NCBI RefSeq assembly: GCF_949628265.1
Contig: NC_088790.1
Span: 28,276,545 to 28,340,544, forward strand
Source of the DNA: Cloeon dipterum
Lineage: Eukaryota > Arthropoda > Insecta > Ephemeroptera > Baetidae
Length of the DNA stretch: 64,000 bases
Direction of reading: 5' to 3'
Below, piece after piece: positions 1-64,000 of the stretch. Numbering within the stretch: the first letter of the stretch is position 1; every line of letters begins with the position of its first letter. Under the pieces are notes generated by a model. It was not told the origin of the DNA and did no database searches. It was given only the letters and a program-made list of their open reading frames with translations. A program made the translations under genes and the position numbers.

Positions 1-281
1 CGCCGGTGAATCGTGTAAAACTATTTTTTTGAAATAAAAAAATATTTTCCAACGTTTCTACGGTGAATGGCTGAACCGTGTTTGGTTTTCAGCACGTCAA
101 AAATTAGCAAATTAATTAAAAAAAGCAAAATAGCTCAATTGAGTCTGAAATCGCAGCGGAAATGCCTTAAAACCGCTTAAAACAAAATTTTTAAGAAAGT
201 CTGTGGTTGCGCCATCTGTTGGCGGCTTCAATAACTAAGGGTTTATGCAACTGGTCAATTATTTTTTGTTAACATGAGCAG
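1..281. repeat. Dispersed repeat in the flank or intron 1 of G1
   Basis: No exon is seen. Bases about 1-190 resemble 21500-21685 in the same orientation: a run around GTGAA..AAATATTTTCCAAC, then TTTCAGCACGTC, then AGTCTGAAATCGCAGCGGAA. A third related stretch with a GGCGCCA-type core lies near 27600-27720. The first exon of G1 was probably displaced to the left of the window by this insertion. Confidence 0.5.
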
Positions 282-1637
282 ATAAGGACTCAAAGGATAA
301 GTGGCACAATATCGCACATGACTCGGAAAAATCTAGGGAGGCCTCGTATATTGTGAATGAGAAACTGATCGAACGTTACTGGCTTAAAATAGGCGAAGGA
401 AAAAATGACCTCAAACCAACTTACACGCATTACAGTGAAAAAGAGGATACGGTAGTACATATAAATCTTTGTTGTGAAAATGGCTTCACGATTTTTTTGC
501 AGTTACATGTCCGTTTGACCTTCCCTATTACCATATCTGGTCACATAATCACGAATGTAAGTCTGAGCACTAAAGGTAGCATCGACAGCTTTCAATGGTA
601 CGTGACACCCTTGCGAGTCAACTATAATGGAAAACCAAGCACAATCAAATATGTTAACGTCGATGGTTTGTTAAATTATAATTCAAGAATGGGAAAAAGG
701 ATCATACAATTTTATTTTCTATTTGTCTCAAGGTGGTCACTTGATAGTCCAATGGGAAATTGAGCCATTTTCCGGTCACGAAGATCAACAGGACGAGGTG
801 CTCGAAATGCAAGTCCAAGTTTCTCCCTCCGGTGATGTCGCGCTCCTCTACAAGAAAATTCCATTTGGTTCAATTAAGAATTTTAAAAATAAATATGACA
901 ATCATATTTCTGATTCTTTCGGCTTTTGTCTCAAAGAAAAGCTGCCCGGTGAGTTCGTGTACTGTTAAATATATTTGAGCTTTGCTTGATTAAAATAAAT
1001 TGCAGATTGGCGAGATTTTTATCTCGAAAATTTGATCTTCATTGATGACCTCGAAGTCAAAGACGGTACGATAATAGTTTTTAGAGCTCTTCCCTTCTGC
1101 CCAAACTTCCGGACCTGTAAAAGCTGCTCTGAAGCCAAAATAGAAATGGAAGACACGGGAGAAACGATTCCCTGTGTTTGGTGTCCGGAAATAAAGAGGT
1201 GTTCCAGCAAGAAGGACTTCCTTCACAAATATTGGCAGATTTACGATTGCGAGAATCAAGAAATCTCAGATCCACTCCACTGTCCAAGAGAGATAGGTAC
1301 GAGAAAATGATTCTTTCAATGATTTAATTGCATTTAATTTATTGTCACACAAATTGTTTAAAAAAAACACGGGGCAAATATAGTTGTTTTAATTTTGAGC
1401 TCGTGACACTCTTCGGCCTGATCTGCCCCAAAAATAACCGTGCCGAAGTGTGTCACGTCGCACGAGGTTGTTAAAAAAATTACTAAATTTTCCTTTATAT
1501 TTTTAGGTCCCATTGAAAAATTCTTCAAAGAACTCACACGGTATCAAATATTATTTTATTTGATTTGTGCTTTTGACTATTTGGTCCTATTTTTGTTCTC
1601 CTTTGAATACTTCCTTCAAAATTATCTTCATATATAG
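282..1637 (+). CDS. G1: PLXDC/TEM7-like membrane protein, 5' partial
   Basis: Exons 2-6 are read as 282-451, 503-665, 733-948, 1006-1296 and 1507-1637, with phases 1,0,1,1,1 that join without a stop. The signal-peptide exon is not in the window. Exons 3-4 encode the nidogen-like beta region (GGHLIVQWEIEPF, YKKIPFGSIKNF). Exon 5 encodes a PSI domain with cysteines in the order CPNFRTCKSC, PCVWC, KRCSSKK, YDC and HCP. Exon 6 gives one membrane helix and ends almost at once with a very short tail. PLXDC proteins are surface receptors; the ligand of this copy is unknown. Exon 6 and intron 5 are nearly identical to G3, so the two are recent duplicates or were converted. A polyadenylation signal AATAAA is at 1845-1850. 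Confidence 0.78.
1403..1456. repeat. Hairpin inside intron 5 of G1
   Basis: GTGACACTCTTCGGC pairs with GCCGAAGTGTGTCAC, with one mismatch over 15 bases and a loop of about 24 bases. The same structure lies in the matching intron of G3. Confidence 0.7.
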
Positions 1638-2472
1638 AAGAAGAAATGTGCACTCTGCTTATACTCTACGTTAGGCTTACATAAGGAATTTTCGGATCAC
1701 AATTTTTTTGCAATCAATTGGCATATTATTCCACCTGATCTCAGGAGGAAAAGACTAAGAATTCATACTTGCGCATTTATATTAGATGTTGCCAATTTTG
1801 ATCATGATTTGTAAATTTGACTTGCGTCCACCTCAGAAAATATGAATAAAAACGAAAGCTCATAAAACATAATTTCTTTTTATTGTAATTAACGAATAAT
1901 TTCTGATCAGGAATGTTAATTGCATAAAAACGACACTTAAAACAGTTTAAACCGGCTTAAGTCAGTGGAAAAATAGTTATATATTGCAAGAATAATATAT
2001 TTTACCTGACATACAACTCTTCGTTGCTAATTCTTTCGAGGTAAAAATAATAAAGTTATCTTTGAAACTTTCGAACATTTTAATCGTGCCACAAATCCCT
2101 CCAAAAGGGACAATTCATAAATATTAAAATGTTTGAAAAGGCCAATTAAAAGTTAAGCAATTTCGCGGTATTTATATATTATAAGGCCACTCAACTAATT
2201 AAAATATTTCGCCAACATATGTGATAAATCGATGAAAAAACCAGCTTGTTGGAAATAAATTATTACAGATTGCTGACATTTGAAAGTGCTACGACAATAA
2301 TCTCGCTCGCAACATTCCTGAAATAATTTGGAAGGAATAATTGGAATCGCAATCTCTTCCAAATATATTTCTTCGCACAAATCTGCGTTTCCAGCAGTCT
2401 TGCTTTGAAGGAGCTCTCAAGCCAACCGAGAAATTCCATCATTTCTCGCTTGGACACCGAGTAAAACGCAAT
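1638..2472. other. 3' flank of G1 and upstream region of G2
   Basis: AT-rich non-coding DNA. It holds the G1 3' UTR with its AATAAA and, from about 2313, the conserved upstream block of G2. No other gene is seen. Confidence 0.6.
2313..2360 (+). promoter_or_regulatory. Conserved upstream block of G2
   Basis: ATTCCTGAAATAATTTGG followed by AAGGAATAATTGGAAT. The same block occurs about 115-165 bases before the ATG of every plus-strand family member with a readable first exon. It includes a TTCnnGAA palindrome. Confidence 0.5.
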
Positions 2473-3948
2473 ATGGCAGGCTTCTTACAAAACCAGCCTT
2501 TAATTTTAATTAGCATTGCTCTGATCTTGACTTCCCCTATTTCGAACGTGAAATCTGAAGATGAGCGTAAGTAATTTTTTATATTTTTAACTAAGAAATG
2601 TTCAAAAGCAGAAAATTGTAGCTCATAATTGAATTTGTTAAGAATTTTAATGTTACATATTGCAGCAGATGATTACTCTGGGACATTCTTAGTGGCCACC
2701 ATTCATGATTCTGAAAAAACAAGGATGGCCTCGTATTTTCCGAGTGAAAAATCCTCCGATCATTCCTGGATCAAATTGGGCAACAGAAAGAAAAACGAAT
2801 TGCCACCGGATGACACGATTTACAGCGAAGAAGTTTCTTTGGTAGTACATCTTGTTATATGAAGATTGCTTCAAGAATAAATTCATGATGTTTTTTCTAG
2901 CACAATATCAGTTTGGCCTTCCCTTTAAACATATCTGGCTACAAAATCAGGAATGTACGTCTGAGCAGTGTAGGCTCCATTTCCTCAATGGATGACATGC
3001 ATCAATGGTTTGTATCCCCCGTGCAAGGCACTTATGGAACATCCAGCACCATCAAATACATTAACGGCGCTGGTTTGTACATTTTAATTTTGGAAGTGGC
3101 CAAAAATTCATATTAATTTTTCTCCATCTCAAGGTGGTCACTTCAGAGTGCAGTGGGAAATAGTGCCATTTTTTAAATACGCTGGTCTTGAGGACAAGAA
3201 GCTCCTAATGCAAGTCCAAGTGTTTCCCAATGGCGATGTCAAGTTCTTCTACAAGAAAATTCCGTTCGGCTCTATGAGGAATTTTCGTAAAAACTTGAAA
3301 TATGCTGAAGAAGAAGGTGGTTTTATTTTTATTGATATACTGCCTGGTGAGTTAATTAATAAACACCATTAAACTGCTGTCAAAAATATTTTTCCTTCGA
3401 AACATTTGCAGATGGACGTAGTGCTATTCTTGCCATTCCGATTTCTTTTGATAAACGTGACGTTAAAGAAGGCGAGATAATACATTTCAAGTCTCTGCCC
3501 TTCTGCCCAAACTTCCGGACCTGTAAAAGATGCTCTGAAGCCAAAATAGAAATGGAAGACACGGGAGAAACGATTCCCTGTGTTTGGTGTCCGGAAATAA
3601 AGAGGTGTTCCAGCAAGAAGGACTACTTTCAACAATATTGGCTGAGCAAAAAATGCGAGCATCAGGAAATTTCAGATCCACTCCGCTGTCCAAAAGGTTT
3701 AATTGAATTAATTTATTGTTATACATACAAGTTGTTAAAAAATCACTTGGCAAACATTTGATTTAATGTTTCGCGAGGTTGTGGCGAAAGCAACTAAATT
3801 AATCATTATATTTTCAGGTTCTGCTGACGAAGAGGGTGAAACATCCACGTCGGTTAAAATACTGACTTTATTCATTTACTCTCTGTTCATAAGCTTTTTG
3901 CTTTACAAACTTATGTCAAGGAGAGGATTGAGGCGGCGTGTCCGTTAA
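2473..3948 (+). CDS. G2: PLXDC/TEM7-like membrane protein
   Basis: Six exons: 2473-2566, 2666-2841, 2901-3072, 3134-3346, 3412-3696, 3818-3948. All junctions are GT-AG, phases agree, and the product is 356 residues. Residues 1-28 are a signal peptide (MAGFLQNQPLILISIALIL). Residues about 90-218 form the nidogen-like region (HNISLAFPLNISGYKIRNV, FFYKKIPFGSMRNF). Residues about 235-313 form the eight-cysteine PSI domain, and exon 6 has one membrane helix and an Arg-rich end (RRGLRRRVR). Most of the gene is clearly diverged from G1 and G3, but the central PSI DNA is almost identical to theirs, which suggests gene conversion. The start is the first ATG after the shared 5' leader. AATAAA is at 4122-4127. 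Confidence 0.85.
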
Positions 3949-5055
3949 TTAGAATTAAAGCAGATATCGTGCACCCTGCTTGACACTACACTACAACATT
4001 TTTTTCGCAATCTATTGGTATAATATGAGTACATAATATTATGGTACCTAATTTCAGCAGGAATTTGATCATAATTTTACAAAATAGGTTCCTGTATTCC
4101 TGAGTGACTATTAACTTAGTGAATAAAAGCGTCAGCTCATAAAGTAAATTCAGTCTTTGATTTAAATTTATTAATCATTTTTTTGTAGAGTTTTTATGTT
4201 GCGGCAGTTTCTTACTTAGTGGCCCGTTTTGCCGCATCCAAAGCAGCGCGACCTGCTTCCTCCGTTTTTGGCTTGCTGGCTGTTTTGTTGTGTGCGCATA
4301 ATTGCTTGTAGAGTGCAACTAAGAAGATGAATAAAAGCCGCTGCCACACACACTCTTGGGTGCCGGCCGCGTGTCAGCGAATGGATTGTATGCACTTGAT
4401 TTATTTATTTGTGAGTTTTAACTGGCCAACAGATAAAATTAAAATTTTATTGAAAATGTACAGCACTGGACTATATTTATTTTCTTTGCAGATTGCAATT
4501 CCTCTCGTCGAGATCAATCCAGTAATTACGAATCTTTTTGTTTGAAATTTTATTGAAATAAAATAAGATTATTTCAAGTAGAGAAACCACTTAAAATCCA
4601 TCCTAACTTATTTGTAGCCACCTTTCTTAAAAATGTAGATCAAGTTTCGCTTTCACTTCATCATTGATAGAGATTATTTAATGCACTGACAGAATGATTT
4701 TCTTAATATTTTGAGGTTTTGCTGCATAAATTGTTTTTAACGGCCTCTAAATTGATTTTTTTAAATTTTCTAATAAAAAAATTGAGGAACACAGTTTTGA
4801 ATAAAACCTGTTTGTTTTGGAACTAAATTATAGGAGATTCCCGACATTTTAAAGGGAAAAATCTCAAAAATTTCTGATACTAATCTCTATCAAAACCTTC
4901 TTGAAATAAATTGGCAGGAATGATTGGAATCACAATCTCACCCAAAGAAATTTATCCACAAATCTGCAATTCCAGCAATCTAACTTTGAAGTATTTCTCA
5001 AGCCAACCGAACCATTCCATCCATCATTTCCTACTTGGACGCCGAGAAAGACGCA
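3949..5055. other. Intergenic region G2-G3
   Basis: The first 200 bases are the 3' flank of G2. Around 4200-4400 there is GC-richer unique sequence with no convincing ORF. About 4490-4620 weakly resembles the middle of the TTAA-flanked element found at 41783 and 57589 (ATTCCTCTCGTCGAGATC), so it may be a decayed third copy. The upstream block of G3 begins at 4897. Confidence 0.45.
4897..4938 (+). promoter_or_regulatory. Conserved upstream block of G3
   Basis: CTTCTTGAAATAAATTGG, then CAGGAATGATTGGAAT. It matches the block upstream of G2, G4, G5, D and E. Confidence 0.5.
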
Positions 5056-6647
5056 ATGGCAGTCTTCATTCATTACAAGTTTTTTATGTATATCGGCATT
5101 TCTATGAATGTGACTTTCCCTATTTTGAACTCGAAATCTGTAAAAAGCATTGAACGTGAGTAATTAATAATTCTTTTCTTTAAATATGAGACGCAATTTT
5201 TCCAATTATTAGCTCACAGTCACAATAAAATTATTTAATAATAAGCTGCCGCAATTATTTTATGTTAACATGACCAGTTAAGGGCGGCTCAAAGGCTACG
5301 TGGTACAGTATCGCACATGACTCGGAAAAATCTAGGGAGGCCACGTATATTATGAATGAGAAACTGATGGAACGTTACTGGCTTAAAATAGGCGAAGGAA
5401 AAAATGAACTCAAACCAACTTACACGTATCACAGTGAAAAAGAGGATACGGTAGTATAAATCTTTGTTGTGAAAACTGCTTCACGAATTATTTTATGATT
5501 TTTTTGCAGTTACTTGTCAGTTTGACCTTCCCTGTTACCATATCTGGTCACATAATCACGAATGTAAGTCTGAGCACTAAAGGTACCATCAACAGCTTTC
5601 AATGGGCCGTGTCACCCTTGCGAGTCAACTGTAATGGAAAACCAAGCACAATCAAATATGTTAACGTCGATGGTTTGTTAAATTATAGTTCAAGAATGGG
5701 AAAAATGATCATAATTTTATTTTCTATTTGTCTCAAGGAGGTTACTTGATAGTCGAGTGGGAAATTGAGCCATTTTTCGATCACGAAGATCACCAGAACG
5801 AGGTGCTCAAAATGCAAGTCCAAGTGTTACCCAACGGCTATGTCATGTTTGTCTACAAGAAAATTCCATTTGGTTCAATTAAGAATTTTAAAAGTTACTT
5901 TGACAGTCATATTACTGATTCTTTCGGCTTTTTTCTCAGAGAAAAGCTGCCCGGTGAGTTCATGTTTGTTAAACTGCTGTTAAATATATTTGAGCTTTGC
6001 TTGATTAAAAAAATTGCAGATTGGCGAGATTTTTATCTCGAAATTTTGATCCTCATTGATGACATCGAGGTCAAAGACGGTGCGATAATAGTTTTTAGAG
6101 CGCTTCCCTTCTGCCCAAACTTCAGAACTTGTGAAAGCTGCTCTGAAGCCAAAATAGAAATGGAAGACACGGGAGAAATGATTCCCTGTGTTTGGTGTCC
6201 GGAAATAAAGAGGTGTTCCAGCAAGAGGGACTACCTTCTCAAATATTGGCAGATTTACGATTGCGAGAATCAAGAAATTTCAGATCCACGCCGCTGTCCA
6301 GGAGAGGAAGGTATGAGAAAATGTTCTTTAAATGGTTTAATTAAATTAATTTATTGTCATACAAATTGTTAAAAAAACACGGGGCAAATATAATTGTTTT
6401 TCTTTTGATGTCGTGACACTCTTCGGCCTGATCTGCCCCAAGAACAACCGTGCCGAAGTGTGTGACGTCGCACGAGGTTGTTTAAAAAATTACTAAATTA
6501 TCCTTTATATTTTTAGGTCCCATTGAAAAATTCTTCAAAGAACTCACACGGTATCAAATATTATTTTATTTGATTTGTGCTTTTGACTATTTGGTCCTAT
6601 TTTTGTTCTCCTTTGAATACTTCCTTCAAAATTATCTTCATATATAG
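5056..6647 (+). CDS. G3: PLXDC/TEM7-like membrane protein
   Basis: Six exons: 5056-5155, 5278-5450, 5510-5672, 5738-5953, 6020-6310, 6517-6647. Phases agree and the product is 357 residues. Exon 1 gives a weakly hydrophobic signal sequence (MAVFIHYKFFMYIGISMNV). The nidogen-like region spans about 91-217 (GGYLIVEWEIEPFFDHE, FVYKKIPFGSIKNF). The PSI domain spans about 235-314 and has all eight cysteines. The last exon carries a long hydrophobic stretch rich in Phe and Leu and almost no cytoplasmic tail. It is the closest relative of G1, with introns and last exon near-identical. AATAAA is at 6849-6854. Confidence 0.85.
6413..6466. repeat. Hairpin inside intron 5 of G3
   Basis: Same stem as at 1403-1456: GTGACACTCTTCGGC and GCCGAAGTGTGTGAC. 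One right-arm base differs from the G1 copy, so it has started to decay. Confidence 0.65.
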
Positions 6648-7550
6648 AAGAAGAAATGTGCACTCTGCTTACTCTGCGTTAGGTTTACATGAGGAATTTT
6701 CGGATCTCAATATTTTTTGCAATCAATTGGCATATTATTCCACCTGATCTCAGGGGGAAAACTAAGAATTCATAGTTACGCATATATAGATGTTGCCAAT
6801 TTTGATCATGTTTTATAAATTTGACTTGCGTCCACCTTAGAAAAAATGAATAAAAACGAATGCTCATTAAAATATCTTTCATTCATGCATGCATAGTTGA
6901 TTCCAAATTATGATCATCTTCACATCGACTTGTTTACACCTGAGAAATTAGTGAATAAAAAAGCATCTGCTTAAACAGTTAATTGAGTCTTTGATTGAAA
7001 TTTAAAATAATTTTTGCATTCAGAAAAAATGTTAATTAATAACAACAAATTTATGTGTGCATAAATTGAGCAATTTCGAGCAATTTAACCACACTTAAAA
7101 CCATATTAAAGTCGGCTTCAAGTCAGTAAAAAATGCACAGCTATTGAAAATTATTTTAAATATTTTAATGACCTATTATGAATATTATATTTGAAAAATT
7201 TTCTAGCAGAAATAAACATTGAATTCAAGTTTGATAGACGGGTTTGTTAACCTTTTTCTAAAAAATCAAGAAAAGGATAATCCTGTTATCTTTTATGCGC
7301 GCATACCTATTCATTAGAAATGTTAGTCATTTTCCTCAAAACGAAGAAAACTGTCTTTATTGCATTTGGCTTCCTCAGTAAATTTTTCCAATTATCTAAA
7401 TACGATAGATTCCTGAAATGATTTGGAATTGCGTTTTGCACATGCTCCTACGAAAGTTTCCTGTATATTGAGGCAAAAGGTCGCAAGCAATCTGAACAAT
7501 TCGACCATATTTCCCATTTAGACGCCGAGGAAGACGCAAAAGCGAGAAAA
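6648..7550. other. Intergenic region G3-G4
   Basis: Contains the 3' flank of G3, with AATAAA at 6849 and a second candidate near 6953, and AT-rich DNA up to the upstream block of G4 at 7409. No further gene is seen. Confidence 0.5.
7409..7445 (+). promoter_or_regulatory. Conserved upstream block of G4
   Basis: ATTCCTGAAATGATTTGG then AATTGCG, a shortened version of the block before the other plus-strand paralogues. Confidence 0.45.
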
Positions 7551-8657
7551 ATGTGGAGCTCCCTCCGAAACAAGCCATTTCTTTTGATTGGCATCGCCCT
7601 GATTTTGGCCACCATGATTTTAGAAACGAAGAGTGAGTAATTTAATATATTTATAGGGCCTTTTTAATTAGTATTTTAACCATCTGTGAGGAAAATAAGG
7701 AATATTGCTTTATTAAATAATTTTAGTTAATAATTAAATAATTCATATTTTTAATTATAGACCCATTGAAGCTGCATTTTTTTGTATTCAAATCGATTCC
7801 TGAGGGTCAAAATTGGTGGGGTAATCAATAATTCCGACCGAAAAACTGTTAATGATGTGCGAGCAGAGGCGCAAAGCAAACCGCACGTTGCTTTGGCACG
7901 CAAAACGTTTGAATCTTTTGATCACTACTGCGCATGCGTTGCCACTCTGACGTCACAGCCATGCTTCCTGCTTGGCATTGGCAGCTGAGAGAGCTGTGAC
8001 GTCAGAGGGGTTACGCTTGCGCAGTAGCAACCAAAAGGGTCATGCGTTTTTCGCGCCAAAGCAGCGTGTGTGTTTGCTTCGCGCCTCTGCTCGCATGTCA
8101 AACAATTTATTTAACCCCACCTTTTTCTACCCTAATATAGAATCGATTTGAACAAAAAAATGTGTTTTTTTAGCTTACGACTTAATCATAACCGTTAAAT
8201 GCCAAAAACACCTACTTCACATAAAAAAGAATGCTGATGATAGAAGTGAATTAATGCAGGACGAATATTTGTTGGATAATCACAAAGCTGACCTTAGGTT
8301 GGTCTATATTATGGACAAAGAGAATAAATATACACGCAACCTGATCAACCTTTTCTACTCAGGGAAACCGGTAAAAATTTTAATTAATCACCAATTAAAA
8401 TCAATTAAGTTAACATTCTTTGTATTTTTAAGGTGGAAGCAATTCTAATATTCAAGAAAATTAATATTAGTGAAGAAGGTGGAAACAAATCGGTTGACAG
8501 TCGTCGCGACAGGTTCATAGGCCCCCTGATGGCCGATGCTCCTAGAATAAATAAATCCGAAGTTGAAGGGCAAAGCAATGATAGCGACCATCAAGCGATA
8601 CCGGACCTGCATCAGCGTGAGGAGCTCTACAACACATCTGGTGTAAAAACGTTTTAA
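7551..8657 (+). CDS. G4: truncated PLXDC-like gene made by internal deletion
   Basis: Exons 7551-7632, 8174-8370 and 8433-8657 join in frame to 167 residues. Exon 1 is a signal peptide (MWSSLRNKPFLLIGIALIL). Exons 2 and 3 match the start of the nidogen-like region of G5 (EEGGNKSVDSRRDRFIGPL). After the residues SEVE, exon 3 runs straight into sequence matching the end of a PSI exon: SNDSDHQAIPDLHQ aligns with RNDCDQQEISDMNQ of gene E in the same frame, with its cysteines replaced. The rest of the nidogen region, the PSI core and a recognisable membrane exon are missing. The stop overlaps an AATAAA at 8656. It is either a short secreted product or a dying gene; a donor-like site near 8632 could alternatively splice further. 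Confidence 0.6.
7778..8160. mobile_element. Foldback MITE in intron 1 of G4
   Basis: The two ends are inverted copies: TTCAAATCGATTC plus a GGTGGGGTTAA-like stretch on the left, and their reverse complement on the right. The arms continue inward through AGCAGAGGCGCAAAGCAAAC, GCGCATGCG and TGACGTCA. The element is far more GC-rich than the intron around it. No transposase is present. Confidence 0.75.
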
Positions 8658-8660
8658 TAA

Positions 8661-9316
8661 AGTTATTTTTAAATTCATGAATTTAGAGAGTCCTTTGTTT
8701 TCATAGAGTCGCCCGGAATAGCTCTTGGTCGGGTTACGAGTCAAATTCTTTTTTATTTTTCTCATTCGAAGGCCAACTTTGTTGCTATTTTCAGTTTTTA
8801 TATTCTTGAAAAAATTCATCAAAGTTAATTTTGAGGTCGTGAAAGATTTACTAACACTGTAATTCAATTTTAACAATTTCCCTGAAGAATCCTTAAATTG
8901 AAAAAATGTAATAAAGACGTTTGTTCACCTTTTTATAAAAAATTCTGGAAAATGACACTCTTATATTCTACTTTGTGCGCATACCTCAAACAATATACAT
9001 ATTAGACATTATTCAAATATGTATAATCTTGAAAAGAATGCTAAATATTTTCCTCAAAGCGAACTTGTACCAGTATTTATTGCATTAGATCATGCAGAAA
9101 AGGAACCTCTAGAAAATTCCTCACGAAATTTGTCCAAATATTCTAAAGCGTAACATTCCTGAAACGATTTGGAAGGATTATTGGAATTGCGTTTTACACA
9201 CGCTCCCACGAAAATTTCCTATATATTGACGTAAGGTCGCAAGCGATCTAAACAATTCGATCACATTTCCCATTTGGACGCCGAGGAAGACGCAACGCAA
9301 CGCAAAAGCGAGAAAA
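8661..9316. other. Intergenic region G4-G5
   Basis: Begins with sequence resembling intron 5 of G5 (TTCATGAATTTAGAG). A possible decayed last exon follows an acceptor near 8801, but it has no membrane helix. The rest is AT-rich, with the G5 upstream block near 9153. Confidence 0.4.
9153..9198 (+). promoter_or_regulatory. Conserved upstream block of G5
   Basis: CATTCCTGAAACGATTTGG, then AAGGATTATTGGAATTGCG. Same block as before the other plus-strand paralogues. Confidence 0.5.
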
Positions 9317-10732
9317 ATGTGGGGCTCTTTCCGAAAGAAGTCAGTTCTTTTGACTAGCATCGGCGTCCTGATTTTGGCCGCCACGATTTGGAAACTGAAA
9401 AGTGAGTGACTCAATGTATTTAGAAGGCCTTTTTAATCATTAGGAAATAGATTAATCTACTGACAGTATTATTTCGTAACAGATATTCATGTTTTTAGTT
9501 ATAAGCAACATTTCTTGTATCCTAATCATTAAATGAAAATGTGGTGTCAGTAAAGCTAAAACCTCATGATTTTTGTTTTAGCTCATCACTTCACCAAAGA
9601 GGACGAATGCCCAGAGGGACTACCTCTCATTCAAAAGAATGCAGTGCAAGAACGAAATGAATTTATGCAGGTTGAATATTTTATGGAAGATCGTATAGCT
9701 GACCTTTGGTGGGTCGATATGGACAAAGAAAATAATCCTGCATGCACCCTGATTGACCTTTTCAACTCAGGAAAAAGGGTAAAAATTTGAAATTAATCAC
9801 ACCATGCGCAAACTAATATTTCTCGTATTTTTAAGGACACTATTACCCTGAAATATGGTTTTCGTTTCTTTGATAAATATATCACGAACTTGAGTATAAG
9901 TCAAGAAGGAGGAATCAAATCGGTTGACTGTCGTCACGACTGGTTCATAGCCCCCCTTTTGGTGGATCCTTCTAGAATAAAGAAGACCAAAGTTAAATAC
10001 GTCGAATTCAGTAAATATTACAGTACAATTTTTAAATCATTCTATTGTTAAAATTGTTTGTGTTTAGGCAATGCCCTCGTGGTCCAGTGGGAAATCGAAT
10101 CTGATGAGTGGGATAGGGAGCTCAGCTTCCAATTAGTTTTGTACAGAAGCGTTCGCATCCAGTTTGCCTATAAGAGGATCCCTTTTGGTTCCTTGAAAAT
10201 TTTTAGGCAAAAATATGACGGCATAAAGAATACCTTCGGAATTGGATACGAATACAAGCTGAAAGGTAAATTAATTGTGGGAAAATTATTTTAGAAAGAT
10301 ATAAATCAAATTATAATTCTGACAGAGGAAAAATTCTGGATCGGCTCTATCATGGACATTAAAGAATACGACGAATTACTGGAAGGCTCGGCGATCGAAT
10401 TCAAGCAATTATTGCCCTCGTATGATACGTGCTGCAGCGCCGAAAATGTGGAGGAGCTTGAAAAAACAGGTATACAAACATTTCATGAATTTAGAGGATC
10501 CTTGCATGGGTTATTACAACATTTTCTTGCTTATTAATTTTGAATTTTTTCAGATCCTACAACAGAAGCGGAAGAAAATGTACAGTTTCCAGCCTATTTT
10601 TGGCATGCGATTGTAGTTTTCGTGATTCTGCTTATTATCTTGCTCATCCTGTCGCTCTATTTTTTGTTCAAGTTTTGTATGAGAGTCCCACCCCATCACA
10701 CCGATAGATATAATTTATTCAAGCAATTGTAA
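9317..10732 (+). CDS. G5: PLXDC-like membrane protein with a reduced PSI domain
   Basis: Six exons: 9317-9401, 9582-9778, 9836-10010, 10068-10265, 10326-10469, 10554-10732. Phases agree and the product is 325 residues. It has a signal peptide (MWGSFRKKSVLLTSIGVLI), then the nidogen-like region in residues about 94-218 (NALVVQWEIESDEWDRE, FAYKRIPFGSLKIF). Exon 5 is only 144 nt against about 285 in relatives: after LPSYDTCCSAENVEELEK it stops, so the PSI core with PCxWC and CSSKK is gone. Exon 6 carries a strong membrane helix (HAIVVFVILLIILLILSLYF) and a tail of about 25 residues. The frame is open, so it may be functional without PSI. AATAAA is at 10858-10863. Confidence 0.78.
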
Positions 10733-11790
10733 ATGTAAAAATTGAGCGGAAATTTTCATTTTCTTAATTTTAATTTAAACTAAATTATCTGATAACATAT
10801 TACTACTCAAAAAATTGTAATGTATCTAAATAATACTTTGTAATATTTGACTCTTCAAATAAAAACATATATCATCTGCTATTGCAATGAAATAATATTA
10901 TAAAAATGTTTTTCATTGATTTTAATTACGCACCAATTTTATCCGTTGGATATGGAACTAAAAAGAATGATAACAAGAAAAGCAAACCAATATTTTAGAA
11001 ATTGAAATTTAATTTTGATAAAATAGGAATTTTAGACCAGCGGCTTAAGATCGCGTGGTTTTTTCTTTAATTACTAGAGGGTGAAACAATGAAAGAGGTT
11101 GGCTTGTGTACTTAACAAACTACATTTTATTGTTAACTGGAACTTATAAAAAATTATATTGTGTGTAATTAAAATGAACAGTTTCCCTCAAAATTTTTGA
11201 CTTTTTAGCGAACACTATTGAATTAATTAAAATACAAATAGGAACGGAGTAAACGATTGAATTTGACTTTTCTTCGGAATTAATTACTTGACAAAAGAAA
11301 AGAATTTAAATAATAAGCTCACAATCAGTGAAAAATTGTCTCACCACTCACTCTGCCAAACTAGTGGAGTCTGCGGACGTCACCCACACTTGCCGGTTGT
11401 TAACACGTGGAAAAAACTCTCAAGTAATTCTAGGGATTTTTTGTCCACGGTTATATAGTGACACGCTGGTGCTCCGCCCGCGATGGAAAACGTGGCTGAC
11501 GGGTATATGTGAGAGTGAGCAATAGTTTCACAACACTTTATACATTGAGTAAATCAAACATGCTTACGAAATGAAATGCAGATGGTCGAGGATTAAGTGT
11601 TTGGGCTTTTCTTTTGTTACCCAAAACGATTTTAAGCAATGACAAATTTTCTAACAACAAGAGCGTTAAGCAATTTCGAATGCAATCCTGTATTGGTAGA
11701 GTAAGGGATTGACACAAAAATGCCTGTTTCAAGGCTGATTATCCGCATTTTTCATTTGGACGCCGAGATAGACGAAATAGAGCGAGAGAA
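10733..11790. other. Intergenic region downstream of G5
   Basis: AT-rich. From about 11340 to 11520 there is a GC-richer unique stretch with no convincing coding potential or match to other parts of the window. The family 5' leader (GGACGCCGAGATAGACG) appears at about 11759. Confidence 0.45.
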
Positions 11791-12206
11791 ATGCGAGACT
11801 TCCGCAGAAACCAACCATCTAATTTAACTGGGGCCGACTTAATTTATAAATCAGTGAGTTTTTCAATTTAACTAAGAAGAAATTGATTTAAATTCTCGGT
11901 CTGCTTCTTTTTCCATAGACTTTTTGTATAGATTTCCTTTTTTCTATAATCAAAAACATTTAAATTCATTAAAATTATATCATTCCCTTGCGTACAGTAG
12001 ACACTGCACCCGCAATAAATGAAGAAAGTGAAGACGTGTCCAGGCCAGCCCATAATTGGTACACGATTTTTATCTTAGCGATTTCTTTCTTAATCGCATT
12101 CGTCATGATCGCCTGTTCTTTCCGGAAGCTTATTATGAAAATTCCTGTCGTATTACAAGAAAATGACGAAGCTATTGAAATAGTTGTCGGGGAACATATC
12201 CATTAA
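11791..12206 (+). pseudogene. Two-exon remnant of a PLXDC-like gene
   Basis: A first-exon relic (11791-11853) follows the typical family leader and keeps the FRRNQPS motif, but its hydrophobic signal core is lost. It ends at GTGAGT. A last-exon relic (11998-12206) follows an acceptor at 11997 and encodes a membrane helix (WYTIFILAISFLIAFVMIA) and a tail. If both sites are used, the phases do not fit and the junction would read TAG. All ectodomain exons are absent. It is most likely a deletion-derived pseudogene. Confidence 0.6.
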
Positions 12207-12583
12207 AATACAAATCTATATATACTAACATAATTTATGCTATTTATTTTTACACGCGTGCTGGAAACTGTCCATCATGCTAATTATTAGTCAATAATAA
12301 TAATTAAAATGGCATTGTATTAAAATCAAGAAAATAACGCATTTATTAACTTTAAAAGATTTGTGAAGGAAAAGAAAAGAAAATATTTGTGCTTCAATGA
12401 CTTTAATTGAAATTTTCACGGCAGTCAAGGTAAATGTAATAGAAACACAGACAAATATGTGCAGATATAAATTACTTTAAATATTTATTTGATATATTTC
12501 TAGCCCTAAAAATTTGGCTTGTATATATTTACAATAATTTCCTATTTCTATTCAATTGAACTGACCAAAAATCCAGCTTCTAT
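12207..12583. other. Convergent 3' flanks of the remnant and gene A
   Basis: Contains the minus-strand 3' UTR of gene A. About 12341-12560 is nearly the same as 17630-17850 downstream of gene B, and partly the same as 15850-15960 downstream of C. Reverse-strand AATAAA near 12484 is the likely polyadenylation signal of A. Confidence 0.5.
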
Positions 12584-12912
12584 TTACACCTGGGTGACAA
12601 TAAGTGGGGTGCTTTCATCGACGTCATCGTCCTCTTCTATCTGGTAATTTTCCTGAGTTTTGGCTGCATTACTGTCATCATCCGACTGATTTGGCTGACT
12701 CGTAAGATCCAGCAGTGTGACGCATTCATCAGGAGATGTAACTTCCGGCGGTTTTTTACAGCAAAATAATGCTCCGAAAAATTTGGATCGTAATAAATCG
12801 ACGATGCAGATTATTATGCATATAATAACCGCTATTACGATGACCCCAGCAGTCATAATAGCCGCTATTACGATGACCCATGCAGTCAGGTAATAATAGA
12901 CTGTAGAACCTC

Positions 12913-13360
12913 CTGAAATTAAAAAAAGGGTTTTAATGGCTATAATAGAAATATGTAATTTTTTAAACAATTAAACTATCATTTTTCTGTTATTTGGCTA
13001 TCATGCGTAAAAGCGAAAGACGAGATTAAGTTTTAAAACATGTTTTACGACAGTTTAATGAAGCAGCGCTAATTCCGTAAATATTTTAAATCAGTGTAAC
13101 TCGATTTCGATTCCTTCTCCTTGCGATCTACGAATTGTAAGGATTTTTCCTCTGGCGGAAAAATATTTTTTTATCACCCTGACAGTGCTCGCCGCTCGAT
13201 TGCCTATTAATTTTACAGGAAATCGAAAAATTTTAAAGCCTCCCTAATTTTAAACAAAAATACCGAATCGTTCCACGGCAAAAAAATATTTTCTCCATTA
13301 AATAATCAATCAGCGAGTTTTATAACCAAGACCATTGACAAAAAATGAATTATTTGAAAC
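12913..13360 (-). other. Unusually conserved last intron of gene A
   Basis: Most of this intron, about 12985-13330, is closely similar to the same intron of gene B at 18240-18610, including CACCCTGACAG and GCTCGCCGCTCGATTGCC. No ORF is shared. It reflects recent duplication or a retained intronic element. Confidence 0.5.
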
Positions 13361-13892
13361 CTTCGAGGGTGAGGTAGCAGTAAGCCGGATGATCGAAGTG
13401 AACATCATTGCATTCGTTCTCCCTCCAGACGTGACGCAAACCGTCACTCGCAGTGGAACACTTCTGAATTGCTGGGCACCACGAGCATGGGGCAGTTAAC
13501 TCGTTGATGATTGTGAATTGAGTTTCGGTGCAGTCATAGCAGTTTTTTTGCCCCATGCACCAGTGGGCAGGGAAAAATTTGATTACAATCCCACTCTTGA
13601 TTTCGTAAGGATAGTCATATCCATATTCTTTGAAATCAAAGGGAAACCCAAGCTCGTAATTTTCCTTGTAGGGGGGAATTTTAAATAATTCTTGATGACG
13701 ATACATGACTCCAAATTTATCTTCGATGCAGGCACAAGTTAACCGCAAATCTATAAAGTAGTAGGGCACTCTCCTGTAAACGAAATCGATTTCTCCTCGG
13801 TCACCAAGTCTGACTTGAAAGCTGAACTCGTGTTCTTTGAAAATTTCGTGGTTGAATCGAAAGTTGTTCCACTGGACGTAAAGGTTTTTATC

Positions 13893-14357
13893 TGAAAATA
13901 TTTTGTTTTTAGTTGTAAAATATTATGGGAATACAGAGTTTTGAATTTTAGAGGGTTTTCGCTGCAATATAAACGGTTTTAAAGGTTTTTTATGGCACTT
14001 TTTTAGTTTATCACGAATTTTTGATATTTCAGTAAAAAGATTATTAACTTAAGGGCGCTGTCTTAATTGCAGGAAAATTTTTTCTTTGATTGTTTTTAAA
14101 TTTATTCCATATTGCAAAATTGATGACGATCTATATGCAGAAAGTACATTTTATTCTACGGGAAATGTAATACGAAACAAATAATTTTGATCCAAAATGA
14201 GTATACAAAAAAATGCTGCCACCTGTTTAAATTAGTTTCAGATTGATCTCGAATAATTCGCATACTTTTGTTTCAGATTTATTTATCAATTTCAAGTTAG
14301 AGATAAATCTGTAACGTGGCAGAAACCCTGCAATTTAAAATGAATTTTTACTCTCAC
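13893..14357 (-). other. Intron 3 of gene A
   Basis: AT-rich intron of 465 bases, longer than in gene B. Nothing recognisable is inside. Confidence 0.4.
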
Positions 14358-15245
14358 CTTTTAAGAGGTATGAAACATTGCAGCGGGTCATTCCGAATTT
14401 GGCGTTTATGGGAGCGATGGTCCAGTTAGCAGAAGGATCAGCTGATATAATTGTCCCTTCTTTCGTTACTGCTACGCGGGTGACAATGAGGTCAAAAAGT
14501 TGAAATCCAAAAGGCAGATCAATCAACGCCTAAAATTCAAATTTTTAATAAAAATTTCGAATAATTTTCACAAATTATTACATACCTTTCCATTAACGAA
14601 TTGTTCGTCGCTCAGCTTAGTCGCATGTTCTTCACTCCCCATATTTTTCCATAGAAAATCGGAACCGTCGTCTGGATAGTAGGAAAACCGGATTCTCATT
14701 GAGTTGTAATCGTCATATGCCTGGAAGGAGACCTCTGGTTTCTTCTCGATTACAGAAGGGAAATCAAAATCTAATTAAAATAAGACCACAAATGAATAAC
14801 TTAATTTTAGAAGTGAATTTTAGTTGTTAAGAAGATAGAAATTAAATGAATGTGAAGAATTGATTGTGGCACTTTTCTTGCAACAAGAAAATTTGCTTTT
14901 TGTTGTTGTAAAATGCGGAATTTTTCCGCTGAAAAGACGATTGGAATATATTGATTTCTTTGCCATACAATTAAAATAATTCCCTCTAATTTATATTTAT
15001 AATTAGACAATGCTTATGGTGCTACAGGCCACGTTGGAATCCAGGTCGTTATAATATTATAATTATCAGATTTTTATCTGTGCTAAATAAAATTTTTACC
15101 ATCATCTGTCTCCGTTGACGCATTTCCGGAAAGGAGGAAAGCGGTGGCAGCTATTAAAATAAAAAGAAGTAGGCAGACAAATTTCACTTTCCTCATTCTT
15201 TTAGCTTTCGATCTCTTCGGCGTCCAGTCGTAAAATGAGGGTTCA

Positions 15246-15392
15246 GTAGCCACCTTTCTCCCCACTACCACCTATGTTCAACTCGCCGTGGGGAGGGGAT
15301 AATTGTAAGCTAGGCCGTCACGGCCAGCGGTCGTCTCCTTCGAACAGAGGGGCCGAGTTGAACATAGGTGATAGGGGAGGGGGAAGGTGGCT
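15246..15392. mobile_element. Foldback element in the 5' flank of gene A
   Basis: GTAGCCACCTTTCTCCCC, ACTACCACCTATG and TTCAACTCG on the left are mirrored by CGAGTTGAACATAGGTG and GGGGAAGGTGGCTGC on the right, with about 68 bases between. Genes B and C have contiguous flank sequence here, so this is a recent insertion about 50 bases upstream of the A start codon. Confidence 0.75.
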
Positions 15393-15405
15393 GCTGCAAG
15401 GGTTT

Positions 15406-16009
15406 TTTTTGCCAGAGAACTCTATTCGAATAGAAGTTTTCCTCCCTTTGGAGCAAACCCCTCAGAAAATTCCATTAATTTTTTTCTGAGGTCACTGCCT
15501 TTTGCGGGAATTCGAAACGTGCTGGCGCGAAAAACTTGAATTATACTTCACCATGACATTTGACGAAATAACGAGATCAGCGTTTATTTAAATAAATTAG
15601 AACACCTGCGTAGGCTTCTCAGGTTATTGTAATTAATAGATAGAAGATAAAAAGTGAGAATGATGCTGTGCCGCTTCACAATGGTGATGCACAGGTTGCA
15701 TAACATAAAACTAGATAATTTAACTGATCATATTTATTAATTATGCCTTTTTTATGTGATAACATTGTTACTTATTATTTTTAGCCCAACAGAAGATTGA
15801 TGATAGAATAAATCTTGGTTTCAAAATAAAAATCTACGTACTTCAAATAGAGTTTAATTGAAATTTTCACGGAAGTCAAGGTAAATTTAACAGAAACAAA
15901 CATAAATTATCTTAAATATTTTACTTGAATCTTTTTGCTGGCCCTGCAAAAAGGGCTCATACATTTACAGTAATTTCCTGCTTTCCCAGCCCAGCAGGCC
16001 AACTTCAAT
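15406..16009. other. Duplicated flank between A and C
   Basis: Upstream DNA of gene A followed by the 3' flank of C. The stretch 15555-15740 (GAGATCAGCGTTTATTTAAA, CAGGTTGCATAACA) is a diverged copy of 17385-17560, showing that A, C and B are tandem duplicates of one unit. Confidence 0.5.
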
Positions 16010-16663
16010 TTACACTCCGGTCTCTTCATTTTGGGAGGTGTTAATGTCGCCGTCTTGCTGGCCATAGTTCTGGTCTCTCGCTTGATGATTGCTATGCAGA
16101 TGATTTGGCCGATTCCTGGATTTGATGCGTTCTCGAAGCCATTCCGACGGTATTGTATAACATACTTTGACCATTTTTTCTCTGAACAATATACAGTTGA
16201 GGATTACAACAGTCAGATGCACGTAGAATGCTATTGAACTGATGGATCTATAAATTCCTGAAATTACATAAAAAGTTTTTAATGGTTATTTTCTTGAAGC
16301 AATAATTAATTTAAAGGGTTTAAAAAACAAAATTTTCGTAAGTTCCCATCGATTTCTGCAGGTCAAAGTAGGTTTGGTAAAAAATTTCCAAACGAAAATC
16401 TTAGATTGACGTGAGAGCATGGCGCAGAAAGATTAATTTTCCTTGCCCTACAATTAAAATATTTCCCTCTAAAACTATCCAATGCTTATGGTGCTAAAGG
16501 CTACATTGGAATCCGGGTCAATGTATAATTATCAAATTTCTATTTGTGCTAAATAAAAATTCTTACCGTCATCTGTCACCGTGGACGCAATTCCGGAAAG
16601 GAAGAAACTGGTGGCAGTTAATAAAATAATTAGACGTCGGCAGTAAACTTTCGCTTTCCCCAT
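16010..16663 (-). CDS. Gene C: two-exon signal-plus-membrane mini-gene
   Basis: Exon 1 (16567-16663) begins MGKAKVYCRRLIILLTATSF and ends with the donor GTAAGA in phase 1, exactly like A and B. Exon 2 (16010-16257) follows TTTCAG and joins in phase to give an open frame of 114 residues. The middle has one moderately hydrophobic segment (IAFYVHLTVVILNCILF). The rest is a polar tail rich in Asn, Gln, Arg and His, ending NEETGV. No nidogen or PSI exons lie in the 309-base intron, whose 5' part matches intron 1 of A. It therefore arose by a deletion from intron 1 to the last intron. It could encode a small membrane protein without ectodomain, or be a remnant that happens to stay open. Confidence 0.5.
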
Positions 16664-17859
16664 TATTTTTAGCTTTCGACCTCTTTGGAGTGCAGACGTA
16701 AAATGAGGGGTTCGTTAGCAGACAACTCTATTCTTCCCTTTGACAGAAACTACCCCTCAGCAAATTCCATTAATCTTTCCTCTGCGGGAATTCGAAACGT
16801 GCGAAAAACTTCAACACAGATCTATCTTCACTTCTCTGCGCGCCTCCCATTCAATACAAAAGTGTTGAAGTATAATAATTAATTCATGCATTATTTTACT
16901 AATTGTGGAAATCTTAAAAAAGTAGCCGGTCATTTTTTATTCAGCTTTGCTGCAATTTTTTCGCCTGGAACGCGTGCAATTTTGTGATGTGTGTATTTAT
17001 GTCTGTGGATAGATTAGAATATTTGCTATAGTAAAAGTTACGTAATGCTCAAAAATCTTTATTAAATATAAAAATCTATTATTTATTTTATGCCCGACCC
17101 GTTCATTCCTTTTGATTTCGGGTGTATTTTGCCCTTGGGCGACAAATTGAGTTATTTTTTTATATTTCTAATTAAATAATACAATCGGAACGTCATTTAG
17201 ATCCTAAAAGGCGTAGTAAATTATCTAATTATTTGTTTAAAAACAATGTATTTTTAACTAGCTAAAGAAACTTATGTCTATCGTGATTTTTTTCCTCGGC
17301 ACATCCTGGTGAGCACAACGCCCACGGGATGTGCTGAGCAGAGGTTCAACAAATAAAATTAAAAAACATTATCAACGAAATTATATGATGAGATCAACGT
17401 TCATTTAAGGAAATTGGTACCTGCACAGGCTTCTCAGAATACATATATGTGAACACAATTAACGAAATGAAATTTGATGCTGCCCTGCTTGGCATTGGTG
17501 CTGAACAGGTTGCATAGCAAGAAGGTAGAGAATTAGGTACTGATATATTTACTTGTGATAAGAATAATAATTATTATTAGATTGGCATTGTATTAAAATT
17601 ATGCATTTCATAAATTGAAGAGTGCAGGCTTTAAAAGATTTGTGCCTAGAAAAGAAATCATAATATTTGTACTTCAACGAGTTTAATTGAAATTTTCACG
17701 GCAGTCAAGGTAAATGGAATAGAAACACAGACAAATATGTGCAGATATAAATTACTTTAAATATTTATTTGATATAAAATGCTTGCCCTAAAAAATTGGC
17801 TTGTATATTTACAATAATTTCCTATTTCTATTCAAGTGAACTGACCAAAAGGCCAACTT
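16664..17859. other. Intergenic region C-B
   Basis: Upstream leader of C (family 5' leader in diverged form near 16690), AT-rich DNA, then the 3' flank of gene B repeating the one of gene A. A reverse-strand AATAAA at 17764-17769 suits gene B. Confidence 0.5.
17295..17338. repeat. Short hairpin
   Basis: CTCGGCACATCC pairs with GGATGTGCTGAG around a loop of about 20 bases (one bulged pair). It stands alone in AT-rich DNA. Confidence 0.5.
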
Positions 17860-20800
17860 CTATATTTCATACGTCGTGTCTTGGTATACGCTGGATTTTG
17901 CCATCAACCTCGTATGCATGTCATCGGGTTCCGGCTTGCTTGTGAAACTCGTCAGTTCAATGGGCGCCGTTTGTTGAACGTATGAATATTCACGCGTTTT
18001 TTTACAACAAAATACAGCTCCGCCAAATTTGTATAATAAAAATATGACGATGATGATGATTATCACTATTGCGATGGGCAACACGTAATGATAAAAATTA
18101 TAATAATAATCGAACCCGGAATCTCCTGAAATCAGAAAAGGATAACTTGAAGCTATTAATTTTTTCATAGGTCCAAACACCAGCAAATAAATAAATAAAA
18201 TGTTTTTATCGGAAATAAAATAGAAAATATGCCACTATTTGCAATTTAACTATCATTCCTGTTATTTGGCTCTCATGCGTAAAAGCAAAAGACGCGATCA
18301 AGTCGTAAAATATGTTTCACGACAGTTTAATCAAGCATTGCTAGTTCTGTAAATATTTTAACTTTATTTTGATTGCTCTCCTTGCGACCTTTGCAACATT
18401 GTACGATGTTTGAGGAATTTATTCCACTTGCAAAAAAAGTATCACCCTGACAGGGCTCGCCGCTCGATTGCCATAAAATTTTACAGGATATCCAATTGAC
18501 ATTATTTGAATTTTAAAGCTTTCCTAATTTTAAACAAATTCCGAATCGTTCCATGGAAAAAAATGCAAAATTAAAAATATTTTGCAAAAATTAAATAATC
18601 AATCAACGAGTTTTAAAACCAAAAAATTAATATCATGAAACCTGCGACGTCGTAGATGCAGAAATTCGTAGCATTCACATCGCATTTGTCCTCGATCCAG
18701 AAGTTCTGCAAACTGTCCCTCGTGCTGAAACACTTGTCGATTGCTGGGCACCACGAGCAAGGGGCAGTTTCATTCAGGGTGGGATGGAATCCAGTTTTGG
18801 TGCAGTCCTCGCAGTTTTTTCGAAACATGCACCAGTCAGCCGTGAAGAGTCTTAATACAGACCCACTCTGGACTCTGTATTCGTCGAAATCCAAATATAA
18901 TCCAAGCTCGTAAGTTTCGTTGTAGGGGGCCACTTTGAGCTCTTCTTGGTAAGAATACATCACTCCGAATTTGTCTTCGAGGCAGTTGTCACAAAATTGC
19001 CGCATAGCTTTCAAGTTGTAGGGCACTTCCTGGTAACGGATTTTAATATCTCCGTCTTTGCCCAGTTTCACTTTAAATCTGAACTGGTGTTCTTCGAAAT
19101 TTTCGTGTTTGAACTGAAATTCGATCCACTGGACGTGAAGGGTTTTGTCTGAAATATATATATATTTTTTTAGTTTTAGCCCATAATAAAATTTTATTGG
19201 CATAAAAAGTTGTGAATTTTAGAGGGTTTCGTTGCATTATAGACTCAACTGATTCGCAACATTTTGTTTCAAATTTATTTATCAGATTCAAGTGAAGTTA
19301 AAATTGAAACGTAAGAGATAATTTTTTACCCTGAGTCAAATTTATTTTACCTTTAATTTGGTAATAAATGGAGCTGCGGCTCATTCCGGATTTGGCGTTT
19401 ATAGGAGCGATGGTCCAATTAACGGAAGGATCAGCTGATTGAATTGTCCCCTCTTTCGTCACTGCTACGCGGGTGACATTGAGGTCAAAGAGTTGAAATC
19501 CATAAGGCAGGTCAATCAACGCCTAAAATTCAAGTTTTTAATAAATATTTTGAATAATTTTTACAAATTTTCACTTACTATTCCCTCGAGGAATTGGTCT
19601 TCACTAAGCATGGTCTCCTTTACTTCAGTCGTCGTTTTGTTCGATGATACACCGAGAACGGTGACATTATTGTTGGTATTTTTTATTGTCATTGATAAGT
19701 TTTTGTCGGTTTCCTGGAAGGAGTCGTCGCCATTTTTCTTGACCACTGTAGACAAATGAATAAAGATTAATTTAATTTAAGAAATTAATTTTAGTTGTTA
19801 AGAAGAAATAAAAGGAATATCAAGAAGAATTTCTAAAACACGCAAGATCGGCTGAGAATTTGGAGCAGAATATTCAATATATTTTCTATATAAGAATTTT
19901 CTTGTCATTCCACACAGGAATGTGGCCGCAGGTAATTTTAGAATGCAGGCCAAAAATGCAATACACTCAAGGCAAGATAAATTCCATCTGGTCGAGGTAA
20001 AATTGCGCATTGCTCCACATAACACAAATTTCTCTGTCGAATAATATAATATAAATTGAAACTGCGCGTGTCGTAATTGTTGGCCTATTTCAATTTCATT
20101 GAGCAGTAATATTTATCAGTTGCCTGGAAGGAAACCCCTGATTGCTTCTTACTTTAGAGAAATCAATATCAATTTAAAAGATTGCTATCAAAATTAATTT
20201 AACTTAAGATATGAAAGACACAATCTTAATATTTCCTAAACACTGCTCAAGATATGCTGAGAATTTTGAATATATTTTTCCAAATATTTATTGGTCTTGA
20301 CATTTCACACAGGAATGTTGCCGCCATTCCTGCCCCCTCTCCCTTTGCAATCATTTAAAGAAATAAAATGAATACCAAGAATTTCTCAAACACTCAGCAG
20401 AATATTCAACATATTTTTTCATATGAGAATTTTCTGGTCATTCCACGCAGGAATGTGGCCGCTGTTGGCTATTTTACATTGCAGGCCAAAAATGCCAAAA
20501 ATAAATTATTTATCTTGCTCTGGAATGTATTGCTCAACATAACCCACTGTCGAATTGATTGTTGCACGTTTCTTGCAACAAGAGAATTCGCGTTTTGTTG
20601 TTGTAAAATGCGGAATTTTTCCGCTGCAAAGACGATTGGAATATTGATTACTTTGCCATACAATTAAAATAATTCCCTCTAAAATATATTTAAAATTAGA
20701 CAATGCTTATGTTGCTACAGGCCACGTTTGAATCCAGATCATTACAAAATATAATTATCTGATTTTTATCTGTGCTAAATAAAAATGCTTACCATCATCT

Positions 20801-20889
20801 GTCTCCTTTGACGCAACTCCGGAAAGGAGGAAAGCGGCGGCAGGTATTAAAATATAAAGAAGTAGGCAGACAAATCGCGCTTTCCCCAT
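17860..20889 (-). CDS. Gene B: PLXDC/TEM7-like membrane protein
   Basis: Five exons on the minus strand: 20793-20889, 19579-19745, 19351-19522, 18642-19148 and 17860-18125. Phases agree and the product is 402 residues. It has a signal peptide (MGKARFVCLLLYILIPAAAF), an Asn/Thr-rich variable exon 2 (NTNNNVTVLGVSSNKTTT) and the nidogen-like region (DLPYGFQLFDLNVTRVAV; VQWIEFQFKHENFEEHQF). PSI follows (CMFRKNCEDC, PCSWCPAIDKCFS). The membrane helix (YVLPIAIVIIIIIVIFLLY) is followed by FCCKK, a likely juxtamembrane palmitoylation site, and a tail of about 50 residues. Unlike the plus-strand genes, no intron separates nidogen end and PSI. This is the intact partner of gene A. Confidence 0.85.
19746..20792 (-). 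repeat. Long intron 1 of gene B with internal repeats and a vestigial exon
   Basis: A motif of about 60-180 bases around CATTCCACACAGGAATGTGG occurs three times, near 19855-20040, 20265-20330 and 20385-20560. At about 20100-20165 a stretch resembles exon 2 of gene A (TGCCTGGAAGGA) but is broken, so it is a vestigial exon left after local duplication. Confidence 0.55.
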
Positions 20890-21267
20890 TATTCTCTTAC
20901 AATTTGCTTTCGGTCTCTTCGGCGTCCAGTCGTAAAATGAGGTTTGATTGCCAGAGAACTCTATTCTAATAGAATTTCCCTCCCTTTCACACAACCCCCT
21001 CACGTCTTTTGTCTCACGATCAGTTCGCACCGCTCTCGGTTGGTTGCTTTCTCCCACTCGCACGACAAGATAAACTCCCTTCGTGTATCATTTTTTCATA
21101 AATCGGTGCATCTTCTAAATTTTTCTTCACCCCTCAGAAAATTCCAATCATCTTTCCTCTGCGGGAATTCGAAAAGTGCGAAACATTTAAATTATTTTTC
21201 TCGTCTTTTCCTCTGAGCCTTTTTCATTATTATAAAAGAAGTTTTTATGTTCATGATTTTGTTGGCT

Positions 21268-21448
21268 GAGTGAAAAATGCACAGTAGCTGGATTGACAAA
21301 ATGAGTCTGAAATCACAGCGGAAGTGCCTTAAAACTGGTGAATTCACCAGTTGAGTAAGCCTTTAGATGGCGCCAGTGGTTTCTTTCGTTTTTAATGCAC
21401 TTCCGTTGCAATATCAGACTCCATCCTGCTATTGTGCATTCTTCACTT
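21268..21448. mobile_element. Foldback element
   Basis: GTGAAAAATGCACAGTAGC, then GAGTCTGAAATC and GCGGAAGTGC on the left. The right arm GCACTTCCGTTGC, GACTCCATCC, TATTGTGCATTCTTCAC is the diverged inverse. A central GGCGCCA lies near 21371. Confidence 0.65.
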
Positions 21449-22519
21449 AATATATTTTTCTTTTGGCGACGTGCTGAAAACCAAAATCTTTTGAACCAAT
21501 CACCATATAGAGTCGTGAAAAAATATTTTATGAAATAAAAATATGTTTCCCAACATTTCTACAGCGAATAGCTGGACTGATTTATGTTTTAGGAACATCT
21601 AAAGAAATAATTCTAGAAGCAAAAGAACAAAGCAGCAGAATTTAGTCTGAAATCGCGGCGGAATCGTCTTAAAATCGAAAGACGTCACGTGACTTCGAAC
21701 ATCGAGGGCTTGTATACCAAATTGGTGTACACAATTTTTTATACGAATTTAAAATTCATTAAACAGTTTTATTTGACACCATGATAAAGTGAAATGAAAT
21801 AGGAATATTGAAGTTAGGAAATTAAATAAATTTGATACCCTCATAGGCAGAGTAACAGGAATAATTGATTCCTGAGATGGCTTAATTGTTGTTAATTTGT
21901 CCTAATTCAATATGATCCTCAAAATCATTGTTTTTCAAGATATAGTAAAATTATATTATATATTGTAGTTGGAAAAGGCTTAACTTTTATTAAAGAAAAC
22001 TCGAAAGAAAAATTGAAAACATTAGAGTGGAAAAATTTTGATTTTTTGTATGTTTTCTTGTGATAACTTTTGGACGCGAAACATATTTTGCGATTTTGCG
22101 CGGTAAACCACAACGCCACATTCAACACCTAAACTGCGATTTTTTGCGGTTTTGGTTCGTGGTTTTTGAGCACCACACCGAAAACCGCGTAGGGGTCCCC
22201 TAACGTTGCATGTGTTTCACCAACTCGTCATCAAAACAAATTCCCTTCAGGGACAATTATTAGATTTTTTTTACAAAATTAAATAGCATACAAAAATTTC
22301 TGTGACAATTCATGCTTTTTATTCAACTATAAACATGCTTGACAGAAAAATTATTAGTCAACAGCGCAAGGAAAAAATCACGAAACTGTCAATCAATTTT
22401 TAATAAAGAAAATTCTGATAGCCTAATTTTCATAATTAATAAAATGATGCAAAAGATTTGATCTAAATAAAATCAATTACAAGGAAAAATATACTAAAAC
22501 AGCAGAGAGTCATATTTTT

Positions 22520-22560
22520 TCATTCTTGAAATAATTTAGCAGGAATGATTAGAATTGTGA
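22520..22560 (+). promoter_or_regulatory. Conserved upstream block of D
   Basis: CATTCTTGAAATAATTTAGC, then AGGAATGATTAGAATTG. Confidence 0.5.
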
Positions 22561-22701
22561 TTTTCACACTCTTCGCAAAGAATTTCCTTGCGACATTTCA
22601 AACATGCATTTCGCAGGAGAGTAAAGGTCTCCAGCTCCAGGAATCAGAAGAATTCGATTATTTCCCATTTGGCCACCGAGGAAGACGCACAAGCGAGAAA
22701 A

Positions 22702-24512
22702 ATGGGAGGCATCTTTCGAAATCAGCCAGTTATTTTAACTTGCATCACTCTAATTTTGACCTCCCTGATTTTAGGAACGAAAAGTGAGTGGTTTAATTGT
22801 ATAGAAAAGAGGAATTAAATTATGTTAATTTCTTTTTTATTTAAGGTGAATTTTTTACGGCACTCAAGCCGGTCCCAAACAAGGATGTAGTGAGGGACAG
22901 AAATGACCTCGTGAGTGTCAAATTTGTGTGGAAAACTCGTAGAGGCGGCCATTTATGGGTCGACATGGACAAATACCGAGATGACATAGTCACCTTGACT
23001 GACGATGACTTCACCACGAGGCACGACGTAAAAAATATTAAAAATAATCACTCTTGAGTTTTAATTAAAAATCTTTTTTAGAAACATATTCAACTCTCAT
23101 TTTATTTTAATTTTTTCGGACGCTTGGTCAAGGATTTGAGGATAACTAAACACAGGGGACTACGATCAGTTGGCTACTTTAACAAATGGTTCATAACTCC
23201 ATTGCTTTTGGAACCTTCCGAAATGAAATATTGCAAAGTTAAATACATCGACACTGGTAAGTAAAAATTATGGTTAAAACAACTTTCGTTTTAGAGTTTT
23301 TTTTTGTCTAGGCCATTTGTTCTTGGTTCGGTGGGAAATCGAACCTATTGATGAGTGGGATGATAGCAAGCTGATCATAGAAGTATCCATGTTTTGTGAC
23401 GGCCGTGTGGGGTTTAATTACAAGAAAATCCCTTTTGGTTTCTTGGAAATATTAAGCCACGAATTTGATGGTATTAAAAATAGCTTGGGCATTTCATACG
23501 CCTTCCAGCTGCCAGGTGAAAATGAAAATTTTTAAATTCAATATTTGATTGATTTTTCCGATTTTCCTGATAGATGGCATACTTTGGCTCGACTATGTTA
23601 TGGATATCATGGAATACAACGATTTGAGAGAAGGCTTGTTGATTTTATTCAAGCCGTTGTCCTCGTGCTTGTTTTACAGTTCGTGTAGAGAGTGCACCAC
23701 AATAGTTAAACCGTTGAAATGCTCGTGGTGCCAGTCCATCAAGGCCTGTTCCAGCAAAAAGGACATGCTCAAGGATGTGTGGCAGAGTAATAATTGCGAC
23801 AGTGAAGAGGTTTCGGACGATGATCAGTGCCCTCTGTATTCAGAACCTCTCATAAATATAGGTGCTCAACACATCTTTATTAAAAGGGATGTTTCCTCTG
23901 ACCGGGTTTTGGTTTTAAAACAAATACTAGATTTTTGGCCGAATTTTTTTATGTGCGTGAAAAACCGATACAGCAGAAATCGGTTGCCGAAGAAATATGG
24001 AGTACAATATGGCGACTCACCACGCCCCCCTTTGAGCGGCGAGCAGTGCATTCTTGCCTTCCGTGTCCACGCCGCCATATTGTATTCCCTCGGTTACGCC
24101 CCCCTCTTTGGCGGCCGATTTCTGCTGTTTCGGCGCCGAACATTTCTAGTGCCCAAAACTCTAGTATTTTTTTTAAAGTTGAAGGAAATGAGATACATTT
24201 TTAGCCACGAAAAGATGGCAGCACCGTGAAGCTAAAATTATTATAAATTTTCTTTTTTTAGAATCACCACCAGAGGTAAAAGTAGAAGTACCAGTGATAG
24301 AGCCACTGAAAGAAGAAGAGGAATCGGAATTTTTATTACACATGCCAGTGTCAATACTGGCTATTGCCTCACTCCTGATCTTCGGGGTTTTGTGCTATAT
24401 TAAAAGATGCACGAGATTCTTCGTAAGGCTCTGTAGCAGAAGGAACCCTCTTCGCCCGGGACAGCGATTTGTCTGGAGATTTGACTACGTCGCACAAAAC
24501 CCAAGAGAATGA
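22702..24512 (+). CDS. Gene D: PLXDC/TEM7-like membrane protein
   Basis: Six exons: 22702-22783, 22846-23027, 23082-23256, 23312-23515, 23574-23861, 24262-24512. Phases agree and the product is 393 residues. It has a signal peptide (MGGIFRNQPVILTCITLIL). The nidogen-like region covers about 88-214 (FLVRWEIEPIDEWDDSK, FNYKKIPFGFLEI). The complete PSI covers about 230-305 (SCRECTTIV, KCSWCQSIKACSSKKD). Exon 6 gives an acidic stalk (EPLKEEEESE), a membrane helix (MPVSILAIASLLIFGVLCY) and an Arg-rich tail of about 45 residues. The exon 5 donor (GTGCTC) is weak and abuts a foldback insertion. AATAAA is at 24631. Confidence 0.82.
23862..24261. mobile_element. Foldback MITE filling intron 5 of D
   Basis: The arms match over more than 60 bases with gaps: ATACTAGA, then CAGCAGAAATCGG and ACAATATGGCG at about 23926-24018, against CGCCATATTGTATTCCC, CCGATTTCTGCTG and CTCTAGTAT at about 24071-24171. 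The middle is GC-rich. No transposase. Confidence 0.7.
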
Positions 24513-25621
24513 AAGCCACGACGGTTAAATTGCAAATATAATTGTACACTTTTACTTTTTATAAGCTATGTGCTTAATTTACAATGAGAAGAATCGTAAC
24601 TAAACCATTTTATTTCAAAGACTTTTAGGAAATAAATATATAACCCAACTTATCCCAATAAAACTGTTTTTCATTAAAATACAAATATAAATTTTTAAAA
24701 AGTGACATGCAAATAATAATCACAAATAACGTCAAACCCAAAAAAAAAATAATTGTTTCTAGGTGGATGTTCGTTTGTCATTTGGTTTCTACTTTTTCAG
24801 GTAGGCGAAGCTGACTAAAGACACTGGAATTCGATCAGATAATTTTTTTGGGGAGTGGCAAAGAAAAAATAAGCAAAAAAAGGTTGAATGCACTCTAATT
24901 AAACCGTAATAGAGTATGCAACCCGTTCGTTGCTTGTGTTGCGCAGGTTGCAGAACCAGTAGTATTAATTTTTGTTATTTTTCGCTGTTAAACTTAAATG
25001 CTTTAAATATGTTTTGTGTCTTTAACTGAAGAACTAAAGTTAGAACAAATTAAGGGCAAGTCATTTGCTTAAAATGAATGACGCATCCGCTCTTCTTGAG
25101 TTCTCGATTCAAAAAAATTTAGCGGGTTTATGTGTCAACCATAAACTCTTAAATTATTATACATAAACTGTTAATTTATTCAATCTAATCCCATCCCGGA
25201 TATAACAACGGACTTTCCAGTTATGTTGAATCAATTATTGCGTAAATTGTACCCTAAAGAGAAACCCTAAACGCATAACTTCAGGATATATTAAGCGGCT
25301 GCAGCCAATAGATTTGATTTAATTTTGAATTTGATATTCGCATACTTCAATTCATCAGTCCAAAGTAAAAAATTACTCTTATATTGCCTTATTAAAAATA
25401 TTTAAAACATTCTCTCTCTTGTGGCACGTGAAATACGTGAAATTGGTGTCTACAAAGCGCGCGTTGGGGCCGAAGAGTGTCACGACACTCTCTTGTGGAT
25501 TAATTCTTGAAATAATTTGGCAGGAATGCTAGAAATTTTCCAGATAACTGCATCTCAACAAGGCTAGCAACCATCTGAAAAATTTATTCCTGTTCCATTT
25601 AGACGCCGAGGAAGACGTAAA
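24513..25621. other. Intergenic region D-E
   Basis: 3' flank of D, a TGCAAC...GTTGCA inverted motif at 24916-24952, AT-rich DNA, then a half copy of the intron-5 hairpin (GCCGAAGAGTGTCAC, 25469-25483) and the upstream block of E. Confidence 0.5.
25503..25535 (+). promoter_or_regulatory. Conserved upstream block of E
   Basis: ATTCTTGAAATAATTTGG, then CAGGAATGC, about 120 bases before the start codon. Confidence 0.5.
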
Positions 25622-28098
25622 ATGGGAAACTTCTTCAGGAACCAGCCATTTATGCTGCTCATCATTGCCCTGATTTTGATTTCCCCGACTTTAGAAACGA
25701 GAGGTGAGTATTTAAGTTGTGTAGCAAGAAGGAATAATTATTATATCTTTACAAAAAAAAAAGGTTTAGGAACTGCCTTTTTTATCTTTGCTATTTTTTA
25801 AGGTTCCGGTGAGGAGCAAATTCTGGAGGTCAAAAATGAATTCATGCAGGTCAACTTTGTGTGGCACAAACATGCAGCTAACCATTGGTGGATCAAAATG
25901 AACGAACACCAAGATGAGGCAGTCACCATCACCAATTATCACTTCTTACAATCGATGAAGGAGGTAAAATATTATAGATCTATGCGAGCTGAAATTAATT
26001 GAATTTATAGGTGTCCGTTGACCTGTCCTTTGACTTTTATCTCTTTGGGCACAATATCAGGAAGGTAAGGCTCAGTAAACATGGCGGAATTCGATCATTT
26101 GGAAACCATACCGCCAGTGATTGGTACATCTCCCCCTTGTCCGTCGATCCTTCTCGAGTGAAGCACTCCAAGGTTCAATACATAGACTTCGGTAAATATG
26201 CCAAATGTTTTGAATTGTAATAATTTTAAGGAGTTTTGTCTTTAGGCAACGCCTTTGCAGTCCGGTGGGAATTTGAATCTGATGATTGGGATGGAAAGCT
26301 AAGCTTTCAAGCTGTTGTGCAAAGAAATGGCATCATTGAATTCGCCTACAAGCAAATTCCTTTCGGCTCCTTGGCAAATTTCAGACAAATATCGCAAGAC
26401 ATAACCAATGTCTTTGGCGTCGCACACAGTTACAAGCTGCTAGGTATTTTTATTTATTGGCTTCAGCGAAAGTTAAAATTTTAATTTGGTAATATTTGTT
26501 GTACGGATAGATACGACGTTTTGGCTCGGCTATACCGTTTTAATTGAAGACCATGACAGATTAGCGGGAGGCTCGATGATCTATTTCAAGCAGCTGCCCT
26601 CATGCTCAAACTACAGGTCGTGTGGAATGTGCAACTTCCCGCCTATGACCAATGAGCTTGGCCAGATAAAATGCTCCTGGTGCCCTGCGATCCAGAGTTG
26701 CTCCAGCAAGAAGGACTTTCTGTGGGACGCGTGGCAACGCAATGATTGCGACCAACAAGAGATTTCGGACATGAATCAGTGTCCTGAGAATCAAGGTATT
26801 GTTAAAAATAAATCCTCTTTAAAGTCCAGTCTTTGACGAAATTTTCGTGTACATCAATCGACTCCTAAGGTTACCGACTTTTCCGACATGACGTGCGTAA
26901 TGCAATTTCATAGGTTTTTGGCGCCCAAACAGTACGAAACTGATTGGTCGATACCGGCGCATGCGTCAAATCTAAGTAGGGAAGCGGTAGTAGAGCCATC
27001 ATAGACCGTCTGTGTGATATCTGACTGGCCAGCCATCTACCCTTATACCCTATAGATTTGACGCATGCGCCAGGCTTGACCATTCAGAGCGAAGAACACT
27101 TCCTGGGCGCCAAAAAGACATTTGATCCATTCACTGGACTTCCAGTTGGAAACATGGTCGTCTAACCTAATTCAAACCATAGGAATTGATTGGTTTACAC
27201 GACAATTTCATCAAAGAGGCTTAAAAGATTGTCTTTGACGAAGTTTTGAGTACATCAATCGATTCTGGAGTGTCGAATTAGGTAAAATGGATATTTTTGC
27301 CGACCAAAAGGTCAAGAGCAACGTGCGTAGCTCAAGTAGAACATTTTTCCCGCCAAAACAAAATGAAAGCGAGAACTGCGCATGCGTCAGTGCTGGTTTG
27401 AGCACTTGCCGATAGACCGCCTGTACGAATGACTTCTTTGTCAGATCCAGCCAGCTCTGACGCATGCGCAGTTCTCGCATTCATATTGTTTTGGCGGGAA
27501 AAAACGTTCGCACGTCGCGCTGCAAATATCTATTTTACCTAATTCGCCCCTCAAAAATCAATTGGTGGGCTCAGAAACTTTGTCAAAGAAAAATTCTGGT
27601 TTTACAGATGGCGCCACCATAAATTAAAAATTTAATTGTTGCTACTTTTTGTGTTTTTGACGTGTTAAAAACCTAAAATGATCCCTCCAATCGTTGTAGA
27701 TATCAAAGAAATATTTTCTACACTAAAATATTTGCTTTTGCTTCTCGATTTTTAGTTTTCATCTCGTATTTTTTTACTCCAGGTTTAAGAGTATCTGAAA
27801 AATTATAATTAATCAATACTTTATTGCCATATTCAATGTACTAATTCCTTTTTTAGGCACCACAGAGGAAGCAGAAGCAGAAACAAAGGTAGACAGCCCC
27901 TGGTCGTGGACAACCTATTATTTTTGGTACGTGACTTTCTCCTTCGCGTTTGCGATCGTATTTGCACTCCTGGCACTCTGCACTTTTTGCTGCATGGCCA
28001 AATACTGGAGATACTTTGGGATCGGTTCCAAACCAGAACCCGATTGCCCGACGCAACGCAATCTTAGAAAGGTTCAACACTCTCCGAAAATCTCATAG
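25622..28098 (+). CDS. Gene E: PLXDC/TEM7-like membrane protein
   Basis: Six exons: 25622-25703, 25803-25963, 26011-26191, 26246-26443, 26511-26795, 27857-28098. Phases agree and the product is 382 residues. It has a signal peptide (MGNFFRNQPFMLLIIALIL). The nidogen-like region covers about 81-207 (NAFAVRWEFESDDWDGK, FAYKQIPFGSLANF). The PSI covers about 225-300 with all eight cysteines (SCGMC, KCSWCPAIQSCSSKKD). The membrane helix in exon 6 is rich in aromatic residues (VTFSFAFAIVFALLAL), followed by FCCMAKYW and a basic tail of about 45 residues. Intron 5 is about 1.06 kb because of two foldback insertions. AATAAA is at 28199-28204. Confidence 0.85.
26829..27220. mobile_element. Foldback MITE 1 in intron 5 of E
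   Basis: The left end TTTGACGAAATTTTCGTGTA and CATCAATCGACTCCT are mirrored by AGGAATTGATTGG, TTTACACGACAATTTCATCA on the right. The arms include TTTGGCGCCC and GCGCATGCG. The length is about 390 bases. Confidence 0.75.
27228..27590. mobile_element. Foldback MITE 2 in intron 5 of E
   Basis: It directly follows MITE 1 and shares its outer end (TTTGACGAAGTTTTGAGTA, CATCAATCGATTCTGG). The inner arms are long and near-perfect: CGAATTAGGTAAAATGGAT, then GAGAACTGCGCATGCGTCAG, and their inverse. The two tandem copies of one family have diverged in the middle. Confidence 0.75.
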
Positions 28099-28702
28099 AC
28101 CACTTCATTTAAAAATGAAAATTAATTTGAGACTCTGATCACCATTTTGATAAGCTCTGACATTTTTTTACCTTACCAATTTGTAATCAAAGGAATCAAA
28201 TAAATCATTTTGTCCACACCAATCTCTAAAGATTATTGTATTAAAGTAATGATTTAAATTAATAAAGAAAAAGCCGTAACATCAATAATCAGGTCAAAAT
28301 ATTTTTATTGCACCATACCACCAAATAAAGGAACAAAAATTGAGGAAAATAGCTTGTTAATCGGATGCAGGTTGCAGCAAAAAAGGTTTGAAGAAGCGTT
28401 TTTCCGCTTAACCTAAATAAAAATAAAAATTGAGGAATGAATGAAGACAATTATTTCTATCATTCCTAGCAATCTACCACAACCATAGAAGATTAAGAAA
28501 CGTGCGAAGAAAAGATCTTTGACAAACGTGACACGCGAATTTAAAATTGAAAAAATTTCTCCCGCTCTTCAAGAGACGGCCATGAGAACAATTCATTTTA
28601 AATTAAATCCTCTCCTCCTTAATTAAATTATTTCAACAATCCAAAACGAAATAAGACAAGCAGTGTTAATATAAAATGAATAAAACCTTGCAATGCACCC
28701 TT
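28099..28702. other. Boundary between the two gene families
   Basis: Convergent 3' flanks of E (+) and L1 (-). A large part of it is repeated at 35230-35500, between L1 and L2. It contains ATGCAGGTTGCAG near 28365. Confidence 0.55.
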
Positions 28703-31700
28703 TCAATTCCACTGTTTGCACGACGTCAAAAAGGACCTGTCAAATTCACACAAAAATGCGGCAACATCCGCTTCAGTTTCATTCTCCAATCTTAAACTAC
28801 TTCGCACAATTAACACAAAATCATTTTCAACATCATGATCGAAGTAAAGAAAATCAGATAATTCCTCTTTTGGTTCAGGTGTTAGAGGTGGGTAAGACTT
28901 ATCAAGCAAATAACTTTCTGGAAGCTCTTCTGAGGTGCTGCACCAGCGATATACATTTTTAGAGTCAACGTAAGATTCATCCAGCAGAACCATCTCAGAC
29001 ACTGATTAACAAAAGTTAAAAATTATCCAAATAATAAATTGTAAATTCACATTTAATCGAGAAAAAGTCGCTCTTGGTTGCGTTGCGCAAAAATTTGTTG
29101 AGAAGTTTCAACCTTGCGAATTTGGATTCTGTTACTGTGAGAAGGCTTCCGTTGGCTTGAGCACACTTGGAGGCTGCAATCAACGGAGGATAGCGCTGTA
29201 AATGAATGAAAATATTCAAATCGTCCAATTTAAATAATTAAAATTTGTTGAAATGCCTTTTCTTTGTCTACGATTTTATACAAGAATACGTTTTCCACAG
29301 GAGTTGGTAAAAAATTGTTTTCTGCAATAATAAAAATGTGTGATTGATTACAATCTTGTTTATTTTAGATTACTTGTTGCCGCGCAAGTATCCTTCAGGG
29401 TCAAAGTTTTTGGCCGCAAATATTGATAGGTGCAAGGTGAGCTGCAAATCATGTCAGTTTTAAATATTTCTGATTTTTCTTGTGGACGTTATGATGTTTA
29501 ATATGTATGTCATGAAAGAGAATGGATGCATTTCAACGCTTTTTGGAAATATAGTAGTATCGATATTTTCTGCAAAACCAATAAATTGAAAATCTCTGTA
29601 ACGCTAAAAATTATTCCACTGTCCGCTGTTCACACAGAATCCAGTGAATGTTTAATTTGAATTAAATTTATCGTCTTGAGTGAAAAAGAAACAAGTTGCT
29701 ACTTTCCTGAACATTTAATAAACTATTATTTACGGAATAAATTTTATGACTAATCATTAAAAAATTGCTGTTTGCAAAAATATAATTTTTTGGAGGAAAA
29801 CCCCCCAAAAATCCTGATATTTAAATTTAAATCTATGATAAAATTATGAATATATAGACCAAAATATTTTTCTTTTTAATTTTTATTTAATACAACCCTA
29901 GTAACAAGGATTTTATGCTTTTATCTGATTTAAAAACAATTTCACGCGTTTAATTTATAAATGGAGTAATTTTTCCTTCTCCGAAAGATTTTATCTGGGT
30001 TTGCTAAATATATCCTTACCTGATCACTTCCTCTGAGTACGATATTTTACTCACGACCTTCGTATATCGTCTGAGTTCCACCTCTGGATGTTTCAGTTAA
30101 CAATTATTCTAGAATTTGCGTTTAAAAATGTCACCTGTTGAAGTCTGGCTTTCCATAAACACTGTCCTATAATCATCTGGTGCAATCATTTTGCTGTAGT
30201 CTCTTGGGTCGAATTTGTCATGGAAATCTTTATTCCAGAATTTTTCTAATAAAGCAGATCCATTCGTAAAGCATTTGATGAATGCGTGGACGAAAGAACA
30301 CTCTCCTTGTGGTTTTTTGACTTTCACTGATGTCAATAAAAGATTTTTCTCTTAATCACAGCTTATTAATTTGTCAAACTTTTCTGGTTGCATTCCCAAA
30401 ATTTGTCAAGGGCCTCGTTCACAAACAGGGTTGATTTCCAAGCCTGTTCTTTCTCTTGTTCATTCTTGATCATTTTAAGTGTATCAAAGTTATCCGCTCC
30501 TTTCTTGAGCAGACTCATAGAGAATGTATTTGCAATTGAACGAAAATCTAAAAAATAAAAAAATAAAATACGTTTGCTTCGCCTTTTTAATCTTTTTACC
30601 CTCATAAACTTGAGTTATATAAACAGCGCTCAATATTTTTTCTACCCTCTCCTCCCAAATTTTACTTCCATCGTACATCTGAAAGAAATATTAATTTAAC
30701 TTAATAAAACTGTTTGATAAATACCAATTCAAGAAGTTCAGCCATGCAAGCCGAAAAACACTGATGAATAAAATTAGTTACAAAAGAGTACAGTGCATGA
30801 AAGAATATAAATACTTTCATTTTGTACGAATAAGTGTCTACATCCGCAGTGTTAAATTTGTCGATATCTTCTGAATTGTATAAGGTGTTAGTGGTCGCAA
30901 ATAATTTAATTTATTAGAAAAATTTACTCTGCGTGATGCGGTGGGTCAATTTGCATTCGTTAAAAACTTCTTGCAGATGGGATTCTGCTTGAACGCGCCC
31001 CTTGAATATTAAATCAAAATATTAGAATCACGAAAAGGGACAAACTATTCAATTACCTCGCAAATAATCTTCATTTCCTTTTCACAATTCTCAACCTTTA
31101 AAATAGTATTTCCAAGCGAAATACTATGCACTTTCACGCACAAAATGTTGTAACCTCCTGAAACTAGATATAACGATTTTAAATTACTTCGATCGAAAAT
31201 AAATTATTTATGCGGACCAAAATTTGCTGGCAGATTTTCGTTAAAATATCCACTTTGTTTCACGAAGTCTTTGAATTCAGTTGAGCACCATCTAATTTTT
31301 GAAGAAATTAATTTTCTATTTATTTAGAATTGAAGTGTCGGTACCTGAATCGATTATTCTCACATCCAGAGTTGGTGCCTGATGTCCAGTATTCGGTATT
31401 CTCCTCGAGAAAACCATCCAGGCAAGCCAACTTTTCATAAGACTGGACAGAGACGAGACGCATTCCCATCGAACAACAAGAAGTTAGAGCACGATACCAA
31501 GACATCTATGAGCAAAATGTTAACGGAAATGTTAGTGAAGTTTCAAGCAGAATACGCAATTATGAATAGTACTTGGTTAGTTTAACTCGCCTTCTTGCAA
31601 TATTTTTCTTCAGATATAATTTTTTTTAAATTTTAAAATCCATTATATTTCAATCATGATGATTATTTCATGTATGCTAGACGCCAATTATCAAGACGAT

Positions 31701-34497
31701 TTGATAGGCAGCAGGAAATTTTAACGTTTTTAATTATTTTTAATTTTATTTAAAAAAAAACTAATAAGAATTTTATTTACTCGTGATTGTAAGTTACCTT
31801 AAAACGATTTAATAATAATTATTCTATAAAATATTAGTTTTAAAAAATTAAATTATTACTTTTAAAATTAATTTTTTTAATAGTTTATAATGTAATTTAA
31901 TTTACAATTTTAAAATATATTTTTAAACTTTCATGTGTATAATAATATTAAATTATTTGTTTTTGCCAAAGAAATTCTGCACACAATTTTTATCATTAAT
32001 GGATACAATTACGATAATTACGTAAATTGGACATAGACACAACGACGCATGTAATGTGTTATTATGGTTTATTATTAAACTTTTAACATCACTCTCGACG
32101 GCAATAGGTATTGCGAAAACAATCAAGTGAAAAATTCAAGCTTTATAGCACTCCCAAATTCAGAAGGTACACATTTTTTAAAAAAAAATGTTTACTTACG
32201 ATTTCATCAGATATAAACAATCGGACCCCGCAAGTCGTTTTCCACTTGCCTTTCAGTTTGGATAACTCTTTAAAACAAACAAATTATTATTAAAATATTC
32301 AAGCTACACGAGTAAAATTACTTAATAAAACCCATTCCTCGTTTTCAAACTTTGCCAAGTTCGGAACCTAGATTTTATTTTTATTATTAGATATTTCAAC
32401 AGTCTTAACTAGAAAAAAATTTTACGGCAGGCGTGCAATATTCATGATCTGCACAGAAGGGCAGATCACAGAAATTAACTGTTTCTAACTAGAAATTAAA
32501 TACTTTATTAATTTATTGTTATTTTCTAAATTTATTTACTTCTGTTCCAATATTTATTTCTGAATTGACAAAATCCGCCATCCTCGCGTTGTCTTTCTGA
32601 CAGGCGAAATTTGCCGTGGGGGATGAGCACTGCACCTGGCGCACCCCGAACGGCGCCCCTTTCGTGGCGTACTGCCGGTCGACGACCAAACAGGAGCCAC
32701 TGTCCCGCGGGTTGACCGTTTCCCAGAAGCTGTCCTGCGAGTCCCACGGGCCGACGTCGTCGTGCATGCAAAAGCGGTAATGCCCGATGCACCCCTGCCG
32801 CGTCGCAGCCGTCCAGAAGGAAGTCTTTATTAATTTGCGGTCCTCCGTTGTATTTTCTAACAATAAGAAATTTGTGGATAAACGAACTTAAAGGGAAGCA
32901 ATTTAATATTTTTTTTTAAATTATAAATTAATATTTTTTGTATGATTTACAGGTTCTAAATTAGGATTTTTTTATTAAAAAAAACATCGCTCACGAATTT
33001 TTTCGAAAATGTAGAAGCTGCCATGCGCAATGTTTTTAGAGTTTAGTGTTGCAAGAAGCTCATCTGTCACTCTGATCGGCTTCATTCCAATGCTGCAGCA
33101 AAACTTCATGTTTTCTGCCCAAGTTACCTGGAAATTAATTTATTCTAATGCTTTTCCTTGCAACATTTTTATTAAAGTACTTTTTTGTTTCCAAATATCA
33201 TGGTTGTGTAAGAGACCGACTCAACACCCAACTTTTTCCTCCATTCTGTCCACACGCCATCCAGCTTGTTTCCTTTTTTATTGTCAAATTGAAAAATTTC
33301 CTTTTAACACGGATTCAAAAATTTATAAAGACAACAAAATATTTACGGTTTAACTTAATCCTTGTGTCATCAAAGTACGTCATCTTTTTTTAGAAATTTA
33401 CTATCAATTGGTTAGAATTTAAAGATATTCTTACATCGAGTTCACAGGTCCTCAAGCAGAACACTGTTTTGCACTTGTACTTTGTGAGTTGATAAAATTA
33501 AAATCCTATAAGCTTTCAATAAAAATGAAATACTTCGCAGAAGAAATAATTTCGCTCGGTGCATTCGGACCGAATGAGAGTTTTAGTCATCAAGGAGAGT
33601 GCGAGACACCTTTGCTTCCGAGACACTCCCGTAATTTCTTTGGAGAGACCAAAAGCAGAGGCATTGATGCGTTTCCGGTCGCCGGCGCACCACGAGTACG
33701 CCGCGTTTCCGCAGCTCTTCCCTTCGGCCATTCCGCTCGTCCAGATGAAAAAGTATTCTGATATTTTAAAATATTTTTATCAGGAACCACCGCATATTGT
33801 ATTTGCTACGGTTTTTTTGTTCATCGATGGTCGTCTGGTTTACGTCGGACACGAGGCAATTCAAGTTTTCTTCTCGATCTTCCACTGCCACCAATTGCAT
33901 TCTACGTTTTGCACACACGACGGCAGCTTCCCCAAATTTAGCCTTTTTATTACAAAAATTATAAAACCATTTAAATAATTCAAATGGAACGTCGAACTTG
34001 GCTCTGGCTCCTGTAAAAGAGATGGCCGCATTTGAAGACTATGTTACCCAACTCGATATTGTTTGCAACAAATGACATTAGAGAAGCTAAAATATGAACT
34101 CTGAGCAAAAAACGAAAGCAAAATTAATTTCACTAATTAACTCACGTGAGTCAAATACTGAAGAGAAATCTGTCAAATTTTCTTATTTTAATCACCGAAT
34201 CGAACATGGAATTTTATTACCATCTGCAAACGCCGAAGCGAGGAAATTCTTTAATTGGAAATTTAATTTAGATATTTATCTTAAATAGCTGAGCATTCAA
34301 GCTACCTTCAATTTTGAATCGTAAATAGAGCAATCTCCAGATGAACATTTTTTCAATTTAACTGCTTTCGTGGTGGATGCTGCTGCTTCTGCACGCTTTA
34401 GGAGCAAGAATAAATAAAAACGAAGGCTCTGAAATACAAATTTTACGTTCAGCTGCAAGGTGGCAAGGCAAAAGAATAAAATCGCAGAATAGATCAT
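28703..34497 (-). CDS. L1: secreted multi-CTLD protein with an OBP-like domain
   Basis: 29 exons from high to low coordinate: 34447-34497, 34306-34395, 34221-34248, 34146-34169, 33998-34086, 33810-33942, 33534-33757, 33435-33479, 33347-33383, 33181-33272, 32995-33127, 32540-32856, 32426-32488, 32322-32367, 32200-32267, 31345-31505, 31218-31291, 31057-31157, 30928-31000, 30815-30870, 30725-30760, 30600-30678, 30380-30547, 30135-30326, 30020-30083, 29374-29441, 29257-29321, 29051-29195, 28703-29001. Every phase agrees; 3,021 nt, 1,006 residues. Signal peptide 1-17; CTLD1 about 65-213 (WTSGMAEGKSC, FFCE); CTLD2 about 241-410 (WAENMKFCCSIGM, FWTAATRQGC, ANFACQKD); CTLD3 about 460-592 (CCSMGMRLVSVQS, WTSGTNSGC, ICE); OBP-like about 593-793, cysteines 608, 636, 640, 726, 739, 748; CTLD4 about 818-1006. 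No membrane helix follows the signal, so it is probably secreted. No EPN/QPD calcium motif is seen, so sugar binding is not assured. One intron uses a GC donor. Confidence 0.85.
29442..30019 (-). other. Long intron 25 of L1
   Basis: AT-rich intron of 578 bases. The same long version is in L3 (about 43490-44055), whereas L2 has only about 70 bases here. Nothing coding is seen. Confidence 0.5.
31506..32199 (-). other. Long intron 15 of L1
   Basis: Very AT-rich intron of 694 bases between the two halves of CTLD3. No repeat or ORF is recognised. Confidence 0.45.
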
Positions 34498-34720
34498 TTT
34501 GATTTTGCCAGAAGCAAAATCAGATCAAAGCGCAACAGCGCACTGAACGATTGGAATATTGCAGATCCACTAACTAGGCGAGTGGAAATGACGTTGAATT
34601 TAATGAAGTTTATGTATTGTGTGCCGTTTCACAAAATTCAATATACCTTCAATTCTGCTAACTAAAAAGTTATATACCGGAACTGATTTATATATCAAAG
34701 CTTACCCAGCACTTGCCGGC
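34498..34720 (-). promoter_or_regulatory. Upstream region of L1
   Basis: About 190 bases before the L1 start codon are nearly identical to the region before L2 (41027-41225), including GTATATAAC near 34670 and TTCAGTGCGCTG near 34545. The identity shows recent duplication; core promoter elements are only guessed. Confidence 0.45.
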
Positions 34721-35770
34721 TAGAAAATGTAACGAATGCTAACGCTCAGCAGATTCAAATACTGGCTTGCAACACTACGAAATTGCTTATTTGGTGAAAT
34801 ATGTATGTAATTACTTTCAAGAAATTGAATTCACGTAATATTTATGGTTCTGTAGGGCTATTCTTCCCTAAACATTGCCAAATCCAGTTAAAAAATAGAA
34901 AAAATTATCAAAAAGAGGGTGAGAAGTAAATTAAACTGGCATTTTGAAAATTCTAAAGTTCTCATTATTTGGTGGGAGCTTTTAGTTTTTCAATACCTCC
35001 TTCCCTTGTAGTTTTTTCCTTAAATTTTCATTTCCAGTCAATGTATTAATTCCTTTTTTGGGTGCCACAGCGGAAGAAGAAGCAGAAATAATGGTAGACA
35101 TTCCCTGTTCGTGGAAAATCTATCATCCCTCGAGTTTTTTTTACCGTTGCTTCACTTCTGTACTTAGGGCTCAGTTTCATAAAAAAAACACTTGCTCTAC
35201 GCAACAATATCCGAGAATATCAAGGGTTGATAAATTAAAAATTAAAATTGAGACTCTGATCGCCAATTTGATAAGCTATAGCTAACAATTTTTTATTTAT
35301 TTTATCAATTTGTAATCAGAGGGTATCAACTTAAATAGTATTGTCCACACACACTAATCTCAGAACATCAAGAATCCCAGGTCGAATGTAAACAAATATT
35401 TTTGTTGCACCGTACCACCTAATGAACAGAAATAGGGGAAAATATCTAACAATAAGAGATAATGAAACCCACTCATGTTGTTTGTGGGGTGCAGGCTGCA
35501 GAAGAAGTGTTATTTTTATCATGCTTGAGAAAAACAGTTTTCTATTGCACTAAATATAAATCAAAATTAAGATATCAATGCAGTTAATTATTTATATCAT
35601 TCCAAGGAATCAACCACAACCATAGAAGATTAAGAAATACACGAAGATAGGATAATGAGATAAACTTTCACAATACGTTACACGTAAATTTTAAATTTTA
35701 AAAATTGCTTTGCTAATATTTCATAAGAAAAAATGGTAAAGCAAACAATATTATACATACTTTCAGCCTT
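34721..35770. other. Intergenic region L1-L2
   Basis: Contains the gene E exon copy at 35030-35350, then a copy of the E/L1 boundary flank (AAATATTTTTGTTGCACC at 35394; ATTTTTATTGCACC near 28304). No intact gene. Confidence 0.55.
35030..35350 (+). pseudogene. Copy of the last exon and 3' UTR of gene E
   Basis: GTATTAATTCCTTTTTTGGG then GCCACAGCGGAAGAAG closely follows the intron end and exon 6 start of E (27838-27880). Later GAGACTCTGATCGCCAATTT matches the E 3' UTR near 28128. The acceptor AG has become GG and the coding part has deletions and stops. It is a dead fragment carried along when the lectin unit was duplicated. Confidence 0.75.
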
Positions 35771-38700
35771 TCATTTCCCCATTTTGCACGACGTTAAAAA
35801 GGACTTATCGAATGCGCAGAAAAATGTGGCAACTTCCTCATCATTTTCATTGTCCATTGTTAAGCTACTTCGCACAATTAACACGGAATCATCTCTAACA
35901 TCATGATCGAAGTAAAGAAAATCAGATAATTCTTGTTTTGGTTCAGGTGTTTGAGGTGAGTAAAGCAGTTCAGGCTGTTTAAGCAAATAACTTTCTGGAA
36001 GCTCTTCTGAGGTGCTGCACCAGCGATATACATTTTTAGAGTCAACGTAAGATTCATCCAGCAGAACCATCTGAGACACTGATTGAAAAGGTTAGAAAAT
36101 CTAAAAATATTAAATAGTAAATGCACCTTTATCCATAAAGGATATGCTTGTGGATACGTTTCGCGAAATTTTGTTGAGAATTTTCACGCTTGCGACGTTG
36201 GATTCTGTTACTGTGACGAGGCTTCCGTTGGCTCGAGCACACTTGGAGGCTGCAATCAACGGAGGATAGCGCTGCAAATTTATAGAAAGATTCATATTGG
36301 CAAATTGTTTAATTTATTTTGTTCGTGCCTTTTGTTTGTCGACGATATTATACATGAAAATGTTTTCGACGGGAGTTGGTAAAAAATTGTCCGCTGGATA
36401 AATTAAAACATGTCATAGCTTAACATTATTTTGTAGATTCTAGATCACCTGTTGCCATGCAAGCTTCCTTTAGGGTCAAAGTTTTTGGCCTAAAATATCG
36501 ATAGGTGCAATGTGAGCTGCAAATTTGGATCACATTAAAATCACCAACTAAAATCCCGGTTTTTAGGGTTTATTGAATGTAACCTTGCTTACCTGATCAC
36601 TTCCTCTGCGTAAGATATTTTACTCACGACCTTCGAATAGCGTCTGAGTTCCGCCTCTGGATGTTTAAGATAACAATTTTGGTTTTTGCATTGTAAAAAT
36701 GTCACCTGTTAAAGCCTGACTTCCCAACCCATACACCACTGTCATATAATCAGTTGGTGACACCATTCTGCTGTAGTCTCTTGGGTCGAATTTGTCATGG
36801 AAATCTTTATTCCAGAATTTTTCTAATAAAGCAGATCCGTTCGTAAAGCATTTGATGAATGCGTGGACGAAAGAACACTCTCCTTGTGGTTTTTTGACTT
36901 TCACTGATGTCGATAAATGATTATTCTCTTATCACATATTATTATTAAAATTGCCAAACTTTTCTGGTTGCATTCCCAAAATTTGTCGAGGGCCTCGTTC
37001 ACAAACAGGGTTGATTTCCAAGCCTGTTCTTTGTTTTGTTCATTCTTGATAATTTTAAGTGTATCCAAGTTGTCCGCTCCTTTCTTTAGAGGACTTATAG
37101 AGAATTTATTCGCAATTGAATAGAAATCTGAAGAAAAAATACAAATAAGAAAATAGTTTTGCTTTCTCTTCTTAGTTTTTACCCTCAGAGCCTTGAGATA
37201 TTTTAACGGTGCTCAGCAATTTTTCTACCCTCTACTCCCAAATTTTACTTCCATCGTACATCTGAAAGAAATATTAATTTAACTTAATAAAACTGTTTGA
37301 TAAATACCAATTCAAGAAGTTCAGCCATGCAAGTCGAAAAACACTGATGAATAAAATTTATTACAAAAGAATACAGTGTCTTAAAAGAGCACTAATACTT
37401 TCATTTTGTAAGTATAATTGTCTACATCTGCGGTGTTAAATTTGTCGATATCTTCTATTGTAAAACACGTTAAAAGTCGCAGAGAATTTAAATTATTAGA
37501 AATTTACTCTGCGTGATGTGGTGGGTCAATTTGCATTCGTTAAAAACCTCTTTCAGATGGGATTCTGCTTGAACGCGGCCCTTGAACATTAAATCAAAAT
37601 ATTAGAATCACGAAAAAGGACATAAAAACTATTAAATTACCTCGCAAATCACCTTCATTGGCTTTTCACAGTTCTCAACCTTTAAAATTGTACTTCCAAA
37701 CTTAAAATTTTGCCCTTTCACACAGTACTTAATATTTTCTCCTGAAACAAAAAATAAATTATTGTTTGAACAAGAAATTTGTAATTTCAGCCAACCAAAT
37801 TGAGAAGCACTCGCTGGTAGACTTTCATTGAAATATTCACTTCGTTTAACAAAGTCTTTAAATTCAGGCGAGCACCATCTAATTTTTAACTATAATTAAA
37901 AAAATCCTTGAAATTCCAATTTTTAATATTATTGACCTAAACCGATTATTCTCACATCCAGCATTGGTGCCTGATGTCCAGTATTCTGTGTTTTCCTCGA
38001 GAAAGCTTTCCAGGCAAACCAGCTTTTCATTAGATTGGACAGAGACGAGGCGCATTCCCATCGAACAACATACCATAAGAGCACTACTCCAATCCATCTA
38101 TGAGCAAAATGTTAACGAAACTGTTACAGTAAAGTTCTATGCAATATATTCTTGCAATATATTCCTCAGTGTGCTGTATTTTGTAATGTACCACCAGTCT
38201 AAAGCTAAGCTTTCAATCTAGCATTGCTTTGGAGTTACCAATGGATGATTGTTTTTATAGGAAAAACTTAAAAATCAATTGCTCACTCTCGGTGGCAATT
38301 AATGCGATTTGCGTAATTAATCTAGTAAAAAATTGAAGCAGATGCTTTTGTGGCGCCTCCTCGCCACTACTTTGCATTTAACCTGTATCGCCAGGGGGCA
38401 GTATTAAGGTGTGCGACAAGCAGTGCACCCTTACTGCACCTTCAGTCACAGCAATAATTTCTCTCTCCGGCTAGGATGAGATTTGGTGCGAGAAAATTCT
38501 AAAAAACTATTTCATATAAGACCCACACTACGGGGTAAGTTGTAATAATTGTTAATATTTGAATGGGATATTTTTATTGTTATAATTATTTGTTGTAAAT
38601 GTGATTTTGATTATTTATGTGTTTTAAAGTCTTGATTACTAATACTTCAACCACGAGACTTGAATAAAAAACGAATAATTGCACTACTAAAAGACACATT

Positions 38701-41026
38701 TCTGTCACGGCTCCACGTACCCACAATCTATATGATTCCAATATCAACCAAATTCATTCAAAAGCTACAGAATTGTTAATTTTTATACTCACGTTATTCA
38801 AATATATAAAAAATCGGACCCCACAAGTCGTTTTCCACTTGCCTTCCAGTGTAGATAACTCTTTAAAATAAACAAATTATTATTAAAATATCCAAGATAC
38901 ACGAGTAAAATTACTAAATAACACCCATTCCTCGTTTTCAAACTTTGCCAAGTTCGGAACCTAAAGTTTATTATTATATTATTCTATATTTCAAAAGTCT
39001 AATAAGAAAAAAATTTACGATAGGAAGGCAATAGGGTTGGTCTGCACAGTAGGGCAGATCACAGGAATTAACAGTTTTTACCTAGGGTTGTTTGTATACA
39101 TATATTAATATATCTTCAATTTTCCAAATATTTTTGTTACCTCTGTAATAATATTTATTTCTGTATTGACAAAATCCGCCATCCTCGCGTTGTCTTTTTG
39201 GCAGGCGAAATTGGCAATTGGGGATGAGCACTGCACCTGGCGCACCCCGAACGGCGCCCCTTCCTTGGCGTACTGTCGGTCGACGACCAAACAGGAGCCA
39301 CTGTCCCGCGGGTTGACCGTGTCCCAGAATCTGTCCTGCGAGTCCCACGGGCCGACGTCGTCGTGCATGCAAAAGCGGTAATGCCCGGCGCACCCCTGCC
39401 GCGTCGCAGCCGTCCAGAAACTCGTCCTAATCAACATGCGGTCCTCGGTTGGGGTCCCTTCAAGATGAAAATTTTCAAACAGTAATAATAAAATAAAGTT
39501 TAAAAAAACCTGTTTTATCGAATATATTGAAACTTCCATATGATATTCCAATCGAGTTTAGTGTTGAAAGAAGCTCATCTGTCACTCTGACGGGCTGCAT
39601 TCCAATGCTGCAGCAGAGCTTCATGTTTTCTGCCCAAGTTACCTTGAAATAAAATTATTTTGAAGTTTTTCTGTGCAATATTTTTAGTAAATTACTTTTT
39701 TGTTTCCAAATATCATGGTTGTGTAAGTGATCGAATCAATACCCGATTTCTTTCTCCATTCTGCCCACACGCCATCCAGCTTGTTTCCTTTATTTTTGCC
39801 AAAATTAAATATTTCCTTTAACACTGATTCAAAAATTAATAAATATAGCAAAATATTTACGGTTTAACTTGATCCTTGAGTCGTCAAAGTATGTCATCTT
39901 TTTTGAAACAAATTATCATTTGGTCGAAATTTAAAGATATATTCATACATCGAGTTTACAGGTCTTCAAGCACAGCACTGATTTGCACTGCTTAAACTGA
40001 TAAATTAAAATAAATTGTATAACCTTGAAAATTTTGCATTAAATCAAATTACTTCGCAGAAGAAATAATTCTGATCAGTGCAGTCGGAGCGAATGAGAGT
40101 TTTAGTCTTCAAGGAAAGCGTGAGACACTTTTTATTCTGAAATACTCCAGTAATTTCCGTAGATAAACCAAAAGCAGAGGCATTGATGCGTTTCCGGTCG
40201 CCCGCGCACCACGAGTACGCCGCGTTTCCACAGCTCTTCCCCTCGGCCATTCCGCTCGTCCATATGGAAAGGTATTCTGCATGTTTTAAATTTTTATTAT
40301 GCACTTTATAGGCACGGCCATTATGAATTTACTAGGATTTTTTGGCTCATCGAAAATCATCTGGTTTACGTCGGGCACGAGGCAATTCAAGTTTTTTTCT
40401 ACGTCCCCTACTACAACTAATTGCATTCTACGTTTTGCACAAACGACTGCAGCCTCGCCAAATTTAGCCTTTTTGCACGAGTTGTAAGCATTTATTTTAA
40501 AATGGAATGTTTGATCACATACTGGGCTTAGGCTCCTGTAAAAAAGATGGCCGCATTTGAAGACTAAATCACCCAGCTCGAGATTGTTTTTGGCAAATGA
40601 CACGTGAGAAGCTAAATTATGAAATCTGAGAATAAATAAACAAAAATAAATTAATAACAAACTCACGTGAGTCAAATACTGATGAGAAATCTGTTCAAAT
40701 TTTCCTTATTTCAACCACCGACTTTTAAATTGTATTGAACATGCTATATTACCATCTACCAATGCTGATGAGAGGAAATTCTTTAATTCGAAATTTAATT
40801 TAGATATGTATCTTAAATAGCTGAGCATTCAAGCTACCTTCAATTTTGAATCGTAAATAGAGCAATCTCCAGTTGAACATTTTTTCAATTGAACCGCTTT
40901 CGTGGTGGATGCTGCTGCTTCTGCACGCTTTAGGAAAAAGAATAAATAAAACGAGGTCTGATATAATAATTTTACGTTAAGCTGCAAGGTGGTAAAACAA
41001 AAGAATAAAATCGCAGAATAGATCAT
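35771..41026 (-). pseudogene. L2: CTLD/OBP-like chimera with a premature stop
   Basis: Same exon order as L1. It has signal and N-terminal exons (about 40840-41026; MIYSAILFFCFTTLQLN), CTLD1 (about 40060-40617), CTLD2 (about 39140-39900), CTLD3 (about 37650-38960), OBP-like (about 36710-37570) and CTLD4 (35771-36660, ending FFCAFDKSFLTSC). In the exon that follows the CFSTC exon, MYDGSKIWE is followed by TAG at 37232-37234, where L1 has GAG. All other exons examined are open. The product would end inside the OBP-like domain and lose CTLD4: either a pseudogene or a shortened CTLD1-3 protein. The intron within CTLD3 carries an insertion (about 38340-38540). Confidence 0.75.
38340..38700. other. 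Insertion in an intron of L2
   Basis: A GC-richer stretch (GGCGCCTCCTCGCC, CGCCAGGGGGCAG) is absent from the same intron of the other lectin genes. It is probably a mobile or repeat insertion, but no ends are recognised. Confidence 0.35.
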
Positions 41027-41225
41027 TTTAATTTTGCCAGAAGCAAAATCAGATCAAGTCGCAACAGCGCACTGCACGATTGGAATATTGCAGATCCACT
41101 AACTAGGCGAGTGGAAATGACGTTGAATTTAATGAAGTTTATGTATTGTGTGCCGTTTCACAAAATTCAATATACCTTCAATTCTGCTAACTAAAAAGTT
41201 ATATACCGGAACTGATTTATACATA
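41027..41225 (-). promoter_or_regulatory. Upstream region of L2
   Basis: Near-identical to the sequence before L1. It diverges sharply beyond about 41225, which marks the end of the duplicated block. Confidence 0.45.
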
Positions 41226-41782
41226 TATCAAAGCATACCCACGCGCTGAACTAGAACGCAGCGAATGCTAACGCTCTCAACAGTTTCAAAATCAACGGCA
41301 TAATTTTAAAGTGACAAAATTAAAGCCATCAGTTGAGTAGATTTGGCAAAAAAATTATCTGAAACTGACTAATAATATTAAATTCTCTAGAAGCGTTTAT
41401 TGCATTGTAAAAAGGTAGGTCACGGGCGCATCGAATGCGACTTCGGGCCCCCTTTGTCAGTGTAACAGTGCCTGAGCAGTGCTTCCAAGTCATTTGTTAT
41501 CGCCTGTGGAACAACCTGTCGCCGAATCTGTGTATGAATGGGAACTCAAGTGCATTCAAACAAAAACTGAGCCAAACATTTCTTGCCAAATACTGATATG
41601 ATAGACTGATTTTACTATTCCCTCTGTTATCAAATACAAAACAAATGCTTTGTTATATTTTTGTTAAGTTCTGGATGTGGATGTATGGGGCACAGTTGCC
41701 CTGCTGATCCGTAATAAACCAAATTTGAATCTAAAAAGCCAACTTGAGAACTTTTTGCCTGCGACTATGACTCTAATTTTAA

Positions 41783-42201
41783 AGTGGAATGATAATGAGC
41801 AACAATTGAAAATTATTTAAATTGTTAGATGTCATAAAAAATTTGTTCAACAATTTGCAATAATAAAAAAGGACATTTGTACATTAAAAATTCAAATTTT
41901 GCCAATTTTCTCCAAAATTTACGGTGCTTGAATAGATTTTCTTGGCATATTCCGATTCCTCTCATCGAGATCTGTCCAATTGTGTATGCCACTTATTGGG
42001 GAAACTCTTGGTTTTGAAATTAAATCGGATTTCAAGTAAGAAGACAGCCATTACCATTTGAAAAGCACGCTAACTTTCCAGCCAATTTTCTCAAAAAATT
42101 ACAGAGCTTCTTAGGTCAATTTAGGCTTTAACTGAATCCTAAGGGATGCATTTATGCATTGGCAACAACCATTTTCCAGGCTTTTGCACTATCATTCCTC
42201 T
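41783..42201. mobile_element. TTAA-type non-autonomous element, copy 1
   Basis: The left end AGTGGAATGATA after TTAA and the right end ATCATTCCTCT are inverted repeats. The whole 419 bases align in reverse orientation with 57589-58020. The right-hand TTAA is lost. No transposase is present. Confidence 0.8.
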
Positions 42202-42372
42202 TTTTGACTTATTTTTTGCTACTTTAAAGACTCAAACGCGTTTTTTTAATAATTTATCTACAACAGCGTTTAAACTCAACCTTAACGTATAATCACATTA
42301 AAAATCAAGTAGACGTAAGTGGAGGTCTGCCAATGAGAGCAGATCTTGCTTAAACGCATGAAGGACTTAAAG

Positions 42373-42410
42373 CATGCAACCCACATGTCACATATGAGAT
42401 GCAGGTTGTC
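42373..42410. repeat. Inverted TGCAACC / GGTTG motif
   Basis: GCATGCAACC and GATGCAGGTTG face each other around about 18 bases, 300 bases downstream of the L3 stop. Related motifs lie near 24916, 28365, 48668, 55085 and 63056. Confidence 0.5.
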
Positions 42411-42718
42411 ACTTTATTTATATTTCCTTTTATAGCCTTCAGCTCTTAAAATAGGGTTTTTATAATTACAAAACACATAGCATGCCAGTTTCAAACAACG
42501 CATTATGTATTTTCCTGTCATGCTAATCAATCTACCCCTAACGTAGATAATTAATACAAACTCATTTAGAGAAAATCGTGACCAAAACATTATTTCTGCA
42601 GCTGTCCAAGAGACGGCCACGAGAACAATTTAATTTAAACAAAATCTTTTACTGACTATCCGAAAGTAAGTAAAACAAGCAGTGCTATAAAATGAACGAA
42701 ACCTTGCAATGCACCCTT

Positions 42719-45700
42719 TCAATTCCACTGTTTGCACGACGTTAAAAAGGACCTATCAAATTCACATAAAAATGCAGCAACATCCGATTCAGTTTCATTC
42801 CCCCAACTTAAGCTACTTCGCACAATTAACACAAAATCATTTTTAATATCATGTTTGAAGTAAAGAAAATCAGACAATTCCTCTTTTGGTTCAGGTGTTA
42901 GAGGTGGGTAAAGCAGTGGAACCGGTTGTTGCAAATAACTTTCTGGGAGCTCTTCTGAGGTGCTGCACCAGCGATACACATTTTTAGAGTCCATGTAACT
43001 TTCATCCAGGAGAAAAAACTCAGACCCTGATTAACAAAAGTTAAAAATCATATAAAAATATTAAATAGTAAATTCACCTGTATCCGTGACAGATCTGCTT
43101 TTGGTTATGTTGCGTAAGAATTTGTTGAGAATTTTCAAGCTGGCGATTTTGGATTCTGTTACTGTGAGGAGGCTTCCGTTTGCTTGAGCACACTTGGAGG
43201 CTGCAATCAACGGAGGATAGCGCTGCAAATGAATAAAAAGGTTCAATTTGTCCAATTTAAATCATTAAAATTTGTTGAAATGCCTTTTCATTGTCTACGA
43301 TTTTGTACAAGAAGACGTTTTCCACAGGAGTGGTTAAAAAATTTGCCTCTGCAACAATAAAAATGTGGGATTGATTACAATCTTGTTTATTTTATTGTAT
43401 ACTTGTTGCCGCGCAAGCATCCTTCAGGGTCAAATTTTTCGGCCTCAAATATTGATAGGTGCAATGTGAGCTGCAAATCATGTCATATTTAAATATTTAT
43501 TAGTGTTTTTTTTTGTGTGGACGTTATGATTTTTAATATGTCATGAAATGAGAATGGATGCATTTCAACGCTTTTTGGAAATTAAGTAGTATCGATAATT
43601 TCTGCTAAACCAATAAATTGAAAATCTCTGTAACACTAAAAATTATTCCTTTTTCGCTGTTCACACAGAATGCAGTGAATGTGTAATTTGAATTAAATTT
43701 ATCGTCTTGAGTGAAAAAGAAACAAGTTGCTACTTTCCTGAATATCATGTTGAACGTTTAAAAAACTATTATTTACGGTTTAAATTATACGACTAATCAT
43801 TAAAAAATTACTGTTTGCAAAAAAATTATTTTTTTTTGCAGGAAAAGAACCCCATAAATTTGATATCCTTATATATTTAAATTTCAATCTAGGATAATAA
43901 ATAGGAGTAGACAAAAATATACATATTTCTATTTAATACAAACCTAGAAATTAGGATTTTGTGCTTTTTTTCTAATTTAAAAACAATATTGGATTTAGAA
44001 ATGGAGTAAATTTTCCTTCTCTGAAATATTTTATCTGGGTTTCCTAAATATATCCTTACCTGATCACTTCCTCTGAGTACGATATTTTACTCACGACCTT
44101 CGTATAGCGTCTGAGTTCCTCCTCTGAATATTTAAGATAAAAATTTTGATTTTACATTTAAAAATTGTCACTTGTTGACGTCTGGCTTTTCATCATCACG
44201 GTCGGATAATCAGTTGGTGACACCATTCTGCTGTAGTCTCTTGGATCGAATTTGTCATGGAAATCTTTATTCCAAAATTTATCCAATAAAGAAGATCCGT
44301 TCGTAAAGCATTTGATAAAGTCGTGGATGAAAGAACACTCTCCTTTTGAATTGTAGACTTTCACTAATGCCAATAAATATTATTCTCTTAAATCATTGCT
44401 TAAATGAAATTGTCAAACTTTTCTGGTTGCATTCCCAAAACCTGTCGAGGGCCTCGTTCACAAACAGGGTTGTTCTCCAAGCCTGTTCTTTGCTTTGTTC
44501 AGTCTTGATAATTTGAAGTGTATCCAAGTTGTCCGCTCCTTTTTTAAGTAGCCTAAATGAGAATTTACTTGCGATTGAAATGTAATCTGAAAAATTAAAA
44601 AGATGAGTAAAATTATATTCATCATCATTTGTACTTTTACCCGCGTAGTCTTGAGATGTATTCGTTGTGCTAAGTATATTTTCTATCTTCTCCTCCCAAA
44701 ACTTACTGCCATCGTACATCTGAAAAAAATGTTTCTGACTTATATGGACTTAAAAAAATACAATTACCAGTCCAAGAAGTTCAGCCATACACGTCGAAAA
44801 ACACTGAATACGAATATTTTAATTTAATATTAAGTGGGTTTGCTAAAGGCTGCACCAATACTTTCATTTTGTACGAAAAACTGCCCAAGTCAGCGGTGTT
44901 AAATTTGTCGATTTCTCCTATTATCGAAGTTTTATTGGTCAGAATATTGAAATCATTATAAATAAATGCTACTTTGCGTGACGCGGTGGGTCAGTTTGCA
45001 TTCATTAAAAACTTCTTGCAAATGAGATTCTGCTCGTACGCGGCCCTTTATCAAAGCCACAAATGATTTAGAACCCCCACTAAATGAAAACAATTTTATA
45101 TTTACTTCGCAAATGAACTTCATTTGCTTTTCACAGCTTTCAACTTTCAAAATGGAGTTCACCAACTTGACGCAGTACTTATTTCCTTCTGGAACTGAAA
45201 AAGTTTTGAATTTAATGCTTAGAAACTAATAATTTCTTTAAGCTGACTAGGACTAGTTTCATTTCCTGGCAAACGTTCGTTAAAATATTCATTTCGTTTC
45301 ACGTAGTCTTTAAATTCAGTTGAGCACCATCTAATTTTTGAATAAATTAATTTTCTATTTATTTAGAATTGAAATGTCGGCACCTGAATCGATTATTCTC
45401 ACATCCAGAGTTTGTGCCAGACGTCCAGTATTCGTTATTTTCCTCAAGAAAACCTTGCAGGCAAAGCAATTTCTCATAAGACTGGACAGAGACGAGACGC
45501 ATTCCCATCGAACAACAATAAGTTAGGGCAAGAGACCAATCAAACTATAAATTAAGTTTTAAATGAAAATATTAAAAATACATATCAATTGCTGATAAAA
45601 TAAGGAATAAAACTTGGTTGCAATTTCATTCTGGGGCAAGCGGCGAGAGAAAATACTAAGAAGAGAATTACAGTCGATGAGTCAACTCACAATATAATCT

Positions 45701-48155
45701 GCAGCTGGTGTAAAAAATCGGATTCCGCAACTCGTTTTCCAATTGCCCAATGCAGCAGATGATAACTCTTAGAAAAAATAATATTAAATCTTAAAAAATG
45801 CTTGTTTTAAATTACTTAGTAACACTCGTTCATTATTTTCATATATTGCCGTGTGTAAAACCTAAATTTTAAAACAAAAATAATAAATCAATCAAGGCTG
45901 CAAAATACAATTTGCCTTAGGTGGGCAATATGTTTCGAATGGGGGCCATGCGCATATTGGCAGATCACAGGTGTTAACTTCTTCTGGCTGGGAAAATAAA
46001 TTAATATTTGAGTTCAATCTCTGTAATCTATTATTCCAAACCTCTATTGTCATGGTACTCTCCGAATTCACAAAATCAATAAACTTTGTGTTGTCTTTCT
46101 GACAGGCGAAATATGCAGTGGGGGATGAGCACTGCACCTGGCGCACCCCGAACGGTGCCCCTTCCTTGGCGTACTGCCGGTCAACGATCAAACAGGAGCC
46201 ACTGTCCCGCGGGTTCACCGTTTCCCAGAATCTGTCCTGCGAGTCCCACGGGCCGACGTCGTCGTGCATGCAAAAGCGGTAATGCCCGGCGCACCCCTGC
46301 CGCGTCGCAGCCGTCCAGAAGCTCGTTTTTATCAACTTGCTATCCTCTGATAATAAATATTAATAGTTTATAAATATCAAATTTTCAAATGTGTTGTTTG
46401 ATCAAGTGTAAAAGTTGACTTACGAGCTGTGTCATAAATATGGAATGTGGTATATCCAACTCCGATTGAGTTTATTGTAGAAAGAAGCTCGTCTGTCACT
46501 CTGATGGGCTTCATTCCAATGCTGCAGCAGAGCTTCATGTTTTCTGCCCAAGTTACCTTCAAATTAATCATTTTATTTAGATTTGCTAAGCAATGTTTAA
46601 AATATTTCACTTTCTTCTTTCCAAATATCATCGTCGTGTAAGATACTGTTTCAATTCCGGATTTTCTTTCCCATTCTGTCCAAACTCCATCCAGCTTGTT
46701 GCCTTTATTTGATTAATAAACGTGATAATTAAGGTTAATTTGCATGAAAAACTTAAGAATATGGAGTCAACCACAAAAAATTTATAGGTTTGGTGCAAAA
46801 CTCAAGAACGTATTTATGAAAATTCAACTTTCACATGCCAATTTAATTTTGATATGTTTTAATTTGATGTAAAGAGTTTTTTGAAGGAAATTTTTACTTT
46901 TTAAGTTAATTTCCAAAGTATTTTTAATCAGTATAATTTGTAATTGACTTTATTAGACTTAAATTAATTTGTATATATAAATGATTACGATTCATCTTTA
47001 TCCCTGTGCCGTCAAAGTATGTCATCTTTTGGCGTAGAAACAATAATAATTAGTCAAAACATAAAAGATAATCTAAACGATCTTACATTACGTTCACACT
47101 TCTTCAAGCAGGGCACCGATTTACACTTGTACTGCGTTTAAAAAAACATTAACCTTGAAAATTTTGTATTAAATCATATTACTTCGCAGAAGAAATAATT
47201 CTGGTCAGTGCAGTCGGAACGAATGAGAGTTTTCGTCATCAAGGAAAGCACGAGACACCTTTGCGTCCGAGAAGCCGCCATAATTCCCGTGGGCAGGCTG
47301 AACGCAGAGGCATTGATGCGTTTCCGGTCGCCCGCGCACCACGTGTACGCCGCTTTTCCACAGCTCTTCCCTTCGGCCATTCCACTCGTCCAGATGAAAA
47401 AGTATTCTGTGTGTTTTCGATTTTGATTACGAAATTTATTGGCACCGCCATTTTGAATATACTGGGGCTTTTTTGTTCACTAATTATCATCTGGTTTACG
47501 TCAGGCACGAGGCAATTCAAGTTTTTCTCTCGATCTTCCACTGCAACCAATTGCATTCTACGTTTTGCACACACGACAGCAGCTTCACCAAATTTGGCCT
47601 GTTTTTTTACATAAATTTTCAGGTTTTTAATTTCAAGTGGAGCGTTTTTTGTCTTATACTTGGCTCAAGCTTCTGTAAAAAAGGTGGCCGCACCTGAAAA
47701 TGATATCTCCAAGCTCGAGATTGTTTGAGACGAAAGACATAAGGGCAGCTAAAATATTATGTTTAACAATCAGATAAAAAGTAAAAATTAAATTAACACA
47801 AGCACTTGTTTCAAACACTGATGAAAAATCTGTTCAAATTTAAATTTTGTCTTAGATTAAATTTTAATTTTAGTTAGCCAACAGTTTACCCTCTGCCAAT
47901 GCAGAATTGAGGAAATTCTTGAACGAGTATTGTTTATCTAAATCTATGCAAACTAAAAATTTAAAATACCTTGATTTTCAAATCGTGTATAGAGCAGTCT
48001 CCCGTTGTACAATTTTTAAGTTGCACAGATGCATTCTTTGAAGAACAGGAATTCAATCAAAGTTCTATATTACACCAATAGAAATAAATTTTTACGTTTT
48101 GTGCTGGAAAGAGCAAGCAGAGCAAAATCACAGGCAGGATCATGTCGACTCTCAT
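42719..48155 (-). CDS. L3: secreted multi-CTLD protein with an OBP-like domain
   Basis: Same exon order as L1. Signal exon 48096-48155 (MRVDMILPVILLCLLFPAQN). N-terminal CTTGDCS module near 47975-48040. CTLD1 about 47190-47745 (WTSG..AEGKSCGKAAYTWC type). CTLD2 about 46050-46990 (KVTWAENMKLCCSIGM; GC-rich exon 46040-46347). Cys-rich linker near 45930. CTLD3 about 45110-45870. OBP-like about 44160-45020 (NECKLTHRVTQ, CFSTCMAELLGL-type, FWECNQKS, GECSFIHDFIKCF). CTLD4 42719-44110 (VYRWCSTSEELPESY). No break was found, although not every base of every junction was rechecked. The exon after the GC-rich CTLD2 exon needs a GC donor (AAG|GCAAAT); without it the frame would stop soon after. Intron lengths and C-terminus (KQWN) resemble L1 more than L2. 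Confidence 0.75.
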
Positions 48156-49349
48156 TTCATTTGCGAAATCATCAGGAAACAGAGCAGCACTGATTGTGAG
48201 CCAGCAGTTTTTCTAAATTATTGGGTCCTATGGATCTGTTAGCTTTTTAGAGGAAATGACGACTATTGCAATTAAATTTTGTGTTGCTTCGTTTCTCGAA
48301 ATTCAATATATCACATTATTCTGATTTCCACATAGCAATCCATCAGGACCAGCTTTTCAAACATCCTGTTATGTTAGAACGTAAGCCAGGCTACCTCGAC
48401 TTTTCTACAGGGGGTGCATAACTTTTTTTCGTTTTTTTAAAAGAAAGGCATGAAATAATTGAGTTGCGAGTTTATTGATTCTTACGATATTTTGTTAACT
48501 TCAAATTCATTCTCGATTAGAGCGATGTATTATTTACGAATTGTTATGCAAGTAAATTTATTCTGTGGAACACCTAAATTTTAAATTTATGCATATTTCA
48601 TTTTCTTAGCTCTGCTAAACTCCACATTTGATGACAGTGCGGTGACGAGAGGAACCCGCAATAAATATGTTGCATGCAGATGCAGGTTGCAGTTCAAGCG
48701 GGATAATTTTGGCTTGCTCCTCGCAGGTTAACTTAATTGTCGAATTTCTTCATCTAAATTAAAGAATGTATTTGACGAAGCTTCTGAGCAAACTCATCGC
48801 GAATAAACTGGGAGGATTAAAAATGACAAATAGCAGTGCGTATGAAAATTTCAGACTCGCTGTAACAGTTTTTTCTGTGCCGAAATGAAATGAGAAGAAT
48901 CAACTAAATTAATTTTATTGGATGGTCTTGTGATATGTAAATACCATAGGCCTAACTAGAAAAAAAAGAAACAAGGCTTTTTAATAATGATTAAGTTCAA
49001 TAAAAGGGAACCGTAAAAAATAAAACACGAAAGAGTACAATACTGTCACTTAATGGGACCAAATATTTTTATTTTAAGAGCATAAAGAGGACTGAATCTA
49101 CTTAAATTTATTTGTTATAAATCAATATTATGAAGTCGGTTGATTTTAAAAGAAAGGATTTTCATTTCTTAAATCTTAAATTTCATCTTGAAAGAGGGTA
49201 AACCAATATAAAATACCACAACCTGAAATTTGTAACACACATAAAAATGAAAATAATAAGACTGTCTGCCGAAATTGTACCATCCCTTATTGAACATCCC
49301 TGAAATTATCACACGAATAAAAATAAAACAAAATTATTTTTACTCTTTT
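48156..49349. other. Intergenic region L3-L4
   Basis: AT-rich. Holds GTTGCATGCAGATGCAGG and GTTGCAG near 48666-48690, part of the recurring motif. No gene is seen. Confidence 0.5.
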
Positions 49350-52300
49350 TCAATTCCTCTTTTTGCACAAAGTTAAAAATGACTCATCAAATGCGCAGAA
49401 AAAAACGGGAACGTCAAATAAATTGTCATCTTCAGACATAATGCCGCTTTGCATAAAGTACATGGAATCAAATTCAGCGTTATAATTTACGTAAAGATGA
49501 AAGGGATTCTCTTGCATTGGATCAAACAAAGATTTGGGCATCTCCTCTGAGGTGCTGCACCAGCGAGTAACGTTTTCGGAGTCCAAGTAAGTCTCATCCA
49601 GGAGAATCGAGTTGGAATCTGAGATTGTATTACTGTAAAATCGATCATTTCAACAAATATGTATTATTATATTCACATAAATCCGAGGCATCATTAATGA
49701 GTGGACCGCTCTTGGTTGCGTTTCGCAATAATTTGTTTAGAATTTTCAAGCTAGAGATGCTGGATTCTGTCACAGTGACGAGGCTTCCGTTTGCTCGAGC
49801 ACACGTGGCGGCTGCAAAAAACGGAGGATAGCGCTGGAAATAATTACAAAAAGATTAAATCATGCAAATGGTTTGTTTGTTTAATTAAAACCTCTTCTTT
49901 GTTGACCAGTTTATACATAAAAACGTTTCCCACGGGGGTCGGTACGAAACTTTGCACTTTATTTTTGTTTAATTGATTAAAATATGTATACAGTATGTAT
50001 TTTCGTTTACCTATCGCCAAGCAAGCTTCCTTGAAAGTCAAAATTTTCGGTCGCAAATATCGGTAGGTGCAGCGTGAGCTGGAAATTTCATCTTATTTAA
50101 ATTCTTTTTGGCAACTCTCCAAATTATTTCTTGAAGATTTCTTAAATTGTAAAATAAATGACATTAAAAATCATTTTCTGGTCTTATTATATTACCTGAT
50201 TACGTCCTCTGCATAGGATATTTTATTTACCACCTGTACATATTTTCTGAATTCCGATTCTAGATTTTTAACGATACAAAATTGTTGAGTTTTGTTTTTT
50301 TAAAATGATTATCTTACCAGAAAAATTGAGGCTTCCATTATTGTTCATTATTGCACTCATTGCCACCATTCTGCTGTAATCTCTTGGATCAAAAATGCTG
50401 CGGAAATCTTTGTTCCAAAATTTTTCCAGTGAATCAGATTTATTTGTGAAGCATTTGATGAAGTCGTGGATGAAAGAACACTCTCCTTTCGAATTATAGT
50501 CTTTCACTAGGAAAATAAAAAATAAATCTGCATCACAACGTTTATGAAAGTGTCAAACTTTTCTGGTTGCATTCCATAAATTTATCGAGGGCCTCGTTTA
50601 CAAACAGGGTTGATTTCCAAGCCTGTTCTTTGCTTTGTTGATTCTTAATCATTTGAAGGGTATCCAAATTATCCGCTCCTCTCTTGAGTAGGCTCATTGA
50701 GAATTTATTTGCAATGGAACGAAAATCTAAAAAAATAACAAATAAATAATTTTGCTTCCACGTCTTCTTAATTTTCACCCTGATAGACTTGAGATACTTT
50801 AACAGTGCTCAGCAATTTTTCTATCCTCTCCTCCCAAAATTTACTTCCTTCATATATCTGAAAAATTACACATTTTTAAGGAGATGTCTTTAAAGCTGCA
50901 TTTATTACCAATCCCAGAAGTTGTGCCATGCATGTTGAAAAGCACTGAATAAGAAAAGTAATATTTACTATTGGCTATTTAAAAAACCAACACCAATACC
51001 TTCATTTTGTAAGAAAAACTGTCTAAATCAGCGGTGTTGAATTTATTAATTTCATCTAATATATGTGCATCAGTTAAAATTTTATGAAGCACAAGGAAAT
51101 CTTACTCTGCGAGACTCGATGGGTTAATTTGCATTCGTTATAAATTTCTTGCAAATATGATTCCGCCAATACACGACCCTTTATTATATTTTTATTCACC
51201 TTAAATCAAAAACACAGTTGAAGGATTTATGTTATTAACCTCGCAAATCGCTTTCATTGACTTTTCACAGCTCTCAACCTTTAAAATTGAACTTCCAAAC
51301 AAATTTTGCGCTTTCACGCAGTACTTATTAATTTCTCCTGAAACGAAAAAATTATTATTTTTTTAACAAGAAAGATTTACTGGGTGCTAACCAAGCTTAG
51401 ATGGATCTGCCGTTTGACTTTCATTAAAATATTCACTTTGTTTAACAAAGTCATTAAATTCAGGTGAACACCATCTAAATGTAAATAAATAACTAAAATA
51501 TCCACGAAATTCCAAATTTTAATAACAGAGACCTGAATCGGTTGTTTTTACATCCAGAGTTGGTGCCTGATGTCCAGTAGTCGGTATTTTTCTCGAGAAA
51601 GCCATTCATGCAAGCTAACTTTTCGTAAGACTGGACCGAGACGAGACGCATTCCCATCGAACAGCAAAAAAATAGAGCATCACTCCACATCATCTATTTG
51701 AGAATATATAAATCAAATCTCCCTACCACAGCATAACATAAAATAATCGTCAATTGGTAAACTCACGTGATCTGTAGTAATAAAAAATCGAATCCCGCAA
51801 GACGTTTTCCACTTGCCGTCCATCATACAGAGCTCTTTATTTAAACCAAATTTTATTCTAGAAATAACATAATATGTGAACTTACTTAGTATAACCCACT
51901 CTCCATTTTCGTATTTTAATGGCGGATTCTAGATTACGACAGATAAAAAATATTATAGGACAAACAACGCTGTAAGAAAAAAGCTAACTGCTGCATAGCA
52001 ATACGGTTGCTCTGTTACACAGTACGGTAGATCACAGGCAATATCAGCCTTCTGGCAGTTCAGATATTATATTTTATATTAGTCTTAAAACCATATTTTA
52101 CAACCTCTTTCTCCACGTTCCTTTCCAAAGTGACTAAATCAGTCATCCTATTTCCGTCTTTCTGACAGGCGAAATTTGCAATCGGGAGCGAACACTGCAC
52201 CTGGCGCACCCCGAATGGCGCCCCTTTCGTGGCGTACTGCCGATCGACCACCAAACAGGAGCCACTGTCCCGCGGGTTCACCGTGTCCCAGAAGCTGTCC

Positions 52301-54771
52301 TGCGAGTCCCACGGGCCGACGTCGTCGTGCATGCAGAAGCGGTAATGCCCGGCGCACCCCTGCCGCGTCGCAGCCGTCCAGAAACTCGTTTTAATCAACA
52401 TGCGGTCCTCGGTAGAGTTCTCTTCAAGTTGAATTTTAGAATAGGACATTTTTCAAACATTAAATATATGATTTCTTGTTTCCCGTGCTAATCAAATAAA
52501 TTAACAAAGAAATAAAATTCAAATCACCAGTTTTGTCGAAGATTTTGAAACTTTTATATGATACTCCAATCGAGTTTAGCGTTAAAAGAAGCTCATCCGT
52601 CACTCTGATGGGCTTCATTCCAATGCTGCAGCAGAGCTCCATGTTTTCTGCCCAAGTTATCTTCAAATTAAATTATTTTAAACTTTTGAAAGCAGTATTT
52701 TCATATTGGTGCCGCATAAATTGCACATCTTGAATAGTGCGGAAGGGACAGTGCTTTACTAAACATATATTTTTTTTTTAATTTTTATTTTTGGCGCCTG
52801 TTATATGTATCATCAATATTTTGAATCCTCTGACCAGGATGAAAATCATTTAATAACAGCATTCAAATACAGCAACAGCTGAGATGTGCTCCATGCATTG
52901 TGGTGGGAACTTGGGAAAACGGTTTTTTTCTCCCCTGAACAATTAAAATTTGGAGCTAAGCGCAATTTGTACGGCACCAAGACAAATTTACACTCAATTA
53001 CTTTCTTTTTTCCAAATATCATGGTCGTGTAAGTGATTGCATCAATTCCCGATTTCCTTCTCCACTCTGCCCAAACACCATCAAGTTTGTTACCTTTGTG
53101 ATTGCCAGAAAATGAAATGTATCAACCACATATTTTTTATAAAGCTGTACGCGATAAGAATATTGTGTATGTCAAAATGTCTATTAACTAAGAATTGCAT
53201 GACTGATCACCCAATAGACACTATGTTTCGGAAAATATAAATTTACTAGTGATTCGTGAATATTCTAGAATACAATTATCTCATCAAATTGACCATCTTT
53301 TTTTTGATAGTTTGTTATATATCATTTTACAGTTGTAAAAAACATCAGTGCTCAATTAGGCAGCTTCAAATGTATTTGGTTTCACGATTTTATCGATTAA
53401 AAACATCAATTTATAAAAATTACTACGCAAAAAATTAAAAAAGTAGATGATTTTTAGGTTTATAAAAATATTTAAATAAAGAAAAAGTTTCTTCACAGAT
53501 TAGTATTTTTCTAAATGGTTTTAAAAATACTTTCATATTAAGATCTCTCCTTATTTTGTAGTTGACTTAATTTATTCATTTGTTAAATAGTTACTTTTTA
53601 TCTTTTCCCCCGTTTCATCAAAGTATGCCATCTTTATGTAGAGAGCCTTTAAAAATTTGTCTCAATTTCAAAAAATTCTCATACATTTTTTTCACACGTC
53701 TTCGGGCAGGGCACCGTTTTGCACTTGTACTGCGTTTTGTTAATAATAAAATTGAATTCTTTCGATTAGAATACAATTACTTCACAGAAGAAATAATTTT
53801 GGTCGGAACAGTCGGAGCGAAAGAGAGTTCTAGTCATCAAGGAGAGTGCGAGACATTTTTGCTTTTGAATTTGAGAAGTCGCCGTGATTTTCATGGGTAA
53901 ATTGAACGCAGAGGCATTGATGCGTTTCCGGTCGCCCGCGCACCACGAGTACGCCGCGTTTCCACAGCGCTTCCCCTCGGCCATTCCGCTCGTCCAGATG
54001 AAAAAGTATTCTGCACGTGTATTAAATATTTATCGTAAATTACACTGGCTCCGCCATTTTGAATTTACTGGGATTTTTTTGTTCATCCATTGTGGTCTGG
54101 TTTACGTCGGGCACGAGGCAATTTAAGTTTTTCTCTCGATCTTCCACTGCAACCAGTTGCATTCTACGTTTTGCACACACGACGGCAGCTTCCCCAAATT
54201 TAGCCTATTTTATTACTTAAATTTTAAGTTTTTAATTTTAAATGGAATGCTGATCGACACACTTGGCTCAAGCTTCTGTAGAAAAGGTGGCCGCACCTGA
54301 AAACGACATCTCCCAGCTCGAGATTGTTTGAGACGAAAGACATAAGGGATGCTAAAATAATTATCATGAAAATAATAAAAATAAAACTAAAAAATAAATT
54401 AACACTCGCACTTGCGTCAAACACTGATGAAAAATCTGTTTAAATTTTGATTTTGTTCAATCTAAATTTAATTTTAGCCCACACTTTACCCTCTGCCAAA
54501 GCAAAAGTAAGGAAATTCTAGAGTGTGTAATATTAATTTAAATAACCTTAAGTTGAACATTTAAAGTACCTTGATTTTTGAATCGTGAATGGAGCAGTCT
54601 CCTGAAGTACATTTTTGAAGTTGCACAGCTTTCGTGGTCAAAGCGGCGTGCTTTGAGGAACAGTAATTTAATCGAGGAACTTTATTATTCCAGATAGAAA
54701 TAAATTTTTACGTTTTGTGCTGGAAAGACCAAGCAGAGGAAAATCGCAGGCAGGATCGTACCCTTTCTCAT
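49350..54771 (-). CDS. L4: secreted multi-CTLD protein with an OBP-like domain
   Basis: Same exon order as L1. The signal exon starts at 54771 (MRKGTILPAIFLCLVFPAQN). CTLD1 about 53780-54350. Linker KCKTVPCPKTC near 53700. CTLD2 about 52100-53630, with the GC-rich exon about 52110-52425 and a 300-base insertion (about 52735-52985) in the intron before it. CTLD3 about 51240-51930 (CCSMGMRLVSVQSYEKLACM). OBP-like about 50300-51190: NECKLTHRVSQ, CFSTCMAQLLGL, EGSKFWEERIEKLLS, EALDKFMECNQ, GECSFIHDFIKCF. CTLD4 49350-50275, ending FFCAFDESFLTLC. The intron after exon 27 has an ordinary GT donor, unlike L1-L3. No stop or frameshift was found. Confidence 0.78.
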
Positions 54772-55084
54772 TTCACTTGAAACTGACCCATAAAACTCTA
54801 AATTACAAAGCAAAAGAGAAAAAGCAATGATTTTAGGGAGGAATTAAAAAATAATTTTTTGAGCAAAAGATAATATTAAATAGATAATTTAACATGGCAT
54901 GCTACGTTTAAAACAGTAGCAAAAAATTAATAAAATACAATTTTATGATATAACACATGCCACACAAAAGGGGCTGGAGTTTTCATGAATAAATAAATCA
55001 TTCCTTTAAAATGTACAGATTTAATCAATCGTTATAATTTGCGGTCACACCAAGTCGAGGAATTTTACCTGGAGGACCAAAGCA

Positions 55085-55120
55085 TGCAACCTGCCCGTCG
55101 CACGAAGCGTGCAAGTTGCA
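55085..55120. repeat. Nested hairpin motif
   Basis: TGCAACCTGCCCGTC, then GCACG AAG CGTGC, then AAGTTGCA: an outer stem TGCAAC/GTTGCA and an inner stem GCACG/CGTGC. Repeated at 63056-63091. Confidence 0.6.
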
Positions 55121-55124
55121 CCAG

Positions 55125-55440
55125 AGAACTGCTTCAGGAATAATTGGATCCAACAAAATTTTACTTTTTTAAACGTGCCTCTGTCTGGAACTACACTGGG
55201 AATCAAATTATTGGTTTAGCGAGTCCACTCGGTGAAACCTGATTTAAAATTTTTATGCGAGCAATGTTGGATTCAGTCACTGTGACGAGGCTTCCGTTTG
55301 CTCAGGCGCGCGTGGTGGCCGCTACCGACGGAGGATTTCGCTGCAAAAGGGAAAAATTGGATAAATACTCATCCAAAAGGATAACTCAAGATATTTTACA
55401 CTTTCTTTTTCAGTGGTTTTAAACATTAACACGTTTTAAT
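55125..55440 (-). pseudogene. Relic of lectin C-terminal exons
   Basis: At 55340-55260 the minus strand reads like exon 28 of L4 and L5 (ANGSLVTVTESNIARIKIL), but TGA replaces the first cysteine codon. A piece of exon 27 (NVLMFKTTEKE) lies at about 55435-55405. The rest of the gene is gone. It is a dead fragment of a former sixth lectin copy or of a duplication end. Confidence 0.7.
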
Positions 55441-56288
55441 CGTGAAGAGAAACGTACATTAACTGTGTTCGTGGTCGAAGCCGCAAGCTTTTTGTTAGAG
55501 GAAAAAGAAAGAGGCGAGTCTACGTTCAGGATTCACAATTTTATCGCAAATTCATTTCGGAATGCAACAGTATTGAAAAGTTTTTAAAACGCATTTTTCA
55601 GCCTTTTGCGAAGCCGCAGTCTGGTTAAAAGGACGTGACGCTTGCTCGCTTTAATTAATTTTGAATTGCTCTCTTCCACAAAATTTATTGTATTGTGACG
55701 TTCATTCTGCTTTCTGGGAAGTTTGAAATGATGCTCATTCCATGGGTGTGGCAACCGTTCTCTCTGCAACACCACGAAAAATGTTATGCCTGGCTGTTCC
55801 CTGAAACTTACGGTCCACGCAGAGCCGGGAGGGCTGTCCGACGTAAAGAGCACTCTCCGTTGCCGCCACTGCCGCCGATCTATCTCTATTTAATCTCTCT
55901 ATCTGCTGCTGGGACAAGCCATTATCAAAAGCCCCTACTCAATATTACTAATTCTGCCTTGCTTATTATTATATTTGCTCTCTTTAATTATCCTTTTTTC
56001 TTTATTCTCCGTGATGTAGAAATATGAAGACTCAACTGAATAAATTTTAATTTGTTGATTTTTGAAGTAAATACCAGGCATAACTAAAGCAAATAAAACA
56101 CAGCCAAAGAATTTTTTCATTTCTTTAATCCTAATTTCGAAAGAGGCGAACCAAAAAATCCCACAACCTGGAAAATTGTAACACGCAATGGAAATAATAC
56201 GACCATCTGCCGAAATTGTATTTTCCCTCATTGAGCTCTAAATTATAACACGAATAAAGATGAAAGCAAAACATTTTTTTACTCTCTT

Positions 56289-59200
56289 TCAATTCCTCTT
56301 TTTGCACAGAGTTAAAAATGACTCATCAAATGCGCAGAAAAATGTGGCCACGTCACATATATTTTCATCTAGGTAGACAATGCTGGTTAAAATAGCCACG
56401 GAATCAGTTTCAACGTGATAATTTAGGAAGAGATAATAGCTTATATCTTGGTATGGTATAAACAAAGAGCTGGGAACCTCCTCTGAGGTGCTGCACCAGC
56501 GGGTAACGTTTCCAGAATCCAAATAAGTCTCATCCAGGAGAATCGTGTCAGGAACTGAGATTAATTTACACTAAAATCGATCATTTCAACGAATATTTCT
56601 TATTATGTTATACCGAAATCCGTGACATAATCATTGTTCGAACTGCTCTTGGTTTCATTCTGCGAAAATTTGAAAAGAACTTTCATGCTAGAGATGTTGG
56701 AGTCTGTCACTGTGACGAGGCTTCCGTTTGCTCGATTACATGTGGAGGCTGCAACCAACGGAGGATAGCGCTGAAAATAATTACAAAAAGCTTAAATCGT
56801 GCAAATGGTTCGTTTATTTATATTATTGATAATACATTTTCTTTGTTGACCAGTTTATACATAAAAACGTTTTTCACGGGAGTCGGTACGAAATTTTCCT
56901 CTGTATTGGTATTCAAGTGTTTTAAATATCTGCAGTATGTATTTTCGTATACTTATCGCAAAGCAAGAATCATTTAAAGTCAAAATTTTCGGTCGCAAAT
57001 ATCGGTAGGTGCAGCCCGAGCTGGAAATTTCTTCTGATTTAAAATCTTTCTGGCAATAACTCTCCAAATGCAAACCAAGATTAAATTAAATAAAAAAAAT
57101 TTCACAAATTGTCCTGGTGCCAGTAATATTTTCGAAGAGTATCACCATTTTTGAAAAATTGAAATTTTCCAAAGTTTCTAAAAGTTTCATAATTCCATAA
57201 ATTTTCTCAGAAATTTTGGCTAACTTAAAATTTAACGAGAGTTTTTCCTGTAAGATACGTCCCTTTTTCCCCTGAGCATTTGTGATTGTAGCGGCGCAAC
57301 AATCAACCGGGGAGGGAAGAAACCAATTAGGGTTCTCTTCCCCCACAGCCAAAGTTAATGCCATCGTTGCAATTTTTTGATCAGGCTCCGGGGCCGCGAG
57401 CTAGAGTGGTCGTTGAATTCTGGAAGACCCAAACTTTATTTTCCTTGTGGCAGAAAAGGACAACAATTAACTTCAACAGTTAAAATTTGAACATTTGTAG
57501 AGCTATATGCAACATTGTACCGGCACCAGGACGAAATTGTCAAACATCAGAAAAATCATATTAATTTTGAAACAATGTGAATATTTAAAGAGGAATGATA
57601 CTGCAAAAGCCAGGAAAATGCTTGTTGCCAATGCATAAACTCGTCCCTTAGGATTCAGTTAAAGTCTAAATTGACCCAAGAAGCGCTGTAATTTTTTGAG
57701 AAAATTGGCTGGAAAGTTAGCGTGCTTTTCAAATGGCAATGGCTGTCTCCTTACTTGAAATCCGATTTAATTTCAAAACCAAGAGTTTCCCCAATAAGTG
57801 GCATACACAATTGGACAGATCTGGACGAGAGGAATCGGAATATGCCAAGAAAATACGTTCAAGCACTGTAAATCTTGGAGAAAATTGGCAAAATTTGAAT
57901 TTTACTGTAGGAACGTCTTTTTTATTATTGCAAATTGTTGAACAAATTGTTTATCGGTCAATTGTTTAAGGCATCCAACAAATTAAATAATTTTCAATTG
58001 TTGCCCAGTATCATTCCACTTTAATTCTTAAACCAGATTACCTGATTACTTCCTCAGCATAAGATATTTTATTCACCACCTGTAAAGATATTCTGCTTTC
58101 TGAATAACAGTTGTTTATATTGATATGATAAGTTTTTTATTTCTTAAAAAAAAAGTTTATTTTACTGGGATTTGACAGAAGACCATACACGAAATCCATT
58201 GGCTTCATTCTGCTGTAATCTTTTGGATCGAATATGCTATGGAAATCTTTGTTCCAAAATTTTTCCAGTGAATCAGATTTATTAGTGAAGCATTTGATGA
58301 AGTCGTGTATGAAAGAACACTCTCCTTTCGAATTATAGTCTTTCACTAGGAAAATAAAAATTAAATCTGCATCACAACTTTTATGAAATTGTCAAACTTC
58401 TCTGGTCGCATTCCCAAAACCTGTCGAGTGCTTCAGTTACAAAAAGGGTCGATTTATAAGCCTGTTCTTTGCTTTGTTGATTATGAATCAATTGAAGGGT
58501 ATCTAAATTATCCGCTCCTCTCTTAAGAAGACTTAATGAGAATTTATCTGCAATTGCACGAAAATCTAAAAAAAAAAATAAATAAAAAATAAATATTTCG
58601 CTTCCGAATCTTCTTAATTTTTACCCTGATAGACTTGAGGCATTTTAAAAGTGCTCAGCAATTTTTCTATCCTCTCCTCCCAAAATTTACTTCCATCGTA
58701 TATCTGAAAAATTACATATTTTTTAAAGGAGACGAGTAAAAAGATGCAATTATTACCAGTCCCAGAAGTTCTGCCATGCATGTTGAAAAACACTTAATAG
58801 GAAAATATTTTTACTCTAAGGCCTGGCAAATTAAAAACAACACTAAAAACCTTCATTTTGTAAGAAAAACTGTCCACGTCAATGGTGTTGAATTTACTGA
58901 TATCTCCTGACCTCTGTTTGTTATTTAAAATTTTTGAAGCTAAAGAAAATCTTACGCTGTGAAACTTGATGGGTTAATTTGCATTCATTATAAACTTCTT
59001 GCAAATACGATTCTGCCATTACACGAACCTTTTTTTTTATTATTTTTCCTTTTGTCAATAACCACGTAGTTAAAGTACATATTTTTTGTGTTATTTACCT
59101 CGCAAATTGCCTTCATTGGCTTATCACAGCTCTCAACCATTAAAATTGTACTTCCCAGCTTAAAATTTTGAGCTTTCACGCAATACCAATCAATTTCTCC

Positions 59201-62200
59201 TGAAACAAAAATAAATTTTATTTTGAAGAAGAAAGATTTAATGTATGCTAACCGATCTTAGAAGCATTCGCTGGTAGACTCTCGTTAAAATATTCACTTT
59301 GTTTAACAAAGTCATTAAATTCAGGCGAGCACCATCTAAATTTTAACTGATTTAAAAAAAATCCTTTAAATTCCAAATGTTTATATTATCGACCTGAATC
59401 GGTTATTTTTACATCCAGAGTTGGTGCCCGACGTCCAGTATTCGGTATTTTCCTCGAGAAAGCTATTCATGCAAGCTAACTTTTCGTAAGACTGGACAGA
59501 GACGAGACGCATCCCCAACGAACAACAAAAATTTAGAGCTGCATTCCAATTTAGCTAGAAGAATTTATATCTATGTTATATAAACAAATTGCAGTAGAAA
59601 TTGCATGAATAATCAATAGTGCGTTACTGGCGAAAAGGAAAACCAGAGAAATCCATAAAATTCATCCTTGTCGAAATCGACAACTGGATTTTTAGACTAA
59701 TCGCTCAAATCTTGATTTAAAAAATAACTGATTGTTTGCAAGGGGGTTGTAATGCCATTAGATTTGATGCGGTCTTCGATTTTTTAATTATTGCGTGCTG
59801 TGCCCTTTGCATCGAGAGTGGTCCAGTCCGCAGCCTCTGCCGCACGCACAAAGTCTTCATCTAACATTCTAGAGTGCACTCTTTTTCACGCTCATTGTCC
59901 TGTTTTTGTAATTTTTGGAGAAGGAATGCATTCCACCCGCCGAATTCTTTAAGCGGAACGAAATGTAGCTAACACTTGGTAAACTCACTCACTTGATATG
60001 TAGGGATAAAAAATCGAATTCCACAAGACGTTTTCCACTTGCCCCCCAGCAGAGAGAGCTCTTTAACAAAATCAAAACTAATTTTAAATATAGTAAAGTT
60101 TATATATAATACTTAGTAAAACCAGTTCTCCATTCTCATATTTTGATGGGGTCACGGTCTATATAATGAGAAATAGAAAAAATATCGGACAGAAGGAAAG
60201 AAAAAAGCAAACTGATGGCATGCAATATGGTTGCTCTGTTGCACAGAGTGGTAGATCACAGGCAGTATTAGCATTCTGCTAAACCAGATATTATATTTTT
60301 ATATATTAGCAGAAACCATATTTTACTACCTCCATGTCTGCGTTCCTTTCCAAATTGACTAAATCCGTTATCTTATTTTGTCCGTCTTTCTGACAGGCGA
60401 AATTGGCAATTGGGACTGAGCACTGCACCTGGCGCACCCCGAACGGCGCCCCTTTCGTGGCGTACTGCCGGTCGACGACCAAACAGGAGCCACTGTCCCG
60501 CGGGTTCACCGATTCCCAGAAGTTGTCCTGCGAGTCCCACGGACCCACGTCGTCGTGCAAGCAAAAGCGGTAATGCCCGGCGCACCCCTGCCGCGTCGCA
60601 GCCGTCCAGAAACTCGTTCTAATCAACTTGCGGTCCTCGGTTGAGTTCTCTTCAAGTTGAATTTTAGAATAGGACATTTTTCAAACATTAAATCTATGAT
60701 TTCTTGTTTCTCGTGCTAATCAAATAAATTAAAAAAGAAATAAAATTCAAATCACCAGTTTTGTCGAAGATTTGGAAACTTTTATATGATATTCCAATCG
60801 AGTTTAGCGTTAAAAGAAGCTCATCCGTCACTCTGATGGGCTTCATTCCAATGCTGCAACAGAGCTTCATGTTCTCTGCCCAAGTTACCTTGAAATTAAA
60901 ATATTTTGAAATTTTTGAAATCCATATTTAAAATAAAAATACTTTCTTTTTTCCAAATACCATGGTCGTGTAAGTCATCGTATCAATTCCCGATTTCCTA
61001 CTCCATTCTGTCCAAACTCCATCAAGTTTGTTACCTTTATGATTGCCAAATATTGAATTTTATCGAGTCAACCTAATTAAACTTAAAAAAAGCTCAAAAA
61101 TGTTTAAGTACATATTGCCATTCATGATTTATCGTCTGGAAAAATATTGTTTTTAAATTTACTATATTTTCCATGCATAAAAATTAAAAAAGGCCAAGTA
61201 AATAAGAAAAAGATCACACTCTGAATTGCTTTGCAGCGAGGAAAATTAAATTAAGATGGTCAGCTATTTGAAATAGTATTGTACACATACTCTTTTCGGT
61301 TTTTACTCAGAAATGGTAAAGATTGACGTTTTCGATTGCTGATTCGGAAATCTTTTGCAGCAAATAATACAGTTATGCATTTTCTTTTGGATGTAAATTA
61401 CTGCTGATGATATATCTGTTGCGAAAAAGTGTCATTTGAATTTTCCTCATAAATTTGTCACGAATATAATTTAATTTTAAAATCAAGAATTAAATCAGGT
61501 ATGTCCATGCTTTACTTCCTTGTTTTAAGAGTGAATTTGTAGTTGACTAAAACATCATTCAAAAGATAATTTGTTAAATAGGTACTGTTTATCCTGTTCC
61601 CTGTTTCTTCAAAGTACGCCATCTAATTGTACCGGGACATTAAAATTTGTCTAAATTTAAAGAATTCCATACATTGGTTTCACACGTCTTCAAATAGGGC
61701 ACCGTTTTGCATTTGTACTGCGTATATAGTTAAACATTAAAATAATTGAAGCTTATAGCGTTTGAATTAGAATAAAAATACTTCACAGATGAAATAATTT
61801 TGGTCGGAACAGTCGGAGCGAAAGAGAGTTCTTGTCTTCAAGGAGAGTGCGAGACACTTTTGCTTTTGAGTTATAGAAGTCGCCGTGATTTTCATGGGCA
61901 AGTGGAATGCCGACGCATTGATGCGTTTCCGGTCGCCGGCGCACCACGAGTACGCCGCGTTTCCACAGCGCTTCCCTTCGGCCATTCCGCTCGTCCAGAT
62001 GATCAAGTATTCTATATGTTTCAAATTTTCATTAAGTGCTTTATTTTCTCCACCAATATGAATTTACTGGGGTTTCTTTGTTCATAAATTGCGGTCTGGT
62101 TTGCATCAGGTATGAGACAATTCAAGTTTTTCTCTCGATCTTCCACTGCCACCAATTGCATTCTACGTTTTGCACACATGACGGCAGCTTCCCCAAATTT

Positions 62201-62762
62201 AGCCTATTTTATTGAATATAATTTAAGCTTTTTAATTTCAAATGGAGCGTTTTTTTAACATACTTGGCTCAAGCTTCTATAAAAAAGGTGACCGCACCTG
62301 AAACCGACATCTCCCAGCTCGAGATTGTTTGAGACAAAAGAAATAATAATTGCATCTAAAATAAATAAATATTCAAATCAGAGAACACTAAAAATTAATT
62401 TAACACACGCACTCGCGTCAAACACTGATGAAAAATCTGTTTAAATTTTGATTTTGTTCAATCTAAATTTAATTTTAACCAAAAACTTTACCCTCTGCCA
62501 AAGCAGAAGCGAGGAAATTCTAGAGTGTGTACTATTAATTTAAATAACCTCTAGTTGAACATTTAAAGTACCTTGATTTTCGAATCGTGGATAGAGCAGT
62601 CTCCTGAAGTACATTTTTGAAGTTGCACAGTAGCTTTTGTGGTCAAAGCGGCGTGCTTTGAGGAACAGTAATTTAATTGAGGATCTTTATCATAGCAAGA
62701 GAAAAAAAATTTACGTTGCGTGCTGGAAAGATCAAGCAGAGGAAAATCGCAGGCAGGATCAT
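56289..62762 (-). CDS. L5: secreted multi-CTLD protein with an OBP-like domain
   Basis: Same exon order as L1. The signal exon starts at 62762 (MILPAIFLCLIFPARN). CTLD1 about 61780-62350. CTLD2 about 60330-61620, with the GC-rich exon about 60340-60652. CTLD3 about 59100-60170 (CCSLGMRLVSVQSYEKLACM). OBP-like about 58180-59030: NECKLTHQVSQ, CFSTCMAELLGL, DGSKFWEERIEKLLS, FWECDQRS, GECSFIHDFIKCF. The exon near 58040-58085 precedes an intron of about 1 kb that hosts the TTAA-type element. CTLD4 56289-57050, ending FFCAFDESFLTLC. All exons read are open. An extra intronic insertion lies at about 59600-59990. Confidence 0.78.
57060..57588. other. Insertion part of the long intron 25 of L5
   Basis: L4 has only about 100 bases here. 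The stretch 57100-57420 is GC-richer and holds a 92-codon minus-strand ORF with no recognised domain. Possibly an old insertion. Confidence 0.35.
57589..58020. mobile_element. TTAA-type non-autonomous element, copy 2
   Basis: Ends AGAGGAATGATACTG and CAGTATCATTCCACT are inverted repeats (14 of 15 match). The element is exactly flanked by TTAA on both sides (57585-57588, 58021-58024). It is 432 bases without a transposase and lies in an intron of L5, reversed relative to 41783-42201. Confidence 0.85.
59600..59990. other. Insertion in an intron of L5
   Basis: A GC-richer stretch (CCAGTCCGCAGCCTCTGCCG) that the same intron of L4 lacks. Origin not recognised. Confidence 0.35.
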
Positions 62763-63055
62763 TTCACTTGAAACTGAAACAAAAACCGCTTTATTGAGAA
62801 AGCAAAATATAAAATACAATAAAATTTTGGCAGGAATTTAAATAAAAATTATTCGTTGAGTAAAAGATAATTCAACAGAACACCAACGGCATGCTATTTT
62901 GAATAACAATAGCAAAATATTCAAAAATAAAGCATACGACAGTTAAAGCGGCTGGAACGTTTATGAAATCGTTCCTTTAAAATGTACAGATTTAAACAAT
63001 CGTTATAATTTGCGGCCACACCTAGTCGAGGAATCTTACCTGGAGGAGCAAAGCA

Positions 63056-63091
63056 TGCAACCTGCCCGTCGCACGAAGCGTGCGAGTTGCA
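63056..63091. repeat. Nested hairpin motif, second copy
   Basis: Same as 55085-55120, with GCGAGTTGCA in the right arm. Confidence 0.6.
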
Positions 63092-63189
63092 TAAAAATAA
63101 GCCATTTTAACATTTAACAATTAAGGCTTTGCACATCGCCGAAAAATTTGGGAACCTCCACCAAGCACTGAATCAATTTCTACTAAATA

Positions 63190-63600
63190 ATATTGGTAAA
63201 GAAAGTAAAATATCTGCTTGGTAGAGTTTCGTAAAGAAGTGGGAACCTTTTCGTAAGTGCTGGCTGCACCAGAGAACTGCTTCAGGAATAATTGGATCCA
63301 ACGAAATTTTTCTTTTTAAATGCGCCTCTGTCTGGAACCACACTGAGAATCAAATTGTTGGTTTAGTGAGTCCACTCGATGAAATCTGATTTAAAATTTT
63401 TATGCGAGCAATGTTGGATTCAGTCACTGTGACGAGGCTTCCGTTTGCTCAGGCGCGCGTGGTGGCCGCTACCGACGGAGGATTTCGCTGCAAAAAGGAA
63501 AAAATTGGATAAATACTCATCCAAAAGGATAACTCAAGATATTTTACATTTTCTTTTTTAGTGATTTTAAACATTAACACGTTTTCCGCGGGAGTTTTAA
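63190..63600 (-). pseudogene. Second relic of lectin C-terminal exons
   Basis: Contains pieces of exon 29 (TGGTGCAGCCAGCACTTACG near 63260, compare WCSTSEE of L5), exon 28 (same TGA as in the 55 kb relic) and exon 27 (NVLMFKITKKEN near 63580). It is longer than the relic at 55125-55440, whose exon 29 part is deleted. Confidence 0.7.
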
Positions 63601-64000
63601 TCTAAATTGTATTCAGTTGAACTCCATTCGTGATCGAAGCTGCAAGCTTATTGTTAGAGGAAAAAGAAAAAGGCGAGTGTACGTTCAGGATTCACAATTT
63701 TATCGCAAATTCATTTCAGAATTTAACAGTACAGAAAAGTTTTTAAAATGCATTTTTCAGCCTTTTGCGAAGCCGCAGTCTGGTTAAAAGGACGTGACGC
63801 TTGCTCGGTTTAATTAATTTTGAATTGCTCTCTTCCACAAAATTCATTGTATTGTGACGTTCATTCTGCTTTCTGGGAAGTTTGATATGATGCTCATTCC
63901 ATGGGTGTGGCAACCGTTCTCTCTGCAACACCACGAAAAATGTTATGCCTGGCTGTTCCCTGAAACTTACGGTCCACGCAGAGCCGGGAGGGCTGTCCGA
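63265..64000. repeat. Copy of the 55130-55880 cassette
   Basis: Nearly co-linear with 55130-55880 at about 8.1 kb distance, the right-hand end of the unit that produced L4 and L5. Both copies hold a short minus-strand ORF ending RLRLRKRLKNAF whose coding status is doubtful. Confidence 0.65.

Follow-up and report, generated by a model that had tools for sequence, protein, structure and literature searches.

Architecture of five tandem genes

The DNA analyzed here is a stretch of 64,000 nucleotides from the mayfly Cloeon dipterum (C5:28276545-28340544), referred to below as the window. It contains five tandem genes on the minus strand, L1 to L5, each resolved into 29 exons by DNA alignment combined with exon-by-exon reading. 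A first-pass annotation of the sequence had placed the array at 28703..62762, and these limits match exactly the end of the last L1 exon and the start of the first L5 exon. Every copy has the same domain order, namely, a hydrophobic leader, three C-type lectin-like domains (CTLD1 to CTLD3), an odorant-binding protein (OBP) domain, a linker, and a putative degenerate CTLD-like unit 4 (Table 1). The models thus predict a CTLD chain with an embedded insect OBP domain within single genes of C. dipterum.

Table 1. Features of the five genes in the window
Feature	Position in window	Strand	Observations
L1 gene	28703..34497	-	29 exons, 1007 aa, open
L1 unit 1, CTLD1, E2-E7	33534..34395	-	Lectin_C 22.2 bits alone; hhalign to unit 3 96.5%
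L1 unit 2, CTLD2, E8-E11	32540..33479	-	hhalign to unit 3 98.9%; no Lectin_C match alone
L1 unit 3, CTLD3, E12-E17	31057..32488	-	Lectin_C 33.5 bits alone (cut-off 22.6)
L1 OBP domain, E18-E23, enlarged C3-C4	30135..31000	-	PBP_GOBP 40.4 bits; introns; profile alignment
L1 linker exon E24	30020..30083	-	Kept in 5 copies, phases matching
L1 unit 4, putative degenerate CTLD-like, E25-E28	28703..29441	-	Phases 1-0-1; undetected by Pfam
L2 gene	35771..41026	-	1013 codons; in-frame TAG at 37234-37232
L2 OBP domain, contains stop codon	36706..37580	-	Exon model
L3 gene	42719..48155	-	1004 aa, open
L3 OBP domain	44172..45045	-	PBP_GOBP 40.3 bits
L4 gene	49350..54771	-	1003 aa, open
L4 OBP domain	50318..51178	-	PBP_GOBP 34.8 bits
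L5 gene	56289..62762	-	999 aa, open
L5 OBP domain	58166..59028	-	PBP_GOBP 35.1 bits

Splice phases are the same across the five copies, and all 28 internal exon borders in each copy are GT-AG or GC-AG; GC donors occur at E6 in L1, at E12 in L3, and at E26 in L1, L2, and L3, and the remaining borders are GT-AG. The reading frame is open from start to stop in L1, L3, L4, and L5. L2 is open except for one in-frame TAG in OBP exon E21. This copy may have become a pseudogene recently; alternatively, the stop may be a variant carried by the sequenced individual or a mistake in the assembly. L3 and L4 have their start codon 12 bases farther upstream than the site that aligns with the start codon of L1. 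After the first exon there are 44 cysteines in L1, L2, L3, and L5 and 45 in L4. The hydrophobic leader, the cysteines, and the lack of a membrane segment as judged by eye suggest secretion, and the proteins are probably secreted.

Identity of the OBP domain

Scanned against Pfam, the assembled 1007-aa L1 protein scored above the cut-off for both PBP_GOBP (34.0 bits; cut-off, 22) and Lectin_C (E = 1.1e-11, in three stretches). Isolated OBP segments of L1, L3, L4, and L5 also exceeded the PBP_GOBP cut-off (Table 1), and the best stretch spans profile positions 7 to 78 of 113. All 14 OBP segments scanned at E values up to 1 matched PBP_GOBP, the best with an E value of 3.2e-13. An alignment of 14 segments, with identities to L1 as low as 28 to 30%, has 11 invariant columns, six of which are the cysteines. 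A profile built from the five OBP segments of the window matched the OBP 5dic in the PDB (E = 1.6e-4); the three other matches listed (E = 0.29 to 0.82) are unrelated. By hhalign, the domain aligned over residues 14 to 161 with a small OBP alignment, consisting of two sequences from the PDB and three from the C. dipterum genome, at 96.7% (E = 4e-10), with all six cysteines paired and a gap in the C3-C4 interval that takes up most of the extra residues. NCBIfam gave no match for three L1 segments.

The six cysteines of the L1 domain lie at residues 609, 637, 641, 727, 740, and 749, one residue off the numbering first given, and the spacing C-x27-C-x3-C-x85-C-x12-C-x8-C is unchanged and is present in all five copies, L2 included. 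Insect PBP/GOBP proteins usually have 36 to 46 residues between C3 and C4. The proposal that this interval is longer here is upheld by a spacing of 85 in the five window copies and of 85 to 92 in 17 rows of the genome-wide alignment described below. These 17 are the rows, out of 29, that cover the whole OBP domain; the 12 left out begin or end inside the domain or, in the case of C3:3.62, do not belong to the family. The six cysteines were retained in 25 of 25 copies with a complete domain (5 in the window, the 17, and 3 further ones), and so was the spacing C2-x3-C3 and C5-x8-C6. The lengthening of the C3-C4 interval by approximately 45 residues is a fixed trait of the family. A chance cysteine pattern is ruled out by the Pfam matches, the profile alignment, and the intron positions.

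Lectin-like units

Taken alone, unit 3 exceeded the Lectin_C cut-off and unit 1 fell just below it (Table 1), and a Lectin_C match was absent in all five unit 2 segments. Units 1 and 2 each aligned with unit 3 by hhalign, and the probability between units 1 and 2 themselves was 0.5%. Unit 4 gave no Lectin_C match in the four segments tried and aligned with unit 3 at 21.8%. We call it CTLD-like because its intron phases, 1-0-1, are those of units 1 and 2 and because the W-C-S-T motif recurs, and it is doubtful that it represents a degenerate fourth CTLD. Of the four CTLDs originally proposed, units 1 and 3 are recovered by Pfam or profile comparison and unit 2 by profile comparison only, whereas for unit 4 there are only the phases and a short motif.

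The classic motifs for calcium-dependent sugar binding are EPN/QPD and WND. In a scan for plain letters, irrespective of position in the fold, EPN occurred in 2 of 22 unit 1 segments and no motif was found in 31 unit 2 segments. The 31 unit 3 segments contained QPN once, EPS twice, and WND twice, and EPS occurred once among 11 unit 4 segments. The CTLDs mostly lack the motifs of calcium-dependent sugar binding, which suggests that they might bind proteins or surfaces instead.

A family of related genes across the genome

The genome of 190.1 Mb (10 contigs) was searched separately with OBP exons E22-E23 and with CTLD2 exon E11. Five contigs (43.2, 37.5, 37.1, 36.4, and 33.2 Mb) account for 187.3 Mb, and 2n=10 is given for this species in an excerpt of PMC6446309. 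OBP and CTLD2 both matched closely, on the same strand, at 24 loci distributed over six sites. The five copies first counted are all present in the window but understate the array, which continues with two more copies at C5:28342187 and C5:28349204, making a cluster of seven. The other close copies lie on C5 at 32.0 Mb (four), C2 at 6.4 Mb (four), C1 at 33.6 Mb (six) and 40.0 Mb (two), and C4 at 0.36 Mb (one). More distant CTLD2 matches lie on C2 at 12.76, 16.20, and 22.15 Mb, on C4 at 35.15 to 35.19 Mb (six) and 30.99 Mb (one), on C3 at 3.06 Mb, and on C5 at 12.68 Mb. Close and distant copies together suggest a family of about thirty genes. The genome searches found no OBP match near the CTLD2-like matches C5:12676148-12676397 and C4:30988570-30988869, which are possible relatives without the OBP part.

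A purpose-written splice-aware aligner, which had been checked on L4, was used to compare the loci with L1 and L4. This produced 27 stitched rows, 26 of which align to the family (two being pieces of one gene); the remaining row, C3:3.62, does not belong to it. Fifteen of the 26 begin in unit 1 or 2 and extend into unit 4; these have 22 to 28 exons and 50 to 79% identity. In-frame stops were absent from 20 of the 26 rows, and the other 6 have one or two. Five distant genes (C2:12.76, C2:16.20, C2:22.15, C4:35.175, and C3:3.05), with 31 to 38% identity to L1, have CTLD1 to CTLD3 followed by OBP. Unit 4 is poorly modeled in these genes, and there are ten in-frame stops in the C3 model and two in the C2:16.20 model; some of the stops in the models are perhaps modeling errors. 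The CTLD3-OBP stretch at C2:22.15 Mb scored 34.7 bits for Lectin_C and 37.3 bits for PBP_GOBP, both above the Pfam cut-offs. The distant genes on C2 and C4 form a subfamily with the same architecture, in which the three single genes on C2 are 52 to 56% alike and the cluster at C4:35.15-35.19 has six CTLD2 matches.

One gene or neighboring genes

The intron between CTLD3 and OBP is 56 to 70 nt long in all five window copies and 49 to 63 nt long in 25 of the 27 other rows; of the remaining two, one starts past the junction and the other is the C2:22.15 model, which stopped before the OBP part and was extended later. The intron between E24 and E25 ranges from 76 to 1,021 nt in the window copies, so it is the phases and the conservation that link OBP to unit 4. 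Distances between OBP domains correlated with those between units 1, 2, and 3 (Mantel r of 0.93, 0.95, and 0.91, with n of 15, 22, and 22; 0 of 2,000 permutations in each case). In 10 pairs analyzed by the Nei-Gojobori method, dN/dS was 0.13 to 0.29 for OBP, 0.15 to 0.32 for unit 1, 0.23 to 0.44 for unit 2, and 0.23 to 0.40 for unit 3. Purifying selection acts on the OBP part. Unit 4 is the fastest evolving, with dN/dS of 0.34 to 1.05 and the highest values for the pairs L4-L5 and L1-L2, and its loop length varies between copies.

The exon models were built from homology among copies and with an aligner of our own, and they might in principle have joined CTLD and OBP genes that are merely adjacent. 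Against this stand the correlated divergence of the OBP and CTLD units, an order that is the same at the six close sites and in the distant genes, and the 49- to 70-nt CTLD3-OBP intron, with matching phase, in every informative row, which makes separate neighboring genes very unlikely. We regard the mis-joining of neighbors as highly improbable.

Intron positions and origin of the OBP domain

Three OBP genes that lie away from the fused loci, L067, L001, and L065, were read by eye for comparison; none of them is among the matches of the genome searches with E22-E23 and E11. In L067, which scored 58.5 bits for PBP_GOBP, phase 1 introns follow C1 by 8 codons and C4 by 3 codons, and a phase 0 intron follows C3 by 7 codons. 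In both L001 and L065 a phase 0 intron immediately precedes C2, and a phase 1 intron follows C4, by six codons in L001 and by four in L065. Four of the five internal introns of the fused OBP domain match introns of these genes in both codon and phase, three with those of L067 and one with the pre-C2 intron of L001 and L065, and the fifth sits inside the lengthened C3-C4 stretch. Introns held in common by codon and phase argue for homology and not for mere resemblance, and they speak for descent of the fused domain from an OBP gene together with its introns, rather than for chance or retroposition. A helical domain that is OBP-like only through convergence might be suspected from the long C3-C4 interval and from a Pfam match concentrated in the N-terminal two thirds of the profile; we give this reading very little credence in view of the shared introns, which occur in OBP genes of the same genome, and of a profile alignment that covers C1 to C6. 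Mis-joined genes and convergence both appear nearly excluded. The proposal of an OBP domain with an enlarged C3-C4 stretch between CTLD3 and the last unit is borne out by Pfam, by the profile alignment, by the shared introns, and by the domain order at further loci.

The E22-E23 search returned 62 matches, and each of the 50 with an E value below 1e-3 belongs to a locus that CTLD2 matches as well. No donor gene with an equally long C3-C4 interval and without CTLDs was found among these 50. A weak E22-E23 locus near C4:32.69 Mb proved to be only a two-exon match of 30% identity without OBP landmarks. A genome-wide search with the PBP_GOBP profile listed 4 matches, which are no count of OBP genes, since this search reads exon by exon.

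Relation to known proteins

Classic insect OBPs have six cysteines, with three residues between C2 and C3 and eight between C5 and C6, according to an excerpt of PMC8067015. The fused domain resembles these classic OBPs (PF01395, PBP_GOBP) in its six cysteines, the x3 and x8 spacing, the Pfam match, and the intron positions. It differs from them in its C3-C4 interval of 85 to 92 residues, in the extra intron within the lengthened stretch, and in being an internal domain of a protein of 999 to 1,013 aa (about 1,000 aa in general) rather than a small, free, single-domain secreted protein. To our knowledge, the additions in dimer, Plus-C, and atypical OBPs are of OBP type or are terminal extensions and not CTLDs, whereas the fused genes add CTLDs. 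These groups are nevertheless like the fused genes in carrying an OBP plus extra sequence or domains, two six-cysteine signatures in the case of the dimer OBPs (excerpt of PMC8067015). The fused genes can also be set beside the arthropod multi-CTLD proteins (PF00059, Lectin_C). Those proteins are secreted and have tandem CTLDs with extra N-terminal cysteines, features that the fused proteins appear to share; the latter differ in having an OBP between units, a seemingly degenerate unit 4, and mostly no sugar motifs.

Each domain is known, and we found no description in the open-access PMC literature of the CTLD-OBP combination in one gene, of the lengthened C3-C4 interval, or of a family on this scale. 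PMC7250882, on the OBP expansion of C. dipterum, reports 191 OBP genes from a 180-Mb assembly, with 82 of 167 expressed in gills, and the word "lectin" occurs 0 times in its main text. The fused genes may be among these 191, perhaps listed as plain OBPs, and some genes in the largest reported OBP repertoire may not be ordinary OBPs. For a damselfly, no more than four OBPs are recorded in PMC5381652, where C-type lectins are mentioned separately.

Possible function

We consider it very probable that these genes constitute a secreted chimeric family in which a genuine OBP, captured with its introns and lengthened between C3 and C4, was placed on a CTLD chain in a presumed ligand-binding role. 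The simplest account would be that the OBP domain was captured from an OBP gene, introns included, gained some 45 residues between C3 and C4, and became seated between CTLD3 and the putative unit 4. The CTLD chain would then hold the OBP pocket at the extracellular surface or in the matrix, the putative pocket would carry or scavenge a hydrophobic ligand, and tandem copies would diversify binding. In an aquatic insect this might serve chemosensing near receptors, or defense. That the OBP part is conserved suggests that its pocket, or at the least its fold, has been maintained. Going further, we tentatively propose, at rather less than even odds, a new extracellular ligand-binding class in the mayfly lineage, comprising around thirty genes with an OBP pocket on a CTLD scaffold, acting in water-exposed sensory or barrier tissue such as the gills, with the C3-C4 stretch as a lid or an inter-domain contact.

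OBPs are usually viewed as small free carriers. The fused genes represent the use of the OBP fold as a module in an old, expanded family whose introns testify to an origin from OBP genes; if true, the fusion shows that large extracellular proteins can take up OBPs, and it anchors ligand binding at a fixed location. The fused genes also provide a defined set for studying what OBPs do besides olfaction, in a lineage of winged insects that is among the earliest to branch off.

A much less probable reading, which we consider rather unlikely, is that the OBP domain serves today as a spacer or structural module that binds no ligand, the additional residues having filled or closed its pocket. The constant length of the roughly 45 additional residues would suit such a role, as would their lack of a counterpart outside the fused loci among the E22-E23 matches with E values below 1e-3. 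However, the OBP part is, with unit 1, the most constrained part of the protein, and every complete copy has retained it; this would fit a working pocket and is no proof of one.

It is also possible, and in our judgment comparably unlikely, that the proteins act in humoral defense, with the CTLDs recognizing microbes or damaged surfaces and the OBP part binding lipids or small toxins. Divergent tandem arrays such as these are typical of defense families, a point in favor of that role, which the scarcity of classic sugar motifs weakens. CTLD expansions are, moreover, commonly assigned to immunity, as in a mite (excerpt of PMC6275457). Ligand binding by an OBP pocket on a CTLD scaffold remains our preferred reading.

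Exons adjoining the array

Window positions 1 to 28100, adjoining the CTLD-OBP array, hold repeated coding exons that scored 11.8 and 14.5 against Pfam PSI, under the cut-off of 23.1, and that presumably resemble PLXDC/PSI-type genes. They occur in several copies, lie on both strands, and carry a cysteine-rich block, CPNFRTCxxCxxxx..CVWCPEIKRCSSKKD.
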